Shown piece by piece: positions 1 to 64,000 of a DNA stretch of 64,000 bases. The translations under genes were made by a program, and so were the position numbers. The stretch is taken from positions 1 through 64,000 of the forward strand of contig NZ_CAMFLC010000003.1 in assembly GCF_945957465.1 (NCBI RefSeq), read 5' to 3'. The stretch is from an uncultured Leifsonia sp. (lineage in GTDB: Bacteria; Actinomycetota; Actinomycetes; Actinomycetales; Microbacteriaceae). The number at the start of each line of letters is the position of its first letter. The first letter of the stretch is position 1. The notes under the pieces are model-generated. The model was not told the DNA's origin. It saw only the letters and a program-made list of their open reading frames with translations, and did no database searches.

Positions 1-3000
1 TCAGCTGCTCGGTGAGGAACTTGTGCCGCTGCTCCAGCGCCGCGAACTCCTCCAGTGCCAGCGGATTGACCCGGCCGAGCTGGGCGAGCTTGCGCTCGGC
101 CGCGGCCAGGCGCTTCTGCTGCTGCTCGCGGACGAACGGGAGGCCCTGCGGCTCGTCGCCGGCACCGTCCACCGCCTCGGCGCGGTCGCCTCCGTCGTCG
201 TCGGTCGTCCGCTCGACGGGGATCAGCACGTCCGGGCCGTACTCGGCGACGAGCACGTCCTCCACGAGCCCGAGCTCGCTGCCCGCACGCTCGAGCAGGC
301 TCGACAGGTGCAGCTTCTTCTCATAGATCTGCAGCTCGAGCCCGTGCACCGCCTCGGTGATCGTGTGCAGGCGCTCGCGGATCGCTGACTCCTCGCGGCG
401 CACGGCGGCGAGCTCCTCGTTCTGACTCGCACGCTGCGCCTCCGCGGTCGCCAGCTCGACACGCGCCTGCGCCACGGACCGATCGGCGGAGGCGAGCACG
501 GCCGGCAGCGCGTCGACGACGCCCTGTGCCGCGTCGAGCTGCCTGCGGCGGATCACGGCGCGCCGCGCGGCCTCCTCGGCTGCAGCGCGCTCGGCCTCCA
601 ACTGCCGGGCGAGGGCCGCGCCGCGCGCCTGCTCGGCGCGGACACGCTCCTTGGCGGTCTCCACGCCCAGGCGGGACTCCACCTCGGCCTCGCGCGCGGC
701 CTCCAGTTCGCGTGAGAGGCCATCGCGAGCCGAGACGTCCAGGATCGGCCGCGGACGCGACCGGGCGACCTCCAGCTCGGACTTCGCGGTCTCGGCCGCC
801 CGCTCGGCGTCGGCGACCCGCTCGGCCGCCTGCTCGAGCGCACGGCTGAGCCGGTCGAACTCCGCTTCGGCGGCCTCCGCCTGCACGCGCAGCCGGTTGA
901 GCTGCTCGGTCTGCGCCGCCAGCTTCGCGTCGAACTCCCGCAGTGCCGACAGCGCCGCCTGCGACTGCTCCTTGGCCACCTGCACCACTCCGCGCTGTTC
1001 GGCCAACGCGAAGCGCGCGCGATCGATGAGGGAGGTCACCTCGTCGAGCCGCTCCTGGGCGGCGTCGCGTTCGGCGACGAGCTCGATGCGGCTCTGCTTG
1101 GCGCCCGAGCCGCCGCGCAGCACGAAGTCGGTGAGCACATCCCCGGCACGTGTGATCAACGTGACCGGGGCGCCCAGACCGCGCCCGCGGAACGCCTCCG
1201 CCGCGGCGCGCGCGGCGTCGAGGTCGTCGGCGATCGCTGTGAACGCCAGCAGCCCCGCGACGCCCGAGGGGCCGTCGACCACCGACCGCGCGGGCACGAC
1301 TCCGGCCACGCCGCCGAGGTCGACCTCGGGCGCCGCTGCGTCGGCGACGACGACCTCCACCCGGCCGAGGTCGTCCGCCGCCGCGTGCCCGACGGCCTCG
1401 AAGGCGGCTTCCCTGGTGTCTGCGAGCACGGCGTCGGCCAGTGTTCCCAGTGCGGCCGCGATCGCGGTCTCGAACCCCGGGTGCACCCGGAGGTGCTCGG
1501 CGACCAGCCCGCGCACGCCGGCCAGGCGGGCGCCCACCAGTGCGGCCGAACCGTCCTTCTGATCGAGCGCAAGCGAAAGGGCGGACGTGCGCGCCGCGAG
1601 AGCGTCGCGTTCGCGTTCCAGCGCGTGCAGGTCGTCGCGGAGCGTCTCGATGAGTCCCTCCGCCTCGAACACGTCGGCCTGTGCGAGTTCGTACGCCTCG
1701 TCGAGGCTGCCCTCACCCGGGTCGGCGAACTCGGCGTCCGCCTCACGGGCTGCGAACTCCGAGCGGGCCTTCTCGCGACGCTCGGTCGCGGCGTCGAGTG
1801 CATTCTGCTGCCGGAGCACCTCGCCGCGCACGGCCGCCAGGCGCTGCGCCGCGGCCTCCGCCTGCCCGTTGAGCTTGCTGATCTCCAGATCGTGCTTGGA
1901 GACCAGGGCGCTCTGGGCGGCGATCTCCTCATCGACGGAGTCGAGCCGGGCGCGGGCCGCGCGGGTCGTGGCCTGGGCGGCCTCCCACACCGCCTCGGCC
2001 TCGGCGACGGCGCCGCGGAGGCGCTCGACTTCGTCGGCGGCGTCCTGGACCATCTGCGGGCTGACCCGCGGTCCGTCGTCGGTCGCCTCCGCCTGGCTCC
2101 CGAGCAGCGCCAGCCGCTGGGTCGCCAGGGTGTAGAGGCTGCGGAGCCGGTCCTGTGCCTGCTCGAGCGCGAACGCGGTGCTGCGGGCGACGTCGACGGC
2201 GTCGCCGACCTGCGCCTGCTCCAGGCGGGTGCGCCGCAGCTGCTTCTGCTCCAGCTGCTCCTGCAGCACGATCTGCTCACTGTGCCGCTCGGCCTCCGAC
2301 CGCGAGTGGTCGTCGAGGGAGCGCCGCAGCGCGACGACGTCGTCGGCGAGCAGGCGCGCCCGGGCGTCGCGCACGATCGCCGCGATGGACTGCGCCTCCC
2401 GCGCGATCTCCGCCTGATGACCGAGGGGCTTCAGCTGCCGGCGCACCTCGCCGGCGAGGTCGCTCAGACGCGTCAGGTTGGTCTGCATGGCCTCCAGTTT
2501 GCGCAGCGTCTTCTCTTTGCGACGACGATGCTTGAGGATCCCGGCGGCCTCCTCGATGAAGCCGCGGCGCTCCTCAGGAGTGGCGCGCAGCACGGCGTCG
2601 AGCTGACCCTGGCCGACGATGACATGCATCTCGCGGCCGAGACCCGAGTCGCTGAGCAGTTCCTGCACGTCGAGCAAGCGGCAGGACTGACCGTTGATGG
2701 CGTACTCGCTGCCGCCGTTGCGGAACAGGGTGCGCGAGATCGTGACTTCGGTGTATTCGATCGGGAGGGCGCCGTCGGAGTTGTCGATCGTGAGCTGCAC
2801 CTCGGCGCGGCCGAGGGGCCCGCGAGTGGAGGTGCCCGCGAAGATGACGTCCTCCATCTTGCCGCCGCGAAGTGTCTTGGCGCCCTGCTCGCCCATCACC
2901 CAGGCGAGCGCGTCGACGACGTTCGACTTGCCGGACCCGTTGGGACCGACGACGCAGGTGACGCCCGGCTCGAAGGCGAAAGTCGTCGGCGTGGCGAACG

Positions 3001-3037
3001 ACTTGAAGCCCTTGAGCGTCAGACTCTTCAAATACAC
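1..3037 (-). CDS. smc: Chromosome segregation ATPase SMC (C-terminus outside window)
   Basis: Structural maintenance of chromosomes protein, the ATPase that with ScpA/ScpB organises and segregates the chromosome. It opens with a GTG codon (MYLKSLTLKGFKSF) and has a Walker A box GPNGSGKS at residues 31-38. A long Ala/Glu/Arg-rich coiled coil follows, then a hinge region around residues 500-660 and a second coiled coil. The frame stays open to the left edge after about 1012 residues, just before the C-terminal ATPase lobe, so the signature motif and Walker B lie outside the window. The family is normally about 1150-1200 residues. A long hairpin (3079-3133) separates it from livF, so it probably has its own promoter. 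Confidence 0.97.
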   Translation of the reverse strand, partial: MYLKSLTLKGFKSFATPTTFAFEPGVTCVVGPNGSGKSNVVDALAWVMGEQGAKTLRGGKMEDVIFAGTSTRGPLGRAEVQLTIDNSDGALPIEYTEVTISRTLFRNGGSEYAINGQSCRLLDVQELLSDSGLGREMHVIVGQGQLDAVLRATPEERRGFIEEAAGILKHRRRKEKTLRKLEAMQTNLTRLSDLAGEVRRQLKPLGHQAEIAREAQSIAAIVRDARARLLADDVVALRRSLDDHSRSEAERHSEQIVLQEQLEQKQLRRTRLEQAQVGDAVDVARSTAFALEQAQDRLRSLYTLATQRLALLGSQAEATDDGPRVSPQMVQDAADEVERLRGAVAEAEAVWEAAQATTRAARARLDSVDEEIAAQSALVSKHDLEISKLNGQAEAAAQRLAAVRGEVLRQQNALDAATERREKARSEFAAREADAEFADPGEGSLDEAYELAQADVFEAEGLIETLRDDLHALERERDALAARTSALSLALDQKDGSAALVGARLAGVRGLVAEHLRVHPGFETAIAAALGTLADAVLADTREAAFEAVGHAAADDLGRVEVVVADAAAPEVDLGGVAGVVPARSVVDGPSGVAGLLAFTAIADDLDAARAAAEAFRGRGLGAPVTLITRAGDVLTDFVLRGGSGAKQSRIELVAERDAAQERLDEVTSLIDRARFALAEQRGVVQVAKEQSQAALSALREFDAKLAAQTEQLNRLRVQAEAAEAEFDRLSRALEQAAERVADAERAAETAKSELEVARSRPRPILDVSARDGLSRELEAAREAEVESRLGVETAKERVRAEQARGAALARQLEAERAAAEEAARRAVIRRRQLDAAQGVVDALPAVLASADRSVAQARVELATAEAQRASQNEELAAVRREESAIRERLHTITEAVHGLELQIYEKKLHLSSLLERAGSELGLVEDVLVAEYGPDVLIPVERTTDDDGGDRAEAVDGAGDEPQGLPFVREQQQKRLAAAERKLAQLGRVNPLALEEFAALEQRHKFLTEQL

Positions 3038-3078
3038 GGTGCGAATCTACCCGAGGTCTCGCGTCCCACTACGCAGCC

Positions 3079-3133
3079 GAGGGGCACGTCGTTGTCACTT
3101 TCCGGCTCGAAAAGTGACGACGACGCGCCCCTC
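3079..3133 (-). terminator. Long near-perfect hairpin between livF and smc
   Basis: Arms 3079-3101 and 3111-3133 (23 bases each) are complementary except at two positions, with a 9-base loop. It starts 12 bases past the livF stop and ends 41 bases before the smc start. It is well placed to end livHMGF transcription, but no T-tract follows, so it could instead be a Rho-dependent end, an mRNA-stabilising hairpin or a dispersed palindromic repeat. Confidence 0.55.
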
Positions 3134-3145
3134 GACGGGTGGATC

Positions 3146-3859
3146 TCAGCCGACGCCGAGGTAGGCCTCCTTGATGGCCGGGTCGGCGAGGAGCTCGCGA
3201 CCGGTTCCGGCGCGTGTGATGCTCCCCGTCTCGAGCACGAACGCGCGGTTGGCCCGGGCGAGCGCCTGGTTGGCGTTCTGCTCCACCAGCAGCACCGTGG
3301 TGCCCTGCTTGTTGATCTCCGTGATGATCGAGAAGATCTGCCGGATGAACTGCGGCGCCAGGCCCATCGAGGGCTCGTCGAGCAGCAGCAGCCGCGGGTT
3401 GGACATCAGCGCGCGACCGATGGCGAGCATCTGCTGCTCGCCCCCGGACATCGTGCCGCCCACCTGCGTCTTGCGCTCGGCCAGGCGCGGGAACAGCGCG
3501 AACACCCGGTCGAAGTCCGGGCCCATGTTGGACCGGTCCTTACGGCCGAAGGCCCCCATGTCGAGGTTCTCCATCACGGTCATACCCGGGAAGATCCCGC
3601 GTCCCTCCGGAGCCTGCGAGATGCCCCGGATCACCCGGATGTGCGCCTTCATCTTCGTGATGTCCTGGCCGTCGAACAGGATGGAGCCCTTCGACGGGTT
3701 CAGGATGCCCGAGATGGTCTTCATCGTGGTCGACTTTCCCGCGCCGTTCGCTCCGATCAGGCTGACGATCTCGCCCTCCTCGACGGAGAACGACATGTCG
3801 TGGATCGCCTCGATGCGCCCGTAGGACACACTGATGTTCTTCAGTTCAAGCAACGTCAT
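3146..3859 (-). CDS. livF: Branched-chain amino acid ABC transporter ATPase LivF
   Basis: One of the two cytoplasmic ATPases that power branched-chain (or related) amino-acid uptake. The 237-residue length is typical. Walker A GANGAGKST is at residues 36-43, the signature MSGGEQ at 137-142 and Walker B LLLLDEP at 157-163. It is the last gene of livHMGF and its start overlaps the livG end by 14 bases, implying translational coupling. The substrate cannot be read from the sequence: Liv-type systems in actinobacteria also import other amides and amino acids. Confidence 0.95.
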   Translation of the reverse strand: MTLLELKNISVSYGRIEAIHDMSFSVEEGEIVSLIGANGAGKSTTMKTISGILNPSKGSILFDGQDITKMKAHIRVIRGISQAPEGRGIFPGMTVMENLDMGAFGRKDRSNMGPDFDRVFALFPRLAERKTQVGGTMSGGEQQMLAIGRALMSNPRLLLLDEPSMGLAPQFIRQIFSIITEINKQGTTVLLVEQNANQALARANRAFVLETGSITRAGTGRELLADPAIKEAYLGVG

Positions 3860-4760
3860 CTTCGGGCTCCCCGAGGTAGGCGGCGATCACGCGCGGGTCG
3901 TTCCGGATCTCCTGCGGTACGTCGTCGGCGAGCTTGCGGCCGAATTCGAGCACCACGATGCGATCCGTCACGCCCATGACCAGCTTCATGTCGTGTTCGA
4001 TCAGGAGGACGGTGTAGCCGTCGGCGCGGATGGTCCGGATGAGGTCCATCAGCTCCTCCTTCTCGGCCGGGTTGAAGCCGGCGGCCGGCTCGTCCAGGCA
4101 GAGCACCTTCGGGTCCGTCGCCAGAGCGCGCGCGATCTCCAGACGACGCTGCGATCCGTACGGCAGCGAGCGGGACAGGTCGCCCGCGTTGTCGGCGATG
4201 CCCACGAACTCCAGCAGCGCCATCCCGCGCTCGATGGCCGACTTCTCCTCCCGGGTGTGGCGGGGAAGGCGCAGCAGCGCACCGGGAACGGACGTCCTGT
4301 GCCGCGCGTCGAGGCCGACCACGACGTTCTCCAGTGCCGTCATCTCGCCGAACAGCCGGATGTTCTGGAACGTGCGCGCCAGCCCGAGCCGCGTGATCTT
4401 GTGCTGCTTCTGGCCCTTGATCGACTGGCCCTCGAGCAGCACGTCGCCGCTCGTGGGCTTGTAGACGCCGGTCATCGCGTTGAAGCACGTCGTCTTGCCC
4501 GCGCCGTTCGGACCGATCAGGCCGAGGATCTCGCCGCGGCGGATGTCGAACGAGACGTCGTCGAGGGCGAGGAGGCCGCCGAACTTCACCGTGAGGTTGC
4601 GCACCTCCACGATGTTCTCGCCGACCTCGACCGCGATCTCGCGGTCGGGTGCCGCCGCCTCCGCGACCTCCAGGTCGATCCCGGCTGCCTCGAGGTCCTC
4701 CTCGTTGGCGCCGAGGACCGGCTCCTCCTCCGGGACGGCAGTCGTGTCCTGGTCGCTCAT
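3846..4760 (-). CDS. livG: Branched-chain amino acid ABC transporter ATPase LivG
   Basis: Second ATPase of the Liv transporter, 304 residues. The start is the ATG that overlaps the livM stop as ATGA; a longer upstream reading would lie over livM in a shadow frame. Walker A GPNGAGKT is at residues 83-90, and the Liv-type C-terminal helix with DEPAAGFNP and LLIEHDM follows. An acidic extension of about 45 residues (rich in Glu and Ala) precedes the ABC domain; LivG proteins are usually about 255-290 residues, so this tail is additional and of unknown role. Confidence 0.95.
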
Positions 4761-5917
4761 CGTGCGCCTCCCTTCGCCGCCTGGGCCACTCTCCGGTACG
4801 CGTGCCTGCCGTACGCCAGCAGCTTCTGGCGCGCGGGGAACAGGCCCTGCGAACGGAAGATCATGATCAGCACGAGCGCGATGCCGAAGATCAGGTACTT
4901 GTAGTCGGCGATCGCGGTGAACCGCAGCGGGATGTACGCGACGATCGCACCGCCGATCATCGCGCCGACCTTGTTGCCCGCTCCGCCGAGCACGACGGCC
5001 GCGAGGAACAGGATCGAGGTCTGCACGTCGAACTTCTGGTTGTTGACGAAGCCCACCTGACCGGCGAACAGCGCGCCGGAGAGACCGCCGACGCCGGCGC
5101 CGATCGCGAACGCCCACACCTTGTACTTGAAGGTGGGCACGCCCATGATCTCGGCAGCGTCCTCGTCCTCTCGGATGGCGATCCACGCGCGACCGACGCG
5201 GCTGCGCTCCAGGTTGCCGACCAGCAGAAGGATGACGATGATCACCGTGACCGTGAGCCAATACCAGGGCACGCCGTTGGAGTTCGAGAAGATCGGGATG
5301 CCCTTGTCGGTCTCCCCCGGAGGGTGCCCGACGTTCTGGAAGCCGACCTGGCCCTTCATCGCCGGGATGATCGTCGCGAGGATGCGGACGATCTCACCGA
5401 AGCCGAGCGTGACGATGGCCAGATAGTCGCCGCGGAGGCGGAGCGTCGGCACACCGAGGATGACTCCGAACGTCATCGTCACCGCCATGGCCACCGGGAT
5501 GGTCCACAGATAGGGGATCTTCAGGAACGGCGAGTCGGGGCTGGTCAGCATCGCCGCGGTGTAGGAGCCCACGGCGAAGAAGGCGACATAGCCGAGGTCG
5601 AGGAGGCCGGCGTAGCCGACCACCACGTTCAGGCCGATCGCGATGAGACCGTAGGTCGCCATCGCGAAGCAGGCGAGCGGCCAGTCGTTGCCGGGCTCGG
5701 TCGTCAGCGGGAAGAAGTTCAGGTACGGCAGTGCGTACGCCAGCGCGACGACGATGAGCAGCCACGCCCATTGCACGGCGCGCGGGAGGGCGTTCCACCG
5801 ATCTCGGAGCGGCTGGAGGAACCCGCCGCGCTTGCGGGCGCGGCCGGCCTCCATCGCATCTTCGGCCTGCTCCCCCCGCCCGTCGGGCAGGACCCTGGGA
5901 CCTTCTGTCATGCTCAT
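4757..5917 (-). CDS. livM: Branched-chain amino acid ABC transporter permease LivM
   Basis: Inner-membrane permease of the Liv system, 386 residues with about ten hydrophobic segments. It shows the LivM-type sequence [19 protein letters not shown] in the middle and the [18 protein letters not shown] cytoplasmic loop that docks on the ATPases. ATG at 5917 was chosen because it overlaps the livH stop as ATGA; a start 31 codons further upstream would lie inside livH. The hydrophilic N-terminal stretch of about 30 residues with [11 protein letters not shown] precedes the first membrane helix. Confidence 0.94.
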
Positions 5918-6924
5918 GCGCGGCTCCTTCCGAGGGAGGTGCCGAGGATTCCCGTCGGCTTGACCAGGAGCACGAGGACGAGGACGACGAAGGCGACGAC
6001 GTCGGTCCACTGCGAGTCACCGAGCAGGATCTGGCCGTAGTTGCCGATGATGCCCAGCAGCAGGCCTCCGAGGAGTGCGCCCCGGACGTTGCCGATGCCG
6101 CCGAGGACGGCGGCGGCGAACGCCTTCACACCCAGCACGAAGCCGCCGTTGTAGATCACGCCAGAGGGCACCAGCATCACGTAGAACAGCGCAGCCGCGC
6201 CCGCGAGGACACCGCCGGTGATGAAGGTGATCTGGATGATCCGCTCCTTGTTCACGCCCATCAGCGTCGCCGTGTCGGCGTCCTGCGCGACGGCGCGGAT
6301 GCCGCGGCCGGTGCGGGTGCGGCGGATGAACCAGTCGGTGGCGATCATCAGGATCACCGAGGCCACCACGATGATGATCTGCTGGCTGTTCACGATCGTC
6401 CCGAAGACGTCGAACACCGGCCTCGGGACGAACATCGTCACCGCCGGCTCCGCGTTCGCGCCCCGGATCAGGAAGATCAGGTACTGGATCGTGAACGAGG
6501 CGCCGATCGCCGTGATGAGGAACACGAGGCGTGGCGCGTTCCGTCTTCGCAGGGGTCGGTAGGCGACGCGTTCGAGCACCCAGGCGGTGAAGGCCGATGC
6601 CGCCATGCCGACGATCAAGGCCAGTAAGAGGTCGCCGACGATCGCAGCCGGGCTCAGATTGGGCGCGCTCGGGCCGAAGCCGAGCGAGGTGAGGGTGATG
6701 ACAACGCCGTACGCACCGACAATGAAGACCTCGGAGTGCGCGAAGTTGATCAGGTTCAGCACGCCGTAGACGAGCGTGTAGCCGACGGCGATCAGGCCGT
6801 AGATGGCACCGAAGGTGAGACCGTCGAAGGTCGCGCTCCAGAAGTTCTGGACGAGCGCGTTGACGTCGAAGTTGATCCAGGAGTTGTCGAGGACGGGATG
6901 GACGAGGAGGAGGGTTTCGAGCAT
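5914..6924 (-). CDS. livH: Branched-chain amino acid ABC transporter permease LivH
   Basis: Permease partner of LivM, 336 residues. Typical LivH features are GLTFGAIYGLIAVGYTLVYG near residues 35-55, NLINFAHSEVFIVGAYG just after, and a GRGIRAVAQDADTATLMG loop for ATPase contact. A GGAAG Shine-Dalgarno lies about 6 bases before the ATG. It heads the four-gene run livHMGF and is separated from livK by a strong hairpin, so binding protein and transporter core may be made at different levels. Confidence 0.95.
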   Translation of the reverse strand: MLETLLLVHPVLDNSWINFDVNALVQNFWSATFDGLTFGAIYGLIAVGYTLVYGVLNLINFAHSEVFIVGAYGVVITLTSLGFGPSAPNLSPAAIVGDLLLALIVGMAASAFTAWVLERVAYRPLRRRNAPRLVFLITAIGASFTIQYLIFLIRGANAEPAVTMFVPRPVFDVFGTIVNSQQIIIVVASVILMIATDWFIRRTRTGRGIRAVAQDADTATLMGVNKERIIQITFITGGVLAGAAALFYVMLVPSGVIYNGGFVLGVKAFAAAVLGGIGNVRGALLGGLLLGIIGNYGQILLGDSQWTDVVAFVVLVLVLLVKPTGILGTSLGRSRA

Positions 6925-6990
6925 TCGAACTTCCAGGGTTCAGTGCCGGATCGTCGTTGGTCCGGCTCAGTTCTAGTGAGAGTCGAAACA

Positions 6991-7025
6991 AAGGTGCCGC
7001 GGGCCACGGTGGCCCGCGGCACCTT
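6991..7025 (-). terminator. Intrinsic terminator after livK
   Basis: A perfect 15-base-pair stem (6991-7005 with 7011-7025) with a 5-base loop begins 12 bases past the livK stop. On the minus strand it is followed by TGTTTCG, a short T-rich tail. It probably ends or strongly attenuates livK transcription before livH. Confidence 0.8.
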
Positions 7026-7036
7026 CGTGTGTCGCG

Positions 7037-8257
7037 CTATCCGATGGTGCCGATCGGAACGATCTTGCCGCTCTCGACCTTGTAGCCGTAGACGGTCGGC
7101 GCCTGCAGCTCACCCGTGGAATCCCACTTGTAGTGCTTGCTCAGGCCGTCGGCGTCGTAGTTCTTGACCCAGTCGACCAGGTCGGCGCGGGTCGTCTTGC
7201 CCTTGTCGATGCCCGCGAGCAGGACGGTGGTGGCGTCGTAGCCCTCGATCGAGTAGGTTCCGGGCTCGGCGTTCGCGAGCTTCTTGTAGTCCGACTCGAA
7301 GGTCGGGATCAGCTCGCCCGGGATGCAGGGGCAGGTGAAGTACGCGTTGTTGGACGCGTCGCCGGCCAGCTTGATGAACTGGTCGTCCTTCACGCCGTCG
7401 GGGCCGACGAACGTGCCCGTGTAGCCCTTGTTCACCAGCTGCTGGTCGAACGGCGCACCCTCGGCGTAGTAGCCCGAGTAGTAGACCGCGTCCGGCTTGG
7501 CGTTCAGGATCTTGGAGATCACGGCCGAGAAGTCCTTCTGGCCGGTGGTCACCTTGTCGGTGCCCACGAGTGCGCTGCCGAGCGCCTTCGAGGTCGTGGT
7601 GCCGAGGCCGATTCCGTAGTCGGAGTCGTCCTGCACCAGGTAGACCTTCTTGGCCTTGAGCTTGTCGGTCATGAACTTCGCCGCAGCCGGGCCCTGGACC
7701 GCGTCGTTGCCCAGGCCGCGGAAGAAGGTCTTCCAGCCGTTCTGGGTCAGGCCGGGGTTGGTCGCCGACGGAGTGATGTGGACGAGGCCCTGCTGCTCGA
7801 AGATGTTGCCGGTCGCCTTGGACTCACCGGAGAACGGCAGGCCGACGACACCGATGATGTCGGACTCGTTGACCGCCTGGGTCACCGGGCCGGTCGCCTT
7901 GTTCGGGTCGCCCTCGGTGTCGAACTTCTTGAAGCCGACCTGGCAGCCCTTGTTCGACGCGTTGTGCTGGTCGATGGCGAGCTGGACGCCGTTGTAGATG
8001 TTGATGCCGAGCTGGGCGTTGGGGCCGGTCTCGGCGCCGACGTACGCGATGGTCAGACCCGAGGGGCAGGTCGCCTTGCCGTCACCCGCGGGAAGCACCG
8101 CGTCTTTGGGGGTGTCCACGGAGGTGATCGCCGGGATGTTCACCTTCGAGTTGGAGCTGGTGGAGCCTCCTGTGGACGGCTGGTTGGCACAGCCCACGAG
8201 GAGCAGTGCGACTGACGCTGCAACAGCCGCACCTACCGTGACTTTCTTTCCTAGCAT
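7037..8257 (-). CDS. livK: Branched-chain amino acid ABC transporter substrate-binding lipoprotein LivK
   Basis: Extracytoplasmic binding lipoprotein of the Liv transporter, 406 residues. ATG at 8257 is preceded by a GAGAGGCAGAAG ribosome-binding region and gives a lipoprotein signal MLGKKVTVGAAVAASVALLLVGC, with the lipidated Cys at residue 23 followed by a Ser/Thr/Gly-rich linker (written here only to locate the Cys). The mature part has Periplas_BP_6 features such as IAYVGAETGPNAQLG and VVGLPFSGESKATGN. It is the first gene of the liv locus and is followed by its own terminator, which fits the usual excess of binding protein over transporter. Confidence 0.93.
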   Translation of the reverse strand: MLGKKVTVGAAVAASVALLLVGCANQPSTGGSTSSNSKVNIPAITSVDTPKDAVLPAGDGKATCPSGLTIAYVGAETGPNAQLGINIYNGVQLAIDQHNASNKGCQVGFKKFDTEGDPNKATGPVTQAVNESDIIGVVGLPFSGESKATGNIFEQQGLVHITPSATNPGLTQNGWKTFFRGLGNDAVQGPAAAKFMTDKLKAKKVYLVQDDSDYGIGLGTTTSKALGSALVGTDKVTTGQKDFSAVISKILNAKPDAVYYSGYYAEGAPFDQQLVNKGYTGTFVGPDGVKDDQFIKLAGDASNNAYFTCPCIPGELIPTFESDYKKLANAEPGTYSIEGYDATTVLLAGIDKGKTTRADLVDWVKNYDADGLSKHYKWDSTGELQAPTVYGYKVESGKIVPIGTIG

Positions 8258-8431
8258 CTTCTGCCTCTCGACGTGAATCCGTGTCGAACGCGGCGTGATT
8301 GCCACGTCGCACCACGAATATGTGTGCTGAGACTACATGCGCCGCAAGCATTTGCACCCGACATTTCCGCCCAGATTTACACGATCGAAACCAAACCGGC
8401 CGATGCTCTTCACAGCGATCGCGAAGCGAGC

Positions 8432-8437
8432 TACTCT
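8432..8437 (+). promoter_or_regulatory. Candidate -10 box for the acetyltransferase gene
   Basis: TACTCT fits the actinobacterial TANNNT -10 pattern and lies 32 bases before the GTG start, upstream of a GGGAGGTGA ribosome-binding site. No convincing -35 is visible. Confidence 0.4.
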
Positions 8438-8469
8438 AAATGGTTCGCCGCACACAGTGGGAGGTGACG

Positions 8470-9540
8470 GTGCGCATCGAGCGGCTCATGCCTCCCGCCA
8501 CGCTGGGCACCGCGGAATCGGCCGCCTTCGAAGAACTGGTCGGCGTCCTCAACGGCATCAGCGTCGCCCTCTGGGGAGCGGACGACTTCGTGGAGACGGC
8601 GGAGGAGGCGCTCGCGTCGTTCCGCGCGCAGGACTATCAGGAGAAGATCCTGCTCGTCGCCATCGAGGACGACGTGATCGTGGGCCGGGTGCAGGCGGAC
8701 TTCCCGCTCGACGAGCACGCAGAGACGGTCTCGCTGCTGATCGACGTCGCTCCCGCGGCGCGCGGTCGTGGCATCGGCACGGCGCTTCTGGCGGCGGGAG
8801 AAGAGCTCGCCGCCGAGGGCGGCCGGCGTGTGGTGAGCGCGTACACCGAGCATCCGGCGCGCACCCTGGGCGACAGCGTGTCGGTGGTGCGGGCGGCGCC
8901 AGGGGGCGTCGGCCTCCCGGCCGAGTCCCCCGACGTGCGTTTCGCCCTGCGACGGGGCTTCCGGCTCGGCCAGATCGAGCGATCGAGCGAGTTGCGGCTA
9001 CCGCTGCCGCCCGCGCGGGAGGCCGGCCTGGCGAGCACGGCCGCGTCCGCGACCGGCTATCGCCCCGTCTCCTGGCTGGGGCACGCTCCCGACGACCTGG
9101 TCGAGCCGTTCGCGACGTTGAAGGCGCGGATGACGATCGACGTGCCGCACAGCGGCATCGCCCTCGACCGTGAGGAGTGGACCGGTGAACGCGTTCGGGC
9201 TCAAGAGCGCGAACTGGCGGAGCGCGGCGAGCCGCTGCTGGTCACTGCGGCCCAGCACATCGCATCCGGCGAGCTGGCGGCGTACACGGAGATCGCGGTG
9301 CCGGCGGACGGCCACAAAGCGGAGCAGTACGACACGCTGGTCGCCGTCCCGCACCGGGGCCACCGGCTCGGCACGCTCGTCAAGCTGCACAACATCCGCG
9401 AGCTGGCGACGCATGCCCCGCACATCACGCGGCTGCTGACGTGGAACGCGGACGAGAACATCCCGATGCTCGCCATCAACCGGGCGTTCGGCTTCCAGCT
9501 GCACGCGTTGACCGGGCACTGGCAGAAGACGCTCGACTGA
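8470..9540 (+). CDS. Two-domain GNAT-family acetyltransferase
   Basis: Probable acetyl-CoA-dependent N-acetyltransferase with two tandem GNAT folds, 356 residues. The N-terminal half carries the acetyl-CoA loop APAARGRGIGTALL (about residues 94-107); the C-terminal half has VAVPHRGHRLGTLVKLHN and ends with the GNAT-like NRAFGFQLHALTGHW. GTG at 8470 was chosen because GGGAGGTGA sits 3-10 bases upstream; an in-frame GTG ten codons earlier lacks such a site. The architecture resembles mycothiol synthase-like double GNATs, but nothing identifies the substrate. It stands alone, convergent with mutM. Confidence 0.85.
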   Translation: MRIERLMPPATLGTAESAAFEELVGVLNGISVALWGADDFVETAEEALASFRAQDYQEKILLVAIEDDVIVGRVQADFPLDEHAETVSLLIDVAPAARGRGIGTALLAAGEELAAEGGRRVVSAYTEHPARTLGDSVSVVRAAPGGVGLPAESPDVRFALRRGFRLGQIERSSELRLPLPPAREAGLASTAASATGYRPVSWLGHAPDDLVEPFATLKARMTIDVPHSGIALDREEWTGERVRAQERELAERGEPLLVTAAQHIASGELAAYTEIAVPADGHKAEQYDTLVAVPHRGHRLGTLVKLHNIRELATHAPHITRLLTWNADENIPMLAINRAFGFQLHALTGHWQKTLD

Positions 9541-9548
9541 CCTTCGGC

Positions 9549-9601
9549 ATTCGTCACGAATGTCGACTTTCGTGCCACGAATCTCGCGATTCGTGACGAA
9601 T
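9549..9601. repeat. Inverted repeat between convergent genes
   Basis: ATTCGTCACGAAT at 9549-9561 is the exact reverse complement of ATTCGTGACGAAT at 9589-9601. A related TTCGTGCCACGAAT lies between them at 9569-9582. The set lies in the 83 bases between the acetyltransferase and mutM and can fold as a hairpin on either strand, so it may be a bidirectional transcription end. Confidence 0.6.
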
Positions 9602-9623
9602 CCCGAGACGGAAGATGGCGGAG

Positions 9624-10547
9624 TCAGGGGCGTGGTGAGCGCAGGCGTTGGCAGTGCGGGCAGAAGTGCGATGAGCGGTTCATGAAGCGCTCGCGGACGA
9701 TCGGCGTTCCGCAACGCGGGCACGGCTTGCCCTCCTGGCCGTAGGCGTTGAGGCTGTGCGCGAAGTACCCCGAGTTGCCGTTCACGTTCACGTACTGCGC
9801 GTCGAAGCTGGTGCCGCCCTCCGCCAGCGCCTTGTCGAGTACGTGCCGGACCTCCGCCAGCAGCGTGCGCACCTTCGCCCGGCTCAGTGACGACGCCGGC
9901 TGCTCGTAATGGATCCGCGCCGCCCACAGGGCTTCGTCGGCGTAGATGTTGCCGATTCCGCTGACGACCGTCTGGTCGAGCAGCACGCGTTTGATCCCGC
10001 TGTTCTTGCGGGTGAGGGAGACCGCGAACGCCGAGTCGTCGAAGGCGGGGTCGAGCGGGTCGCGGGCGATGTGCGCCACCTGCGTCGGCAGGAGCGGCTC
10101 ATCGGTTCCGAGACCTGCGGGAGCACCGTCCGCTGTCGGAACCAAGCTGTCGACGGCCATCGAGCCGAAGATCCGCTGGTCCACGAAGTGCACCCACAAC
10201 TCGCGGCGGTCGCCCGGCAGGGTCGCGGCCGTCTCGATGTGCAGCCGGATGCGCAGCAGCCCGGGCTCCTCCCACCCCGGCTCGCGGAGCAGGATCTGCC
10301 CGCTCATGCCCAGGTGCGCCACGATCGCGCGGCGTGGGGCGCCCTGCAACGGAATCCAGAGGAACTTGCCGCGCCGGGCGGGCGTCTGCATGACCCGTCC
10401 GGTCAGCAACGTCTCGAAGGCGCCGGCGAGAGGGTCGTGCCGCTTCAGTGAGCGCTGCTCGAAGACCTCCACGCCCAGGATCGTCGCGCCGCTGACCGCG
10501 GGAGCGAGCCCGGCGCGTACGACCTCAACCTCGGGGAGCTCGGGCAC
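9624..10547 (-). CDS. mutM: Formamidopyrimidine-DNA glycosylase MutM/Fpg
   Basis: Bifunctional base-excision repair glycosylase/AP lyase that removes oxidised purines. The 307-residue protein begins MPELPEVEVVRAGL, giving the catalytic Pro2 and Glu3, and has the RRGKFLWI Lys region near residue 59. The H2TH part contains NIYADEALWAARIHYEQPAS, and a C-terminal four-cysteine zinc finger (CPRCG ... CPHCQ) follows. Its start overlaps the rnc end by 23 bases, the usual actinobacterial rnc-mutM arrangement. Confidence 0.96.
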   Translation of the reverse strand: MPELPEVEVVRAGLAPAVSGATILGVEVFEQRSLKRHDPLAGAFETLLTGRVMQTPARRGKFLWIPLQGAPRRAIVAHLGMSGQILLREPGWEEPGLLRIRLHIETAATLPGDRRELWVHFVDQRIFGSMAVDSLVPTADGAPAGLGTDEPLLPTQVAHIARDPLDPAFDDSAFAVSLTRKNSGIKRVLLDQTVVSGIGNIYADEALWAARIHYEQPASSLSRAKVRTLLAEVRHVLDKALAEGGTSFDAQYVNVNGNSGYFAHSLNAYGQEGKPCPRCGTPIVRERFMNRSSHFCPHCQRLRSPRP

Positions 10548-11238
10548 GGCGGCGGGTCAGCTCGGTCCAGGCGTTGAGCGCGGCGGCCATCTCGGCCTGC
10601 TTCTTGCTCGTGCCCTCGCCGGTCGCGGTCACGAGGTCTCCCACCGAAACGGTGGCGTGGAATGTCTTCGAATGGTCCGGCCCGGTGTTCGTCACGGAGT
10701 AGACGGGGAGCCCGGCGCCGCGGTGTGCCGCGGCCTCCTGCAGGCTCGTCTTCGGGTCCATCGCGGCGCCGAAGCGGTCCGGATCGGCCAGCAGCGGATC
10801 GACCAGCCTCAGGACGAGAGCCGTCGCCTCGTCGCCGCCGGCGTCGAGGTATGCGGCGCCGATGAGCGCCTCGACGGTGTCGGCGAGGATGGACGCCTTG
10901 TCGCGCCCTCCGCTCTGGTTCTCGCCGCGCCCCAGGCGCAGGTACTCCCCCAGGCCGATGCTACGGGCGACCTCCGCCAGTGCGACGGAGCTCACCAGGC
11001 TGGCCCGGCGCTTCGCCAGTTCGCCCTCGTCGAGTTCGGGGTTCTCGCGGAACAGCTTGACGGTGACGGCTTGTCCCAGGATCGAATCGCCCAGGAACTC
11101 CAGGCGCTCGTTGTTCGGGATGCCGCCGTGCTCGTATGCGTAGGAACGGTGGGTCAGCGCAAGCTCGAGAAGCTCGGGGTCGATGTCGACCCCGAGCTTC
11201 TCGATGAGCGCAGTGCGATCAGAATTCTCGCCGGCCAT
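10525..11238 (-). CDS. rnc: Ribonuclease III
   Basis: Double-strand-specific endoribonuclease for rRNA and mRNA processing, 237 residues. The signature NERLEFLGDS spans about residues 43-52 with the acidic metal ligands, followed by the second acidic motif DTVEALIGAAYLDAG and a C-terminal double-stranded-RNA-binding domain ending KKQAEMAAALNAWTEL. ATG at 11238 was chosen because upstream extensions run over rpmF. It lies between rpmF and mutM in a coupled run. Confidence 0.96.
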   Translation of the reverse strand: MAGENSDRTALIEKLGVDIDPELLELALTHRSYAYEHGGIPNNERLEFLGDSILGQAVTVKLFRENPELDEGELAKRRASLVSSVALAEVARSIGLGEYLRLGRGENQSGGRDKASILADTVEALIGAAYLDAGGDEATALVLRLVDPLLADPDRFGAAMDPKTSLQEAAAHRGAGLPVYSVTNTGPDHSKTFHATVSVGDLVTATGEGTSKKQAEMAAALNAWTELTRRRARAPRG

Positions 11239-11267
11239 GCGGTGCTCGGCTGACCTACGAACGCTGA

Positions 11268-11471
11268 TCAGACGTCGGCGACCTTGCGGCCCTTGTACTC
11301 CATGAACAGCGCGGTGCCCGCGGAGTCCTCGACGACCTTGGCACGGTGCGGGAGGCTGTAGACGACCTTGCCGTTCTCGATCGACTTGACGAGCGTGGGG
11401 ACCTCGGCCTTCCACTGCGAACGACGGGCGTGGGTGTTGGCGCGAGACTGCTTCCGCTTCGGAACGGCCAT
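11268..11471 (-). CDS. rpmF: 50S ribosomal protein L32
   Basis: Ribosomal large-subunit protein L32, 67 residues, starting [20 protein letters not shown]. It contains no cysteines, so it is the zinc-free form rather than the four-Cys form. It follows yceD by 2 bases and precedes rnc, the standard YceD-RpmF-Rnc order. The longer reading upstream would overlap yceD and was rejected. Confidence 0.97.
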
Positions 11472-11473
11472 GA

Positions 11474-12046
11474 CTATCTCTCTTCTCCAGCCCCGGCGGC
11501 CGGGGCGTTGTTGCTGGTGGACTCGGTGTCGGAAGCCTGGAACGCCGCGAGCGCGGACCAGCGAGGATCGATGGTCTCGTTCGGCTTGCGGTCCGGTACA
11601 TCCGCCAGCCTCTCCCCGGTCTCTGGATCGAGACCCGGGCAGTCCGGCCGGCACACCGGCTGAAACGGCAGTGACAGCACTACCGCATCCCTGATCAGAG
11701 GTTCAAGATCCACGTGGTCGTCGTGAACCTCATGATCGAAAGCTTCCGTAGAAGGATACGCGAAAAGTTCCTGGAAATCGACTTCGACAGGCTGCTCGAT
11801 GTCGATCAGGCATCGCCCGCAGACGCCGGTGGCGGTCGTCTCGGCCTCCGCTGTGACCAGGATGCCCTCGTGCATCGACTCCAGACGGAGGTCGACGTCG
11901 ATGGTCGCGCCCTGGGGCACGGCCAGCAGCCCCTCGCCCAGCTTCTCGGCGACAGGGATGGCAAGACGCTGCTCGCGCATCTCGCCGGGACGCCGCATGA
12001 GGTCGTACACGTTGACGCGGTACGGACTGTTTCTGAAGGTGCTCAC
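11474..12046 (-). CDS. YceD/DUF177 family protein
   Basis: Conserved partner of rpmF, 190 residues, belonging to the DUF177 family whose plant and bacterial members are linked to 23S rRNA accumulation. It shows the N-terminal [15 protein letters not shown] segment and the family cysteines CGRC near residue 95 and CRPDCPGL near residue 145. A Ser/Thr/Ala-rich tail ends at GAGEER. It probably acts in ribosome assembly in the cytoplasm; the exact reaction is not known from sequence. Confidence 0.9.
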
Positions 12047-12057
12047 GATCGGCTATT

Positions 12058-14319
12058 TTACGCGGCTCCCCCGACGCTCGCAGGCGACCGCCAGCCCGCT
12101 GGCAGCAACGACACAGGGATGAGGGCCGCCTTGAGACGCAACGCACGGCCCGCCTGGGCCTCGAGCGCATCGATGACCAGCCGGAGGTCGTCGGCGAGGC
12201 CGACGGCGACGGCGCGCGTCGGCGGCCCGAATGCGTCGCGCTCGCGCACAGCGAGCAGGCGAAGCACTGCCGCCTCCCCCGGCGAGCCGGCGACGACCGC
12301 CGCGATGCGGCGCGCGAAGACCCGCGGTGTCTCGGTATCCGGCGCCGACCAGCCGAGATCGCGCGCCGTGTCGCGCAGCTCGTCCCACACCACGGCCGCG
12401 CCGCCCCACGATTCGCCCAGCCGTCTGAGCCGTGCTCGCCTCCGCATCCGCCGCAGAACGGCGGGCGTCAGCAGTACGGCGAGGATCAGCAGCGCCACGC
12501 CGAGGCCGGAGAGCAGGGGCTGCAACGGCGACGGCGGGGTCGTCCCCGCCGCTCCCGCGACGTTGGCCGGGTCGGTCGGCACCAGCCGCCGGGGGGCCGA
12601 CGACGCGCCGGGAGCCGAGGTCGGCGCCGTCTGGCCGGGGAGCGCCTCCGGCCGCGTGTAGCTCGGGATGGTGCCCCGGCCGACCGTCGGCTCGAACGGC
12701 ACCCAGCCCACACCCGCGAAGTACAGCTCGGGCCAGGCGTGCAGATCGTCGCTGGTGACCGTGTAGGTGCCGGGGCTGTTGGCCGTGCCGCCGGACGACG
12801 TCCCGGGCAGATAGCCCTCGGCGACGCGCGCCGGGATGCCGAGGCTCCTCGCCATCAGGGCCATGGCGGACGCGAAGTGGACGCAGTACCCGCTCTTGAC
12901 CTCCAGGAACCGGGCGATCACCCGGGCCCCGTCGCCGTCGTAGCCCTGCTTGAGCGGAGTCTGCGTCGAGTAGACGAAGCCGTTGTCGCGGAAGTAGTCC
13001 TGCAGCGCGACGGCCTTGTCGTACTCCGAGACGGAGCCAGCCGTGGCCGTCAACGCCGTCTGCGCGATGATCGCCGGCGTGTTCGGCGGGAGGAACAGGT
13101 CGCGCTCGACATCCGTCGGCACGAAACCGCCCGCAGCCTTGAGCTGATCCGCAGTCGGCGCGAGCAGCAGACTGGTCGCCGTGTACTTCTGCCCCTGGGT
13201 CGTGACATTGATGCCGCCGAGCGTCAGGTCGTCGGGGTCCCACGACCAGGTGCCGTTCAGCCCCTTCACCGATTGCACCGGGGCCGGCACGGGAAGCCAG
13301 CGGCTGGTCATGTCGTCGATCTCGACCGACGTGGAGATCTTGGTGGTCTTGACGCTGTCCGAGAGCCCGGCGACCGGTCCGATCGCCACCCCGTTCGACA
13401 AGCGCTTGGTGTCGCGCTCGCGATGTTTCCACACGGAACCGGTGAACTGGTCGAGCGACGCCAGCTTGAGGTATTGACCGGTCGCAGCGTTGGTCGTGTA
13501 GGTGAGTGCGCGGACTGCCGCGGGCCGCCGCAGATCCTTGCCGAGATCGATCAGCGGCGTCACCGAGCCGCCGATCGAGATGCCGCCCGCGGTGAACGAC
13601 GTCGCGCCCCCTTTGTCGAACCCGGGCGCCGTCCCCGCCAGCAGCATGGCCACGACGACGGCCGCTGCGCCGACGGACAGCGAGACGCCCGGCCGCCCCG
13701 CACCGGGGCGTCGCGTGCGGACGTCCGAGCGCAGCAGCCACAGGAAGGCCGCGGCGGACGCGGCGAGGGCGCCGGGGTCGAGCCCGTCGCCGAGCAGCGC
13801 TCCCGGCACGACGAGGACGATGCCGACTCCGACGGCCGTGTACGCCGGTGCGCGGAACGCGACGGCGAGCGTGTCGAGCACGATCGCGATCACGCACGCC
13901 CCGCCGACCACCAGGAACAGGAATTCCGGCAGGCTCTGCGCCGGCGTGCCCTGCTGATAGATCGACAGCATCGCCTGCTGGACGTAGTCGCCCCAGCGCT
14001 GCACCGTTCCCGCGGTGGGGATCAGGCCGAGCAGACCCGTGCCGTTGCCGAACCCGACCGTCATGATCATCGCGGCGAGGACCAGCAGGAGCAGCGGCAC
14101 GAGCCTCCGGCGTGCGCCGATCGCCCGCAGACCCGCGCCGGCGACCAGCAGGAACGAACTGGTCAGCATGAGCGCGAACCACCAGGTCGGGCCCTGGATG
14201 AGGCCGACGAGCGCGATGCTCAGCGCGAGCATCTGCACGACGAGCGCGCCGGTGATGCGCCAGTAGGCCTGCCGGCGTCGAACGCCGACGGCTCCGAGCG
14301 ACACGGCTTCGCTAACCAT
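12058..14319 (-). CDS. Transglutaminase-domain membrane protein with DUF4129-like tail (intact catalytic site)
   Basis: Multi-spanning membrane protein of 753 residues with an extracytoplasmic transglutaminase/protease-like domain. About six hydrophobic segments occupy the first 240 residues. The core contains SGYCVHFASAMALMARSLG with the catalytic Cys, then SDDLHAWPELYF with the catalytic His and GWVPFEPT with Glu at the usual acidic position. One more membrane helix near residue 600 precedes a cytoplasmic DUF4129-like tail. ATG at 14319 overlaps the DUF58 stop by 8 bases. It forms a MoxR-DUF58-transglutaminase trio, a common bacterial set probably acting on cell-envelope proteins; the substrate is unknown. 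Confidence 0.88.
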   Translation of the reverse strand: MVSEAVSLGAVGVRRRQAYWRITGALVVQMLALSIALVGLIQGPTWWFALMLTSSFLLVAGAGLRAIGARRRLVPLLLLVLAAMIMTVGFGNGTGLLGLIPTAGTVQRWGDYVQQAMLSIYQQGTPAQSLPEFLFLVVGGACVIAIVLDTLAVAFRAPAYTAVGVGIVLVVPGALLGDGLDPGALAASAAAFLWLLRSDVRTRRPGAGRPGVSLSVGAAAVVVAMLLAGTAPGFDKGGATSFTAGGISIGGSVTPLIDLGKDLRRPAAVRALTYTTNAATGQYLKLASLDQFTGSVWKHRERDTKRLSNGVAIGPVAGLSDSVKTTKISTSVEIDDMTSRWLPVPAPVQSVKGLNGTWSWDPDDLTLGGINVTTQGQKYTATSLLLAPTADQLKAAGGFVPTDVERDLFLPPNTPAIIAQTALTATAGSVSEYDKAVALQDYFRDNGFVYSTQTPLKQGYDGDGARVIARFLEVKSGYCVHFASAMALMARSLGIPARVAEGYLPGTSSGGTANSPGTYTVTSDDLHAWPELYFAGVGWVPFEPTVGRGTIPSYTRPEALPGQTAPTSAPGASSAPRRLVPTDPANVAGAAGTTPPSPLQPLLSGLGVALLILAVLLTPAVLRRMRRRARLRRLGESWGGAAVVWDELRDTARDLGWSAPDTETPRVFARRIAAVVAGSPGEAAVLRLLAVRERDAFGPPTRAVAVGLADDLRLVIDALEAQAGRALRLKAALIPVSLLPAGWRSPASVGGAA

Positions 14320-15652
14320 GGCCGACCACCGCACGCTGCCGGTCGAGGGCACGCTGCCAGATCTCGGCCGGGTCATCGCCGGCCCCGAACCCGACGCACA
14401 GCCACCCGGCGTCGGCCAGGACCTCCTCCGCCTCGGGCGAGGCGCCATCGGCGAGGAACGCGACGGCAGGGTCGCCCATGCCGCGCAGGGACGCCAGCGA
14501 TCCCAGCTCGGGCGTGCCGTCGAGCAGCACGGCGAAGATCGGGACGGCGCGGCCGGCACGCCGCAGGCCGGAGGCGAGTTCAGCGACCGCGTCGTCGCGC
14601 AGGTCGGGTGCGGCCTCCACGGCCGCGAGGTCGGCGAGCAGCAGCCGGTCGGCCGTCCCGCGGTCGTAGGTCGGGGTGACCGACCCGAGCGTTCCAGTGC
14701 GCCCCGCACCGCTGCGGCCGTTGAGCTGGCGCGGGGCGGTCTCGACCACGCTGAGCACGAAGCCTTCGTCGAGCAGGTGCACACCGACCGACGCGACCAG
14801 CTCGACGAGGGTCTCGAACAGGTCGTCCGCCTGCTCGTCAGGCCGGTGGGTCGGCGCCGCACGCGCCGTGAGCCGTGTGTCCATCAGCAGCCAGGCCTCC
14901 GGGTTGCTGCGTTGCTCCTCCTGCCGCACCATGAGCTTGTCGTGCCGGGCGGTGGCCCGCCAGTGCACACGGCGCAGCGGGTCGCCCGGCCGGTACTCCC
15001 GGGCGATGAGTTCGTCAGCGCTCGGAATGCTGTGGCGCTGGAGTTCGTGCTCGGCTCCTTCGCTGTGGGCGACATCCAACTCGCCGCTCGTCAGCGGGAC
15101 CACACGCGGCGTCACGAGGAACGGGCGGGGCTGCCCCACCGCGTACTCCGCGTAGGCCACGCCGAACGGGTCGGTCCGGCTGACGATCAGCGGCCCGACC
15201 GGGTGGGAGCCGCGTCGCACGGCCACGACATCCTGCCGCAGCACCACCGTGTCGCGTCCGTGGGCGACGTTCACCTGGTGGGCGCCCAGCCGCGGGAACG
15301 GCGCGGATGGCTGCACGTTCACGCCGGCGGGGGCGAACTCGCGCCACCGCGCGGGCGGGCTCGGCCGCGACGCCTGGTTGCGCGCCGTCGTCACGATGGT
15401 GGCCTGCTCGCCGACGGCGACCACGTCGGGATGGAAGCTCCGGCCGACCGTCAGGCGAGGCCGGTCGATGGTCACCGAGATCATCGCCGCCAGCGGCAGC
15501 ACGGTGAGGAACACGCCGACGAAGAGGACGTCCGTGCGCCCGAACCACGCGGACGCTGCGAGGGCGACGACACCGACCGCGCCGAGCGCCCAGCCGCGCG
15601 CAGTGGGGCGCGGCTTCCGCACGGGCGACGACGCCCCGGCGCGCCCGCGCAC
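14312..15652 (-). CDS. DUF58 domain-containing protein (trio 1)
   Basis: Membrane-associated DUF58 protein, 446 residues, partner of MoxR ATPases. Two hydrophobic segments (about residues 20-60) are followed by a beta-rich region and the DUF58 core REYRPGDPLRRVHWRATARH with the downstream LMVRQEEQR. The start is GTG, 2 bases after the MoxR stop. In characterised MoxR systems the DUF58/VWA-like partner is thought to be the client or adaptor of the chaperone. No more specific function can be inferred. Confidence 0.85.
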   Translation of the reverse strand: MRGRAGASSPVRKPRPTARGWALGAVGVVALAASAWFGRTDVLFVGVFLTVLPLAAMISVTIDRPRLTVGRSFHPDVVAVGEQATIVTTARNQASRPSPPARWREFAPAGVNVQPSAPFPRLGAHQVNVAHGRDTVVLRQDVVAVRRGSHPVGPLIVSRTDPFGVAYAEYAVGQPRPFLVTPRVVPLTSGELDVAHSEGAEHELQRHSIPSADELIAREYRPGDPLRRVHWRATARHDKLMVRQEEQRSNPEAWLLMDTRLTARAAPTHRPDEQADDLFETLVELVASVGVHLLDEGFVLSVVETAPRQLNGRSGAGRTGTLGSVTPTYDRGTADRLLLADLAAVEAAPDLRDDAVAELASGLRRAGRAVPIFAVLLDGTPELGSLASLRGMGDPAVAFLADGASPEAEEVLADAGWLCVGFGAGDDPAEIWQRALDRQRAVVGHG

Positions 15653-15654
15653 GG

Positions 15655-16749
15655 CTACTCCCTGCCTGTGCGGGCCGGCGAGCCGCCTGCCCCGCCCGTT
15701 GCTGCCCCGATGGCGCCCGAGCCCACGGGCACCGGTGTCGCCGCGACGATGCGGCGCACGATGTCCGCGATCACCGGCGCGCTCTCGTGGTGGTGGCCCA
15801 GCGCCCTGCTGGTCGGCAGCAGGCGGTGACCGAGGACCGGAACCGCGAGCACGTCGATGTCGTCCGGCAGCACGAAGTCGCGTCCGTCGAGCGCAGCCAT
15901 CGCCTTGGCCGCCCGCACGAGCTGCAAAGTCGCACGCGGGCTCGCACCGAGCCGGAGGTCCCTGTCCTCCCTCGTCGCCCGCACCAGATCGACGGCGTAC
16001 TGCTTGACCGGGGCGGAGGCGTAGACGGCGCGCGCCGTCGTCATCATCGACCGCAGCTGATCGGCGGTCACCACCGGGCCGATGCGCGACAGCGGGCTGG
16101 AGGTGTCCCGGGTCGTCAGCATGGCCAGTTCGGACGTCTCATCGGGATAGCCCATCGCGATACGGGCCATGAACCGGTCGCGCTGCGCCTCCGGAAGGGC
16201 GTACGTGCCCTCCATCTCGACCGGGTTCTGGGTCGCCACCACGATGAACGGCGCCGCGAGCGGATACGTGGAGCCGTCGACCGTCACCTGCCGCTCCTCC
16301 ATGCACTCCAGCAGAGCGGACTGGGTCTTGGGGCTGGCGCGGTTGATCTCGTCGCCGATCACGATGTTCGCGAACACGGCTCCCGGCTTGAACTCGAAGC
16401 GTCGCTCCGCCTGGTTGTAGACCGAGACGCCCGTGACGTCGCTCGGCAGCAGGTCGGGGGTGAACTGGATGCGGCTCACCGAGCAGTCGACCGACTTGGC
16501 GAGCGACTTGGCCAGCATCGTCTTGCCGACCCCTGGCACGTCTTCGATCAGCAGGTGGCCCTCGGCGAGCAGCACGACGAGCGCCGTCTGCACCGCTTCG
16601 TGCTTGCCGTCGATGACGGATTCGACGTTGGCGGTGATCTGCTCCGCGGCGCGTCTCAGCTCGTCGAGGTCCATTCCGGGCGCGGGCAGGCCGTCCACCT
16701 CCGGGCCCACCGAGGATTCGGTGGGCTGACGCGTCGCGTAACTGTTCAT
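15655..16749 (-). CDS. MoxR-family AAA+ ATPase (trio 1)
   Basis: AAA+ chaperone-like ATPase of the MoxR family, 364 residues. Walker A is in EDVPGVGKTMLAKSLAK, Walker B and the sensor region in NIVIGDEINRASPKTQSALLE, and ATQNPVEMEGTYALPEAQRDRF completes the family pattern. A 40-residue N-terminal extension and a Pro/Gly/Ala-rich C-terminal tail make it somewhat longer than the usual 320-330 residues. It is the first gene of the MoxR-DUF58-transglutaminase trio. Confidence 0.9.
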   Translation of the reverse strand: MNSYATRQPTESSVGPEVDGLPAPGMDLDELRRAAEQITANVESVIDGKHEAVQTALVVLLAEGHLLIEDVPGVGKTMLAKSLAKSVDCSVSRIQFTPDLLPSDVTGVSVYNQAERRFEFKPGAVFANIVIGDEINRASPKTQSALLECMEERQVTVDGSTYPLAAPFIVVATQNPVEMEGTYALPEAQRDRFMARIAMGYPDETSELAMLTTRDTSSPLSRIGPVVTADQLRSMMTTARAVYASAPVKQYAVDLVRATREDRDLRLGASPRATLQLVRAAKAMAALDGRDFVLPDDIDVLAVPVLGHRLLPTSRALGHHHESAPVIADIVRRIVAATPVPVGSGAIGAATGGAGGSPARTGRE

Positions 16750-16762
16750 CTCTCCACCCGGG

Positions 16763-17245
16763 TCATGTGGTCGACAGCAGTTCGGATACCGCGGAGGGAA
16801 CGTAGGGGCTCACGTCCCCGCCGAGGGAGGCCACCTGCCGCACGAGGGAACTCGAGACGTGCGCGTTGGCCGGGTCGGGCAGGAGGAAGACGGTCTCCAC
16901 GTCGGCCAGGTGCCGGTTGACGATCGCCATCGGCGTCTCGTAGGCGACGTCGACCTGGGAGCGGATGCCCTTGACCAGCACGTCGGCGCCGACGTCGGTG
17001 CAGTAGTCGACGAGGAGGCCGACCGACCAGGACGCGACGATGATGCGGCCGCCGATCCCCGCGTCCTCGATGGACCGTTCGATGAGGGCGACTCGTTGGG
17101 CGATCGGCAGCAACGCCGACTTGTCCGGATTGTGGACGACCAGCACGTGCACCTCGTCCCAGAGTCGCGCGGCCCGCTCGATGACGTCGAGGTGCCCGAG
17201 AGTGACCGGGTCGAACGATCCAGGGACTACGGCGATCCTGTTCAT
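16763..17245 (-). CDS. coaD: Phosphopantetheine adenylyltransferase
   Basis: Catalyses the adenylyl transfer to 4'-phosphopantetheine, the penultimate step of coenzyme A synthesis. The 160-residue length is typical. It starts [20 protein letters not shown] with the TxGH nucleotidyltransferase motif at residues 15-18, and has [13 protein letters not shown] and the C-terminal VSSSLVR signature. It lies downstream of recG in the same direction, with a candidate -10 box just upstream. Confidence 0.96.
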
Positions 17246-17253
17246 AGGCGTCC

Positions 17254-17259
17254 AGACTA
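17254..17259 (-). promoter_or_regulatory. Candidate -10 box of coaD
   Basis: On the minus strand TAGTCT lies 8 bases before the coaD ATG. The TANNNT pattern and the spacing fit a leaderless or very short-leader transcript. Confidence 0.45.
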
Positions 17260-17346
17260 TCCCGCGATACCCGGCATTTCGTTGTGAATCCGTTATCTTG
17301 CCGACGCAGCGTGTTGCGTGGGCCCGCGAAGCGACGGCAGGATGCC

Positions 17347-17363
17347 CGGCCGCCGTGCGGCCG
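17347..17363 (-). terminator. GC hairpin directly after recG
   Basis: CGGCCGC and GCGGCCG form a 7-base-pair stem with a 3-base loop abutting the recG stop codon. There is no T-tract, so it is a weak terminator candidate at best. Confidence 0.35.
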
Positions 17364-19577
17364 TCAGGACTTGCCGAGGAACGCCCGTTCCGACTCGTCC
17401 AGCCGGCGCGCCAGCGCGGCCGCGAGAGCGGGGTGCGCGGCGAGGCCGCCGTCGTCCAGCGTCTCGGCCGCCGCGACCCGGGCTTCTGCGATCAGCTCGC
17501 CGTCCGAGACGACCCGCAGGAGTTTCAGCGAGGAACGGCCTCCCGACTGCCTGCTGCCGAGCACGTCACCCTCGCGCCGCAGTTCGAGATCCACATTGGC
17601 GAGTTCGAAGCCGTCGAGGGTCGCGGCGACAGCATCGACGCGCTGCCGCGCGAGCGATCCGTCCTCCGCGTGCGTCACCAGCAGGCAGAGCCCCGGCACC
17701 CCGCCGCGGCCCACCCGGCCGCGCAGCTGGTGCAGCTGGGAGACGCCGAACCGGTCGGCGTCCAGCACGATCATGGCCGAGGCGTTCGGAACGTTGACGC
17801 CGACCTCGATGACCGTCGTGGCGATCAGGAGGTCGATGTCGCCCGCGGCGAAGGCGCGCATCGCCGCGTCCTTCTCGTCGGACGCCAACCGGCCGTGCAG
17901 CACCCCCACGCGCGTCTGCGCGAACAGCGGGTCGGCGCGCACCTGCGCGGCGACCGACTCGACGTTCGCCGCCGGCCGGGGCGGGCCGGCACTGTCGGCT
18001 GCACTGTCGGCCGGCGCTTCCTCGCCGTCGTCCTCCGCCTCCTTGGCGCTGATCGCGGGACAGACCACGAACACCTGGCGCCCGCGCGCGATCTCCTCCG
18101 AAGCCCGCTCCCAGATGCGGCGCTCCCAGCCGGGCCGGTCGGCGAGCGGCACCACGAAGCTCTCGATTCCCTGGCGCCCGGCGGGGAGCTGGGCGATCGT
18201 GGACACCTCCAGGTCGCCGAACACCGTCATCGCGACGGTACGAGGGATCGGCGTCGCGGTGAGCACCAGCACGTGCGGCGGGGTTCCGCCCTTCGCCCGC
18301 AGCGCCTCGCGCTGCTCGACGCCGAACCGGTGCTGCTCGTCGACGACGACGAGGCCGAGATCGTAGAAGCCGACCGCGTCGCCGAGGAGGGCGTGCGTGC
18401 CGACCACGATCCGGGACTGCCCGCTCACGGTGCGCAGCAGCGCGCGCTTGCGCTCCGCGGTCGAGAGCTGGCCGGTGACGAGCGTCGGCATCAGCTCGGC
18501 CGAAAGGTCGGGCCCGAGCATCTCGGCGATCGAGCGGAGGTGCTGCGCGGCCAGCACCTCCGTCGGCGCCAGGAGCGCCGACTGGCCTCCGCTGTCGGCC
18601 ACGGCGAGCATGGCTCGCAGCGCGACCAGCGTCTTTCCGGAGCCCACCTCGCCCTGCACGAGCCGGTGCATCGGCTGTGACGCCGCCAGGTCGTGGGCGA
18701 TCTCGCGTCCGACGTCGGCCTGATCGCCGGTCAGGGTGAAGGGCAGCACGGCGTCGAACCGTTCCAGGAGGCCGCCGGGCACCGCCTGGCGCGGTGTCGC
18801 TGCGACGCTGCGGGCCTCGGCGCGCTGCTGCAGCAGCGCCGCCTGCAGCACGAACGCTTCCTGGAACCGCAGGGCGTCGCGGGCGCGCTGCCACTGGGCG
18901 TTCTTCTGCGGGCGGTGGATGCCCTCGAGGGCGTCGCGGAACGCCAGCAGGCCGCGCTCGGCGACCACGGCTGCCGGCACGGGATCGGGGCACGGCCCCA
19001 GCGCGTCGAGCGCCAGGGCGACCGCCTTCTGCACCTGCCAGCTCGCCACCGTGCCGGTCGCCGGGTAGATCGGGATGGGCGTCTGCGCCCATTCCTTCGC
19101 GGCGGCGCTCCCCGGGGCCACGACGTTCTCCGCGTCGTCCTCGAACAGCTCGTAATCGGGATGCGCAAGCTGGAGCGCACCGCGATAAGCCGACACCTTG
19201 CCCGCGAAGATCCCGCGCACGCCGGGCCGGAGCTCCCGCGCCCGCCACGCCTGGTTGAAGAACGTGAGCGTCAGGATGCCCTCGCCGTCGGAGATCGTGA
19301 CCTCCAGGATCGAACCGCGCCGCGCGCGCATGGGCCGCTCCTGCACCCGCAGGACCTCGGCGATGATCGTCACGTTCTCGTCGAGCGGGAGCTTGGCCAG
19401 CGCGGTCAGCTCCCCACGGGTGGCGTAGCGACGCGGGTAGTGCGACAGCAGATCCGCGACCGTGCGCATCCCGAACGCCTTCTCGAAGGCCGATGCGGTC
19501 CGTCCGCCGAGCACGCCGGTGAGCCGGGACTCGAGCGAGACGGTGCCGTCGGCGGCCGGGGCGGTGCTGGAGGTCAT
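17364..19577 (-). CDS. recG: ATP-dependent DNA helicase RecG
   Basis: Branch-migration helicase that reverses stalled forks and processes Holliday junctions. The 737-residue length fits the family. An N-terminal wedge/OB domain ([15 protein letters not shown] onward) precedes the helicase core with Walker A GEVGSGKT, the DEQHRFG box, LTATPIPRT and the motif VI region [11 protein letters not shown]. An acidic insert (about residues 505-530) sits between helicase motifs. Its start overlaps the TPR gene stop as ATGA. Confidence 0.96.
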
Positions 19578-20386
19578 GGTTCGATCGTAGGGGCGGCCTC
19601 CGTCGCGGGATGGTCACGGGCCGAGTCGCGCGCCGCGTCGTCCGTCGCGACGTGCGCCTGTCCCTCCACCTCCGCCAGCGCGGCCAGCTCGGCCTGCACA
19701 TCGCTCTCCTCCGGCCGCTCGGCCGCGAGCCTGCGCTGGATCGCGAGCGCCTCCTGCCACCGTCCGACCTCGCGCAGTGCGCGGGCGAGGGACCACTGCG
19801 CGGCGAACTGCTGGTCGAGGGTCCCGTGGCGTTCCGCCGCCTCCAGCGCCGCCTCGAACTCGCCCACCGCCGCCCGAGCGTCGCCGGCCTCGAACAGCGT
19901 CCAGCCGCGATTGTTGTGCAGGGCGACGCCCCAGCGCAGCGTCCGCGGGTCGTCGGAGGACCGCAGCCCCGCCAGCCCCTCCTCCGTCCACTGCTCGGAA
20001 CGGGACGGGTCGGCGATGGCCAGCATGTGCGCGGCGTCGGCCGCGAGGAAGTCCTCACCCTCCCGGCGTGCGGCGAGCAGGGCCTCCTCGAGCAGGGCGA
20101 CGGCCTCGTCGACGCTGCCCGCAGTGTTCCTCAGCCGGCCGCGTTCCAGGAGGATGCGTACGGCGAGGGTTCCGATCGCGGGCTCGAGGGAGTCGAGCAG
20201 GCCGTCCGCTTCGGCGAACCGGCCCTGAAGGCCGAGAGCGCGGGCACGCTGGGTCTCGAGCTCGGCGCGCACCAGTTCGGGGCGGTCGGGTTCGGCAGCG
20301 GCGATCGCGAAGCGTTCGGCGGAGGCGATCGGGTCGTCGAACCGCCACAGGGCGTCGAGTTCCGCCTGCGTGAGGCGTTCGTCCAT
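19574..20386 (-). CDS. Tetratricopeptide-repeat protein
   Basis: Cytoplasmic helical-repeat protein of about 270 residues, probably a scaffold for protein-protein contacts. Alanine-rich TPR-like helices recur, for example HNNRGWTLFEAGDARAAVGE followed by FEAALEAAERHG. It is coupled to recG by ATGA. AGGAGG sits directly against the ATG at 20386 with no spacing, which is unusual; an upstream GTG at 20416 lacks a ribosome-binding site, so the exact start is uncertain. Confidence 0.75.
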   Translation of the reverse strand: MDERLTQAELDALWRFDDPIASAERFAIAAAEPDRPELVRAELETQRARALGLQGRFAEADGLLDSLEPAIGTLAVRILLERGRLRNTAGSVDEAVALLEEALLAARREGEDFLAADAAHMLAIADPSRSEQWTEEGLAGLRSSDDPRTLRWGVALHNNRGWTLFEAGDARAAVGEFEAALEAAERHGTLDQQFAAQWSLARALREVGRWQEALAIQRRLAAERPEESDVQAELAALAEVEGQAHVATDDAARDSARDHPATEAAPTIEP

Positions 20387-20459
20387 CCTCCTATTCTGCT
20401 GACGCCGGCACGACACCGCTAGGGCGTGTCAGCCGTCGGCGGCCATGCCCTAGGCTCGG

Positions 20460-21041
20460 ATGGCTATGACCCGAATCGTCTCCGGTTTCGCCGGCTCGCT
20501 GACGCTGCAGGTTCCCAAGAGCGGCACCCGGCCGACGAGCGACCGCGTGCGGGAGGCCGTGTTCTCGGGACTGGACGCGCGCGACCGGGTGCGGGGCGCC
20601 CACGTCCTCGATCTGTTCGCGGGTTCCGGAGCGCTCGGGCTGGAGGCGGCCAGCCGTGGCGCCGCGCACGTTGTCCTCGTGGAGAAGTCGGCGGCGGCCG
20701 CGGCGATCTGCCGCCGGAACGCCGCAGCGGTCGTCCGCGCCGCTCCGAAGGACGCTCGCCGGCCGACCGTGGACGTGCGCGCGACCGCGGTGCTGCCGTA
20801 TCTGGCGGCGGCGTCGTCGACCCCCTTCGACCTGGTCTTCGTCGACCCGCCCTACGATCTCCCGGACGCCGAGCTGCGCGCCGTGCTGACGGCGCTCGTC
20901 CCGCTCCTCGCCGAGGACGCCGTGGTGTGCGTCGAGCGCAGAACCCGCGACGGCGCGCCCACGCTCCCCGACGGCCTCGAGCTCGACCGCACACGTTCCT
21001 ATGGCGAGACCGCCGTTCATTACCTCAGCGCCGGCGGCTGA
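20460..21041 (+). CDS. rsmD: 16S rRNA (guanine(966)-N(2))-methyltransferase RsmD
   Basis: SAM-dependent methyltransferase of 16S rRNA, 193 residues. It has the SAM-binding DLFAGSGALGLEAASRGA (about residues 52-69), the N6/N2 methylase box DPPYD near 131-135, and the N-terminal GTRPTSDRVREAVFSGL typical of RsmD. Two ATGs, 20460 and 20466, are possible; there is no clear ribosome-binding site and TAGGCT just upstream could be a -10 box. In many actinobacteria rsmD lies near recG and coaD, as here. Confidence 0.93.
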   Translation: MAMTRIVSGFAGSLTLQVPKSGTRPTSDRVREAVFSGLDARDRVRGAHVLDLFAGSGALGLEAASRGAAHVVLVEKSAAAAAICRRNAAAVVRAAPKDARRPTVDVRATAVLPYLAAASSTPFDLVFVDPPYDLPDAELRAVLTALVPLLAEDAVVCVERRTRDGAPTLPDGLELDRTRSYGETAVHYLSAGG

Positions 21042-21046
21042 CACCA

Positions 21047-21069
21047 TCGGCGGCCGGTCGGCGCCGATC
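21047..21069. terminator. Hairpin between convergent rsmD and thiL
   Basis: ATCGGCG (21047-21053) pairs with CGCCGAT (21063-21069) around a 9-base loop, in the 66 bases between the two converging stop codons. No T-tract is seen. Confidence 0.35.
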
Positions 21070-21107
21070 CGATCCCGGTCGCGCCGCCGGTCCCCGGTCC
21101 CACCACG

Positions 21108-22103
21108 TCAGCCCGCGGCGCCGTCCCACTCCAGGTAGGGGTCCCAGCCGCCGCGTTCGACGAAGGGCCGCCCGCCGACGAGGAGGCCGGAGCCCTCGCG
21201 CACCATGCCCACGGGGCGAAAACCGCCGGGCAGCAGCGTGCCGGCGGGGAAGCAGGCGAGAAGACCGTGGTCCTCTCCCCCGGTCAGCGCCGTGACCGGG
21301 TCATCGCCCAGTTCGCCCGGATCGAGATCGATTGCTACCCCGCTGGCCTCCGCGACACGTCGTGCGTCGAGTGCGAGCCCGTCGCTCAGGTCGAGCATCG
21401 CCGTCGCGCCGGCGTCCGCCGCGCGCGGCCCGTCCGCGACGGGCGGCCGGGGCCGCAGCTGCGCGTCGACGAGCTCGGGATGGTCGGCCAGCACCCGCCG
21501 GAACGCGTCGATGTCGGGCTCCCCGGCGGAATCGACGGCCTCAGCGAAGAGCAGCTTCAGCCCTGCGGCCGCCGCGCCCAACCGCCCGGAGACCGCCACG
21601 ACATCGCCCGGCCGCGCGCCACTGCGCAGAACAGGAGCGCGTCCCTGCAGATCGCCGAAGGCCGTCACGGCGATCGTCAGCGTGTCGGACGCCGAGAGAT
21701 CGCCTCCCACGACCCCGCAGCCGGGGGCGAGCGCGGCGCACGCGGCGCGCAGCCCGTCGGCGAACGCCTCCAGGGCGGCGACCGGGAGCGACGGCGGGGC
21801 GGCGATCGCGACCACCAGCGCGGTCGGCACGGCGCCCATGGCCGCGATATCCGACAGATTCGTCGCCGCGGCCTTCCAGCCGAGGTCCTCCGGCGATGAC
21901 CAGGCCAGACGGAAATCCGGCCCGTGCACCATCATGTCGGTCGAGACGACATACCGGCCGTCGGGCGCCGCGAGCACGGCGGCGTCGTCGCCGGGACCGA
22001 CCAGTGTCGCGACGGACTCCGGAAGGCGCGGGAAGATGCGCTTGAGCGCCTCCCGCTCCGACACCGCCGCGACCGTGTCGGCAGGGCTCCCAGAATCCAC
22101 CAT
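21108..22103 (-). CDS. thiL: Thiamine-monophosphate kinase
   Basis: Phosphorylates thiamine monophosphate to the active diphosphate. The protein is 331 residues from ATG 22103, which has GGGAG 4-8 bases upstream; a GTG 12 codons earlier would overlap the divergent lipoprotein gene. Family marks are VGPGDDAAVL near the N-terminus, WKAAATNLSDIAAMGA, GCGVVGGDLSASD and the C-terminal DLSDGLALDARR with GGEDHGLLA. No other thiamine gene is adjacent. Confidence 0.93.
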   Translation of the reverse strand: MVDSGSPADTVAAVSEREALKRIFPRLPESVATLVGPGDDAAVLAAPDGRYVVSTDMMVHGPDFRLAWSSPEDLGWKAAATNLSDIAAMGAVPTALVVAIAAPPSLPVAALEAFADGLRAACAALAPGCGVVGGDLSASDTLTIAVTAFGDLQGRAPVLRSGARPGDVVAVSGRLGAAAAGLKLLFAEAVDSAGEPDIDAFRRVLADHPELVDAQLRPRPPVADGPRAADAGATAMLDLSDGLALDARRVAEASGVAIDLDPGELGDDPVTALTGGEDHGLLACFPAGTLLPGGFRPVGMVREGSGLLVGGRPFVERGGWDPYLEWDGAAG

Positions 22104-22115
22104 GACTCCCAACGG

Positions 22116-22121
22116 TAGCCT
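22116..22121 (+). promoter_or_regulatory. Candidate -10 box for the DUF3515 gene
   Basis: TAGCCT lies 8 bases before the ATG in the 26-base gap to the divergent thiL, with no ribosome-binding site on this strand, consistent with a leaderless transcript. Confidence 0.4.
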
Positions 22122-22129
22122 GAATCCTG

Positions 22130-22657
22130 ATGTCCCCACGCCGCTCCCCCCGCCCGGTCGCCCTCGTTCTCACGATCGCCGCTGCGGCGCTCGCCCTGAC
22201 GGGCTGCGCGCCCACCGTCTCACTCGACCCGGCTGCCGACGCCAACGATCCCGGATGCGCCGAGATCTCGGTGCGGCTCCCCGACTCGGTCGCCGACAAA
22301 GATCGCCGGGAGACCGATGCCCAGGCCACCGGCGCCTGGGGCGACCCCGCAGCCGTGCTGTTGCGTTGCGGGGTGCCGCCGCTGGGACCGACGACCAAGC
22401 CCTGCGTCGACGTGAACGGGATCGACTGGGTGCTCATGTCCGACCCGGCCGCCAAACAGGTCGTCTACCAGACCTTCGGCCGCACGCCGGCGACGGAGGT
22501 CGTCATCGACCACGTCTCGGGCGCGTCCGACGCCGCCGTGCTCCCGGAGTTCGCTTCGGCCATCGGCAGTGTCAAGCAGACGCAGAAGTGCTTGTCGACG
22601 CTCGACGCTTCGCTGACGCCGCCGACGTCCACCCCGGCTCCGACGCCCACCCGCTGA
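22130..22657 (+). CDS. DUF3515 family lipoprotein
   Basis: Exported lipoprotein of 175 residues with signal peptide and lipobox ALTGC, the lipidated Cys at residue 26. The remainder matches the DUF3515 style: ISVRLPDSVADKDRRETDAQ, ATGAWGDPAAVLLRCGVPP and a Cys-containing C-terminal region, ending in a Thr/Pro-rich tail. The family is conserved in actinobacteria and often next to ddl and thiL, as here, suggesting an envelope role; the function is unknown. Confidence 0.88.
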   Translation: MSPRRSPRPVALVLTIAAAALALTGCAPTVSLDPAADANDPGCAEISVRLPDSVADKDRRETDAQATGAWGDPAAVLLRCGVPPLGPTTKPCVDVNGIDWVLMSDPAAKQVVYQTFGRTPATEVVIDHVSGASDAAVLPEFASAIGSVKQTQKCLSTLDASLTPPTSTPAPTPTR

Positions 22658-22659
22658 CT

Positions 22660-22678
22660 GCCGCGGAAGCACCGCGGC
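22660..22678. terminator. Hairpin between convergent DUF3515 gene and ddl
   Basis: GCCGCGG and CCGCGGC form a 7-base-pair stem with a 5-base loop in the 40-base gap between converging stop codons. No T-tract follows on either strand. Confidence 0.4.
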
Positions 22679-22697
22679 GCGCGGCGAAACGCGTGCG

Positions 22698-23792
22698 TCA
22701 CGCCGCGCGCGCGATCGCCACCTGGATGAGCTCGTCGATCAGATCGGGATACGACAGTCCCGACTCCTGCCAGCATCGCGGGAACATCGAGATCGGCGTG
22801 AACCCCGGCATCGTGTTGATCTCGTTGACGACGAATCCGTCCGGCGTGAGGAAGAAGTCCACCCGCGCGAGCCCCTCGCCGCCGATCGCATCGAACGCCC
22901 GCACCCCGAGGTCGCGCATCTCCGCCAGGTCGGCCTCGCTCAGCGGGGCGGGGCAGACCAGCTCGATCCCGGGCGCGTCGAGGTACTTCGCCGCGAAGTC
23001 GTAGAAGTCGCGGCCGGTGATGACGATCTCACCGGCGACGGACGCGCGTGCCGGTTCGCCGGGACGGCCGCCGAGTACGGCGATCTCCACCTCGCGGCCG
23101 GCGACCGACGCCTCGATCAGCACGCGGTCGTCCTCGGCCAGCGCGGTCTCGATAGCAGGGGCCAGCTCGGCCCAGGACGACACCTTCGACACTCCGACGC
23201 TCGACCCCGCACGAGCGGGCTTCACGAACACCGGAAGACCGAGCGCGTCGGCTGCAGTCCGTACCGCCTCGGGCTGCGTGCGCCACTGATGCGCTGTGAC
23301 GGTCTGCCACGGCGCCACCGGGATGCCCGCCTGCTGGAGGACCGTCTTGGTGAAGTGCTTGTCCATCCCGAGCGCGCTCGCGAGCACGCCGCTGCCGACA
23401 TAGGGCAGGCCGACGAGCTCGAGCATGCCCTGCACGGTCCCGTCCTCTCCCCACGGACCGTGCAGGATCGGGAAGACCACGTCCACGGCGCCGAGCGACG
23501 ACCGGGCGCCGTCGGCCGTCACGACGAACAGCTCGCGGGACGCGACCGAGTCGGGCCAGACGATGCGCGAACCGTTGTCCTCGACCTCCGGGAGCGCATC
23601 GGCGTTCAGCGCGAAGCGTGCGGCGTCATCCGGCTGGAGCGTGAACGCCCCCTCGTCGGTGATGCCGACCGGGATGACGTCGTACCGGTCACGATCGATC
23701 GCCGCCAGTACTCCCGCCGCCGTCGCGCAGCTGATCGAATGCTCGCTTGAGCGACCTCCAAACAGAAGTGCGACTGCGACCTTGTCCGTCAT
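22698..23792 (-). CDS. ddl: D-alanine--D-alanine ligase
   Basis: ATP-grasp ligase that makes the D-Ala-D-Ala dipeptide for peptidoglycan. The 364-residue protein has LLFGGRSSEHSISCATA at the N-terminus, HGPWGEDGTVQGMLE, GMDKHFTKTVLQQAGIP and the C-terminal VNEINTMPGFTPISMFP. An AGAAAGGA ribosome-binding site precedes the ATG. Its first 104 bases overlap the 3' end of gpsA in a different frame, so the two are tightly linked in one operon with murA upstream. Confidence 0.96.
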   Translation of the reverse strand: MTDKVAVALLFGGRSSEHSISCATAAGVLAAIDRDRYDVIPVGITDEGAFTLQPDDAARFALNADALPEVEDNGSRIVWPDSVASRELFVVTADGARSSLGAVDVVFPILHGPWGEDGTVQGMLELVGLPYVGSGVLASALGMDKHFTKTVLQQAGIPVAPWQTVTAHQWRTQPEAVRTAADALGLPVFVKPARAGSSVGVSKVSSWAELAPAIETALAEDDRVLIEASVAGREVEIAVLGGRPGEPARASVAGEIVITGRDFYDFAAKYLDAPGIELVCPAPLSEADLAEMRDLGVRAFDAIGGEGLARVDFFLTPDGFVVNEINTMPGFTPISMFPRCWQESGLSYPDLIDELIQVAIARAA

Positions 23793-24846
23793 CCGTTGTC
23801 CTTTCTCCCTGCGGTTCGTCGTCGTCGGTGGTGAGGTGGGGTGCGATGTCCTTCGGGTCGAGGGTGCCGGCGAGCACCTGACTGACCTGCCGGACGATCG
23901 GCATCTCCACCCCGCGCTCCTCTGCGAGCCGGAGGATCGGGGCCACCGACGCGAGGCCCTCCGCCGTCTGGTTCATCTGCTTCACGACGTCGTTGAAGCT
24001 GTAGCCCTGGCCCAGCAGGCGCCCTGCGGTGTTATTGCGGCTGAGCGGCGACTCGCACGTCGCGATCAGATCGCCCAAGCCGGCGAGCCCTGAGAGCGTC
24101 GGCGCCTCAGCACCGTATGCGACCGCGAAGTCGGTCATCTCGACCAGGCCGCGCGTGATGATGGAGGCCTTCGTGTTCTCGCCGTAGCCGACGCCGTCCA
24201 CGATCCCGATCGCGACCGCGATCAGGTTCTTGAGGACACCGCCGAACTCGGTGCCGATCACGTCCGTGTTGACGAAACTGCGGAAGTACCGGTTCGTGGC
24301 GGCCATCGCGACGGCCTGGGCCGTCTCGAGGCTGGCCGACGACACCACCGCCGCGGTCGGCTGCTCGCGCGCGATCTCGAGGGCCAGATTCGGGCCGGAG
24401 GCCACGGCGATGCGCTCGGCGTCGATCGGGAGGCCCTGCGCGATCACTTCGCTCATCCGCAACCCGGTGCCCTTCTCGACACCCTTCATCAGGCTGACGA
24501 CGATGGTCGACGGGCCGAGGTGCGGTGCGATCGCGTCGAGGTTCGAACGCAGCGTCTGGCTCGGGATGGACACGAACACCTGCTCGGCGCCGCGCATGGC
24601 CTCGCCGAGGTGGGAGGTGGCGCGCAGATCACGCGGCAGGTTGATGCCCTCGAGGTAGTCGCTGTTGCGCTTGACCTCGTTGATCTCCCGGGCCAGCTCC
24701 GGCCGCCGCGCCCAGAGCACGACGTCGTTGCCGCCGTCGGCGAGGATCTTGGCGAACGTCGTACCCCAGCTCCCGGCGCCGAGAACGGCGATCCGGCGCG
24801 GAGGCGTGGTCGATCGTCTGGCCGCCTGGGCCTTCCTGTCAGCCAT
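23689..24846 (-). CDS. gpsA: Glycerol-3-phosphate dehydrogenase [NAD(P)+]
   Basis: Reduces dihydroxyacetone phosphate to sn-glycerol 3-phosphate for phospholipid synthesis. The NAD(P)-binding AVLGAGSWGTTFAKILADGG is at residues 20-39, followed by GTEFGGVLKNLIAVAIGIVDG and the C-terminal ERGVEMPIVRQVSQVL. The family ends near residue 335-345; here about 45 extra hydrophilic residues follow, encoded over the start of ddl in another frame. The tail may be a neutral read-through rather than functional. The start overlaps the plsC end by 8 bases. Confidence 0.94.
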   Translation of the reverse strand: MADRKAQAARRSTTPPRRIAVLGAGSWGTTFAKILADGGNDVVLWARRPELAREINEVKRNSDYLEGINLPRDLRATSHLGEAMRGAEQVFVSIPSQTLRSNLDAIAPHLGPSTIVVSLMKGVEKGTGLRMSEVIAQGLPIDAERIAVASGPNLALEIAREQPTAAVVSSASLETAQAVAMAATNRYFRSFVNTDVIGTEFGGVLKNLIAVAIGIVDGVGYGENTKASIITRGLVEMTDFAVAYGAEAPTLSGLAGLGDLIATCESPLSRNNTAGRLLGQGYSFNDVVKQMNQTAEGLASVAPILRLAEERGVEMPIVRQVSQVLAGTLDPKDIAPHLTTDDDEPQGERTTDDGQGRSRTSVWRSLKRAFDQLRDGGGSTGGDRS

Positions 24847-25654
24847 CGAAGCGGCCGGTCTCCTTCTGGTTGTGCGCCGACGGGTCCCAGCGCGTCTCGG
24901 GGGCCTTCTCTCCGCGCAGGTCTGCCAGCAACTCGGTGATGGCGTTCATGATGACGTCGGTGGCCTCGGTCAGCGTCGCCTGGTCGAGGCTCCGGCCGCG
25001 GAACGCCGACAGATCGACCGGATCGCCCACCTTGACCTGGATCGTCTTGCGCGGGAAGAAGCTGACCTTCTTCGCGTAGCGGGCCATGACCTGCTGCGTT
25101 CCCCAGTGCGCCATCGGGATGACGGGGAGATCGTGCTCGAGCGCCATCCGGGCGGCGCCGGTCTTGCCCCGCATCGGCCACATGTCGGGGTCGCGGGTCA
25201 GCGAGCCCTCCGGGTAGATGATGACGACCTTGCCGTCGTCCGCGATCTTCTGCGCCTCGTCGAGCGGGGCCGAGCCTCTGCCCGAACCGCCCCGGGCGAC
25301 CGGGACCTGCCCGGACTTCCGCAGGAACCAGCCCACGACCGGCACCCGGAAGAGACTGTCCTTGGCCAGGAAGCGCGGCAGCCTGCCCAGCTTCCAGACC
25401 ACCATGCCCATCATCACGGGATCGATCTCGCTGTAGTGGTTCGGCGAGATGATGTAGGCGCCGTGCCGGGGCAGCTTGTCGCCGTCGGTGATGCGGAAGC
25501 GGGCCAGGAGGCTCCCCAGCGGGATGATGAGCGCAGCCAGCACCCAGAAGATCGAGGGTCTGCTCTTCTCGGATCGCTGACGCGCGCCGGGTCGCGCAGG
25601 CTTCGCGGAGTTCGCCGCTCGGTCGGGGTTCACGGGTTCTTCGGGATGGGGCAC
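24839..25654 (-). CDS. plsC: 1-acyl-sn-glycerol-3-phosphate acyltransferase (PlsC family)
   Basis: Membrane acyltransferase that adds the second acyl chain in phosphatidic acid synthesis. It has the HX4D motif NHYSEID, the EGS box YPEGSLTR with following residues for glycerol-phosphate contact, and the FRITDGDKLPRHGAYI leader; one hydrophobic segment near residue 37 anchors it. A GTG start at 25654 is used; an in-frame GTG at 25633 is possible. It sits beside gpsA, which supplies the glycerol-3-phosphate backbone. Confidence 0.9.
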   Translation of the reverse strand: MPHPEEPVNPDRAANSAKPARPGARQRSEKSRPSIFWVLAALIIPLGSLLARFRITDGDKLPRHGAYIISPNHYSEIDPVMMGMVVWKLGRLPRFLAKDSLFRVPVVGWFLRKSGQVPVARGGSGRGSAPLDEAQKIADDGKVVIIYPEGSLTRDPDMWPMRGKTGAARMALEHDLPVIPMAHWGTQQVMARYAKKVSFFPRKTIQVKVGDPVDLSAFRGRSLDQATLTEATDVIMNAITELLADLRGEKAPETRWDPSAHNQKETGRFDG

Positions 25655-25673
25655 CGTCCCATTATCGCGGGCC

Positions 25674-27044
25674 TCAGCCCTCGAGGACGAAGTCCGCTCC
25701 GAGCAGCTGCAGCTTGGTGATGAACCTCTCGTACCCGCGGCTGATGATGCCGACGTTGCTGACGGTCGAGCGCCCCTCGGCGGTCAGCGCCGCGATCAGG
25801 TGGCTGAACCCGCCGCGCAGATCGGGGATCTCGATGTCGGCGCCCTTCAGGTCGACCGGACCCATGATCACCGCGGAGTGGTTGAAGTTGCGCTGGCCGA
25901 ACCGGCACGCGTGGCCGCCGAGGCACTCCTTGTGCACCTGGATCTTCGCGCCCATCTCGATGAGTGCGTCGACGAAGCCGAAGCGCTGCTCGTAGACCGT
26001 CTCGTGCACGATCGAGACCCCGCTCGCCTTTGTCAGCGCGACCACCAGCGGCTGCTGCCAGTCGGTCATGAAGCCCGGGTGCACGTCCGTCTCGATGACG
26101 ACCGGCTTGAGCTCGCCGCCGGGGTGGAAGAAGCGGATGCCCTCGTCGTGGATCTCGAACGCGCCGCCGACCTTGCGGAAGACGTTCAGAAAGGTCAGCA
26201 TCTCGGGCTGGCGGGCGCCGCCGACGTAGATGTCGCCGTGCGTCGCGAGCGCGGCCGCCGCCCAGCTCGCGGCCTCGTTGCGGTCGAACAGTGCGGTGTG
26301 ACTGTAGCCGACCAGCTTGTCGACGCCCTCGATGCGGATCACCCGGTCGGTGTCGACGGAGATGATCGCGCCCATCTTCTGGAGGACGTTGATGAGATCC
26401 ATGATCTCGGGCTCGATCGCCGCACCCTTGAGCTCGGTGATGCCCTCTGCGCGCACCGCGGTGAGCAGCACCTGCTCGGTCGCGCCCACGCTCGGGTACG
26501 GGAGCTCGAGCTTCGCGCCGTGCAGGCCCTCGGGCGCCGACATCCGGATGCCGCTCGGGAGCTTGTCGACGACCGCGCCGAACTTGCGGAGCACCTCGAG
26601 GTGGTAGTCGATCGGCCGGTCGCCGATGCGGCAGCCGCCGAGGTCGGGGATGAACGCCTCGCCGAGCCGGTGCAGGAGCGGGCCGCAGAACAGGATCGGA
26701 ATGCGGCTGGAGCCCGCGTGCGCGTCGATGTCGGCCATGTGGGCCGACTCGACCGCGCTCGGGTCGAGCAGCAGCTCGCCCTCCTCGGCGCCGTCCGTCA
26801 CCTTGACCCCGTGGACCTCGAGCAGGCCGCGGACGACGCGGACATCGCTGATGTCCGGGACGTTCCGCAGCACGCTCGGGCCCTCGCCCAGCAGGGCGGC
26901 GACCATGGCCTTCGTGACGAAGTTCTTGGCGCCGCGCACCTCGATGCGGCCCCGCAGGGGGCGTCCGCCGTTGATCGTGATGCGGTCGGCCGTCAGGCCG
27001 ACGTGTGCGCCGGCCGCCTGAGCGTCCTGAAGTAGAGAGTTCAC
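25674..27044 (-). CDS. murA: UDP-N-acetylglucosamine 1-carboxyvinyltransferase
   Basis: First committed step of peptidoglycan synthesis, transferring enolpyruvate to UDP-GlcNAc. The 456-residue protein starts with GTG overlapping the leuD stop as [15 protein letters not shown] near residue 37 carries the family Lys-Asn pair, and the catalytic Cys is in [11 protein letters not shown] at residue 138, the position attacked by fosfomycin in this family. A longer upstream reading runs over leuD and is rejected. Next to ddl, it makes this a small wall-precursor cluster. Confidence 0.95.
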
Positions 27045-27640
27045 ATTTTCACCGGGAGGGTCTTGGGCCGCCAACGGGCGCGGGCGGCTTCGAATTCGGA
27101 GATGCGCGCCTCGTCGCGCAGGGTCAGAGCGATGTCGTCCAACCCTTCGAGCAAACGCCAGCGAGTGTAGTCGTCGATGTCGAAAGACACCTGCACTTCG
27201 CCGACGGTCGCAGTCTTGGCAACCAGATCGACGGTCGCCGCTATTCCCGGGCTCGCCTCGATCGCGTCCCAGAGGCGCTCGGCGTCCTCCTCGGAGATGA
27301 TGCCCGTCAGGAGTCCCTGCTTGCCCGAGTTGCCCCGGAAGATGTCGGCGAACCGGGGGCTCAGAACGACCCGGAAGCCGTAGTCGCGCAGAGCCCACAC
27401 CGCGTGCTCGCGCGACGATCCCGTGCCGAAGTCCGGGCCGGCGACGAGCACGCTCGCGCCCTGGTAGGCCTCCTGGTTCAGGATGAACTGCGGGTCTTTG
27501 CGCCACTCGTGGAAGAGGGCGTCGTCGAAGCCGGTCTTGGTCACGCGCTTGAGGAAGACGGCGGGGATGATCTGGTCGGTGTCGACGTTGGACCGGCGAA
27601 ACGGCACAGCCACACCGGTGACGGTCTCGAACTTCTCCAT
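27041..27640 (-). CDS. leuD: 3-isopropylmalate dehydratase small subunit
   Basis: Small subunit of isopropylmalate isomerase in leucine synthesis, 199 residues. It begins [20 protein letters not shown], then [30 protein letters not shown] and [17 protein letters not shown]. Its ATG shares one base with the leuC stop (TGATG), so the two subunits are translationally coupled. The leucine leader upstream of leuC should regulate both. Confidence 0.96.
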
Positions 27641-29166
27641 CAGGCGCCCACCTTCTCTCCCGTGCGGCCGGCACCGTCCGGGCTGTCCGCATCGTCGTGC
27701 TCGAGGTCCCAGGGGCTCGAGAGCCTGCCGCGGATCGCGGTGGCGGCCGCGACGAGCGGCGACACCAGGTGCGTGCGACCGCCCTTGCCCTGCCGGCCCT
27801 CGAAGTTGCGGTTCGAGGTGGAGGCGCAGCGCTCCCCCGGCGCGAGCTGGTCCGGGTTCATGCCCAGGCACATCGAGCAGCCGGCGAACCGCCACTCGGC
27901 CCCGAACTCCTCGACGATCTTGTCGATGCCCTCCGCCTCGGCCTCGATGCGCACCCGCGCACTGCCCGGGACGACCATGACGCGTACGCCGTCGGCCTTC
28001 TTGCGGCCCTTGATGACGGACGCGAAGGCGCGCAGGTCTTCGATCCGGCTGTTCGTGCAGGAGCCCATGAAGACCGCGTCGACGGGGATGCTCTTCATGG
28101 GAGTGCCCGGGGTCAGGTCCATGTACTCCAGTGCGCGCTCGGCGGCGGCGCGGGCGTTCGGCTCGTCGATGGCGGCCGGGTCGGGCACGGCCTGGCTGAG
28201 CGAGACCCCCTGCCCGGGGTTCGTGCCCCAGGTCACGAACGGCTCGATCTCGGCTGCGTCGAGGTAGACCTCGGCGTCGAACACCGCGGCGTCGTCGGTC
28301 GCCAGCGTGTTCCAGTAAGCGACGGCGTCGTCCCAGTCGGAGCCCTCCGGCGCGTGCGGACGGCCCTTCAGGTAGGCGTAGGTGGTCTCGTCGGGCGCGA
28401 CCATCCCCGCGCGCGCGCCGGCCTCGATCGACATGTTGCAGATCGTCATCCGGCCCTCCATGGAGAGCGAGCGGATGGCGCTGCCGCGGTACTCGAGCAC
28501 GTAGCCCTGCCCGCCGCCGGTGCCGATCTTGGCGATGACCGCCAGGATGATGTCTTTGGCCGTCACGCCGGGGCGCAGCTCGCCCTCCACCGTGATGGCC
28601 ATGGTCTTGAACGGCTTGAGCGGCAGGGTCTGCGTGGCGAGCACGTGCTCCACCTCGCTGGTGCCGATGCCGAACGCCATGGCGCCGAACGCACCGTGCG
28701 TCGAGGTGTGCGAGTCGCCGCAGACCACGGTGATGCCCGGCATGGTGAGGCCGAGCTGCGGCCCGACCACGTGCACGATGCCCTGCTCGACGTCGCCCAG
28801 CGAGTGCAGGCGGACGCCGAACTCCTCGGCGTTCTTGCGCAACGTCTCGATCTGGGTGCGGCTGGTGAGGTCGGCGATGGGGCGATCGATGCCGATCGTC
28901 GGGGTGTTGTGGTCTTCGGTGGCGATGGTCAGGTCGGGCCGCCGCACCGGGCGGCCGGCCATCCGCAGGCCGTCGAACGCCTGCGGGCTGGTGACCTCGT
29001 GCACCAGGTGGAGGTCGATGTAGATCAGATCGGGCGAGCCGTCCTCGCCCTTCACGACCAGGTGGTCCCGCCAGACCTTCTCTGCGAGGGTCAGCGGGGT
29101 GCGCTGGGCCGCTGCGTCCTGAGACTGCGGGGCCGGCGAATCCGACCCGGGGAACTGCGTCGTCAT
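27640..29166 (-). CDS. leuC: 3-isopropylmalate dehydratase large subunit
   Basis: Large aconitase-type subunit of isopropylmalate isomerase, 508 residues, carrying the 4Fe-4S cluster. The cluster ligands are in [13 protein letters not shown] and [11 protein letters not shown]; the substrate region TEDHNTPT and the [13 protein letters not shown] motif are present. An AAGGAG ribosome-binding site lies about 10 bases before the ATG. An N-terminal extension of about 25 polar residues precedes the conserved [11 protein letters not shown]. It is preceded by a leucine-codon leader. Confidence 0.96.
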
Positions 29167-29217
29167 CTCGGTGTACTCCTTGAGCTTTCGTGTGAACGGA
29201 TCAGCCGTCGACGGACT

Positions 29218-29256
29218 CCGCGGCGAGGGTGGCCTGAGAACTAGGACTCGCCGCGG
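29218..29256 (-). promoter_or_regulatory. Attenuator-type hairpin in the leuCD leader
   Basis: CCGCGGCGAG (minus strand, 29256-29247) pairs perfectly with CTCGCCGCGG (29227-29218) around a 19-base loop. The first arm is the part of the leader-peptide gene immediately after its four leucine codons, so ribosome stalling there would block this hairpin. No T-tract follows, so termination, if any, may be Rho-dependent, or control may act on leuC translation. Confidence 0.6.
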
Positions 29257-29285
29257 CGGCTAAGGAGGAGAAGACCCGCGAACAC
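29241..29285 (-). CDS. leuL: Leucine leader peptide of the leuCD operon
   Basis: A 14-codon reading frame, GTG to TAG, encodes [14 protein letters not shown] with four consecutive leucine codons (CTT CTC CTC CTT), two of them rare in such GC-rich DNA. It lies 74 bases upstream of leuC and runs into a stable hairpin. A TACCCT -10 box sits 6 bases before the GTG, so it is probably translated from a leaderless transcript. Attenuation by leucine leaders is established for actinobacterial leu and ilv genes; this one is inferred from sequence alone. Confidence 0.75.
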
Positions 29286-29291
29286 CGTTTC

Positions 29292-29297
29292 AGGGTA
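29292..29297 (-). promoter_or_regulatory. Candidate -10 box of the leuL-leuCD transcript
   Basis: TACCCT on the minus strand, six bases before the leader-peptide GTG; spacing predicts transcription starting at or beside the GTG. Confidence 0.5.
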
Positions 29298-29304
29298 TCA
29301 CCCG

Positions 29305-29330
29305 GGTGCGCGTCGGCCCGCAGGCGCACC
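29305..29330 (-). terminator. Hairpin after the FHA gene
   Basis: GGTGCGC (29305-29311) pairs with GCGCACC (29324-29330) around a 12-base loop, 6 bases past the stop of the last gene in the phospho-signalling cluster. It may end that transcript before the leu promoter. No T-tract. Confidence 0.35.
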
Positions 29331-29335
29331 GCCGC

Positions 29336-29860
29336 TCACGCCCGTTCGACCAGGAGCGCGAGGTCGCCGAGCAGCAGCCGGCCGCCGCTGCCGATCCTGC
29401 CCGTGGTGCCGGGCGGCACGCGGGTCGCCGCGCCGCCCGCCGACACGACGGTCACGCCGTTGGTGGAGTGCAGGTCGGTGATCTCCAGCTCATCGCCAGC
29501 CGGGCGCACGGCGGCGTGGGTCTTCGAGACGGTCGACGTCGGGTCGTCGAGCACGACGAGCTCTGCTGGCCCGGGGTGGACGGCGGCCGACGGGTTACGG
29601 CCGAGCAGCACGGTCGCCGTCACGGGGATGCGCGTACCGCCCGGCGCGGTGAGCCTCCACACCGGCGCGGGCTGCGGCGGCACGGCGCCGGGAACCGCGG
29701 GGGGCAGGAACGAGGGCAGCGGCGACGGTGCCCCGCCGCCGATCGGGCGGCCGACGTCGCGCGCGTCGCCGCCGTCGTCCGGCCGGCGCGCCGGTATCAG
29801 CCCCGGCGGCGGCACGATGAAGCCCGGCCTGTCGTCGCCGGCGCCGTCCGATGTCCCCAC
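29336..29860 (-). CDS. FHA-domain protein
   Basis: Cytoplasmic phosphothreonine-binding protein, 174 residues. The first 75 residues are Pro/Gly/Asp-rich and probably disordered; the FHA domain follows with LGRNPSAAVHPGP, VSKTHAAV and DLHSTNGV, holding the conserved Gly-Arg, Ser/His and Asn-Gly positions. The start is GTG, 31 bases past the preceding stop. It ends the cluster that contains a Ser/Thr kinase and PP2C phosphatase, so a phosphorylated partner within the cluster is likely but not shown. Confidence 0.85.
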   Translation of the reverse strand: MGTSDGAGDDRPGFIVPPPGLIPARRPDDGGDARDVGRPIGGGAPSPLPSFLPPAVPGAVPPQPAPVWRLTAPGGTRIPVTATVLLGRNPSAAVHPGPAELVVLDDPTSTVSKTHAAVRPAGDELEITDLHSTNGVTVVSAGGAATRVPPGTTGRIGSGGRLLLGDLALLVERA

Positions 29861-29891
29861 ACGCCCACTCTACGGACTGCGGCCCGAGGCG

Positions 29892-32213
29892 CTAGCGGGA
29901 GGCGCGCCCGCGATACCGGAAGGCAGCGAGCCGCGCGCGGAGCCGCCCTGCCGCGGTGGTCGCGCCGTCGACGGCCTCGTCCGCCGCGGTCCAGGCCGCT
30001 CTCGCCCGCTCCTCCGACACCTCCGAGCCGTCGAAGACGGCGGCGTCGACCTGCCGCGCGATCGTGGCGAGCCCCGCCGCCGGCACGGTCAGCCCCTGGC
30101 TCGCCGACTGCTCCTCCAGCGCGGCGGCGGTCTGCAGCCGGGTCGAGCGGGGCGGCACCGACAGTCCGAGCTCGACGTACCGGTCGGACAGCTCCTCCCA
30201 TGCGCCGGCGGCACGGCGATCGGGCGGGCCCGTCGTCTCGCGCACGCGCCGCCGGCGTCGCTTGAGGGCTCCGATGATCAGCAGGGGCACGAAATAGAGC
30301 AGGAGCGGAACACCCACGATGCCGAGCGCGACCCAGGCCCAGGCCGGCAGCTGGAAAGCGCCGCGTGGCGGCTTCTTGTCGTTGTCCTTCGTCTTGACCG
30401 GCGTGAGCAGCTCGTCGGCGCGGGGATCGGCGGGCGGCGGCTGCCGCACCTGCGGCTGCGGCTCCAGCTTGGGTTTCGTCGTCTGGTTCTTGGGCGCATC
30501 GGTCTTGGTGGGCGTCGGGAAGAACGGCACCCAGCCGACGCCCTCGAACGGCACCTCCACCCACGCGGTCACGTCGTCGCCGGTGACCGTCGTCGTCGAG
30601 GAGACGGCCTTCGGGGCGAAGCCCATCACCACCCGGGCCGGGTAGCCGAGGCGACGGGCCATCAGGGCGAAGGCGCTCGCGTACTGCTCCTGGTCGCCGA
30701 CCATCGGCGACCTGCTGAGCAGGTCGGTCATCCGGTCTGCGCCCTCCCCTGCCCGGGACGGGACGGGATCCGACGCCCGGCCGTGGCTGAGGTAGCCGAG
30801 CGATTTGAGCGAGCGCTCGATGTTCCGCAGCTTCTGGATGGCCGTGTTCGCCGAGCCGGCATACTCCTCGGCCTTGGCGGAGACGACGTCCGGCACGTTG
30901 TCCACGGGCGGCAGGACGACGTGCGCGGGCGCCGCCTTGGCGAGCTGCTGGTCGTTCGGGATGCGCTGCGCTGTCGCCTCCACCGTGTACTTCAGGCCGT
31001 CGCGGACTCCGCTGGTGACGGCGCTCGTTCCGGTGGCCGTGTTGACGCGCACCGTCTGCGTCGGGTCCTGGCCCGTGTGGGCGTCGAAGCCGAGCCGGTC
31101 GAGATAGCCGAGCGTCGGGAGCCAGACGTCGGAATAGCCCAGGATGTCGATGGTCGCGGTGCTGGTCGCGCCCGGGGTGAAGAGGGACGGCCGCGGGATG
31201 GAGCTGCCGAGCAGCTCGAACGCCCCCGAGGCGCCCGCTTGCGAACCGGGTTCCGTCACCCGCCAGACGACGCCGTCGTAGCTGTCCATCGTGGCGAGCC
31301 GGATGACCTGGCCCTTCTGCAACTCCTCGACCGTGAAGAGCTTGGTCTTCTGCAGATCCTTCGTGTACTTGCGGAACCCCGCGAGCGGGCTCGGGTAGTC
31401 GAGCGGGTCGAAGGGCGGCGTGACCTCGTCGCGGACCACCAGGCGTGACGCGGCGGCCGGGGTGAGCAGCGAGCCCGCAACAGCGCCCACCACGAGCGCT
31501 CCGACGACGACCACGACGCCGCTGAGGAACCGGGTCCGCCGCACGCCGGCGCCGGCGTTCAGCCGCCCCTGGTCCCCGGTGCGACGCCAGGCGAGCCAGA
31601 CGAGCGCGATGACCGCGAACAGCACGCCGCGGGCGCCGGCGAAGTAGGCATCGCGGGTGCCGAGGAGGATGCCCGCGAGCACGAGCAGCAGCGGTCCGAT
31701 CAACAGCACGGCCGCCCGCCCCACCGGCCGGCCGGCCGACGGCGCACCCGGGCGCCGGCTCGTCCGCGGCAGCCAGCGCACGGCGAGGGTGACCGAGACC
31801 AGGCTCACGAGCCAGCCCGCGAAGTAGGGCACGACCGCCACGTACGGCGGGGCCTCCAGCGGAGCGCGAAGGGTCACCGCGTCGCTCCAGCCGAAGACCG
31901 GGCCGATCGCCAACCCGGAGAGGCTGTCGAGTGAGGGCAGCACGCCGTAGAGAGCGAGTCCCGGCAGTGCGAGCGCCGTGCCCAGGAGCACGTACGCCGC
32001 CAGAGCGATCAACGCGGTGAGCATCACCGACAGCCAAAACAGCCTCCCGATCACCGCGACGGCTCCCCCGATGACGATGCCGCCGACGGCGGCCGACACG
32101 AAGGCGTAGTGACCGAACGCCGGCTCGAAACCGGCGACGGCGATGAGACTGAGCCCGATGACGACGGCGGCGTCGATCCAGGTGACGCGCTCGAGACGAT
32201 CCACGGCGCTCAC
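29892..32213 (-). CDS. Transglutaminase-like membrane protein lacking the catalytic triad
   Basis: Paralogue of the 12058-14319 protein, 773 residues, with about seven hydrophobic segments in the first 280 residues, an extracytoplasmic transglutaminase-fold domain and a C-terminal helix plus cytoplasmic tail. The catalytic Cys region is GDQEQYASAFALMARRLG, with Gln where Cys belongs. The His position in VTGDDVTAWVEV is Thr, and the acidic position in GWVPFFPT is Phe. The fold seems intact but it should not be enzymatically active. GTG start, GTGA overlap with DUF58. It may be a binding or scaffold domain. Confidence 0.85.
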   Translation of the reverse strand: MSAVDRLERVTWIDAAVVIGLSLIAVAGFEPAFGHYAFVSAAVGGIVIGGAVAVIGRLFWLSVMLTALIALAAYVLLGTALALPGLALYGVLPSLDSLSGLAIGPVFGWSDAVTLRAPLEAPPYVAVVPYFAGWLVSLVSVTLAVRWLPRTSRRPGAPSAGRPVGRAAVLLIGPLLLVLAGILLGTRDAYFAGARGVLFAVIALVWLAWRRTGDQGRLNAGAGVRRTRFLSGVVVVVGALVVGAVAGSLLTPAAASRLVVRDEVTPPFDPLDYPSPLAGFRKYTKDLQKTKLFTVEELQKGQVIRLATMDSYDGVVWRVTEPGSQAGASGAFELLGSSIPRPSLFTPGATSTATIDILGYSDVWLPTLGYLDRLGFDAHTGQDPTQTVRVNTATGTSAVTSGVRDGLKYTVEATAQRIPNDQQLAKAAPAHVVLPPVDNVPDVVSAKAEEYAGSANTAIQKLRNIERSLKSLGYLSHGRASDPVPSRAGEGADRMTDLLSRSPMVGDQEQYASAFALMARRLGYPARVVMGFAPKAVSSTTTVTGDDVTAWVEVPFEGVGWVPFFPTPTKTDAPKNQTTKPKLEPQPQVRQPPPADPRADELLTPVKTKDNDKKPPRGAFQLPAWAWVALGIVGVPLLLYFVPLLIIGALKRRRRRVRETTGPPDRRAAGAWEELSDRYVELGLSVPPRSTRLQTAAALEEQSASQGLTVPAAGLATIARQVDAAVFDGSEVSEERARAAWTAADEAVDGATTAAGRLRARLAAFRYRGRASR

Positions 32214-33553
32214 CGGCCCACCCTCCTGAGGAGGGCGGGCAGCTCGTCGAGCCGCCCGAGCGCGATCAGGAGGGTACGGCCCAGTCGGGCCACCCGCGGC
32301 TCGGCGGTCTCGTCCACCCGGATGGTGATGGTCTCGGTGTCGGCGGACCACAGCGCAGCCGCCGACCGCAGCTCGGCCGGCGTCGCCTGCGAGCCGACGA
32401 CCGTGACCGCGAGGCTCGGTACAGCGCTTCGAAGGGTCGCCTGGCGCAGGAACTCCCGCACGCCGACGGCCGACACGACCGGCTGGATGCGGCAGGAGTC
32501 GTCGAGGAAGGCCGTGGGAGTCGACACGCGCAGGGCGGCACCCTGCGAGACCGCATCGATGCCCGTCTCCTCCCGGATGACGTGGGAGCCGAGGGACGCG
32601 AACACCGACACGGCGAGCTCGAACTCGTCGTCGGAGGCGAAGCGCGACCGCTCGGCGTCCAGCGCCAGCAGCAGCTGCGAGCGACGCGACTCCTGGTACT
32701 GCCGCACCATCAGCTGCCCGGTGCGGGCGGAGGTGCGCCAGTGGACATTGCGGATGTCGTCGCCCGCTTCATACGTGCGCAGCGCGTGGAACGCCAGGTC
32801 GGAGTCGGTGATGACCTTGGTGGTCTGACCCTCCAGGTCGCGCACCAGCCCGCGCGCGGTCGCTGCCAGGCGCACCGTCCTGGGGTGCACGAAGAGTTCC
32901 ACCTGGTCGGTCCAGCGCGTGGTGCGCCGGAGCAGCCCGAGCTGGTCGCCGCGGACGGACAGGGCCGGTCCGGCCAGGATGAGGGCGCGCCGGGCGGTCG
33001 GCACGGCGAACAGTTCGTCGATCTCGGCGCCGGGGGCCAGGCGCGGCACCGTGAAAGCGGCCAGCCCTTCCCCGACCGGCAGCTCCATGCGGGTGGGCAG
33101 GACCGGGCGCTGCCCGCTGTTGCGCACGCTCAGCCTCCCGTACGCACGGTCGCCGGCGACGACTCGACGCGGGGTGAGCTCGACGCCGACGGCGTAGGTC
33201 GAGCGGCCGACGACGAAGCCGACGGCCAGGAGCACGGCGGCGAGCAGCGTCGAGCCGAGGTACGCGAACTCCGCCCAGCCGAGCGCGAAGAGGAGGACGA
33301 ACGACACCGCCGCAGACGCGAGCACGACCCAGCCGAGCGGGCTCACCGTGTCGGTGACGGATGCGACCCGGCCCGCCACGCTCCGTGCGGCCGGTGCGGC
33401 ACGCCCGAGCAGCCGGCCTCCCGCCGCGGCGAGCTGGGATCCCGCGATGCGGGCCTGGACCGCGCCGCGCCGCGGGGCCGTTCTGCGCGGAGCGGCGCTC
33501 CGCCGTCCCCGGACGCCGGCCCCGCTTCGCGTCCCCGTCTCCTGAGCGGTCAT
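32210..33553 (-). CDS. DUF58 domain-containing protein (trio 2)
   Basis: Second DUF58 protein, 447 residues, coupled on both sides: ATGA with MoxR upstream and GTGA with the transglutaminase-like gene downstream. The first 65 residues are Arg/Ala-rich; two hydrophobic segments lie at about residues 70-112. The DUF58 core reads RTYEAGDDIRNVHWRTSART followed by GQLMVRQYQESRR. It probably cooperates with the adjacent MoxR ATPase at the membrane. Confidence 0.85.
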   Translation of the reverse strand: MTAQETGTRSGAGVRGRRSAAPRRTAPRRGAVQARIAGSQLAAAGGRLLGRAAPAARSVAGRVASVTDTVSPLGWVVLASAAVSFVLLFALGWAEFAYLGSTLLAAVLLAVGFVVGRSTYAVGVELTPRRVVAGDRAYGRLSVRNSGQRPVLPTRMELPVGEGLAAFTVPRLAPGAEIDELFAVPTARRALILAGPALSVRGDQLGLLRRTTRWTDQVELFVHPRTVRLAATARGLVRDLEGQTTKVITDSDLAFHALRTYEAGDDIRNVHWRTSARTGQLMVRQYQESRRSQLLLALDAERSRFASDDEFELAVSVFASLGSHVIREETGIDAVSQGAALRVSTPTAFLDDSCRIQPVVSAVGVREFLRQATLRSAVPSLAVTVVGSQATPAELRSAAALWSADTETITIRVDETAEPRVARLGRTLLIALGRLDELPALLRRVGR

Positions 33554-34518
33554 GCTGCCCGGTAGGCGGGCGGCGTCGCCGCGGCGACCGACCGGGCCAC
33601 GATGTCCGCCGAGGTGACCCCGGCGAACTCGGACTCGGGATCGACGATGATGCGGTGCGCCAGCACCGGCTGTGCCAGGTCGCGGATGTCGTCCGGCGTC
33701 ACATAGGTGCGGCCCGCCGAGATGGCCCAGGTCTTCGCCGCACGGGCCAGCGCGAGCGCGCCGCGGATGCTGACCCCGAGGGCGGCGTCCCGGTCGTCGC
33801 GGGTCGCCGTGACGATCTCGCTGAGGTAGCCCATGACCGAGGCGTCGGCGTGCACTTCGGAGGCCAGCTGAGCGAGCGTCGTCACCGAGTCGGCCGCGAT
33901 GATCGGGCGCACGGCGGTCGCCCGCGACCGGTTCGAGGAGTCCAGGAGCAGGTCGACCGTCGTGGCATGGTCGGGGTAGCCGAGGGAGGTCTTGATCAGG
34001 AAGCGGTCGAGCTGGGCCTCCGGGAGGGAGTAGGTTCCCGACTGCTCGACCGGGTTCTGCGTGGCGATCACGAGGAACGGCGTGCCGACCGGGTGGCCGA
34101 CGCCGTCCACCGTCACCACGCCCTCCTCCATGACCTCCAGCAGCGCGGACTGCGTCTTGGGGCTCGCGCGGTTGATTTCGTCCGCGAGGACCACCGAGGC
34201 GAAGATCGGGCCCGGGTGAAACTCGAAACGGCCCGTCGACTGGTCGTAGATGGTCACGCCGGTCACGTCCGACGGCAGGAGGTCCGGGGTGAACTGCACG
34301 CGCGACTGGGTGCCTTCGATCGTGTTCGCCAGCGCCTTGGCGAGCACCGTCTTGCCGGTGCCCGGCACATCCTCGAGCAGCACGTGGCCCCCCGAGAGCA
34401 TCGCGGCCACGACGAGCCGGATCGTCTCCTCCTTGCCGAGGATCGCTTTGTCGACGTTCGCGACGAGCTGCGCGAACGCGCCGGCGAACCAGTCCGCCTG
34501 TTCCTGGGTCACTGCCAC
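33550..34518 (-). CDS. MoxR-family AAA+ ATPase (trio 2)
   Basis: AAA+ ATPase of 322 residues from GTG 34518, which has AGAAGGA about 8 bases upstream. Walker A is in EDVPGTGKTVLAKAL and Walker B in VVLADEINRASPKTQSAL, followed by ATQNPVEQSGTYSLPEAQ. An alternative GTG at 34575 would add 19 residues encoded by a tandem repeat. The C-terminal part has SIRGALALARAAKTWA. It links the giant Ig-repeat gene upstream to DUF58 and the transglutaminase-like gene downstream. Confidence 0.9.
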   Translation of the reverse strand: MAVTQEQADWFAGAFAQLVANVDKAILGKEETIRLVVAAMLSGGHVLLEDVPGTGKTVLAKALANTIEGTQSRVQFTPDLLPSDVTGVTIYDQSTGRFEFHPGPIFASVVLADEINRASPKTQSALLEVMEEGVVTVDGVGHPVGTPFLVIATQNPVEQSGTYSLPEAQLDRFLIKTSLGYPDHATTVDLLLDSSNRSRATAVRPIIAADSVTTLAQLASEVHADASVMGYLSEIVTATRDDRDAALGVSIRGALALARAAKTWAISAGRTYVTPDDIRDLAQPVLAHRIIVDPESEFAGVTSADIVARSVAAATPPAYRAA

Positions 34519-34530
34519 GGATTCGTCCTT

Positions 34531-34593
34531 CTGTTCGGGTTCTCGCTCTGACTGTTCGGGTTCTCGCTCTGACACGTCGGGTTCTCGCCCGGA
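34531..34593. repeat. Three 21-base tandem repeats before MoxR
   Basis: Two exact 21-base units (34531-34551 and 34552-34572) are followed by a diverged third (34573-34593). They fill the gap between the giant repeat gene and the MoxR start and, if translated, would encode SEREPEQ-type heptapeptides. Confidence 0.8.
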
Positions 34594-34621
34594 GCTCCCC
34601 CGGCCGCCCGGCCGTCGCGGA

Positions 34622-37600
34622 TCACGGCGACCAGTCCTGGACGCTGCTCTGCACTCCGTTGACCACGACGTAGGCGCCCTTGTAGCCGCAGTACGGCTGC
34701 TGCCCGTCGGCGGCACCGCGGTAGTGCGCGTAGCCGTTGCCGTCGGTGGAGATGCTCGGGGCCCAGAGTGTGCCGCCGTTGCAGTGCACCTGCATGGGGA
34801 ACGTGCGGTTCGCCGGGAAGTGGTGGAGCGTCACATCGTACGTGAAGCTGTGCGGGTAGCCCGGCTCCTTGTTGCCCTGCGCGAGATCGATCGACGGCTG
34901 CGGCGCGGGCTTGTTCTCGACCTGGGTCGAGCCGGAGGTGGAGTGCGGGCCCGCCTTGCCGCTGCCGTCGTTCACCGCGTAGATCTCGAACGAATAGCTG
35001 CCGGCCCCCCGGCCGCCGACCGACGCGCTGGTGCCGGTCGTGGTCTTCCAGGAGTCGCCGCTCAACTTGTAGTGGTAGACGACCGCGCCGCCGCCGGTGC
35101 CGCTGGGGTCGCGCAGGGCGTTCCAGCTCATGGTGATCGTGGCCGGGGCGTAGCCGTCGTTCGAGATCTTCAGGCCGCCGACGGCGGTGGGCGTGCCGTA
35201 GGGGGTGACCGCTGCGCTCTGCGCCGAGACCGGCCCCCACCCGTCGGCGTTGTGGGCTCGCACGGCGAACCGGTACGCCTTGCCGTTGGTGAGTCCGCCG
35301 ATGTCCACCCGGCCGATGCTGCCGGTCGTCACGGTGCTCTCGCCGCCGCTGATCTCGTAGGAGTCGATCGGCTTGCCGTTGTCGGCGGGGGCGGCGATGG
35401 TCACGCTCGCCTTGCCGTCGCCGGCGGTCGGGTTCGACGGGGCCGGCGGCTTGCCCGGGACGTCGTGGATCGTCACGCGGTACTGACCGATCGCGGCGGC
35501 GGTGCGTTTCGGGTCCTTGGTCGCGTCCTCGACGTGATAGACGACGTTGACCGCGCCGATCGCGGCCCCGGAAGCCGCGCTCACCGTGATCGAGGACGCC
35601 GTATGGGTGACCGTCACACCGGCGGGAGCGCTCTGCGCCTGGGCGTCCGTGATCGTCAGCGGCGTTCCCGGGAACGGGTTGACCCAGGCCGAGTCCGACG
35701 CCGCACCGTTCAGCGTGCCCGACGTGCCGCGCTGGAGCTCCGACGTCTGCGGGGGGTTCTTCTGCGCGGCGATCGGGCGCGACGAGCTCACCACCTGAAC
35801 GTTCACGGTGCCGGTGATCGTGTGCGTGCCCGAGCTCATCGTCACCGAGACGGTCGTGGACTCCCCCGGCTGGACCCCGAGCGGCGCGGAGAGCGTCAGC
35901 GTCGACCCGCTGAGCCCCACGGAGATCTTCTTGTTCGACCACTGCGGGTTCGCGTAGCTCAGCTTGGCGAGGATCGCCGGGTTCGGGTGGAAGCTCGACG
36001 CCCGCAGGTCGACGGACAACGGAGCCTCGCCCGGTTCGATCTTCTCGGTCGGCGACGTGAAGGTCGGCGGGATGTCCGACTGCTCCGGGTCGCCGATCGT
36101 GAGCGGCAGCACGAGCGTGGTGATCCTGTCCGTCGACGCACCGGCCTCCCTGCCGTCGTTCACCTTGAACGTGATCGCCGCGGGGCCGCGATATCCCTTC
36201 GCCGCGGTGAAGTCGAGCGTGTCCTCGCCGCCGTACGATGACGCGCCGGAGCTGTTCGTCGCGCTGACGCCCGAGGCGCCGGTCAGTTTCACGCTTCGGC
36301 CGGAGGGCACCGTCAGGATGTCCGCCAGCTTCCAGCTCTTCGATCCGTTCATGGGAACGATCTGCTGCGGGAGGCCGTCCGCGATCCTGGGCGGTGCGGT
36401 CGCGTCGCCCTTGGGGGGCACGATGATGAAGGCGTCGCCGGTGAGTCCCGTGACCCGGTCCGTCACCGAGTACGCGATCGCCATGCGGCGCTCACCCGGC
36501 CGCACCGACACCGTGCCGTCGCTCGCGACATCGGCCGACGCGGCGTTCGCGCCGGTCACCGCCACCTGCAGGTCGCCCACCAGCCCGGACGGGTTCGTCG
36601 CGCCGGAGAGCGCATCGACCTTGACGGTCTGCTTGTCCGCGACCGCGTCCGCCTCCAGCACGTGGTCCACCGCCGTCGGCGGGACGTCCTTCGCGTCCGG
36701 GGTGACGGTGAGCTGGATGAAGGCGCTGGCGACTCCGCCCTGGCCGTTGGTGATCTGGTAGCGCACGACGTAGGAGCCCTGGCGCTGCGGGGCCTTCACG
36801 AGCACGACCTTGCCGTGCACGGAGGCGGTGAGGCCCTGATCGACCTGCAGGAGCTTCTTCTGCAGGGCGATGGCGTAGCCGTTCGGATCCGAGTCGTTGT
36901 CGAGCACGGGTACCGCAATCGTCCGCCCCGGCTTGACCTGCACGGGGTCGTCGACGGCGATGGGCGGTCGCACCTGGCTCGGGCGGGGGATGACACCGAT
37001 GGTCACGGTGCCGGTGGCGGACTTCCCGTACGTGTCCTTCACGGTGTACGTGAACGAGTCGGTCCCCGCGGAGTCCGGGTAGGCCTCGTACGTGAAGGCC
37101 GTGCTCGTCGTGTCCGTGATCCGGCCCAGCGACGGCTGGCTGCCGAGGCCGGCGAGCACGACCGAGTCGCCGTCCGGGTCGATGCCGTCGAGCGGCACCT
37201 CCACGGGAACGGCCGACCCCGCGAACGCACGCACGGTCAGCGGTTGCGGCTGCGGCGCGTGGTCGGAGCCCTTGTCGGGCGGCGTCACCACGAACGTCAC
37301 CGTCGCCTGGGCCTTCTGCCCGTACTTGTCAGTGATGCCGTAGACGACGCTGTACTGGCCCGGAGCCGAGGGCGCCTGGTAGCGCACCGTCGAGCCGCTC
37401 ACGAAGGCGGTGGCGCCTTTGCCGGCCGCCGAGGTGTCGCGCAACTGCGGGTCGAGCGAGAACGGGGCGTTGTCGGGCGAGGAGTCGTTGTCGAGCACGG
37501 ACGCGGTCACCACGTCCCCGGCCCGCACCGTCACCGTGTCGTCGACGGCCACCGGAGGCTGGTGCACCACCAGGGGCGGGACGGGCACGACCGTGATGCC

Positions 37601-39898
37601 GGCCGTCGACTCGTGCACGCCGTCGGAGACCACGTATTGCAGCTGTACCTGCTGGGTGAGCACCGTGGGGGCGGTGATCTTGACGACGGCGTTGTCGAGC
37701 ACCTCGACCGCGAGGTCCTGCGTACCCGCACCCGCCGACACCTGCCGCACGACCAGCACCCGGCCGGACGGCGACACATCGTTGTCGAGCACGGCGACGG
37801 AGGTCGGCTCACCCGGGCGCACGTAGGCGCGGTCGGCGACGGCGACCGGCGGAGCATCGGACGCCCCCTGCTCGGCCACGTCGAATCGCACGATCCCCGT
37901 CGTGCTCTTCGGCCCGGCACCCAGGGTGTACGCCGCGTAGTACTCCCCCGCCGCGTTCGTCTTCAGTGTGATCGTGCCGTGCGCGGCATCGGCCGTGACC
38001 TGCGCCCCGGAGCCCTGGAGCGTGGCGCCGACCAGCGCGAGCGGCTCTCCCGACGGCGACTGGTCGTTGTCGAGCGGGTGCACGACGATCGGCCGCCCGG
38101 TGAAGCCGGAACCGAAGTCGGGGACGGCCACCGGGTCGAGCGTGCCGGCCGGCTTGACCGTGACGATGAGACTGCCGGTGGTGGACTTGCGTCCGTCCGA
38201 GACCGTGACCCGGACCTCCTTCGACCCGGCCTGACCGGTCTTGCTGGTGAAGGTCACGTCGCCGTCGGGCTTGAACCGCACGTCGTCCTCGGTCGTCGCG
38301 GTCGCGGTGACGAGGGACAGGTCGTCGCCGTCGGGGTCCAGCCAGTCGTTCAGGACGTTGTAGGTCACCGACTGCCCGACCTCGGTCTGGGCGGTGCTGG
38401 ATCGGGTCGAGACGGGTGCGTCGTTCTGCGCGTCCTGATGCAGCGTCGCGTCGACGGTCGCGGACGCCGTGCCTCCGCGGCCGTCGTCGATCGAGTACCG
38501 GAAGCTGACGGTGCCGCTCAGCCCGGCCTTCGGGGTCAGCTGGATGGCCCGGCCTCCCTCGACGAGGGTGAGCTCGCCTTGATCGGCGGGGATCGCCGAC
38601 ACCTGCGTGATGGTCAGCACATCCCCGTCGGGATCGGTGTCGTTGGCCAGCACCGGAAGGACCGTCGAGCGGCCGGGCCGGACGCCGAATGTGTCGTCGA
38701 CGGCCGTGGGCGGCCGGTTGACCGAGGTGCGCTGCGCGAGCGTGTCGGCGAACGACTGCACCACCGGCTTCTCCTCGCCCGTGTCGCCCTGGACGCTCGT
38801 GTCGTTAGGCTTGAGCTGCGCCCAGTTCTGCACCAGGCGCATGTTCGACGAGACCACCCAGGCGTTGCCGTCGCGGAGGTTGTTGAGGGCGATCACGCCG
38901 TTGTTGACGCGGAACTCCAGGTCGTCGCCCGTCACGGGCTGGTCGATGTCCAGGCCGATCGGCTTCCTGCCGTCGCAGGCGTAGAGGTAGCGGGCCGATC
39001 CCGCCCAGGCGCCGTACGAGCAGCCCGCGAGCCGGACGGGTGCGGACACCGCGGTGGCGCCTCCCGACGAGGTCGCCCCCGCCGGAACGGACACGACGGC
39101 GCCGCCCCCGAGCGGAACCTTGAGCAGGCTGTTCGCCGTCGCGACGAGCGCATCCGGATCGTCCGGGCCGGGCTGCTGCAGACGGAGCCCTTTGGCGGGG
39201 AGCTCCACGACCGTCCCGGATCCGGTGATGAGCCGGTCGTCCTGGGTGTCGAGCAGCACGGGATGGTCGCCGACCGTGGAGAGCTGGAACGAGCCGGGGA
39301 CCGCCAGCGACGACGACACCGCGCCGGCACCGGGGTGATCGACGCTCACCAGCCGCTTGCTTTTCGGCGCGGCCACGAAGGTCTTGCCCGACTTCGAGAC
39401 GACGAGTTTCGCGCCAGCGCCCACGCTGGCGACCGCCTTGGTCTTCGACTTGTCGAAGTCGAGTCGGCCCGAGGCGTCGAGGACCCAGAGCGATCCCGTG
39501 GGCGAGAGCACGGAGAACGTCGAGCCTCCGTAACCGACCTGCGACCCCTCCGGCACCTGGATGCGTCCGCCGAGCGACACGAACGCCGGATCGATGCGGT
39601 CCACCGTCCCGTGGGGCAGATCCGTGAGGAAGTAGGACGAGCCGTCTTGGAGGACGTCCAGGTCGGCGGAGGAGCCGGTGACCGAAGCGTCGAGCTCATC
39701 GATCTGATGGTTGAGCCGGCCGCCGAGCAGCCGCTCGCCGTTCGTCACCCAGACGTCGCGCGTGTCCAGCTCGACCGCGTTGGTCGGAAAGCCACGGTGC
39801 AGCACAGCGATCGTGAGCGGCACGCCCGCGACCACGGCGACGGCCGTGGCGATCGCCAAGGACTTCCGTTCGCGGATCCACGTGCTGAACGAAGCCAA
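34622..39898 (-). CDS. Giant membrane-anchored Ig-like/FN3 repeat surface protein
   Basis: Predicted extracellular protein of 1758 residues, probably starting at a TTG with a GGGGGA region upstream. An N-terminal cytoplasmic stub of 12 residues and one hydrophobic segment (about residues 13-33) form an uncleaved anchor. Residues about 45-380 are beta-rich with repeated short strands and could be a propeller-like domain. About 11 Ig/cadherin-like modules follow, many with PPTAVDDxxxVxPG and VLxNDxDPDG motifs, then two fibronectin type III modules (from about residue 1480). A Cys-containing C-terminal domain of about 95 residues ends in VQSSVQDWSP. No sortase signal or second membrane helix is seen. 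It probably reaches through the wall; the ligand is unknown. Confidence 0.88.
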   Translation of the reverse strand: MASFSTWIRERKSLAIATAVAVVAGVPLTIAVLHRGFPTNAVELDTRDVWVTNGERLLGGRLNHQIDELDASVTGSSADLDVLQDGSSYFLTDLPHGTVDRIDPAFVSLGGRIQVPEGSQVGYGGSTFSVLSPTGSLWVLDASGRLDFDKSKTKAVASVGAGAKLVVSKSGKTFVAAPKSKRLVSVDHPGAGAVSSSLAVPGSFQLSTVGDHPVLLDTQDDRLITGSGTVVELPAKGLRLQQPGPDDPDALVATANSLLKVPLGGGAVVSVPAGATSSGGATAVSAPVRLAGCSYGAWAGSARYLYACDGRKPIGLDIDQPVTGDDLEFRVNNGVIALNNLRDGNAWVVSSNMRLVQNWAQLKPNDTSVQGDTGEEKPVVQSFADTLAQRTSVNRPPTAVDDTFGVRPGRSTVLPVLANDTDPDGDVLTITQVSAIPADQGELTLVEGGRAIQLTPKAGLSGTVSFRYSIDDGRGGTASATVDATLHQDAQNDAPVSTRSSTAQTEVGQSVTYNVLNDWLDPDGDDLSLVTATATTEDDVRFKPDGDVTFTSKTGQAGSKEVRVTVSDGRKSTTGSLIVTVKPAGTLDPVAVPDFGSGFTGRPIVVHPLDNDQSPSGEPLALVGATLQGSGAQVTADAAHGTITLKTNAAGEYYAAYTLGAGPKSTTGIVRFDVAEQGASDAPPVAVADRAYVRPGEPTSVAVLDNDVSPSGRVLVVRQVSAGAGTQDLAVEVLDNAVVKITAPTVLTQQVQLQYVVSDGVHESTAGITVVPVPPLVVHQPPVAVDDTVTVRAGDVVTASVLDNDSSPDNAPFSLDPQLRDTSAAGKGATAFVSGSTVRYQAPSAPGQYSVVYGITDKYGQKAQATVTFVVTPPDKGSDHAPQPQPLTVRAFAGSAVPVEVPLDGIDPDGDSVVLAGLGSQPSLGRITDTTSTAFTYEAYPDSAGTDSFTYTVKDTYGKSATGTVTIGVIPRPSQVRPPIAVDDPVQVKPGRTIAVPVLDNDSDPNGYAIALQKKLLQVDQGLTASVHGKVVLVKAPQRQGSYVVRYQITNGQGGVASAFIQLTVTPDAKDVPPTAVDHVLEADAVADKQTVKVDALSGATNPSGLVGDLQVAVTGANAASADVASDGTVSVRPGERRMAIAYSVTDRVTGLTGDAFIIVPPKGDATAPPRIADGLPQQIVPMNGSKSWKLADILTVPSGRSVKLTGASGVSATNSSGASSYGGEDTLDFTAAKGYRGPAAITFKVNDGREAGASTDRITTLVLPLTIGDPEQSDIPPTFTSPTEKIEPGEAPLSVDLRASSFHPNPAILAKLSYANPQWSNKKISVGLSGSTLTLSAPLGVQPGESTTVSVTMSSGTHTITGTVNVQVVSSSRPIAAQKNPPQTSELQRGTSGTLNGAASDSAWVNPFPGTPLTITDAQAQSAPAGVTVTHTASSITVSAASGAAIGAVNVVYHVEDATKDPKRTAAAIGQYRVTIHDVPGKPPAPSNPTAGDGKASVTIAAPADNGKPIDSYEISGGESTVTTGSIGRVDIGGLTNGKAYRFAVRAHNADGWGPVSAQSAAVTPYGTPTAVGGLKISNDGYAPATITMSWNALRDPSGTGGGAVVYHYKLSGDSWKTTTGTSASVGGRGAGSYSFEIYAVNDGSGKAGPHSTSGSTQVENKPAPQPSIDLAQGNKEPGYPHSFTYDVTLHHFPANRTFPMQVHCNGGTLWAPSISTDGNGYAHYRGAADGQQPYCGYKGAYVVVNGVQSSVQDWSP

Positions 39899-39924
39899 GA
39901 CTCTGCTATCCCCCGGGGCAGGCT

Positions 39925-39950
39925 GCGATATCCATTAAGCGATATCCATT
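39925..39950. repeat. Direct repeat in the leader of the giant gene
   Basis: GCGATATCCATT occurs at 39925-39936 and again at 39939-39950, 14 bases apart, between the candidate -10 box and the TTG start. A regulator or RNA contact is possible. Confidence 0.7.
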
Positions 39951-39968
39951 GAGACTGAAACGCGAATC

Positions 39969-39974
39969 ACGCTA
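39969..39974 (-). promoter_or_regulatory. Candidate -10 box of the giant Ig-repeat gene
   Basis: TAGCGT on the minus strand fits TANNNT. A start around 39961 would give a leader of about 60 bases. The 18-base palindrome lies just upstream of where RNA polymerase would bind, so the giant gene and its followers may have their own regulated promoter within the cluster. Confidence 0.4.
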
Positions 39975-39998
39975 GCACGCCCCCCGAACGGGAGAGGA

Positions 39999-40016
39999 AT
40001 GGGGAGCACTCCCCAT
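39999..40016. promoter_or_regulatory. Operator-like palindrome
   Basis: ATGGGGAGCACTCCCCAT has two perfect 8-base arms around a 2-base centre. It lies between the FHA/HTH gene stop and the giant gene start, centred about 45 bases upstream of the predicted transcription start. A site for the adjacent FHA/HTH protein is an inference. Confidence 0.55.
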
Positions 40017-40037
40017 CAGAACCGGCGCGAGCCTCGC

Positions 40038-40748
40038 TCAGTCGCTCCCAGATTCCGCCGGACCAGCGGGTTCGTCAAGGAGCGGGAGGTCTTCCACCCC
40101 GACGAGCCGGGTGGTGACCGCGTACTCGACCAGACGTGCTCTGCGGTTGGTGGCGAGCTTGCCGCGCCCTCCCCGCAGGCCGGCCACGCCGAGGCGGTCG
40201 AGCTTGTCGCAGACGTTGTCGAGCTTGCGATTGAAGGTCGTCATGCTCCAGCCCAGACGCTCTGCGGCCTCCGAAGAGGTCGGGATGCTGCCGCGACCGG
40301 GAATCGACTGCCGCAGCACTCCCTCGGCGAGGGCGACGATCAGCTGCCGCTGGCTCGTGGTGAGCGTCACCGGCAGCACCGTGGTCGACCCGCCGGGGCC
40401 CTCCACCGCGATGGAGGTGTTGAAGTAGTCCGCGTCGCTCGTGATCGTGAAGTCGTACGTGGTCGCCCCCGCGCTGAACATGACGTGCAGGGTCTGGAAG
40501 ACGATCGGGAGCTTCGCCCCAGGCGCCAGCCAGGCCTGCATCGTGCCCGAGGCGTCGGTGACGGTCGCCGTCAGCAAGGTCCCGACATTGCTGAGCCACC
40601 ACATCCCGAAGTCGCTGGTGATGCTGAGGAACCGGCGATGCAGGTAGGGATTGTCGTCGATCGCGAGGTCGCCCTCGCGCCCGATGTCGAAATCGGCGCC
40701 GTCGCCGACCGGGTACTCCTCGCCGCAGAACTCGACCGTGAGTGTCAT
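40038..40748 (-). CDS. FHA-domain protein with C-terminal helix-turn-helix region
   Basis: Probable phosphothreonine-responsive DNA-binding protein, 236 residues. The N-terminal part resembles a divergent FHA fold (FDIGREGDLAI, NPYLHRRFLSITSD, then short strands). The C-terminal part has TSSEAAERLGWSMTTFNRKL, a helix-turn-helix-like stretch around residues 160-185, followed by a basic RGGRGKLATNRRARL wing. Order is FHA then HTH, opposite to mycobacterial EmbR. ATG overlaps the kinase stop as ATGA; upstream readings run over the kinase. A palindrome follows its stop. Confidence 0.75.
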   Translation of the reverse strand: MTLTVEFCGEEYPVGDGADFDIGREGDLAIDDNPYLHRRFLSITSDFGMWWLSNVGTLLTATVTDASGTMQAWLAPGAKLPIVFQTLHVMFSAGATTYDFTITSDADYFNTSIAVEGPGGSTTVLPVTLTTSQRQLIVALAEGVLRQSIPGRGSIPTSSEAAERLGWSMTTFNRKLDNVCDKLDRLGVAGLRGGRGKLATNRRARLVEYAVTTRLVGVEDLPLLDEPAGPAESGSD

Positions 40749-42421
40749 GAGGAACACGCCTTCAGCGGCTCGGACGTGCGACCCGCTCGGATGGTGGTGA
40801 CGTCGACGCAGACCGGCACGCCCGGCGTGAGGCCGGTGAGGGTGACCGTCGGCCGGCCGGTGACGGTCGGCGGATCCGTCGTGCCGTCGCGCACCCAGCT
40901 GTACCGGTCGCCGTCTCGGGGCGCCGCCGTCTTCCAGACGATCGTCGCCGCCGTGCCGGTGGCGTCGCGCTTCGCCGACACGAGAGTGGGCGCGGGGACC
41001 GTCGTCACCGCGATGGCGCCGTCGTCGCCTCCCTGGCGGGTCGACGGCGGGGTCGACGCTGCAAGCGCGTTCGACAGGATCGCCGCCCCGATTCCCAGCA
41101 CGACGACAGCGGCCGCCGCTCCTCCGATCCACGCGACGAGTCGCCGGCGAGGCGGGCTCCCGGCGTCACCGGCGTGTCCGCCTTCCGCGGTGTCGACCAC
41201 TGGTGTCGACGGCTCGACTGCGACCGGACGCAGGCGGGTGCTCTCCACCGGGGTGGCGGCCGGCGCGACCGGAGTCACGCCGCGGACCCGCGTGGGCTCC
41301 GCCGTCGACGCGGCCTCCGACGACGGCGCGTCGGTCGACACGGGAGGCACAGCCGGCGCCGGGCCGGGCGTGTCCCCCTTCGGTTCGTACGGCGCCGCGA
41401 CCGGCTGGGCGACGATCGTGGCCACCGAGCGGGCCCGGGTCGCCTCTGCGGCGTCAGCGCCGTCCTCCGCAGGCGGGTGCTCGGTCGGCAGGTGGAGGTT
41501 GGGGACGTCGATGCTGGTCGGGGCCAGTCCGAGCTCCAGCTCCACCCGCTGCAGAGCGCGCGCGAACTCGACCGCCGAGCCGTACCGGTTCTCGCGTCTC
41601 GCTGCCATCCCGGTGCGGAGCACCGTGGTCAGCGAGGTCGGCAGGTCGGGCCGGTCGAGTGGCGAGATCATGCCGCGCTCGATGCGGCCGATGAGGTCGA
41701 GTGTGCCGTTCGAGCGGCCGGGAACCTCGAAGGGCGTCCGGCCCGCGAGGAGAGTGTGCAGTGTGGCGGCGAGGGAGAAGATGTCGCTTCGCACATCGGG
41801 ATCGGGATCGTCGGTGAACATCTCGGGAGGCGACCACGGCACGCTCAGCCCCACCGAACGGCTCCCGTTCGTGGTCGTGTGCGCCTCGCCCCGCCGCAAC
41901 TCCGACAACGTCGTCGTGTGCACCGGGAGCTCCTCGAGGGCCGAGGCGATGCCGAAGTCTGTCAACGCCGGCCAGCCGAACGAGTTGGTCAGCACGTTGG
42001 CCGGCTTGATGTCGCGGTGCAGGATACCGGCGTCGTGCGCCGTGGCCACGGCGCTCGACAGCCGCACCCCGGTCCGCAGGGCGTCCTCGACCGGAATGCG
42101 CTCACGCTTCAGCCGATCGGCGAGCGACGGGCCGGAGCAGTACTCCATCACGAGGTAGGGCCGGTCGTCGGCCGATACGCCCGCGTCGAAGATCGTCGCG
42201 ATGAACGGGTGCGCCGACAGTCGCGCCATCACGTTCGCCTCGGTCACGAACCGGGCGCGCGCCGCATCGTCGACGCTGTCGGTGAGCAACACCTTGACGG
42301 CGACGCTGCGCTTGGGAAGCTCCTGCTCGTAGAGGAAGACGTCGGAGAAGCCGCCCGAGCCGAGAAGGCGGATGAAGTGGAGGCCGTCGAGCACGGGCGG
42401 TGTCGACGCCATCCTCCTCAT
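40745..42421 (-). CDS. Membrane serine/threonine protein kinase
   Basis: PknB-type kinase of 558 residues. The cytoplasmic kinase domain has the glycine loop GSGGFSDVFL, Lys43 in VAVKV, HRDIKPAN with Asp137, and DFG at 155-157. A Pro/Ala/Thr-rich juxtamembrane linker (about 300-425) with TRVR-type Thr sites precedes a single membrane helix near residues 430-455, and a short extracytoplasmic FN3-like domain ends in LKACSS. No PASTA repeats are present. It is ATGA-coupled to the FHA gene on one side and the FHA/HTH gene on the other. Confidence 0.93.
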   Translation of the reverse strand: MRRMASTPPVLDGLHFIRLLGSGGFSDVFLYEQELPKRSVAVKVLLTDSVDDAARARFVTEANVMARLSAHPFIATIFDAGVSADDRPYLVMEYCSGPSLADRLKRERIPVEDALRTGVRLSSAVATAHDAGILHRDIKPANVLTNSFGWPALTDFGIASALEELPVHTTTLSELRRGEAHTTTNGSRSVGLSVPWSPPEMFTDDPDPDVRSDIFSLAATLHTLLAGRTPFEVPGRSNGTLDLIGRIERGMISPLDRPDLPTSLTTVLRTGMAARRENRYGSAVEFARALQRVELELGLAPTSIDVPNLHLPTEHPPAEDGADAAEATRARSVATIVAQPVAAPYEPKGDTPGPAPAVPPVSTDAPSSEAASTAEPTRVRGVTPVAPAATPVESTRLRPVAVEPSTPVVDTAEGGHAGDAGSPPRRRLVAWIGGAAAAVVVLGIGAAILSNALAASTPPSTRQGGDDGAIAVTTVPAPTLVSAKRDATGTAATIVWKTAAPRDGDRYSWVRDGTTDPPTVTGRPTVTLTGLTPGVPVCVDVTTIRAGRTSEPLKACSS

Positions 42422-43695
42422 TCGGTCGCCTCGACGGTCACGGTCGCCCCGCTGCCCAGGTCGACGACGGTTCCGGCGACGACCGTGGTCGGTTCGCCCG
42501 CGCGGAGCTTCTGCGGCGACTTGCCCGGCAGCACCACGAGTGTGCCGTTGCGCGAGTGCAGGTCGGTCACGACGACGGTGTCGCCCTCCACGGAGATGGC
42601 GACGTGCGAGCGCGAGATGTCGCCCTCGGCCCCGGTCAGTGTCAGCGGGCGAGCGCCCCTGAGGGTGCGGACCGCCGCTGCGTTCGGCGCGCGCCCGACG
42701 ATCACCGGTCCGAGCAGGTCTTCGCGCCGCCCGTCGGAGAGCACGACGTGGTAGCGCGGGGGCGCCGGGGAGGCCGGCGGCTGGTCGAGGGCGTCCGGCG
42801 GCCCGGCGGCCGCCCGCCGTGGGAGGTCACCGCTCAGCACGGTCAGCCCGTCGTGGTCGCCGACTGCAACCGCCTGCGGGAAGGAGTCGGTGATGAACCC
42901 CGGCAGATCGATGCGCTCCGGCTCCGCCGGAGCCGCATCCGGCCGAACCGCGGCCTCTTCGATGCCGCGCATCATCGTCGCGCCGAAGAGATGGTCGTAG
43001 CCCGTTTCGAACCCGGGCGCCCCCGCGTTCGATTCCTCGGGACCGGCGCCCTCGCGCTCGGGCGCCTCCACGATCGTCGCCTCCGAGACCCGTGTCGCCT
43101 CGGAAACCGGCGTCGGCTCGGAGACCTGCGTCGGCTCCGAGACCAGCGTCGGCTCGGAGACCGGCATCGGCTCGGAGACCTGCGTCGGCTCCGAGACCCG
43201 GGTCGGCTCCAGCACCACCGGCTCGATCGCTCGCGACTGCTTCGCCGCCTGCGGTGCGGGTGAGGGCTGTGCGCGCACGTCGTCCGACGCCGTCCAGACC
43301 AGGGCGCCGCCGCGCACGACGCCGTGGACCACGGGAAGGGTCTCGCCGGACGGCGACCCGAGCGTGACGGACGTCGCCTCGTCGAGCCGGGTCTCCAGCC
43401 ACGACGACACCGCGGCTCTGAGGTCGCGCGTGCCCGCACGGTCGGTGACCGAGGCACGGAGCCCGCCGCGCACGGCGAGCATCGCGGTACCGTCGCTGAC
43501 GTCGAGGAGGCCGAAGGGCGGGGTACGCCCCAGACCGTCGGCGATCAGCTCATCCAGAGTCTCCGCGAAACCGGTCCGCACGGCCGTGAGGTAGCGCAGC
43601 AGCCGCTCGCGGTCGGTGCGCGCCACGACGAGCGCGCGCCCCTCCGCGACGACGACCGCCCATTCCCCTGCCGTCGTCTGCTGCACCTCGAACAC
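42418..43695 (-). CDS. FHA-domain protein with SEPT hexapeptide repeats
   Basis: Cytoplasmic protein of 425 residues from GTG 43695, which follows GGGAG. The N-terminal about 150 residues form a compact domain (VFEVQQTTAGEWAVVVAEGR onward) of unknown family. Residues about 163-207 are hexapeptide repeats of the type VSEPTQ. The C-terminal FHA domain has VIVGRAPNAAAV, DISRSHVAI and DLHSRNGTLV. The repeated Thr residues are plausible targets of the neighbouring kinase, which the FHA domains here could then read. ATGA overlap with the kinase gene. Confidence 0.85.
   Translation of the reverse strand: MFEVQQTTAGEWAVVVAEGRALVVARTDRERLLRYLTAVRTGFAETLDELIADGLGRTPPFGLLDVSDGTAMLAVRGGLRASVTDRAGTRDLRAAVSSWLETRLDEATSVTLGSPSGETLPVVHGVVRGGALVWTASDDVRAQPSPAPQAAKQSRAIEPVVLEPTRVSEPTQVSEPMPVSEPTLVSEPTQVSEPTPVSEATRVSEATIVEAPEREGAGPEESNAGAPGFETGYDHLFGATMMRGIEEAAVRPDAAPAEPERIDLPGFITDSFPQAVAVGDHDGLTVLSGDLPRRAAAGPPDALDQPPASPAPPRYHVVLSDGRREDLLGPVIVGRAPNAAAVRTLRGARPLTLTGAEGDISRSHVAISVEGDTVVVTDLHSRNGTLVVLPGKSPQKLRAGEPTTVVAGTVVDLGSGATVTVEATE
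43074..43209 (-). repeat. 18-base tandem repeats encoding VSEPT units
   Basis: About seven and a half in-frame 18-base units inside the FHA gene, each encoding VSE(P/A)T plus one variable residue (R, Q, L, P or I; one unit has Met for Thr). Units differ mainly at third positions. Confidence 0.85.
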
Positions 43696-43702
43696 GTGCT
43701 GG

Positions 43703-44512
43703 CTACTCCCTCGGCTGCGTGTCGTCGAGCTCTCGGCCGGTGAGTCTGTCGACGGTGTCGACAGCGGCCGGAGCGTCATCCCCTGGCTTCGATTCAATCA
43801 CGATCACGGTGACGTTGTCGTGGCCGCCCGCCGCGACGGCGGCCTCCACCAGCACGGCGGCCGGGTCGTCCGGGTCGCCGGCGAGGATCTCGGCGATCGT
43901 CTCGTCGCTCAGCTCCCTGGTGAGTCCGTCGGAGCAGACCACGAAGTCCGGGACGGCGTCGGCGGGCACGAACGTGCTGTCGGTGTCGACGAAATCCTCC
44001 GCTCCGAGGGCGCGCGTGATGACGTTGCGCTCCGGATGGACCTCCGCCTGCTCGGCCGTGATGAGCCCGGCGTCCAGGAGTTCCTGCACAGCGGAATGGT
44101 CGACAGTCAGACGCTCCAGCGTGCGCCCGTCCCACGCGTAGACGCGCGAGTCGCCCACGTTGATCACCATCCACTCCTCCGCCGCGCGCTCGGGCACGCG
44201 CACGCGGACCACACCGGCGAGGGTCGTTCCCGCGACAGCGGCCCCTGTCTCCTCCGCGTCGGAGAGCGCCCGCACGGCGGCGTTGGCCTCGTCGACCGCG
44301 GCGATCACCTCGTCGGGCGTCGGCGTGGTGCCGGCGGCGAGGGTGTGCGCGAGGCTCTCCACCGCGGTGCGGCTCGCGACATCGCCACGGGCATGCCCGC
44401 CCATGCCGTCCGCCACGACGAAGACCGGATCCTGCGCGAGATAGCTGTCTTCGTTGACGTGCCGTACCGCACCGATGTCGCTGCGGGCGCTCACGTCGAC
44501 GGCGGAAGTCAT
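43703..44512 (-). CDS. PP2C-family protein serine/threonine phosphatase
   Basis: Soluble PPM/PP2C phosphatase of 269 residues, metal-dependent (Mn or Mg) and the expected counter-enzyme of the nearby kinase. Metal-binding motifs are HVNEDSYL near residue 18-25, VVADGMGGHARGD at 33-45, VINVGDSRVYAW, VCSDGLTRELSD and GGHDNVTVI. Unlike PstP of mycobacteria it has no membrane helix. Its ATG overlaps the terC stop as ATGA, placing it downstream of a manganese-type riboswitch. Confidence 0.94.
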   Translation of the reverse strand: MTSAVDVSARSDIGAVRHVNEDSYLAQDPVFVVADGMGGHARGDVASRTAVESLAHTLAAGTTPTPDEVIAAVDEANAAVRALSDAEETGAAVAGTTLAGVVRVRVPERAAEEWMVINVGDSRVYAWDGRTLERLTVDHSAVQELLDAGLITAEQAEVHPERNVITRALGAEDFVDTDSTFVPADAVPDFVVCSDGLTRELSDETIAEILAGDPDDPAAVLVEAAVAAGGHDNVTVIVIESKPGDDAPAAVDTVDRLTGRELDDTQPRE

Positions 44513-45612
44513 GTGCGGGGGTCCTCCGTGGGAGTCTCGGTCGATGCGGTGGTGGTCGGTGCCTCGGCCGGAGCCGACCCGGCGGCCGGGTCGTCCTCGG
44601 CCGCATCGTCATCCCCGTGGATGGCGTCGGCGACGGTGCTGCCGCTCATGCGCAGCCTGACCAGACTAGCGACCGTGGCGACCACCATCGCACCGAGGAT
44701 CACGGCGAGGGAGGTCCAGGTGCTGATGTCCGGCGCCCATTCGATGTGCTGGCCGCCGTTGATGAACGGCAGCTCGTTCTCGTGCATCGCGTGGAACACC
44801 AGCTTCACGCCGATGAAGGCGAGGATGAACGCGATCCCGTACTTGAGGTAGACGAGCTTGTCGAGCAGGTGTCCCAGGAGGAAGTACAGCTGCCGCAGGC
44901 CCATCAGCGCGAACACGTTGGCGGTGAACACGATGAACGGGCTCTGGGTGATGCCGAAGATCGCCGGGATCGAGTCGAGCGCGAAGAGCAGGTCGGTGGT
45001 GCCGAGGGCGAGGAAGACGATGATCAGCGGTGTGAACATGCGGCGACCGTTCACCGTGGTGCGCAGCTTGTTGCCCTCGAACTGGTCGGACACCTTCAGC
45101 CGTTTGCGTGCGAAGCGGATGAACCAGCTGTCGTTCGCGCCCTCGTCGTCGTGGCTGCCGAACGCCTGGTTGAACGCGGTCCAGAGCAGGAAGGCGCCGA
45201 AGAGGTAGAAGATCCAGCTGAAGCTGGCGATGAGGCCGGCGCCGAGCAGGATGAACACGCCGCGGAAGATCAGCGCGAGGATGATGCCCACCATGAGCAC
45301 TTCCTGCTGGTACTTCCTGGGCACCGCGAAGCGGCCCATGATGATGACGAACACGAAGAGGTTGTCGATGCTCAGGCTGTATTCGGTCAGCCAGCCGGCG
45401 AGGAACTGCCCCGCATGCTCGGCGTCGCCGATCAGGAGCATGAGCAGCGCGAAGATCAGCGCCAGGGCGACGTAGAACGACACCCACAGTGCCGACTCCT
45501 TCGGCCCCGGGATGTGCGGGCGCTTGAAGACGATCAGCAGGTCGAACGCGAGGACGAGCAGGAGGACGACGAAGCTGCCGACCTCGAACCAGAGGGGAAG
45601 GGCGAGTTCCAA
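44509..45612 (-). CDS. TerC-family integral membrane protein (probable manganese exporter)
   Basis: Membrane protein of about 367 residues with eight to nine helices and the TerC signature acidic residues in YSLSIDNLFVFVIIMGRF and ALGTTDLLFALDSIPAIFG. TerC/Alx proteins export Mn2+, here supported by a yybP-ykoY riboswitch upstream. TTG at 45612 was preferred because GAAAGG lies 9 bases upstream and LELALPLWFEVGSF matches the usual start; ATG at 45639 would sit against the riboswitch. A charged C-terminal tail rich in Asp, Glu and Thr follows the last helix. Its stop overlaps the PP2C start. Confidence 0.9.
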   Translation of the reverse strand: MELALPLWFEVGSFVVLLLVLAFDLLIVFKRPHIPGPKESALWVSFYVALALIFALLMLLIGDAEHAGQFLAGWLTEYSLSIDNLFVFVIIMGRFAVPRKYQQEVLMVGIILALIFRGVFILLGAGLIASFSWIFYLFGAFLLWTAFNQAFGSHDDEGANDSWFIRFARKRLKVSDQFEGNKLRTTVNGRRMFTPLIIVFLALGTTDLLFALDSIPAIFGITQSPFIVFTANVFALMGLRQLYFLLGHLLDKLVYLKYGIAFILAFIGVKLVFHAMHENELPFINGGQHIEWAPDISTWTSLAVILGAMVVATVASLVRLRMSGSTVADAIHGDDDAAEDDPAAGSAPAEAPTTTASTETPTEDPRT

Positions 45613-45645
45613 CCGAGGGACCTTTCGGAGGGCGTACATGACGGA

Positions 45646-45770
45646 CCCGAAAGTCTCTCCCGCACTCTTCGGTGCCGCTGTGCCCGGGTCTGATCGGCTC
45701 TGCCGGTCGGACCGTGATGACGTGCACAGCGCGGAGCCGTTCGGCCCCTTCGGGATACTCCCCTTCGCAG
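45646..45770 (-). ncRNA. yybP-ykoY (Mn2+-sensing) riboswitch
   Basis: The minus-strand leader of terC carries the two conserved joining segments of this class: AAGGGGAGTATC at its 5' side (about 45767-45754) and GGGAGAGACTTTCG at its 3' side (about 45661-45648), with CGAAG and CTTTCG closing P1. ACGTCATCACGG lies in the middle arm. yybP-ykoY RNAs bind Mn2+ and typically control TerC/Alx or MntP exporters, which is the gene that follows. Boundaries are approximate. Confidence 0.85.
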
Positions 45771-45776
45771 ACCCCC

Positions 45777-45782
45777 ATCCTA
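45777..45782 (-). promoter_or_regulatory. -10 box of the riboswitch-terC transcript
   Basis: TAGGAT on the minus strand, a few bases upstream of the riboswitch 5' end. Confidence 0.55.
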
Positions 45783-45795
45783 CCGGGTCGAGGAG

Positions 45796-45801
45796 TATCG
45801 T
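45796..45801 (+). promoter_or_regulatory. -10 box of the KTSC gene
   Basis: TATCGT lies exactly 7 bases before the KTSC ATG, predicting a leaderless mRNA. It is 14 bases from the divergent terC -10 box, so the two promoters overlap face to back. Confidence 0.5.
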
Positions 45802-45808
45802 CCGCCCC

Positions 45809-46021
45809 ATGCGCCGGGTGAAGTTCGACAGCACCGCGATCGCGTCGGCCGGCTACGACCCGGCGACGGCGGTGCTGGAGATCGAATTCGCCGGCGGGGG
45901 CCTCTACCGCTACCGGCTCGTCCCGCCGAGCGTCTGGCGCGAACTGACAGCCGCCGAGTCCGCCGGGCGCTACTTCGCCGAGCGGATCCGCGACCGGTTC
46001 CCCGAGGAATGGGTTCCCTGA
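45809..46021 (+). CDS. KTSC-domain small protein
   Basis: 70-residue protein that is almost entirely a KTSC domain: FDSTAIASAGYDPATAVLEI, then FAGGGLYRYRLVPPSVW and the terminal FAERIRDRFPEEW. In many bacteria KTSC domains are linked to lysyl-tRNA synthetase or RNA metabolism, but the standalone form is uncharacterised. The ATG is preceded at 7 bases by a -10-like box rather than a close ribosome-binding site. Confidence 0.82.
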   Translation: MRRVKFDSTAIASAGYDPATAVLEIEFAGGGLYRYRLVPPSVWRELTAAESAGRYFAERIRDRFPEEWVP

Positions 46022-46031
46022 CGTGCCCGCC

Positions 46032-46520
46032 TCACTGCAGGGTCGCCGCCCACTCGGCCACGCGGCGCGCGCTCTCCTCTTCCGAAAGGTCTTCGACCCG
46101 GGTCATGATGGACCACCGCACGCCGAACGGGTCGCGGATGCTGGCGTACCTGTCGCCGGACACGAAGTCCGCGACGGGCTCGCGGATGACCGCACCCGCG
46201 GCTTCGGCCGCTGCCACGACGGCGTCGACGTCCGGAACGTAGAGTCCGAGCGAATAGCAGTCGTCGTCTCCCGAGGGCGGCGCGACGAGGTGGTAGTCGG
46301 GCATCGGTTCCCCGAGTTGCAGCAGTCCGTGTCCGAAGTCGAGCACGGCGTGGGCGACCACACCGCCCATTTCGGTGACGTCGACCACGCGCGCTCCGAA
46401 CACGTCGCGGTAGAAGGCGATCGCGCCCCGCGCGTCCGGGATCGCCAGGAACGGGGTGATGCTGCTGGCACCCCGTGGGGTGCCGTGATCGGTGTGCTCG
46501 CCGTGCGCTGCTCGTGTCAT
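46032..46520 (-). CDS. VOC-family (glyoxalase/bleomycin-resistance-like) protein
   Basis: Small vicinal-oxygen-chelate fold protein, 162 residues, cytoplasmic. It has paired beta-alpha-beta modules: ITPFLAIPDARGAIAFYRDV FGARVV in the first and LYVPDVDAVVAAAEAAG with SIRDPFGVRWSI in the second, matching PhnB-like members. The substrate is unknown. It is divergent from the AraC-type regulator at 46616, with a shared 95-base gap, and convergent with the KTSC gene, so AraC control of it is plausible. Confidence 0.85.
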   Translation of the reverse strand: MTRAAHGEHTDHGTPRGASSITPFLAIPDARGAIAFYRDVFGARVVDVTEMGGVVAHAVLDFGHGLLQLGEPMPDYHLVAPPSGDDDCYSLGLYVPDVDAVVAAAEAAGAVIREPVADFVSGDRYASIRDPFGVRWSIMTRVEDLSEEESARRVAEWAATLQ

Positions 46521-46615
46521 GCGATGAGGTTATGGGCCATCGGAGAAGGCCGGCTTGTAAATACGCGACAGGCCCGGGCCCGGACAGGCGGCCTGCGCGA
46601 GGATAGTGTGGCCGC

Positions 46616-47446
46616 GTGAACACCGTCCCGCCGTCGTCGCGCGGAGTGCTCTACCCGGCGCGGCTGCCGACCTTCCATCGCCTGCCCGCCGAGGGCGACC
46701 TCGCCGTGTTCGTGCGCTGGTTCTGGATCCCCGAGTGGGATGTCGAGCCCGGTCGCGTCTCCCGACAGCATGTCGTGGGCTACCCGGCGTGCAACCTCGT
46801 GGTGGAGAACGGCGCGGCGGGGATCGCCGGTCCGACGACCCGGGCGTCCTTCCGCGATCTCTCCGGAACCGGCTGGGCGGTCGGCGCCCTGCTGCTCCCT
46901 GCAGCCGTGCCTGCACTGGTCGACGACGTTACCGCGCTCCGCGACGACTTCCGCCCGCTCGACCTCCCCGACCTGACCGACGCTGTCACCGCGATCATGG
47001 CCGGCGACGCGCCACCCGGCGACCGCCATCGCGCCGCGATCGCCGTTTTCGGCGCCTGGCTGCACGACCGCCTGGGCGAGGTGACCGACGACGGCCGGCT
47101 CGCGAACCGGATGGTCGAGCTCGCCGAGTCCGATCGCACTCTGTCGACGATCACGGACCTCGCGGGCCGCCTCCACGTGTCCACTCGCACCCTGCAACGG
47201 CTGGCCGCCACCTTTGTCGGCTTGCCACCCGCCGCACTGATCCGGCGCCGGCGGCTCCAAGAGGCGGCCGAACGGCTCCGGGAGGACCCCGGCCTCGACC
47301 TGACCGCCCTCGCGCTTGAACTGGGCTACGCCGACCACGCCCACCTGACGAACGACTTCCGGCTCACGCTCGGCTTCACCCCGAGCGGTTACCGGCGGTC
47401 GCAGGCGGGCGGCGATGGAACGGGGCCAAAATCCCGCTTCCCTTGA
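46616..47446 (+). CDS. AraC-family transcriptional regulator
   Basis: 276-residue regulator starting at GTG. The N-terminal part (WFWIPEWDVEPG, GYPACNLVVENG) matches the effector domain seen in many actinobacterial AraC proteins. The C-terminal double helix-turn-helix has DLAGRLHVSTRTLQRLAATF and ELGYADHAHLTNDFRLTLGF with TPSGYRR. Its last codons (encoding PKSRFP) and stop lie inside the left copy of the tRNA-Glu terminator repeat, so the C-terminus may have been reshaped by that duplication. Confidence 0.88.
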   Translation: MNTVPPSSRGVLYPARLPTFHRLPAEGDLAVFVRWFWIPEWDVEPGRVSRQHVVGYPACNLVVENGAAGIAGPTTRASFRDLSGTGWAVGALLLPAAVPALVDDVTALRDDFRPLDLPDLTDAVTAIMAGDAPPGDRHRAAIAVFGAWLHDRLGEVTDDGRLANRMVELAESDRTLSTITDLAGRLHVSTRTLQRLAATFVGLPPAALIRRRRLQEAAERLREDPGLDLTALALELGYADHAHLTNDFRLTLGFTPSGYRRSQAGGDGTGPKSRFP

Positions 47447-47464
47447 AAATCAGAGGGAAGCGGG
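47428..47464 (-). terminator. Intrinsic terminator downstream of the DUF2625 gene
   Basis: Stem 47433-47443 with 47454-47464 (11 pairs) and a 10-base loop, followed on the minus strand by ATTTTGG. It is a near copy of the tRNA-Glu terminator. Confidence 0.7.
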
Positions 47465-47552
47465 CGATGACGGGCGAGCGCCACTTCCGCCAGGACTTTG
47501 TCCTGGACCCCCGCCAGTAGGTTGTCGACTGGCGAGGTTCCCGTACCCGTCC

Positions 47553-48194
47553 TTACGCGTCGCCGCCATCGAGTTGGCGCGCGGCCTCCGCGTAGAAGTA
47601 GTGGAGCTCGGCGAGTGGAACGGCCGAGCGGGACACGGCGTTTGCGTCCTGTCCCTCTCTCGAGAAGGGCGGCGGATACAGCGACCAGCCCTGGTCTACG
47701 GTCAGCGACGACGAATCCTGTTGCCAGCCGGTCCACCGCAGCGCGCCATAGAACTCGTCCAGCCCTCCGCCGAGCGCCCAGGCGACGAAGGCCGAGTGGC
47801 TCCCGCCGATGCCAGACCACGCGAGTGTGTCCGGCCCCCAATAGCAAACCTCTCCCGTGGCCACACCCAGGCCACCGCCATCGATGGCGAAGCGCCCACC
47901 AAGCGCATCGAGTGCGACGACGAGGTGCGACTGAGCACGGCTTCCTCCGCTCTCTTCCGACAGACTCGGCAGGCCCGGCGCGCCCCCGCCGAGAATGCGC
48001 AACCAGCCGCTTTCGATGAGTACGCCCCCGGTATTGGCGGCGATCGCTCCCAATGCGGAGCGCTCAGTGAGCTGAAGCTCCTGCAAGACCGCTCGGCCCC
48101 GACGGGGATCGACGGGAAGAACTTCGACATCCACGGACGCGTCGTGAATCTGGCGCATTATCTCCGGCCAGACTGATCCCTCAGCATCCGACAT
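47553..48194 (-). CDS. DUF2625 family protein
   Basis: 213-residue soluble protein matching the DUF2625 family pattern: DVEVLPVDPRRGRAVLQELQ, LTERSALGAIAANTGGVLI with SGWLRILGGGAPGLP, FAIDGGGLGV, YWGPDTLAWSGIGGSHSAFV, LDEFYGALRWTGWQQD and WSLYPPPFS. Function is unknown. GAGG lies 5 bases before the ATG. GC content looks lower than its neighbours, and it is the only gene between two copies of the tRNA-Glu terminator, suggesting recent acquisition. Confidence 0.8.
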   Translation of the reverse strand: MSDAEGSVWPEIMRQIHDASVDVEVLPVDPRRGRAVLQELQLTERSALGAIAANTGGVLIESGWLRILGGGAPGLPSLSEESGGSRAQSHLVVALDALGGRFAIDGGGLGVATGEVCYWGPDTLAWSGIGGSHSAFVAWALGGGLDEFYGALRWTGWQQDSSSLTVDQGWSLYPPPFSREGQDANAVSRSAVPLAELHYFYAEAARQLDGGDA

Positions 48195-48361
48195 ACAGCC
48201 TCGCTCGTCCCTTGGTCATGCCGCGAGCGTACAGCGCCTGACGGTTTTGCTTCGGGCGCCAGTTCAGTGCCATCGAAGCTTTTCGACGGTGGAGATTATC
48301 CACTCGACTTACCCACAGGTGTTGCCACACACCCGGTTTTCGTCACTCGTGGCCGAGTAAC

Positions 48362-48398
48362 AAAAAACCCGCTTCCCTTGAAAATCAAGGGAAGCGGG
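48362..48398 (-). terminator. Intrinsic terminator of tRNA-Glu
   Basis: A 14-base-pair perfect stem (48368-48381 with 48385-48398) and 3-base loop, followed on the minus strand by six T residues. It begins 7 bases past the tRNA. Confidence 0.92.
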
Positions 48399-48404
48399 CG
48401 GTTG

Positions 48405-48477
48405 TGACCCCAGCGGGATTTGAACCCGCGTTACCGCCGTGAGAGGGCGACGTCCTAGGCCGCTAGACGATGGGGCC
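48405..48477 (-). tRNA. tRNA-Glu (anticodon CUC)
   Basis: 73-base gene on the minus strand. GGCCCCA pairs with TGGGGTC as acceptor stem (one G-U), the D-loop has TCTAGCGGCCTAGG, the anticodon loop is CTCTCAC, and the T-loop reads GGGTTCAAATCCC. CCA is not encoded. It decodes GAG. Confidence 0.96.
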
Positions 48478-48559
48478 GTCTTGCAACTCATCGATAATGC
48501 CACAGATGGGTGCTGAGCTCCAAAACGAGCGGGTCACCCCGGGAGTGTCGCGCGGCCGC

Positions 48560-49474
48560 TCAGGCGAGCATGCGCAGCGCGCCAGGGACGACGGAGACCT
48601 CGACCGGAAGCGGGCCGATCCGCTCGCCGTCGGCGTATGCGACGACTCCGTCCGCCTCGATGCGCGCCGCGCTGAGTCCGCGGAAGGAGACCTCGGGCAG
48701 GCCGGTGTGCTCACCGCGGAACACCTTCGGGAACAGGCGCAGGAAGCGCCCCCGCGACATCGCGGTCACGACGAAGAGATCGAAGCGGCCGTCGTCGAGC
48801 TCGGCGTGCGGCGCGATGCGCATCCCGCCGCCGAGGGACCGGTTGTTCGCGACGGAGACCAGCATCGCCTCCGCCGTGATCGACTCGCCGTCCGCCACGA
48901 TCCGGTAGGGGCGCGCGTGGAGCGTCGTCAGCTCGCGGAGCAGGGCGAAGACGTAGCGGCTGCGACCACGCGGCCGGGTCATGAGGTTGGCGCGCTCGTT
49001 CACCGTGGCGTCGAAGCCGGCGGAGAGCACGCAGCCGAACCAGGTGGTCAGCTCGGCGTGCAGCTCGCCGTGACGGATCACGCCGGCGTCGATCACGCGC
49101 GGCGCCCGCTGCAGGGCGGCCAGCAGCAGGTCGATGGCCGCCTCGCTGTCGTCCGTGGGGATGCCCAGGCCGTCGGCGAGGTCGTTGCCGGTGCCGCTCG
49201 GCACGATGCCGAGCGGCACCTCCGTCTGGGCGACGATGTTGATCCCGAGGTTCGCCATCCCGTCTCCCCCGACCACGACCAGGGCGTCGACTCCGGCCTC
49301 GACGGCGCGCGCGGTCTCGCGGCGCAGCAGCTCGATGTTCGCCTCGTCCACGGGGATCACGGTGTGGCCGGCGGAACGCAGTCGTTCGACGACCCGGGGT
49401 CCGACATCGCGGCGGCGGCCGAACGAGGCCATCGGGTTGACCGCGACGACCACGGTCCGAGGGGAGACTGGCAT
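48560..49474 (-). CDS. Diacylglycerol kinase/lipid kinase family protein
   Basis: Cytoplasmic-face lipid kinase of the DagK/YegS type, 304 residues. It has the nucleotide-binding VVVGGDGMANLGIN (GGDG near residue 69), then LGIVPSGTGNDLADGLG and the C-terminal IEADGVVAYADGERIG found in this family. The lipid substrate (diacylglycerol, ceramide-like or other) cannot be told. It is alone on the minus strand between tRNA-Glu and the divergent metallo-hydrolase gene. Confidence 0.88.
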   Translation of the reverse strand: MPVSPRTVVVAVNPMASFGRRRDVGPRVVERLRSAGHTVIPVDEANIELLRRETARAVEAGVDALVVVGGDGMANLGINIVAQTEVPLGIVPSGTGNDLADGLGIPTDDSEAAIDLLLAALQRAPRVIDAGVIRHGELHAELTTWFGCVLSAGFDATVNERANLMTRPRGRSRYVFALLRELTTLHARPYRIVADGESITAEAMLVSVANNRSLGGGMRIAPHAELDDGRFDLFVVTAMSRGRFLRLFPKVFRGEHTGLPEVSFRGLSAARIEADGVVAYADGERIGPLPVEVSVVPGALRMLA

Positions 49475-49512
49475 AGACCACGACTATGACACAGCTGGAG
49501 GATGATGAAGCC

Positions 49513-50151
49513 ATGAGACTCACCAAGTTCGAACACGCCGCACTGCTCCTCGAAGACTCCGGCAAGAAGCTGTTCCTCGATCCCGGTTCGTTCACCTCCC
49601 CCCTGACCGACACGGCCAACACGGTGGCCGTCGTGATCACGCACGAGCACGCCGACCACTGGACCCCGGAACAGCTCAACCGCATCCTCGAACTGAACCC
49701 CGGCGTGCCGATCTTCGCGCCGGAGGGCGTGGCACGTGCGGCCGCCGACTTCGACGTCACGGTCGTGCACGCCGGCGACGCCGTGGAGGCCGGTCCGTTC
49801 ACCCTCCGCTTCTTCGGCGGACGGCACGCGGTCATCCACGAGAGCATCCCGGTCGTGGACAACGTCGGCGTCCTCATCAACGACGAGCTCTACTACGCAG
49901 GCGACTCGTTCGTCATCCCGGAGGGCGTCGAGATCGACGTCCTCGCCGTGCCGGCCGGGGCGCCCTGGATGAAGGTCGCCGAGACCATCGACTACGTGCT
50001 CGCCACCAAGCCGAAGCGCAGTTTCCCGACCCACGAGATGGTGCTGTCGCGTGCGGGCAAGGACCTCTCGAACTCCCGCATCGGCTGGGCAACCGAGCAG
50101 GGCGGCGGAGAGTTCTTCGCGCTCGAGCCGGGCGACACCCTCGACCTGTGA
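49513..50151 (+). CDS. MBL-fold metallo-hydrolase (UlaG-like)
   Basis: 212-residue zinc-dependent hydrolase of the metallo-beta-lactamase fold. THEHADHWTPEQL carries the HxHxDH ligands and GGRHAVIHES, YYAGDSFV and FPTHEMVLS supply the later His/Asp ligands. ATG at 49513 was chosen because GGAGG lies 11 bases upstream; an ATG nine codons earlier lacks a ribosome-binding site. The stop overlaps the photolyase start as GTGA. The substrate is unknown. Confidence 0.87.
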   Translation: MRLTKFEHAALLLEDSGKKLFLDPGSFTSPLTDTANTVAVVITHEHADHWTPEQLNRILELNPGVPIFAPEGVARAAADFDVTVVHAGDAVEAGPFTLRFFGGRHAVIHESIPVVDNVGVLINDELYYAGDSFVIPEGVEIDVLAVPAGAPWMKVAETIDYVLATKPKRSFPTHEMVLSRAGKDLSNSRIGWATEQGGGEFFALEPGDTLDL

Positions 50152-51554
50152 GCGGCGACCGAAGCGCGGGCCGGGACCGGCGGCCTGCGGTCGTCTGGTT
50201 CCGCGACGACCTCCGGGTCGCCGACAATCCCGCGCTCGACGCCGCCGTACGCAGCGGCAGGCCGGTGGTGTGCGTCTACCTCTGGGACGACGTCTCGCCC
50301 GGCCTGCGGCTGCCCGGAGGCGCTGCGCGCTGGTGGCTGCATCACAGCCTCACCGCTCTCGACCAGGAGCTCCGCACGCGCGGGGGGCAGCTCGTCGTCC
50401 GCCGGGGAGCGGCCGAGGCGGAGCTGCAGGCGCTGACGTCCGAGCTGGACGCCGGCGCACTGTACTGGAACCGGCGCTACGGCGGGGCGGAGCGGACCAT
50501 CGACGCCGCTGTCAAGTCGGCGGCACGGGAGGCCGGGATCGACGCCCAGAGCTTCGGCGCGAACCTGCTCTTCGAGCCGTGGACGATCCGCACCGGCTCG
50601 GGCACGGCTTTCTCGGTCTTCACACCGTTCTGGCGCGCATGCCTCTCGGCTCCGACTCCGCGCAAGCCGCTGGCGGCACCTCGCGGCATCGACGGGGCAC
50701 GCCCGCCGGCCGGCGTGGGCATCGACGATCTCGCCCTGCTTCCCACCCGACCCGACTGGGCGGGAGGGCTGCGCGACGCGTGGCAGCCGGGAGAGCACGC
50801 GGCGCACGCCGACCTGAGGAGGTTCGTCGGCGACGACCTCGCCCGCTACCGCGCGGACCGCGACGTCCCGGCGATCGACGCCACCTCACGGCTGTCGCCG
50901 CGGCTGCGCTGGGGCGAGCTCAGCCCGCATCAGGTCTGGCACGCCGCCTCCGCCGTCCGCGATCGCGACCGGGGGCTCGCCGACAGCGCGGCAGTCTTCC
51001 TGTCCGAGCTCGGCTGGCGCGAGTTCGCCTACCACACGCTCTTCGAGCACCCCGATCTGGCCACGGTCAACATCCACCGGCAGTACGACGCGTTCCCCTG
51101 GCCGCGGCTGCACCCGTCCGCGCTGCACGCCTGGCAGCGAGGTCGCACGGGGATCCCGCTCGTGGACGCGGGCATGCGCGAGCTGTGGGCGACGGGCACC
51201 ATGCACAACCGCGTGCGGATGGTCACGGCGTCCTTCCTCACCAAGAATCTGCTGATCGACTGGCGGCGCGGCGAGCAGTGGTTCTGGGACACGCTCGTCG
51301 ACGCCGACCCGGCCAGCAACCCGTTCAACTGGCAGTGGGTCGCCGGCTCCGGCGCCGACGCCGCACCGTACTTCCGCGTCTTCAACCCCGAGCTGCAGCG
51401 CACGAAGTTCGACCCGCACGGCGACTACGTCCGCCGGTGGGTGCCGGAGTGGGACACCGACGAGTATCCCGAGCCGGTCGTCGACCTCGCCGAGACACGG
51501 CGCGCCGCCCTCGCCGCTTACGACACCGTGAAGGGGTCGGCTCAGCGGGCGTGA
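50148..51554 (+). CDS. phr: Deoxyribodipyrimidine photolyase
   Basis: Light-dependent flavin repair enzyme for UV pyrimidine dimers, 468 residues, from GTG. The N-terminal antenna-binding domain begins VVWFRDDLRVADNPAL; the FAD-binding C-terminal domain has SPRLRWGELSPHQVWH, FLSELGWREFAYH, GIPLVDAGMRELWATGTMHN and NPFNWQWVAGSGADAAPYFR, all typical of class I CPD photolyases. It is coupled to the preceding hydrolase gene and overlaps the convergent small gene at 51542 by 13 bases. Confidence 0.95.
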   Translation: MSGDRSAGRDRRPAVVWFRDDLRVADNPALDAAVRSGRPVVCVYLWDDVSPGLRLPGGAARWWLHHSLTALDQELRTRGGQLVVRRGAAEAELQALTSELDAGALYWNRRYGGAERTIDAAVKSAAREAGIDAQSFGANLLFEPWTIRTGSGTAFSVFTPFWRACLSAPTPRKPLAAPRGIDGARPPAGVGIDDLALLPTRPDWAGGLRDAWQPGEHAAHADLRRFVGDDLARYRADRDVPAIDATSRLSPRLRWGELSPHQVWHAASAVRDRDRGLADSAAVFLSELGWREFAYHTLFEHPDLATVNIHRQYDAFPWPRLHPSALHAWQRGRTGIPLVDAGMRELWATGTMHNRVRMVTASFLTKNLLIDWRRGEQWFWDTLVDADPASNPFNWQWVAGSGADAAPYFRVFNPELQRTKFDPHGDYVRRWVPEWDTDEYPEPVVDLAETRRAALAAYDTVKGSAQRA

Positions 51555-51814
51555 TCGGCGAGGATCTGGTCCACATCGATCCGCTGCAGGAGCGCCGGCC
51601 AGTCGAGCGAGCGCGCCACATCGGCCATGTCCTCGTCGGCCAGCACCTTGCCGCTGCGCTCGACGACGATGCCCGACGGCAGCGAACGGTTCAGCTCGGC
51701 GAGGATGGCGTCGTCCACCGCTTCGGTGTCGAAGTCCGCCCCGACCTGGGCGTAGTAGTCGGACGAGAGGGTGTAGGAGACGATCCCGGCTTCGATGCGG
51801 CTCATGTCCGGCAT
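51542..51814 (-). CDS. Small conserved-looking hypothetical protein
   Basis: 90-residue acidic protein starting MPDMSRIEAGIVSYTLSSDY, with a GGGGGAC ribosome-binding site 6-12 bases upstream of the ATG. The first half looks beta-structured, the second helical (LLQRIDVDQILADHAR). No membrane helix or signal. I do not recognise the family. It converges on the photolyase gene with a 13-base overlap. Confidence 0.65.
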   Translation of the reverse strand: MPDMSRIEAGIVSYTLSSDYYAQVGADFDTEAVDDAILAELNRSLPSGIVVERSGKVLADEDMADVARSLDWPALLQRIDVDQILADHAR

Positions 51815-51901
51815 CGTAGTCCCCCTCGGTCCGCTGCGGGCTGCGGGTGCGCGAACGGCCGGGCCATCGTATGCGTCGCGCTGCGGCGTACAGTGCGCCG
51901 C

Positions 51902-52135
51902 ATGACGGATGGACACGAAGCGCCGCGCGACGCGCACGACCTGGCCGACGCGGTCACCGAGCTCGGCGAGACTCCGGAGGACGCCCTGAAGGCGGTCGCC
52001 GGCCGCAACGACTCACTCGAGGAGCGCCTCCCGGGTGCGGAGCCGGGCGTCGACCACGGCGCCGAGGCGGGCGACGCCGAGGCGGGCGAGGCCGACGGGG
52101 TGCCCCACGGGGAGGGGGCACCCGGCCAGGGGTAG
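51902..52135 (+). CDS. Possible small acidic protein
   Basis: 77 residues, rich in Ala, Asp, Glu and Gly (DAHDLADAVTELGETPEDAL then GAEAGDAEAGEADG), likely disordered. No clear ribosome-binding site. Codon use is compatible with coding but the amino-acid bias could also be a by-product of GC-rich DNA, so the gene is uncertain. Confidence 0.4.
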   Translation: MTDGHEAPRDAHDLADAVTELGETPEDALKAVAGRNDSLEERLPGAEPGVDHGAEAGDAEAGEADGVPHGEGAPGQG

Positions 52136-52199
52136 GCCGAGGCGGTCGTCCCTCAGTGGGGACTGGGGAGGCCGGATCGGCCTGCATACGCTGGCAGGG

Positions 52200-52994
52200 A
52201 TGAACGAGGATGGACGGCGCGCGGCGCGCATGCGCGATCGCGCCCCTGGGGCGGCCGTGATGGAGCAGGTGGTGCGTCTGCACACCCAGTCCCCCCCGCG
52301 TTCCCCGCTCGCCCGCGCTCTCGGAGCGCGACCGCTGGGAGCCGAGACCGAACCGTGGTTCGCCGGCGCCCTCGGCGAGCGCGAGGTCGGCGCGCTCCTC
52401 GACCGGCTCCCGCCGGGATGGAGCGCGTTCCATGCCGTGCCGGTCGGCACCCGGCCCGACGAGTCGGGAGGTGTCGCCGATGTCGACCATGTCGTCGTCG
52501 GGCCCGCCGGCGTCTTCGTCATCAACACCAAGCATCACCGCGGCCAGCGGGTCTGGGTGGGCGAGCGCGCTGTCCTGGTCTCGGGTCAGAAGCAGCCCTA
52601 TCTGCGCAACTCCGACCTGGAGGCCTCCCGCGTGCGCGGAGTGCTCGCTCAGGCGGGCCTGGTGGCACCGGTCACGGCGCTCGTGGTGCTGGTCGGCACC
52701 AAGGAGGTCACTGTGCGCCAGCAGCCGCGGCGCGTGCGCGTCCTGCGCGCGGAGGCCCTGCTGCGCTGGCTGACCCGGCGTCCGGCCGTGATCGACGGAG
52801 GGACCGTCTCCGACATCGCCCGCCTGTTCGACGATCCGGCAACCTGGCGGCCCGCCGAGTCGTCACCGGACACGCTGGAGCGGTTCGCGCTCATCGAACG
52901 CGAAGTGCGGGCTGCGCGTCGGGTGCGTGCGGGATGGGCGGTCGCGGCGGCCCTGGCGATGCTCGCGGTGGCGCTGCCGTTCCTCCCGCACTGA
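52200..52994 (+). CDS. NERD-domain membrane protein
   Basis: 264-residue protein with a nuclease-related NERD domain: GALGEREVGALLDRLPPGW, then ADVDHVVVGPAGVFVINTKH carrying the Asp and the ExK-like Asn-Thr-Lys region, and a Gln-Lys-containing strand. A C-terminal hydrophobic segment (AGWAVAAALAMLAVALPFLP) anchors it facing the cytoplasm. The catalytic pattern DxnTK instead of ExK is common among NERD proteins. Function in DNA processing is proposed for the domain but unproven. Confidence 0.85.
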   Translation: MNEDGRRAARMRDRAPGAAVMEQVVRLHTQSPPRSPLARALGARPLGAETEPWFAGALGEREVGALLDRLPPGWSAFHAVPVGTRPDESGGVADVDHVVVGPAGVFVINTKHHRGQRVWVGERAVLVSGQKQPYLRNSDLEASRVRGVLAQAGLVAPVTALVVLVGTKEVTVRQQPRRVRVLRAEALLRWLTRRPAVIDGGTVSDIARLFDDPATWRPAESSPDTLERFALIEREVRAARRVRAGWAVAAALAMLAVALPFLPH

Positions 52995-53043
52995 GGCCCG
53001 AGGGCCGGGGGTGCGCTGAGAGGTCGGGCGCGTCGGGCGCGGC

Positions 53044-53916
53044 TCAGGCGCGCTCGACACTCGTGCGCATCGTGAGGGAGGCGGCCTCCTGGTCGTAGTC
53101 GAGCTCGATGACGATCGCGGACAGTCCGGCGAGCGAGCGCAGGTGCGTGCCGCCGCACGGGATCTCGACGGCGCCGTCGGGAAGGTCGGCCCGCCAGCGG
53201 CGGCGCTCCCCCAGGCCGTCGCCGTCGCGCTCGATCGTGATGGCGATGCCGTCGCCGGCGGCGACCCACTGCGCGAGCAGTGCGTTCGCGGCGTCGGTCA
53301 CCCCGGCGAGCGCCGCCGGGAGTTCGGCCGCGGCGAAACCCTTCTTGCGCAGGCTCTTGCCGATGCGGTACTCGTCGAGCGAGCCGTCGGGGAGGATCCG
53401 CGAGGAGGCGATGGCGAGCTGGTCGAAGGCGGGCTTGCCGCGTCCGTCGACGGGGACCTCTTTGGTCCACAGCCCGGCGAGCGCGTCGTCGAGCGCGAGC
53501 GAGGCGAGGTGGCACGCGGTGTGTCCGCTCGACAGCGCGCGTCGGACCTCCGGTTCGACCTCCACCTCGACCGTGGTGCCCGGCGCGAACCGCGTGGCGT
53601 CGTCGACGAGGTGGCAGACGACGAACGCCCAGCCCGGCGTGCCGGTCCGCACCGGCGCGTCGCCGACGTGGAGGGTCGTGCCGTCGGTCGCGCCGACGAC
53701 GGCGGCGACGACGGCGACGACGTCACCGTCGACGCGGAGGAGACCGGTGTCGGCCGGCTGGTCGGGCCAGACCGGGTCCACGGGGTGGAACGCCGTCCGA
53801 TCCAGGACGACCGCCGTCCGTCCGTCGTCCAGGGGCTGGAGGTGCAGCACGGTTCCGGTGGAGGCGAGGTCGCCGTCGGGATAGGTGACGACGGTGTCGG
53901 CGGCGGGGAGGCTCAT
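53044..53916 (-). CDS. Alanyl-tRNA editing protein (AlaX-like)
   Basis: 290-residue metal-dependent hydrolase related to the editing domain of alanyl-tRNA synthetase, which clears mis-charged Ser- or Gly-tRNA. Metal-binding motifs are SGHTACHLASLAL (HxxxH) near residue 132 and EIPCGGTHLRSL near residue 252. The N-terminal part has the AlaRS-type barrel (VVLDRTAFHPVDPV). It is monocistronic on the minus strand, with a hairpin and the betaine transporter upstream. Confidence 0.9.
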   Translation of the reverse strand: MSLPAADTVVTYPDGDLASTGTVLHLQPLDDGRTAVVLDRTAFHPVDPVWPDQPADTGLLRVDGDVVAVVAAVVGATDGTTLHVGDAPVRTGTPGWAFVVCHLVDDATRFAPGTTVEVEVEPEVRRALSSGHTACHLASLALDDALAGLWTKEVPVDGRGKPAFDQLAIASSRILPDGSLDEYRIGKSLRKKGFAAAELPAALAGVTDAANALLAQWVAAGDGIAITIERDGDGLGERRRWRADLPDGAVEIPCGGTHLRSLAGLSAIVIELDYDQEAASLTMRTSVERA

Positions 53917-53977
53917 GCTGCCAGCCTACGGCCAGGCTGACGGCGACTCGGCGAACCTGCCGAAGGCACGGCAGGGT

Positions 53978-54027
53978 CGCCCTCCGCGCGCAGCGCAGCC
54001 TGTTCGACTGGCTGCGCCCGGAGGGCG
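53978..54027 (-). terminator. Two-tier hairpin after the betaine transporter genes
   Basis: CGCCCTCCG (53978-53986) pairs with CGGAGGGCG (54019-54027), and inside it GCGCAGCC pairs with GGCTGCGC around a 9-base loop. It starts 24 bases past the last stop of the betaine operon. No T-tract. Confidence 0.5.
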
Positions 54028-54051
54028 TCAGCGCGACCGGGTTAAGCGTCC

Positions 54052-54345
54052 TTACCGCGTCAGCGTTTCGACGTAGGACGAGTGCTCATCCATCCACTTC
54101 GCCACGATGCGGTCGTATTCGCTTGAGTCGGCGCCGCTGTTGAACATCGCGTTCTCGAGCGAGTAGAGCAGATCGGACTTCATCCGGAATTTCTTCACCC
54201 ACTTCGCGATCTGCGGCTGCTGCTTCGGGAAGTCCGCGCTCGCGATCGAGTGGATCGACTCGGCGGCGCCGAGCGTGCCCTTCGGGTCCTTCAGGTCTTT
54301 GAGGTCGAACTGGTCGTACGCCCAGTGCGGCCTCCAGAGCGTCAC
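54052..54345 (-). pseudogene. C-terminal fragment of the frameshifted betaine-binding domain
   Basis: 97 residues in a +1 frame continuing the OpuAC substrate-binding fold: LWRPHWAYDQFDLKDLKDP and IASADFPKQQPQIAKWVKK. A GTG at 54345 overlaps the upstream stop as GTGA, so it could be translated alone, but a binding lobe split here would not fold normally. The intact frame would continue the 54342-55784 protein to about 580 residues. Confidence 0.75.
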
Positions 54346-55784
54346 TGCGACGTTGTCGCCCTCTTCATGGCGCTCGACAGTTCGGCGAGCATCGCGGGGG
54401 TCGAGGACGTCACGAAGTCGAGCTTCTGGAGCCCGTACTGCGGGATGACCTTCTGCTGGACCGCCTCGGTGAGGCCTGCTCCCGGCTCGATGCCCACCAG
54501 CCGGTCGCCGAACGCCGAGGCGTGCGACGCGAGCTGGTCGAGGGAGTCGATGGGGGCATCCTTGTTCACCGCGATGGTGAGCTTCGCCTCATCGTTCCAG
54601 GCGCCGAGGTCGGTCAGGTGCGCACCGTAGGTCTTCATGTACTGCGCGTGCGTGGTCGGCAGCCAGCCGTCGAAGGCGATGTCGTAGTCGCCGGTGCTCA
54701 GGCCGGCGAAAGCGGGACCGGCGTCGGCGTACTCGAAGTCGACGGTGTACCCCTGCTTCTCGAGCACGTGCTTCCACAGGTACGAAGCCGCTTCGCCCTC
54801 CGGCCAGCCGTTGAACACGGCCACCTTCACGGTGCCCTTGTCGCCGCCGGCCGTGGAGGCCGCGGTCACGGCCGTGCCGCCGACCACGACGAGAAGGGCG
54901 GCGCCGAGCACGGCCAGGGCGCGTTTGGGCATCCGCGACCGCGCCCGGCCGGCTGCGGCGGTCAGCCGGTCGAGGATGATCGCCAGGATCACCACGGCGA
55001 CCCCCGCCTCGAAGCCGAGCCCGACATCGACGCGGCTGAGCGCCTGCACGATGTCACGGCCGAGGCCGCCGCCGCCGACCATGCCGGCGATCACGACCAT
55101 CGACAGGGAGAGCATGATCACCTGGTTGACGCCCGCCAGGATCGACGGCATCGCGAGCGGCAGCTGGATCTGGCGCAGGATGCGGCCGGGCGGGGAGCCG
55201 AACGCCCGGCCGGCCTCCACCAGCTCGCGGTCGACACCGCGGATGCCGAGCTCGGTGAGCCGCACGCCCGGAGCCATGGCGAACACGATCGTGGCGACCA
55301 TGCCCGGCACGACTCCGACGCGGAACAGGATGAGCGCCGGGATCAGGTACACGAACGCCGGCATCGTCTGCATGAAGTCGAGCACCGGCCGGATGACGGC
55401 CGACGCCGTCTTCGAGCGGGCGGCGAGGATACCGAGCGGAACGCTGAGCGCGACCGCGATGGCGGCCGAGACGAGCACCAGCGCGAGGGTGTCCATCGCG
55501 TTCGACCACTGGTCGATCCCGGCGATGAGCAGCAGCCCGACGACCGCCCCGGCACCGAAGACCCAGCCGCGCAACCAGACGCCGAGGATCGCGACGATGA
55601 GGATGACGCCCCAGAACGGCGGCGTCTGCAGCGCCCAGTCGACGCCGTCGTACATGCCCGTGAAGACGATGCGGATCGCGTCGAAGACTCCGCCGAAGGT
55701 CGTCGTCACGAAGTCGACGACGTGCGTCGCCGCGTCTCCGAGGGGGATGACCTTGGTGGTTCCGAATGTGTAGGCGGCGGTCAT
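54342..55784 (-). CDS. Glycine betaine/proline ABC transporter permease fused to substrate-binding domain (frameshifted)
   Basis: 480-residue OpuA-type fusion. The permease (about residues 45-280) has six or so helices and the EAGRAFGSPPGRILRQIQLP loop that contacts the ATPase. A helix near 285 leads to the OpuAC binding domain (FNGWPEGEAASYLW, then WLPTTHAQYMKTYGAHL). After SSAMK the frame ends prematurely; adding one G at about 54361-54366 (AAGAGG to AAGGAGG) restores SSAMKEGDNVAVTLWRP. It is either a real inactivating mutation or a base-call error. ATGA overlap with the ATPase gene. Confidence 0.85.
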   Translation of the reverse strand: MTAAYTFGTTKVIPLGDAATHVVDFVTTTFGGVFDAIRIVFTGMYDGVDWALQTPPFWGVILIVAILGVWLRGWVFGAGAVVGLLLIAGIDQWSNAMDTLALVLVSAAIAVALSVPLGILAARSKTASAVIRPVLDFMQTMPAFVYLIPALILFRVGVVPGMVATIVFAMAPGVRLTELGIRGVDRELVEAGRAFGSPPGRILRQIQLPLAMPSILAGVNQVIMLSLSMVVIAGMVGGGGLGRDIVQALSRVDVGLGFEAGVAVVILAIILDRLTAAAGRARSRMPKRALAVLGAALLVVVGGTAVTAASTAGGDKGTVKVAVFNGWPEGEAASYLWKHVLEKQGYTVDFEYADAGPAFAGLSTGDYDIAFDGWLPTTHAQYMKTYGAHLTDLGAWNDEAKLTIAVNKDAPIDSLDQLASHASAFGDRLVGIEPGAGLTEAVQQKVIPQYGLQKLDFVTSSTPAMLAELSSAMKRATTSQ

Positions 55785-57076
55785 GCGTGCACCTCCGTCT
55801 CGTCGTCCGCGGTCTCCCGCAGGGCCAGCGTCATCGCGTCCACCGGGACCGTCGCCGGGGGCTCGACCACCACCGGGATCTCCGTGGTGTCGCTGCTGAC
55901 GTTGCCGAGGGCCGCCAGCAGCGTCACGCGCGGGATGACCCCGAGCAGCCGGCGCCGGTCGTCGACGACCGCGAGCGGAAGGGCGCTGCCCACGGCGGGC
56001 TCGACCAGGTCGCTGAGCACCTCGTCACGGGACACCGTCGCGATGTCCTCGGTGATCGACTCGGTGAGGTCGGAGCGACCCTCCCGCACCTGCCGCATCA
56101 CGTCGCGATCGCGCACCGCCCCGAGCAGGCGCCGGCCCTGGCCCACCACGAAGGCGGCCGAGGTCTGGAGGTCGCGCATGGTGCGCATCGCCGCGCGCGG
56201 TCCGCCCGCGACGGTGACCAGCGCTCGCGCCGGCTCCATCACGCTCGCGGCCGTCAGCACGCGGGCGCGGTCGACGTCGTGAACGAAGCTCGCCACGTAG
56301 TCGTTGGCCGGGTCGGTGAGGATCTCCTCGGGCGTGCCGGTCTGAACGACGCGGCCGTCGCGCATCACGGCCACGCGGTCGCCGAGGAACATCGCCTCGT
56401 TGAGGTCGTGGGTGATGAACACGATGGTCTTGCCCAGCGAGCCCTGCAGTTCGAGCAGCTGCTCCTGCATCTCACGGCGGATCAGCGGGTCGAGCGCCGA
56501 GAACGCCTCGTCCATGAGCAGCACGTCGGTGTCGGCGGCCAGCGCCCGGCCGAGGCCGACCCGCTGCTGCATCCCGCCGGAGAGCTCGGACGGCAGCTTC
56601 TCGCCCCAGCCGCCGAGCCCGACCAGCTCGAGGATCTCGGTCGCACGGGAGCGCCGGTCCGCGGCGGGCATGCCCTGCACCTCCAGACCGTAGGCGATGT
56701 TGTCCAGCACTGTGCGGTGCGGCAGCAGCGCGAAATGCTGGAAGACCATCGAGATGTGCTTCCGGCGCACCTCGCGGAGACGCTTCGGCGGCAGCCCGGT
56801 GATCGTCGTGCCCATCACATCCACCTCACCGGCGGTCGGCTCCAGCAGCCCGTTCAGCAGTCGGATGAGCGTCGACTTGCCCGAGCCGGACAGCCCCATC
56901 ACGACGAAGATCTCGCCCCGCCGCACCGTCAGCCCCGCATCGATGACGGCGGCGGTCCCGAGACCGGTCACGTCGCTCCTCGTCGCCCCGTCCCGCAGAC
57001 GGCGAACCGCCTCGTGGGGCTTGCGTCCGAAGACCTTGAAGATGTTCCTCGCCTCGACGGCGATCGTGTCACTCAA
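55781..57076 (-). CDS. Glycine betaine/proline ABC transporter ATPase with CBS domains
   Basis: OpuAA/ProV-type ATPase of 431 residues that drives osmoprotectant uptake. Walker A GLSGSGKST, the Q-loop FQHFALLPHRTVLDN, signature LSGGMQQRVGLGRAL and Walker B LLMDEAFSALDP are present, and two CBS modules, the ionic-strength sensor in this family, fill residues about 280-400. TTG at 57076 was chosen because GGGAG lies 8 bases upstream and SDTIAVEARNIFKVFG is the usual beginning. Upstream readings lack support. Confidence 0.92.
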   Translation of the reverse strand: MSDTIAVEARNIFKVFGRKPHEAVRRLRDGATRSDVTGLGTAAVIDAGLTVRRGEIFVVMGLSGSGKSTLIRLLNGLLEPTAGEVDVMGTTITGLPPKRLREVRRKHISMVFQHFALLPHRTVLDNIAYGLEVQGMPAADRRSRATEILELVGLGGWGEKLPSELSGGMQQRVGLGRALAADTDVLLMDEAFSALDPLIRREMQEQLLELQGSLGKTIVFITHDLNEAMFLGDRVAVMRDGRVVQTGTPEEILTDPANDYVASFVHDVDRARVLTAASVMEPARALVTVAGGPRAAMRTMRDLQTSAAFVVGQGRRLLGAVRDRDVMRQVREGRSDLTESITEDIATVSRDEVLSDLVEPAVGSALPLAVVDDRRRLLGVIPRVTLLAALGNVSSDTTEIPVVVEPPATVPVDAMTLALRETADDETEVHA

Positions 57077-57437
57077 CTCTGTACTCCCAGGCGCACTCGC
57101 CTCCGCGAGGCACGCACAGTTGTTGCGCCCGGGCCGGAGGCGTGTGGCGACGGCAGCACGACTCGAGCGCGGACCATCCGCGCGAATCGCCATCGCCGGC
57201 GCGACCATCGGGGTGCGCCCACGCCAGCCGACCATACGATCCCACCGGGCCACCTGTGCGGCCACACGGCCCGGATCGCGGGCTGGTTCACCCGGTGCGC
57301 CATGCCGTTCGGCACGCCGGGGCGCCTTCGACGCTATCAGTGTTCTCGCAGCGATCGCGAATCGAGGGTGAGAACACCCTCATGATCCTCGCCTTCCCAC
57401 GCTTCCGCAGACGCGGACTTTCCGCCAGAGTTGGCGC
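57077..57437. other. 361-base divergent gap, opuA-type gene to DyP gene
   Basis: No protein-coding gene is supported here. It should hold both divergent promoters, but no strong -35/-10 pair is evident. The DyP-proximal half contains GTGTTCTC at 57340-57347 matching GAGAACAC at 57370-57377 in inverse orientation, and a compact hairpin at 57364-57381. Confidence 0.6.
57364..57381. promoter_or_regulatory. Inverted repeat upstream of the DyP gene
   Basis: GAGGGTGAGAACACCCTC has two perfect 7-base arms around AGAA, 57 bases before the DyP ATG. It could be an operator or a leader hairpin. Confidence 0.45.
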
Positions 57438-58406
57438 ATGGCGAACAGCACGGGCGATCACCCCTGGCAACGTGTCCCGATCGAGCCGCAGAGCGTGGAC
57501 GCGCCCTTGTCGCGCGCGGCCGTCTTCCTCGTCGTCAGCGTCGCCGGCACGTCGGAGGCGCTGGCGACCGTGCGCGACGTGGTGTCCGGGATCTCCGACC
57601 TCGTCAAGACCGTGGGCTTCCGCGACCTGAACGCGCACCTCTCGTGCAACATCGGCATCGGTGCGGAGTTCTGGGGGCGTCTGACCGACGTCGCCCTTCC
57701 GCAGGAGCTGCACCCGTTCGCCGAGGTGCACGGGCCCGTGCACACGGCGGTGTCGACACCTGGCGACCTACTGTTCCACATCCGGGCAGAGCGCGGAGAC
57801 TTCTGTTTCGAGTTCGAGCGCCAACTGCTCGACGCCCTCGGCGACGCGATCACGGTGGAGGACGAGGTCGAGGGGTTCCGCTACTTCGACGCCCGCGACC
57901 TCCTGGGCTTCGTGGACGGCACCGCGAACCCCACCGGGAAAGACATGGCGGACGCCGCCATCGTCGGCGACGAAGACCCGGCGCACGCCGGCGGCAGTTA
58001 CGTCGTCGTGCAGAAGTACCTTCACGACCTCGGCTCGTGGAACCGGCTCCCCGTGCCCTCGCAAGAGGGGGTGATCGGCCGCACGAAGGTCGAGAACATC
58101 GAGCTCGACGACGTCGAGCACGGCCAGAAGGCCCACAAGACGCTCACCACGATCACCGACGACGAGGGGGTCGAGCACGACATCCTGCGCGACAACATGC
58201 CGTTCGGGCGCCCGGGCCGGGGCGAATTCGGCACGTACTTCATCGGCTACTCACGGCGCCTGTGGGTGATCGAGAAGATGCTGGAGCGGATGTTCGTCGG
58301 TGACCCGGTCGGCAGTCACGACCGCATCCTCGACTTCTCGAGGGCGGTGACCGGCACGACGTTCTTCGTGCCGACACGCGGCTTCCTGGAGGGGCTCGCC
58401 GACTGA
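57438..58406 (+). CDS. Dye-decolorizing (DyP-type) heme peroxidase
   Basis: Heme peroxidase of 322 residues, length and style of the B-type DyPs, which often lack a Tat signal as here. GFVDGTANPTGKDM carries the distal catalytic Asp, and VQKYLHDLGSWNRLP with the later GRTKVENIELDDVEHGQKAH contains the expected His region; the distal Arg is in FGTYFIGYSRRLWVIEKM. Cytoplasmic or encapsulated location is possible, but no encapsulin gene is adjacent. The last 91 bases overlap the convergent EamA gene. Confidence 0.92.
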   Translation: MANSTGDHPWQRVPIEPQSVDAPLSRAAVFLVVSVAGTSEALATVRDVVSGISDLVKTVGFRDLNAHLSCNIGIGAEFWGRLTDVALPQELHPFAEVHGPVHTAVSTPGDLLFHIRAERGDFCFEFERQLLDALGDAITVEDEVEGFRYFDARDLLGFVDGTANPTGKDMADAAIVGDEDPAHAGGSYVVVQKYLHDLGSWNRLPVPSQEGVIGRTKVENIELDDVEHGQKAHKTLTTITDDEGVEHDILRDNMPFGRPGRGEFGTYFIGYSRRLWVIEKMLERMFVGDPVGSHDRILDFSRAVTGTTFFVPTRGFLEGLAD

Positions 58407-59266
58407 GCGCCGCCGGTCCGCCGGCTCCCACGGGTGGCCTGGCCGACCGCGATGCCGGCGAGCACCACGGCGAGCCCGACGAGTTGGCGCGCCGTGAGCG
58501 CCTCCCCCGCCACCAGAGCTCCCAGTGCGACGCCGGTCACCGGGTTCAACAGCCCGATGAGGCCGACCGCACCAGGACCGAGGCGCCGCATCCCTGCGAA
58601 CCAGGCGAGGTAGGCCGACGCGGTCGCGACGAGCGAGACGTACGCGAAGCCGGCGATCGCCGCGGGGGCCAGCACGGGAGGGGCGCCCTCGATCAGGATC
58701 GCGAACGGCACGACCAGGAGGCCGCCCGCGACCAGCTGCCACGCCGTCGAGGAGAGCACATCGACATCGCCCCACCGCGTCGCCAGCACATACCCGACCG
58801 CGGAGAGCAGCATGGCGGCGACGGCGGCCGCGAGCCCGAGCGGATCGACAGCCGCATCGCCCCCGGTGAGCATCACCGCGACACCGCCGACCCCCGCGAG
58901 CGCGCCGATCAGTGACAGGGCCCGTGGCCGCTGGCCCAGCAGCATCCAGCCGAATCCCATCAGGGCGAGGGGCGACGTCGCCATCACGGTGGAGGCGATG
59001 CCGGAGGGCAGCAGCTGCGCGACCGCATAGACGAGCACGAAGAAGCCGCCCGCGTTGAGCGCGCCGAGCAGGAGCGCGCGCCACCACCAGACGCCGCGCG
59101 GCCTCCGACGGGCCACTGCGAGCAGCAGCAGCCCCGCCGGGAGTGCGCGGAGCACCGCTCCCCACAGCGGTGCGTCGGGAAGCACGGCGCGCGTGACGAC
59201 GTAGGTGGAGCCCCAGGCGACGGGAGCGATGGCGGTGATGGCGAACCAGCGGAATTTACCTTCCAT
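58316..59266 (-). CDS. EamA/DMT-family transporter
   Basis: Drug/metabolite-type membrane transporter of 316 residues with about ten helices in two EamA repeats (starting FRWFAITAIAPVAWGSTYVV and again GLAAAVAAMLLSAVGYVLAT). The 35-residue hydrophilic tail is encoded antisense to the DyP 3' end. ATG at 59266 lies at the centre of a palindrome; an in-frame ATG seven codons earlier lies in a second palindrome. It is divergent from the MarR gene, which probably represses it. Confidence 0.87.
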   Translation of the reverse strand: MEGKFRWFAITAIAPVAWGSTYVVTRAVLPDAPLWGAVLRALPAGLLLLAVARRRPRGVWWWRALLLGALNAGGFFVLVYAVAQLLPSGIASTVMATSPLALMGFGWMLLGQRPRALSLIGALAGVGGVAVMLTGGDAAVDPLGLAAAVAAMLLSAVGYVLATRWGDVDVLSSTAWQLVAGGLLVVPFAILIEGAPPVLAPAAIAGFAYVSLVATASAYLAWFAGMRRLGPGAVGLIGLLNPVTGVALGALVAGEALTARQLVGLAVVLAGIAVGQATRGSRRTGGAQSASPSRKPRVGTKNVVPVTALEKSRMRS

Positions 59267-59295
59267 GGAAGGTAATATAGCTTCCATGGAAGGTA
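59256..59295. promoter_or_regulatory. Twin MarR operator palindromes
   Basis: TTACCTTCCATGGAAGGTAA (59256-59275) is a perfect 20-base palindrome, and TAGCTTCCATGGAAGGTA (59278-59295) is a near-identical second site. Their centres are 21 bases apart, two helical turns, placing bound dimers on the same face. They cover the start codons of both divergent genes. Confidence 0.8.
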
Positions 59296-59306
59296 TTGTG
59301 GGAGGC

Positions 59307-59804
59307 ATGACCTCCGTACCCGACCGCGTCGCCGGCATCCAGCAGGAGTGGCGGCGCGAGCGCCCCGACCTCGACCCCACGCCCCAGGGAGTGATCGGCC
59401 GCCTCCACCGTGTCGCGGCGCTGCTCACCGAGCAGCTCGTGACCGTCTACGCCCGCCACGGCCTGACCGAGGGCGACTTCGATGTGCTCGCCACCCTCCG
59501 CCGAGCCGGCGCACCGTACGAACGGACCCCGGGAGAGCTCGCCGATCACACGATGGTGACCAGCGGGGGCATGAGCAAACGCATCGACCGCCTCGAACAC
59601 GGCGGCCTCGTCTCACGCCGGGCATCCTCCTCCGACGGACGCAGCCGCGTGGTCGCACTCACACCCGAGGGGGTCGCCCGGATCGACGCCGCGGTCACCG
59701 AGCACTTCGCCAACGAACGACGACTGCTCGACGAGCTCTCCCCCGCTGACGCGCGCGCGCTGGAACGCATCCTCACCGGCTGGCTCGGCCGACTGGAGGG
59801 CTGA
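59307..59804 (+). CDS. MarR-family transcriptional regulator
   Basis: Winged-helix repressor of about 165 residues with RVAALLTEQLVTVYARHGLT, the recognition region TMVTSGGMSKRIDRLEHGGL and the wing VSRRASSSDGRSRVVALTPEG. ATG at 59307 is directly preceded by GGGAGGC; in-frame ATGs at 59286 and 59265 lie inside the operators and would add 7 or 14 residues. Divergent from EamA and probably autoregulated through the twin palindromes. Confidence 0.88.
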   Translation: MTSVPDRVAGIQQEWRRERPDLDPTPQGVIGRLHRVAALLTEQLVTVYARHGLTEGDFDVLATLRRAGAPYERTPGELADHTMVTSGGMSKRIDRLEHGGLVSRRASSSDGRSRVVALTPEGVARIDAAVTEHFANERRLLDELSPADARALERILTGWLGRLEG

Positions 59805-59888
59805 CACGGACCGTGACAGGCCGCCCCGATGCAACAGGCCGTCATCTTCGTGGCGACGAAGGACGCCGGCGAGGTACAAAAGGCCATC

Positions 59889-60170
59889 ATGTCGCGCATC
59901 TTCACGAGCAAGTTCAACCCGGGCCGCGCCCGCTGGGAGCTGGTGGTGAGTCCCCGCGGCGATGTCTACGCGTTCCCGCTGACGCTGCCGATCGCGCAGC
60001 GCCAGGTGCTCGGCGGACACAAGCGCTACCTCGTCGGCAAGGTCGCCAAGAAGCAGGAGACCTGGACGGCCACGGGGCCCTCCGGCCTGATCTACGGCAC
60101 GACCTTCCCGTCGCTGCCCTCGGCCCTGGAGGCGATCGCCGACGAGGTCGACCTCGCCCCCGTTCCGTAG
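59889..60170 (+). CDS. Small conserved-looking hypothetical protein
   Basis: 93-residue soluble protein from ATG 59889, with AAAAGG 5 bases upstream; ATG 59829 would add 20 residues without a clear ribosome-binding site. Basic middle section (GGHKRYLVGKVAKKQETW) and FTSKFNPGRARWELVVSPRG at the start. I do not recognise the family. It converges on sufU with a 7-base gap. Confidence 0.6.
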   Translation: MSRIFTSKFNPGRARWELVVSPRGDVYAFPLTLPIAQRQVLGGHKRYLVGKVAKKQETWTATGPSGLIYGTTFPSLPSALEAIADEVDLAPVP

Positions 60171-60177
60171 CCCGTGA

Positions 60178-62498
<2,321 letters not shown>

Positions 62499-62972
62499 CT
62501 ATTCGACGGCCGCCCGGGCGAGGTCGCGCAACTCGACGAGCCGAGCGGCCGCACCGCCACCGCCTCCCCGCACTGCGATGTGCTGCCGCGAGGGCGGGTT
62601 GAACGCGGCCTCCAGTGCCGAGCTGATCATCAACAGGTAGAACCGCAACAACCGGGAGGCGTCGGCCCGCAGGGGCTCCTGCTCCGGTTCGCAGGTCGTG
62701 CACTCGAGCCAGCGAGAGAGCTGGGTGAAGGCCACGCGCAGCCGCAGCCCCTGCCGCGCGTCGGCCGGCCCCAGCCGGTACCCGGCGGGCTGCAGGCCGG
62801 CAAGCCGCCCCTGGTCGCCCGCGAGCGCGCACCGCTCCAGGAGCGCCTCGGCGGCATCCAGGTGCGAGACGGCCTCCTCGAGCACGGCCAGCAGTGTCAG
62901 CGCACCGAGACCGTCTTCGGCCAGCGGGCCCGGGCCGGAGCCGGGGCCGCGAAGGCGGGCGAACCATCCCAT
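62499..62972 (-). CDS. Hypothetical protein
   Basis: 157 residues from ATG 62972 with a strong GGGGAGGTGA ribosome-binding site. Mostly helical and Leu/Ala-rich (LGALTLLAVLEEAVSHLDAA), with a CxxC-like pair in WLECTTCEPEQEP and a glycine run near residue 140. No signal peptide. The family is not recognised. Confidence 0.7.
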   Translation of the reverse strand: MGWFARLRGPGSGPGPLAEDGLGALTLLAVLEEAVSHLDAAEALLERCALAGDQGRLAGLQPAGYRLGPADARQGLRLRVAFTQLSRWLECTTCEPEQEPLRADASRLLRFYLLMISSALEAAFNPPSRQHIAVRGGGGGAAARLVELRDLARAAVE

Positions 62973-63165
62973 CGGGTCACCTCCCCACCGCTGAAGTGTG
63001 ACCGATTGTACGCCGCGCGGCCCGTGCCGGCAGAGCCCGTACACCTGGCCGGCGCTCGATGCAACGCCCTGGGCGCGAAGCGACCGGCCGCCTACGGTTC
63101 AGGGCGGCAGATCGCCCCATCGACCCACGCGCCCACCTGGGGGCGGATCGCAAGGAGGCTCCGAG

Positions 63166-64000
63166 ATGACCGATCGAACTCCCCCGGCAGACGAAAGCAC
63201 CCCCGGCACCCGGGCGTACACGCCCGAGCAGCGCGGCTACGCGACGACGGCACCGGCGGACGACGCGGAGACACGTGCATACGACCCCGGCACCCGTGCG
63301 GCCGGCGCCCCGATCGCGGACGGGGCCGCAGCGGGCGAGCGGCCCGTCGCCGAGCGGCCGGTAGAGGCCCGCCCCGTCGCCGAGCGTCCTGTCGCGCCGG
63401 ATCCCGTCGTGGACACCCGGGCACTCCGCGACGACGTCGTCGCACGCGAACGGCGCGAGTTCGGCGGGATGAAGTTCGGCTCGGCATTCTTCGGCTGGCT
63501 GACCGCGACCGGGATGGCCGTGCTCGTGACGGCCCTGGTCGCCGCTGCGGGCGCCGCGGTGGGGCTCGGGGCGACCGGCAGCCCGAACGCCGCCGCCGAC
63601 CAGGCGAACAAGAACGCAGCGACCGTCGGCCTCGTCGGCGCGATCGCGCTCGTCGTGATCCTGTTCGTCTCCTACTTCTGCGGAGGCTACGTCGCGGGCC
63701 GCATGGCGCGCTTCAGCGGCCTGCGACAGGGCGTCGCGGTGTGGATCTGGGCGGTCATCATCGCGGTCGTGGTCGCCGTCCTGAGCCTGATCCTCGGCAG
63801 TCAGTACAACATCCTCGGCAACCTGAACAGCTTCCCGCGCATCCCGCTCGACGAGGGCTCCCTCACCGTGACCGGCGTCATCACGACCGTCGTGGTCGCG
63901 GTCGTCAGCCTCATCGGGGCGATCCTCGGCGGCCTCGCGGGCATGCGCTACCACCGCCGCGTCGACCGCGTCGGCTTCACCCCCGATCCCGCGTACGACG
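63166..64000 (+). CDS. Multi-pass membrane protein with Pro/Arg-rich N-terminus (3' end outside window)
   Basis: The frame begins at ATG 63166 with AAGGAGG 7 bases upstream and is open to the right edge, 278 codons. Residues 1-105 are disordered-looking with ERPVAERPVEARPVAERPVA repeats; four hydrophobic segments follow at about 120-143, 164-185, 200-222 and 243-268. A KFGSAFFGWLTATGMAV stretch starts the membrane part. Family not recognised; the C-terminus lies outside. Confidence 0.8.
   Translation, partial: MTDRTPPADESTPGTRAYTPEQRGYATTAPADDAETRAYDPGTRAAGAPIADGAAAGERPVAERPVEARPVAERPVAPDPVVDTRALRDDVVARERREFGGMKFGSAFFGWLTATGMAVLVTALVAAAGAAVGLGATGSPNAAADQANKNAATVGLVGAIALVVILFVSYFCGGYVAGRMARFSGLRQGVAVWIWAVIIAVVVAVLSLILGSQYNILGNLNSFPRIPLDEGSLTVTGVITTVVVAVVSLIGAILGGLAGMRYHRRVDRVGFTPDPAYD

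Follow-up and report, generated by a model that had tools for sequence, protein, structure and literature searches.

A 64,000-nucleotide stretch of DNA from an uncultured Leifsonia sp. (the window) holds ten leftward genes in which a Ser/Thr kinase, a phosphatase and FHA proteins adjoin a giant surface-protein gene and a MoxR module. The question raised by this locus is what connects the signalling genes with the surface-protein genes. An earlier note on this DNA proposed that the activity of the kinase controls the surface protein; we examined this proposal by comparing the cluster with related loci and by searching for a shared regulatory sequence.

Organization of the gene cluster

All ten genes listed in the earlier note were found (Table 1). 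They do lie almost end to end, but 4-base overlaps occur at only four of the nine junctions, not at most of them; one is the overlap of the terC stop with the PP2C start. Three other junctions leave 5, 7 and 31 bases between the genes, and the last two leave more: 139 bases ahead of the giant gene and 103 ahead of MoxR, the latter being shorter if the upstream start is used. The gene starts behind these counts are our choice. The 139-base gap divides the cluster into two blocks and, because it carries a predicted operator and a -10-like box, suggests two transcription units.

Table 1. Positions of genes and predicted elements in the window
Feature	Positions	Strand	Remarks
Small FHA gene (fhaC)	29336-29860	minus	
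Transglutaminase-like gene	29892-32213	minus	
DUF58 gene	32210-33553	minus	
MoxR gene	33550-34518	minus	alternative upstream start at 34575
Giant surface-protein gene	34622-39898	minus	
-10-like element TGCTAGCGT	39969..39977	minus	21 bases past the palindrome, ahead of the giant gene
18-bp palindrome ATGGGGAGTGCTCCCCAT	39999..40016		minus-strand reading; predicted FHA/HTH operator
FHA/HTH gene	40038-40748	minus	
Membrane Ser/Thr kinase gene	40745-42412	minus	
Kinase linker with three [DE]xTx[VILMA]R motifs	41228..41446	minus	predicted phosphothreonine docking array
SEPT-repeat FHA gene (fhaA)	42418-43695	minus	
SEPT repeats (acidic-P/A-T-x-V array) in fhaA linker	43063..43209	minus	
PP2C gene	43703-44512	minus	
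terC	44509-45639	minus	

Gene order was compared in 40 stretches, namely the second cluster of the same genome, 19 matches of the first type and 20 of the second; among those left out were the first-type match of G057, at a contig end, those of G044 and G022, on short contigs, and that of G009, with broken frames. The order is conserved far above the chance level. Leifsonia, Agromyces, Cryobacterium and other genera share it, and the same gene set with the blocks swapped is present in Arthrobacter and Brachybacterium. The search for the same order in relatives, proposed earlier as a test, thus shows that it is not confined to the source genome, and the genes behave as one conserved unit in two block arrangements. 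Of 80 named loci, 43 have terC upstream.

The product of terC is a membrane protein of the TerC/Alx family (NCBIfam TIGR03718, E 1.7e-108; Pfam TerC, 1.5e-49). The description of the cluster as riboswitch-headed was not borne out. At the gathering cut-off, Rfam gave a single match in the whole window, a tRNA; at E<=5 the segment 45560-46100 gave only a togavirus element (E 0.44) on the opposite strand, and the loci of seven relatives gave tRNAs only. With no relevant Rfam match in the leader, a yybP-ykoY or other riboswitch at terC was rejected. The sole pointer to a riboswitch is in the names of TerC subfamilies, such as 'R_switched_Alx'.

Predicted products of the cluster

The kinase has a protein kinase domain (PF00069, E 1e-33) with HRD and DFG motifs and an FN3-like extracellular tail (fn3 E 0.008, below the cut-off). 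The PP2C Ser/Thr phosphatase matches PF13672 (E 8.5e-13) and the Stp1-type model NF033484 at E 5.2e-60, which is under the cut-off of that model. Three FHA readers had been proposed. Two of these, fhaA (PF00498, E 1.3e-6), which has a long linker, and the small protein fhaC (E 5.6e-7), have canonical FHA residues, those of fhaA (GR, S, H, NG) being common to two other FHA domains. The pocket of the FHA/HTH protein does not resemble the standard phosphothreonine pocket as far as the alignments show: Gly-Arg is invariant in a 35-row alignment, but His37 and Phe40 seem to stand in place of the standard Ser and His; a comparison of profiles gave only a weak alignment, with a probability under 1%. 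The AlphaFold model of this protein has an FHA fold in its FHA half (Foldseek match to Rv1747 FHA-1, E 5.7e-6), and its C-terminal half is helical. The EmbR structure is also among the fold matches. We predict that the protein is a transcription activator, its DNA-binding half being assigned from the model and one below-cut-off match only.

The linker of the kinase carries a repeated acidic-T-x-hydrophobic-R motif, which was defined only after the sequences had been viewed. From 132 kinase frames (131 and that of the window), linkers were accepted if the score exceeded 250 and an HRD motif and a membrane helix were found; this gave 119 linkers, 93 of them non-redundant. The motif was seen 186 times in 70 kinase linkers (6.2 expected), 20 times in 23 linkers from loci without FHA/HTH (1.1 expected) and once in 18 control kinases (0.7 expected; 45 control linkers from 30 loci, 18 non-redundant). 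It is richest beside FHA/HTH genes, although the lower copy number in the two latter groups is in part due to their shorter linkers. The repeat is likely to be a phosphothreonine array for the FHA readers. The linkers of fhaA, of which 92 of 93 were anchored and 81 were non-redundant, contain [DE]xTx[VIL] 81 times, against 22.1 in shuffles.

The giant protein is predicted to have an N-terminal membrane anchor, a beta-propeller, Big_9/cadherin-like repeats, FN3 and a C-terminal Cys-pair region. Downstream are a MoxR AAA+ ATPase (PF07726, E 1.5e-61), a DUF58 protein (PF01882, E 3.9e-15) and a TgpA-like membrane protein related to transglutaminases (PF01841, E 1.1e-14). The last had been called a pseudo-transglutaminase, and the family agrees: Cys is absent from the catalytic column in all 122 sequences that have a letter there, and the aligned His column has His in 19 of 122. 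The cluster's protein does not have the catalytic Cys and His of an active transglutaminase; a paralogue in the same window retains both.

A palindrome associated with the FHA/HTH gene

The gap ahead of the giant gene contains the palindrome ATGGGGA-N4-TCCCCAT. Perfect copies number three in the 4.06-Mb genome, against about 0.01 expected, and both copies outside the cluster lie in promoter regions of a type VII-like (WXG100/FHA-FtsK) locus. Of six sites with two mismatches (C17, C1:77277, C5, C23, C40 and C42), those at C17, inside a helicase gene, and at C1:77277, inside the coding region of the second cluster, were taken as chance.

Presence of the palindrome follows that of the FHA/HTH gene. 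Of 60 family genomes, 21 have FHA/HTH, and 16 of these contain a perfect palindrome; of the 39 without it, one does (p 2e-9, a value that overstates independence because the genomes are related). The five exceptions with the gene are G033, G036, G045, G053 and G056, and the one without it is G028. In 34 other genomes, with one mismatch allowed, the counts were 13 of 17 and 1 of 17, so that four FHA/HTH genomes of this set had no palindrome. No perfect palindrome was found in G023 and G052, which have window-type clusters without FHA/HTH. G169 has a perfect palindrome 44 bases from the start of its FHA/HTH gene, with no surface module adjoining.

Nineteen of 33 perfect palindromes were ahead of WXG100, giant or PP2C genes, a number that rises to 24 with five short WXG-like genes recognized by eye; nine were ahead of unrelated or unclassified genes. 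Site annotation in the one-mismatch set covered 16 loci and six further stretches out of 32 sites, and in seven of the 16 loci no family gene adjoined the palindrome. The spacing from palindrome to TAnnnT box is fixed. Of 80 first giants beside FHA/HTH, which include a few duplicate loci (L008/L076, L009/L092, L015/L124 and L016/L130), 36 had a palindrome score under 11/14; the null for these scores was a single-base shuffle. Upstream of PP2C, scores of at least 11/14 were obtained in 17 of the 46 loci that lack terC and in 7 of the 42 that have it. An operator upstream of terC itself was rejected, since none of 42 terC-linked loci reached this score. Neither the palindrome nor the kinase-linker motif was found in open-licence full-text literature, nor was a paper uniting the parts of the system.

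The type VII-like locus, on contig C59, lies beyond what the window could show. It encodes both a WXG100 protein (PF06013, E 2.1e-15) and an FtsK/SpoIIIE-type ATPase (PF01580, E 5.4e-54), two core components of a type VII system; the ATPase has an FHA domain (E 6.4e-11) with standard residues. There is also a T7SS_signal match (E 8.7e-10); the other C59 frames, searched against Pfam, gave no type VII match. The apparent targets of the regulator would include this locus outside the window.

Distribution of the family

Of 248 genomes sampled from the order, 144 carry the N-terminus of the giant protein. The carriers that could be named are mostly members of genera known from soil, plants or cold environments. 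One family, f68, is presumably Bifidobacteriaceae, judged by a 16S probe found in 7 of 9 f68 genomes and in neither of two other genomes. Profiles built from relatives of the window matched the kinase, MoxR, DUF58 and transglutaminase-like proteins, arranged as in the PFNA operon of Bifidobacterium, in all six f68 (probable Bifidobacterium) loci; the giant was the best match of a frame in five, and PP2C was downstream in two. In L048, one of these loci, a 2194-aa frame also listed for the giant has MoxR as its best match.

A model for the cluster and its alternatives

We propose, with a probability of about 0.6, that kinase signalling through the FHA/HTH protein co-expresses the surface module and the secretion system by way of the shared palindrome. 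The kinase, with its FN3-like domain outside, would sense an envelope signal and autophosphorylate threonines of the linker array. FHA proteins, among them the type VII ATPase through its FHA domain, would dock on the phosphorylated array, and PP2C would reset it. The phosphorylated state would release or activate the FHA/HTH protein, which would bind the palindrome just upstream of the -10-like boxes and activate the giant gene with the MoxR-DUF58-pseudo-transglutaminase module, the WXG100/FHA-FtsK genes elsewhere in the genome and, in several relatives, its own PP2C-headed operon. MoxR, DUF58 and the pseudo-transglutaminase might then assemble the giant protein. The palindrome thereby lends indirect support to the earlier proposal that expression of the surface protein depends on kinase activity. 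With odds slightly below even, the scheme may extend to an Actinomycetota-wide phospho-regulon, in which a membrane kinase with a phosphothreonine array would act through an FHA/HTH activator at the palindrome to turn on jointly the giant propeller-Ig surface protein, with its MoxR assembly module, and the type VII-like system. Both would then belong to a single envelope or contact-dependent machine, the bifidobacterial PFNA operon being a reduced remnant of it.

Control might instead follow expression, the kinase phosphorylating MoxR and so governing assembly of the giant, and the palindrome belonging to another co-inherited regulator. Kinase and MoxR are retained in clusters that lack FHA/HTH, for example in L006, the second cluster of the genome, and phosphorylation of MoxR by Pkb2 in B. 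longum is reported in PMC8430577. This explanation accounts neither for the matching presence and absence of palindrome and FHA/HTH nor for the perfect palindrome in G169, and we consider it unlikely as a replacement for operator control; MoxR phosphorylation may be true in addition. That the genes are housekeeping envelope genes staying together by happenstance, without shared regulation, is improbable given the identical gene set in two block orders, the translational overlaps, the shared predicted operator and the enrichment of the linker motif beside FHA/HTH.

For PFNA in bifidobacteria, an interface with host immunity has been proposed, and a B. longum FN3 fragment is reported to bind TNF-alpha (PMC8430577 and PMC10688814). 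Applied to the present cluster, the giant FN3 protein would bind host cytokines and the kinase report the binding. The cytokine-receptor-like motif WS-x-(W/P/E/D/A/Y/S)-S occurs more often among f68 giants (4 of 5) than among the rest (40 of 124). With a third of the non-f68 giants carrying it, the motif is not restricted to host-associated genera and is not decisive as a host marker. The window giant is without it, and the family extends widely across the order, its named carriers being mostly of the soil, plant or cold-environment genera noted above; we give this explanation very little credence.

Comparison with known systems

In the PknH-EmbR pair of Mycobacterium tuberculosis a kinase acts with an FHA-bearing transcription factor, and the window likewise pairs a membrane kinase with a predicted FHA transcription factor. 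Domain order and HTH type differ from those of EmbR; here FHA comes first and the helical half last, and the FHA pocket residues appear to be altered. The phospho-motif of GarA/OdhI, ETTSVFR, presents a threonine read by an FHA domain. The kinase-linker motif is similar to it (acidic-T-x-V-x-R-like), a resemblance of sequence only, and differs in being repeated and placed in a kinase linker; it offers a candidate phosphothreonine docking code. MoxR-DUF58-TgpA operons form a known three-gene chaperone module. The window has the same three genes, but its transglutaminase-like family is without the catalytic Cys (122/122). The part of PMC7159879 available does not mention DUF58.

Type VII variants, T7SSd and others, have an FHA-bearing ATPase, a phosphatase and a kinase inside the secretion cluster, with phospho-control only suggested (PMC11217815). 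In the C59 locus WXG100 and T7SS_signal likewise accompany an FHA-FtsK ATPase, whereas the kinase and regulator would reside in a separate PFNA-type cluster, with the predicted operator as the link. WXG100/type VII genes of bacteria other than mycobacteria thereby gain a concrete putative operator and a candidate for their regulator.

The earlier note knew of no described system of such composition, but one exists. The PFNA operon of Bifidobacterium consists of pkb2, fn3, aaa-atp, duf58, tgm, prpC, a hypothetical gene and fha (PMC8430577); in print it is said to be unique to bifidobacteria, with host cytokines as the explanation. The window has the same core in the same order on one strand: kinase, FN3-bearing large surface protein, MoxR, DUF58 and transglutaminase-like protein. 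It differs in the insertion of FHA/HTH between kinase and giant, in the PP2C and FHA proteins in front with terC upstream, and in the palindrome, for which none of five f68 giants scores at least 11/14. The PFNA operon is now placed in a broad, largely free-living family, and a host-independent role is therefore worth seeking. Judged by gene content and order, the window cluster is an extended form, bearing a predicted regulator, of an actinobacterial system that has the PFNA operon as its core.

Cluster layout and the predicted operator at giant genes

The ten leftward genes lie where the earlier note had placed them; the riboswitch it put at the head of the cluster found no support in Rfam searches of the window, the terC leader or relatives' loci. 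With re-called starts, the junctions are -4, 7, 5 and -4 in a first block (terC, PP2C, fhaA, kinase, FHA/HTH) and 103, -4, -4 and 31 in a second (giant, MoxR, DUF58, transglutaminase-like protein or TGM, fhaC). A gap of 139 bases parts these two tight blocks and contains a palindrome, the predicted FHA/HTH operator of 14 scored positions. As a guess, terC may help through Sec-linked metalation (available text of PMC10550928).

Features located in the window and in fetched loci (L numbers)
Sequence	Position	Strand	Feature
Window	39999-40016		Palindrome ATGGGGAGTGCTCCCCAT; sole site of at least 12/14 in the 64-kb window
Window	39898-39970		Direct repeat ATGGATATCGC-TTA-ATGGATATCGC lying between the -10-like box and the giant's start; reads as two very short ORFs
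Window	12061-14883	-	TgpA-like transglutaminase paralogue
L006 (own-genome contig C1)	1483-16479		Second, diverged PFNA-type cluster
L231	4959		Perfect operator upstream of FlgN-type flagellar chaperone gene
L217	4982		Perfect operator before small protein
L222	5023		Perfect operator before small protein

The 300 bases upstream of giant genes were scored for this operator. At 12/14, sites were found for 40 of the 80 first giants that lie in FHA/HTH loci (0.11% in shuffles), 8 of 16 second giants, and 1 of 28 giants from family loci whose fetched stretch had no FHA/HTH; the single exception, L020, comes from a genome (G026) that has FHA/HTH elsewhere. Giants of taxonomic family f68 had none (0/5), and other giants had two (2/13). 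Following the palindrome, T at +22, A at +23 and T at +27 are present in 80, 60 and 80% of 25 oriented non-giant sites, one counted both ways, and T at +23 and A at +24 in 67 and 61% of giant-side sites (n=51). These positions fit the place of a -10 box, so the palindrome centre would lie near -43, an activator position.

The candidate regulon

In the own genome there were three perfect copies of the palindrome vs 0.01 expected by composition. The two copies beyond the window cluster are both on contig C59: one has a WXG100 gene 106 bases away and, on the opposite side, a membrane-protein frame 45 bases away; the other lies between the gene for an FHA-FtsK ATPase and a short WXG-like frame, after which comes a T7SS_signal gene. 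Across 60 family genomes, 33 perfect sites were found in 17 (control, 1 site). FHA/HTH is present in 21 of the 60, and perfect sites occurred in 16 of these vs 1 of the 39 without it (p 2e-9); the same 16 genomes were still positive when the four sites at giants, the class that had supplied the motif, were removed. A perfect site was looked for and not found in two genomes with window-type clusters lacking FHA/HTH (G023, G052). Sorted by neighboring gene, the 33 comprise giant 4, PP2C 2, WXG100 13 (11 by Pfam, two of them slightly below the curated cut-off, and 2 by BLAST against the own-genome WXG100), short WXG-like 5 (assigned by eye, with Pfam weak or silent) and other or unclassified 9. 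The L231 site, from one FHA/HTH genome, is counted in the last class. The small proteins of L217 and L222 have in common the motif W-E-Y/F-D-F/V-T, carry a hydrophobic stretch at the C-terminus, and are possibly a further regulon family.

When one mismatch was allowed in 34 further genomes, 31 sites were found in 13 of 17 with FHA/HTH (control 1) and 1 site in 1 of 17 without (control 6); five of the latter belong to f68, with FHA/HTH status judged by cluster only, and dropping them left 13/17 vs 1/12 (p 0.0005). A WXG100, giant, PP2C or FHA/HTH gene adjoins the site in 9 of the 16 loci returned, and none of these was recognised beside it in the other 7. In genome G255, sites precede the giant and also fall between PP2C and a WXG100 gene; in G169 a site lies 44 bases from the FHA/HTH start. 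The operator is associated with FHA/HTH and recurs beside these kinds of gene, and FHA/HTH would be the protein that binds and activates there.

FHA/HTH and the linker arrays

The FHA/HTH model (mean pLDDT 84.6, pTM 0.50) has a low-confidence linker at 110-124, followed by a helical second half. The FHA half matched Rv1747 FHA-1 (E 5.7e-6); the second half is predicted to bind DNA, judging from the model and an HTH_8 match that fell below the cut-off. Of two neighbouring threonines, Thr123 is invariant and Thr122 almost invariant. In the pocket Gly-Arg is invariant and the Ser and His seem to be replaced; the standard FHA residues are kept in fhaA, fhaC and the FHA domain of the FtsK-type ATPase.

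Linkers from the kinase domain to the membrane helix are variable apart from a repeated motif, [DE]x?T-x-[VILMA]-[RK]. This motif, defined only once 29 linkers had been viewed, occurs 186 times in 70 non-redundant linkers beside FHA/HTH vs 6.2 (sd 2.4) in shuffles, with at least one in 69 and at least two in 60. Linkers from loci without FHA/HTH (n=23; printed examples shorter) had 20 motifs vs 1.1, with at least one in 14 and at least two in 3, and 18 non-redundant control linkers of PASTA-type kinases (mean 50 residues) had 1 vs 0.7. In 81 fhaA linkers, [DE]xTx[VIL] was found 81 times vs 22.1 (sd 4.6), at least once in 49. The kinase motif is one that we take to resemble GarA/OdhI; the linkers may be phosphorylated and serve as docking sites for FHA domains.

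Giant and transglutaminase-like proteins

The giant N-terminus gave a confident propeller model (mean pLDDT 85.5). Foldseek returned propellers, headed by an archaeal S-layer propeller-PKD protein, and the profile matched the designed Pizza propellers (E 1.2e-5), which were derived from the PknD sensor. In TGM, the catalytic Cys is missing in all 122 sequences with a letter at that column, six from f68 included; the TgpA-like paralogue, our pseudoenzyme control, has intact Cys and His columns. This absence, f68 included, makes doubtful the "enzyme" reading in papers on PFNA, the Bifidobacterium operon of kinase, FN3 protein, MoxR, DUF58 and transglutaminase. MoxR, DUF58 and TGM would assemble the giant protein.

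Distribution and gene orders

The giant N-terminus profile matched 13 of 296 genomes at phylum level; within the order it matched 144 of 248, representing 47 of 86 genera. Misses are possible in this survey, because in almost all genomes the first look scored only 6 or 7 candidates. An FHA/HTH alignment search of named genomes gave at least 560 stretches encoding a relative. In the best 80, some clipped at contig ends or the 10-kb flank, the giant came next after FHA/HTH in 65, and 14, mostly Arthrobacter, Paenarthrobacter and Brachybacterium, had a swapped order, DUF58-TGM-fhaC-PP2C-fhaA-kinase-FHA/HTH with small variations; the remaining one is a short contig. In 43 of these 80, terC is upstream. 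Genome G067 has the entire swapped order with a giant at its front (L185 + L186). The long form, with FHA/HTH, was also seen in G405, G359, G141 and G255, the last outside the window's class. The order of L006 is fhaA-PP2C-kinase-giant-MoxR-DUF58-TGM-fhaC, without FHA/HTH and without an operator at the giant; G033 carries both cluster types side by side in tandem.

Tandem giant genes were seen in L009/L092, L071, L074, L075 and L078-L080 (Gryllotalpicola, Cryobacterium, Agromyces), several second copies with their own operator-like site. Among eight stretches from distant genomes (L176-L183), FHA/HTH is near a Ser/Thr kinase match in seven and none has a giant or MoxR match, which suggests that the kinase-FHA/HTH pair predates the surface module. 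The actinobacterial cluster is also present in L132, an entry whose title names Sporosarcina (Bacillota); contamination is the probable reason.

Comparison with published systems

The available text of PMC11217815 describes variants of type VII systems that come with kinases, phosphatases and FHA proteins, and suggests phospho-control; it places the T7SSd variant in Actinomycetota including Bifidobacterium and cites IreK-dependent activation of Enterococcus type VII genes; neither "Micrococcales" nor "Microbacteri-" occurs in that text.

The PFNA order is pkb2-fn3-aaa-atp-duf58-tgm, and some species also have prpC, a hypothetical gene and fha; the operon is co-transcribed in B. longum GT15, MoxR is phosphorylated by Pkb2, and the cluster and FN3 are termed unique to bifidobacteria (PMC8430577, available text). 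Parts of two other papers state that FN3 is Bifidobacterium-only (PMC10688814) and liken the mycobacterial moxR operon to PFNA (PMC12067865).

Family f68 is probably Bifidobacteriaceae, judging by a 16S probe that was present in 7 of 9 f68 genomes and in neither of two others, the own genome and one from f73. One f68 locus, L048, may encode a giant-MoxR fusion: a 2194-aa frame there has MoxR as its best match and also includes the N-terminus of the giant. With window-family profiles, kinase, MoxR, DUF58 and TGM were found in the window order in all six f68 loci; the giant was a frame's best match between kinase and MoxR in five, and PP2C lay downstream of the core in two.
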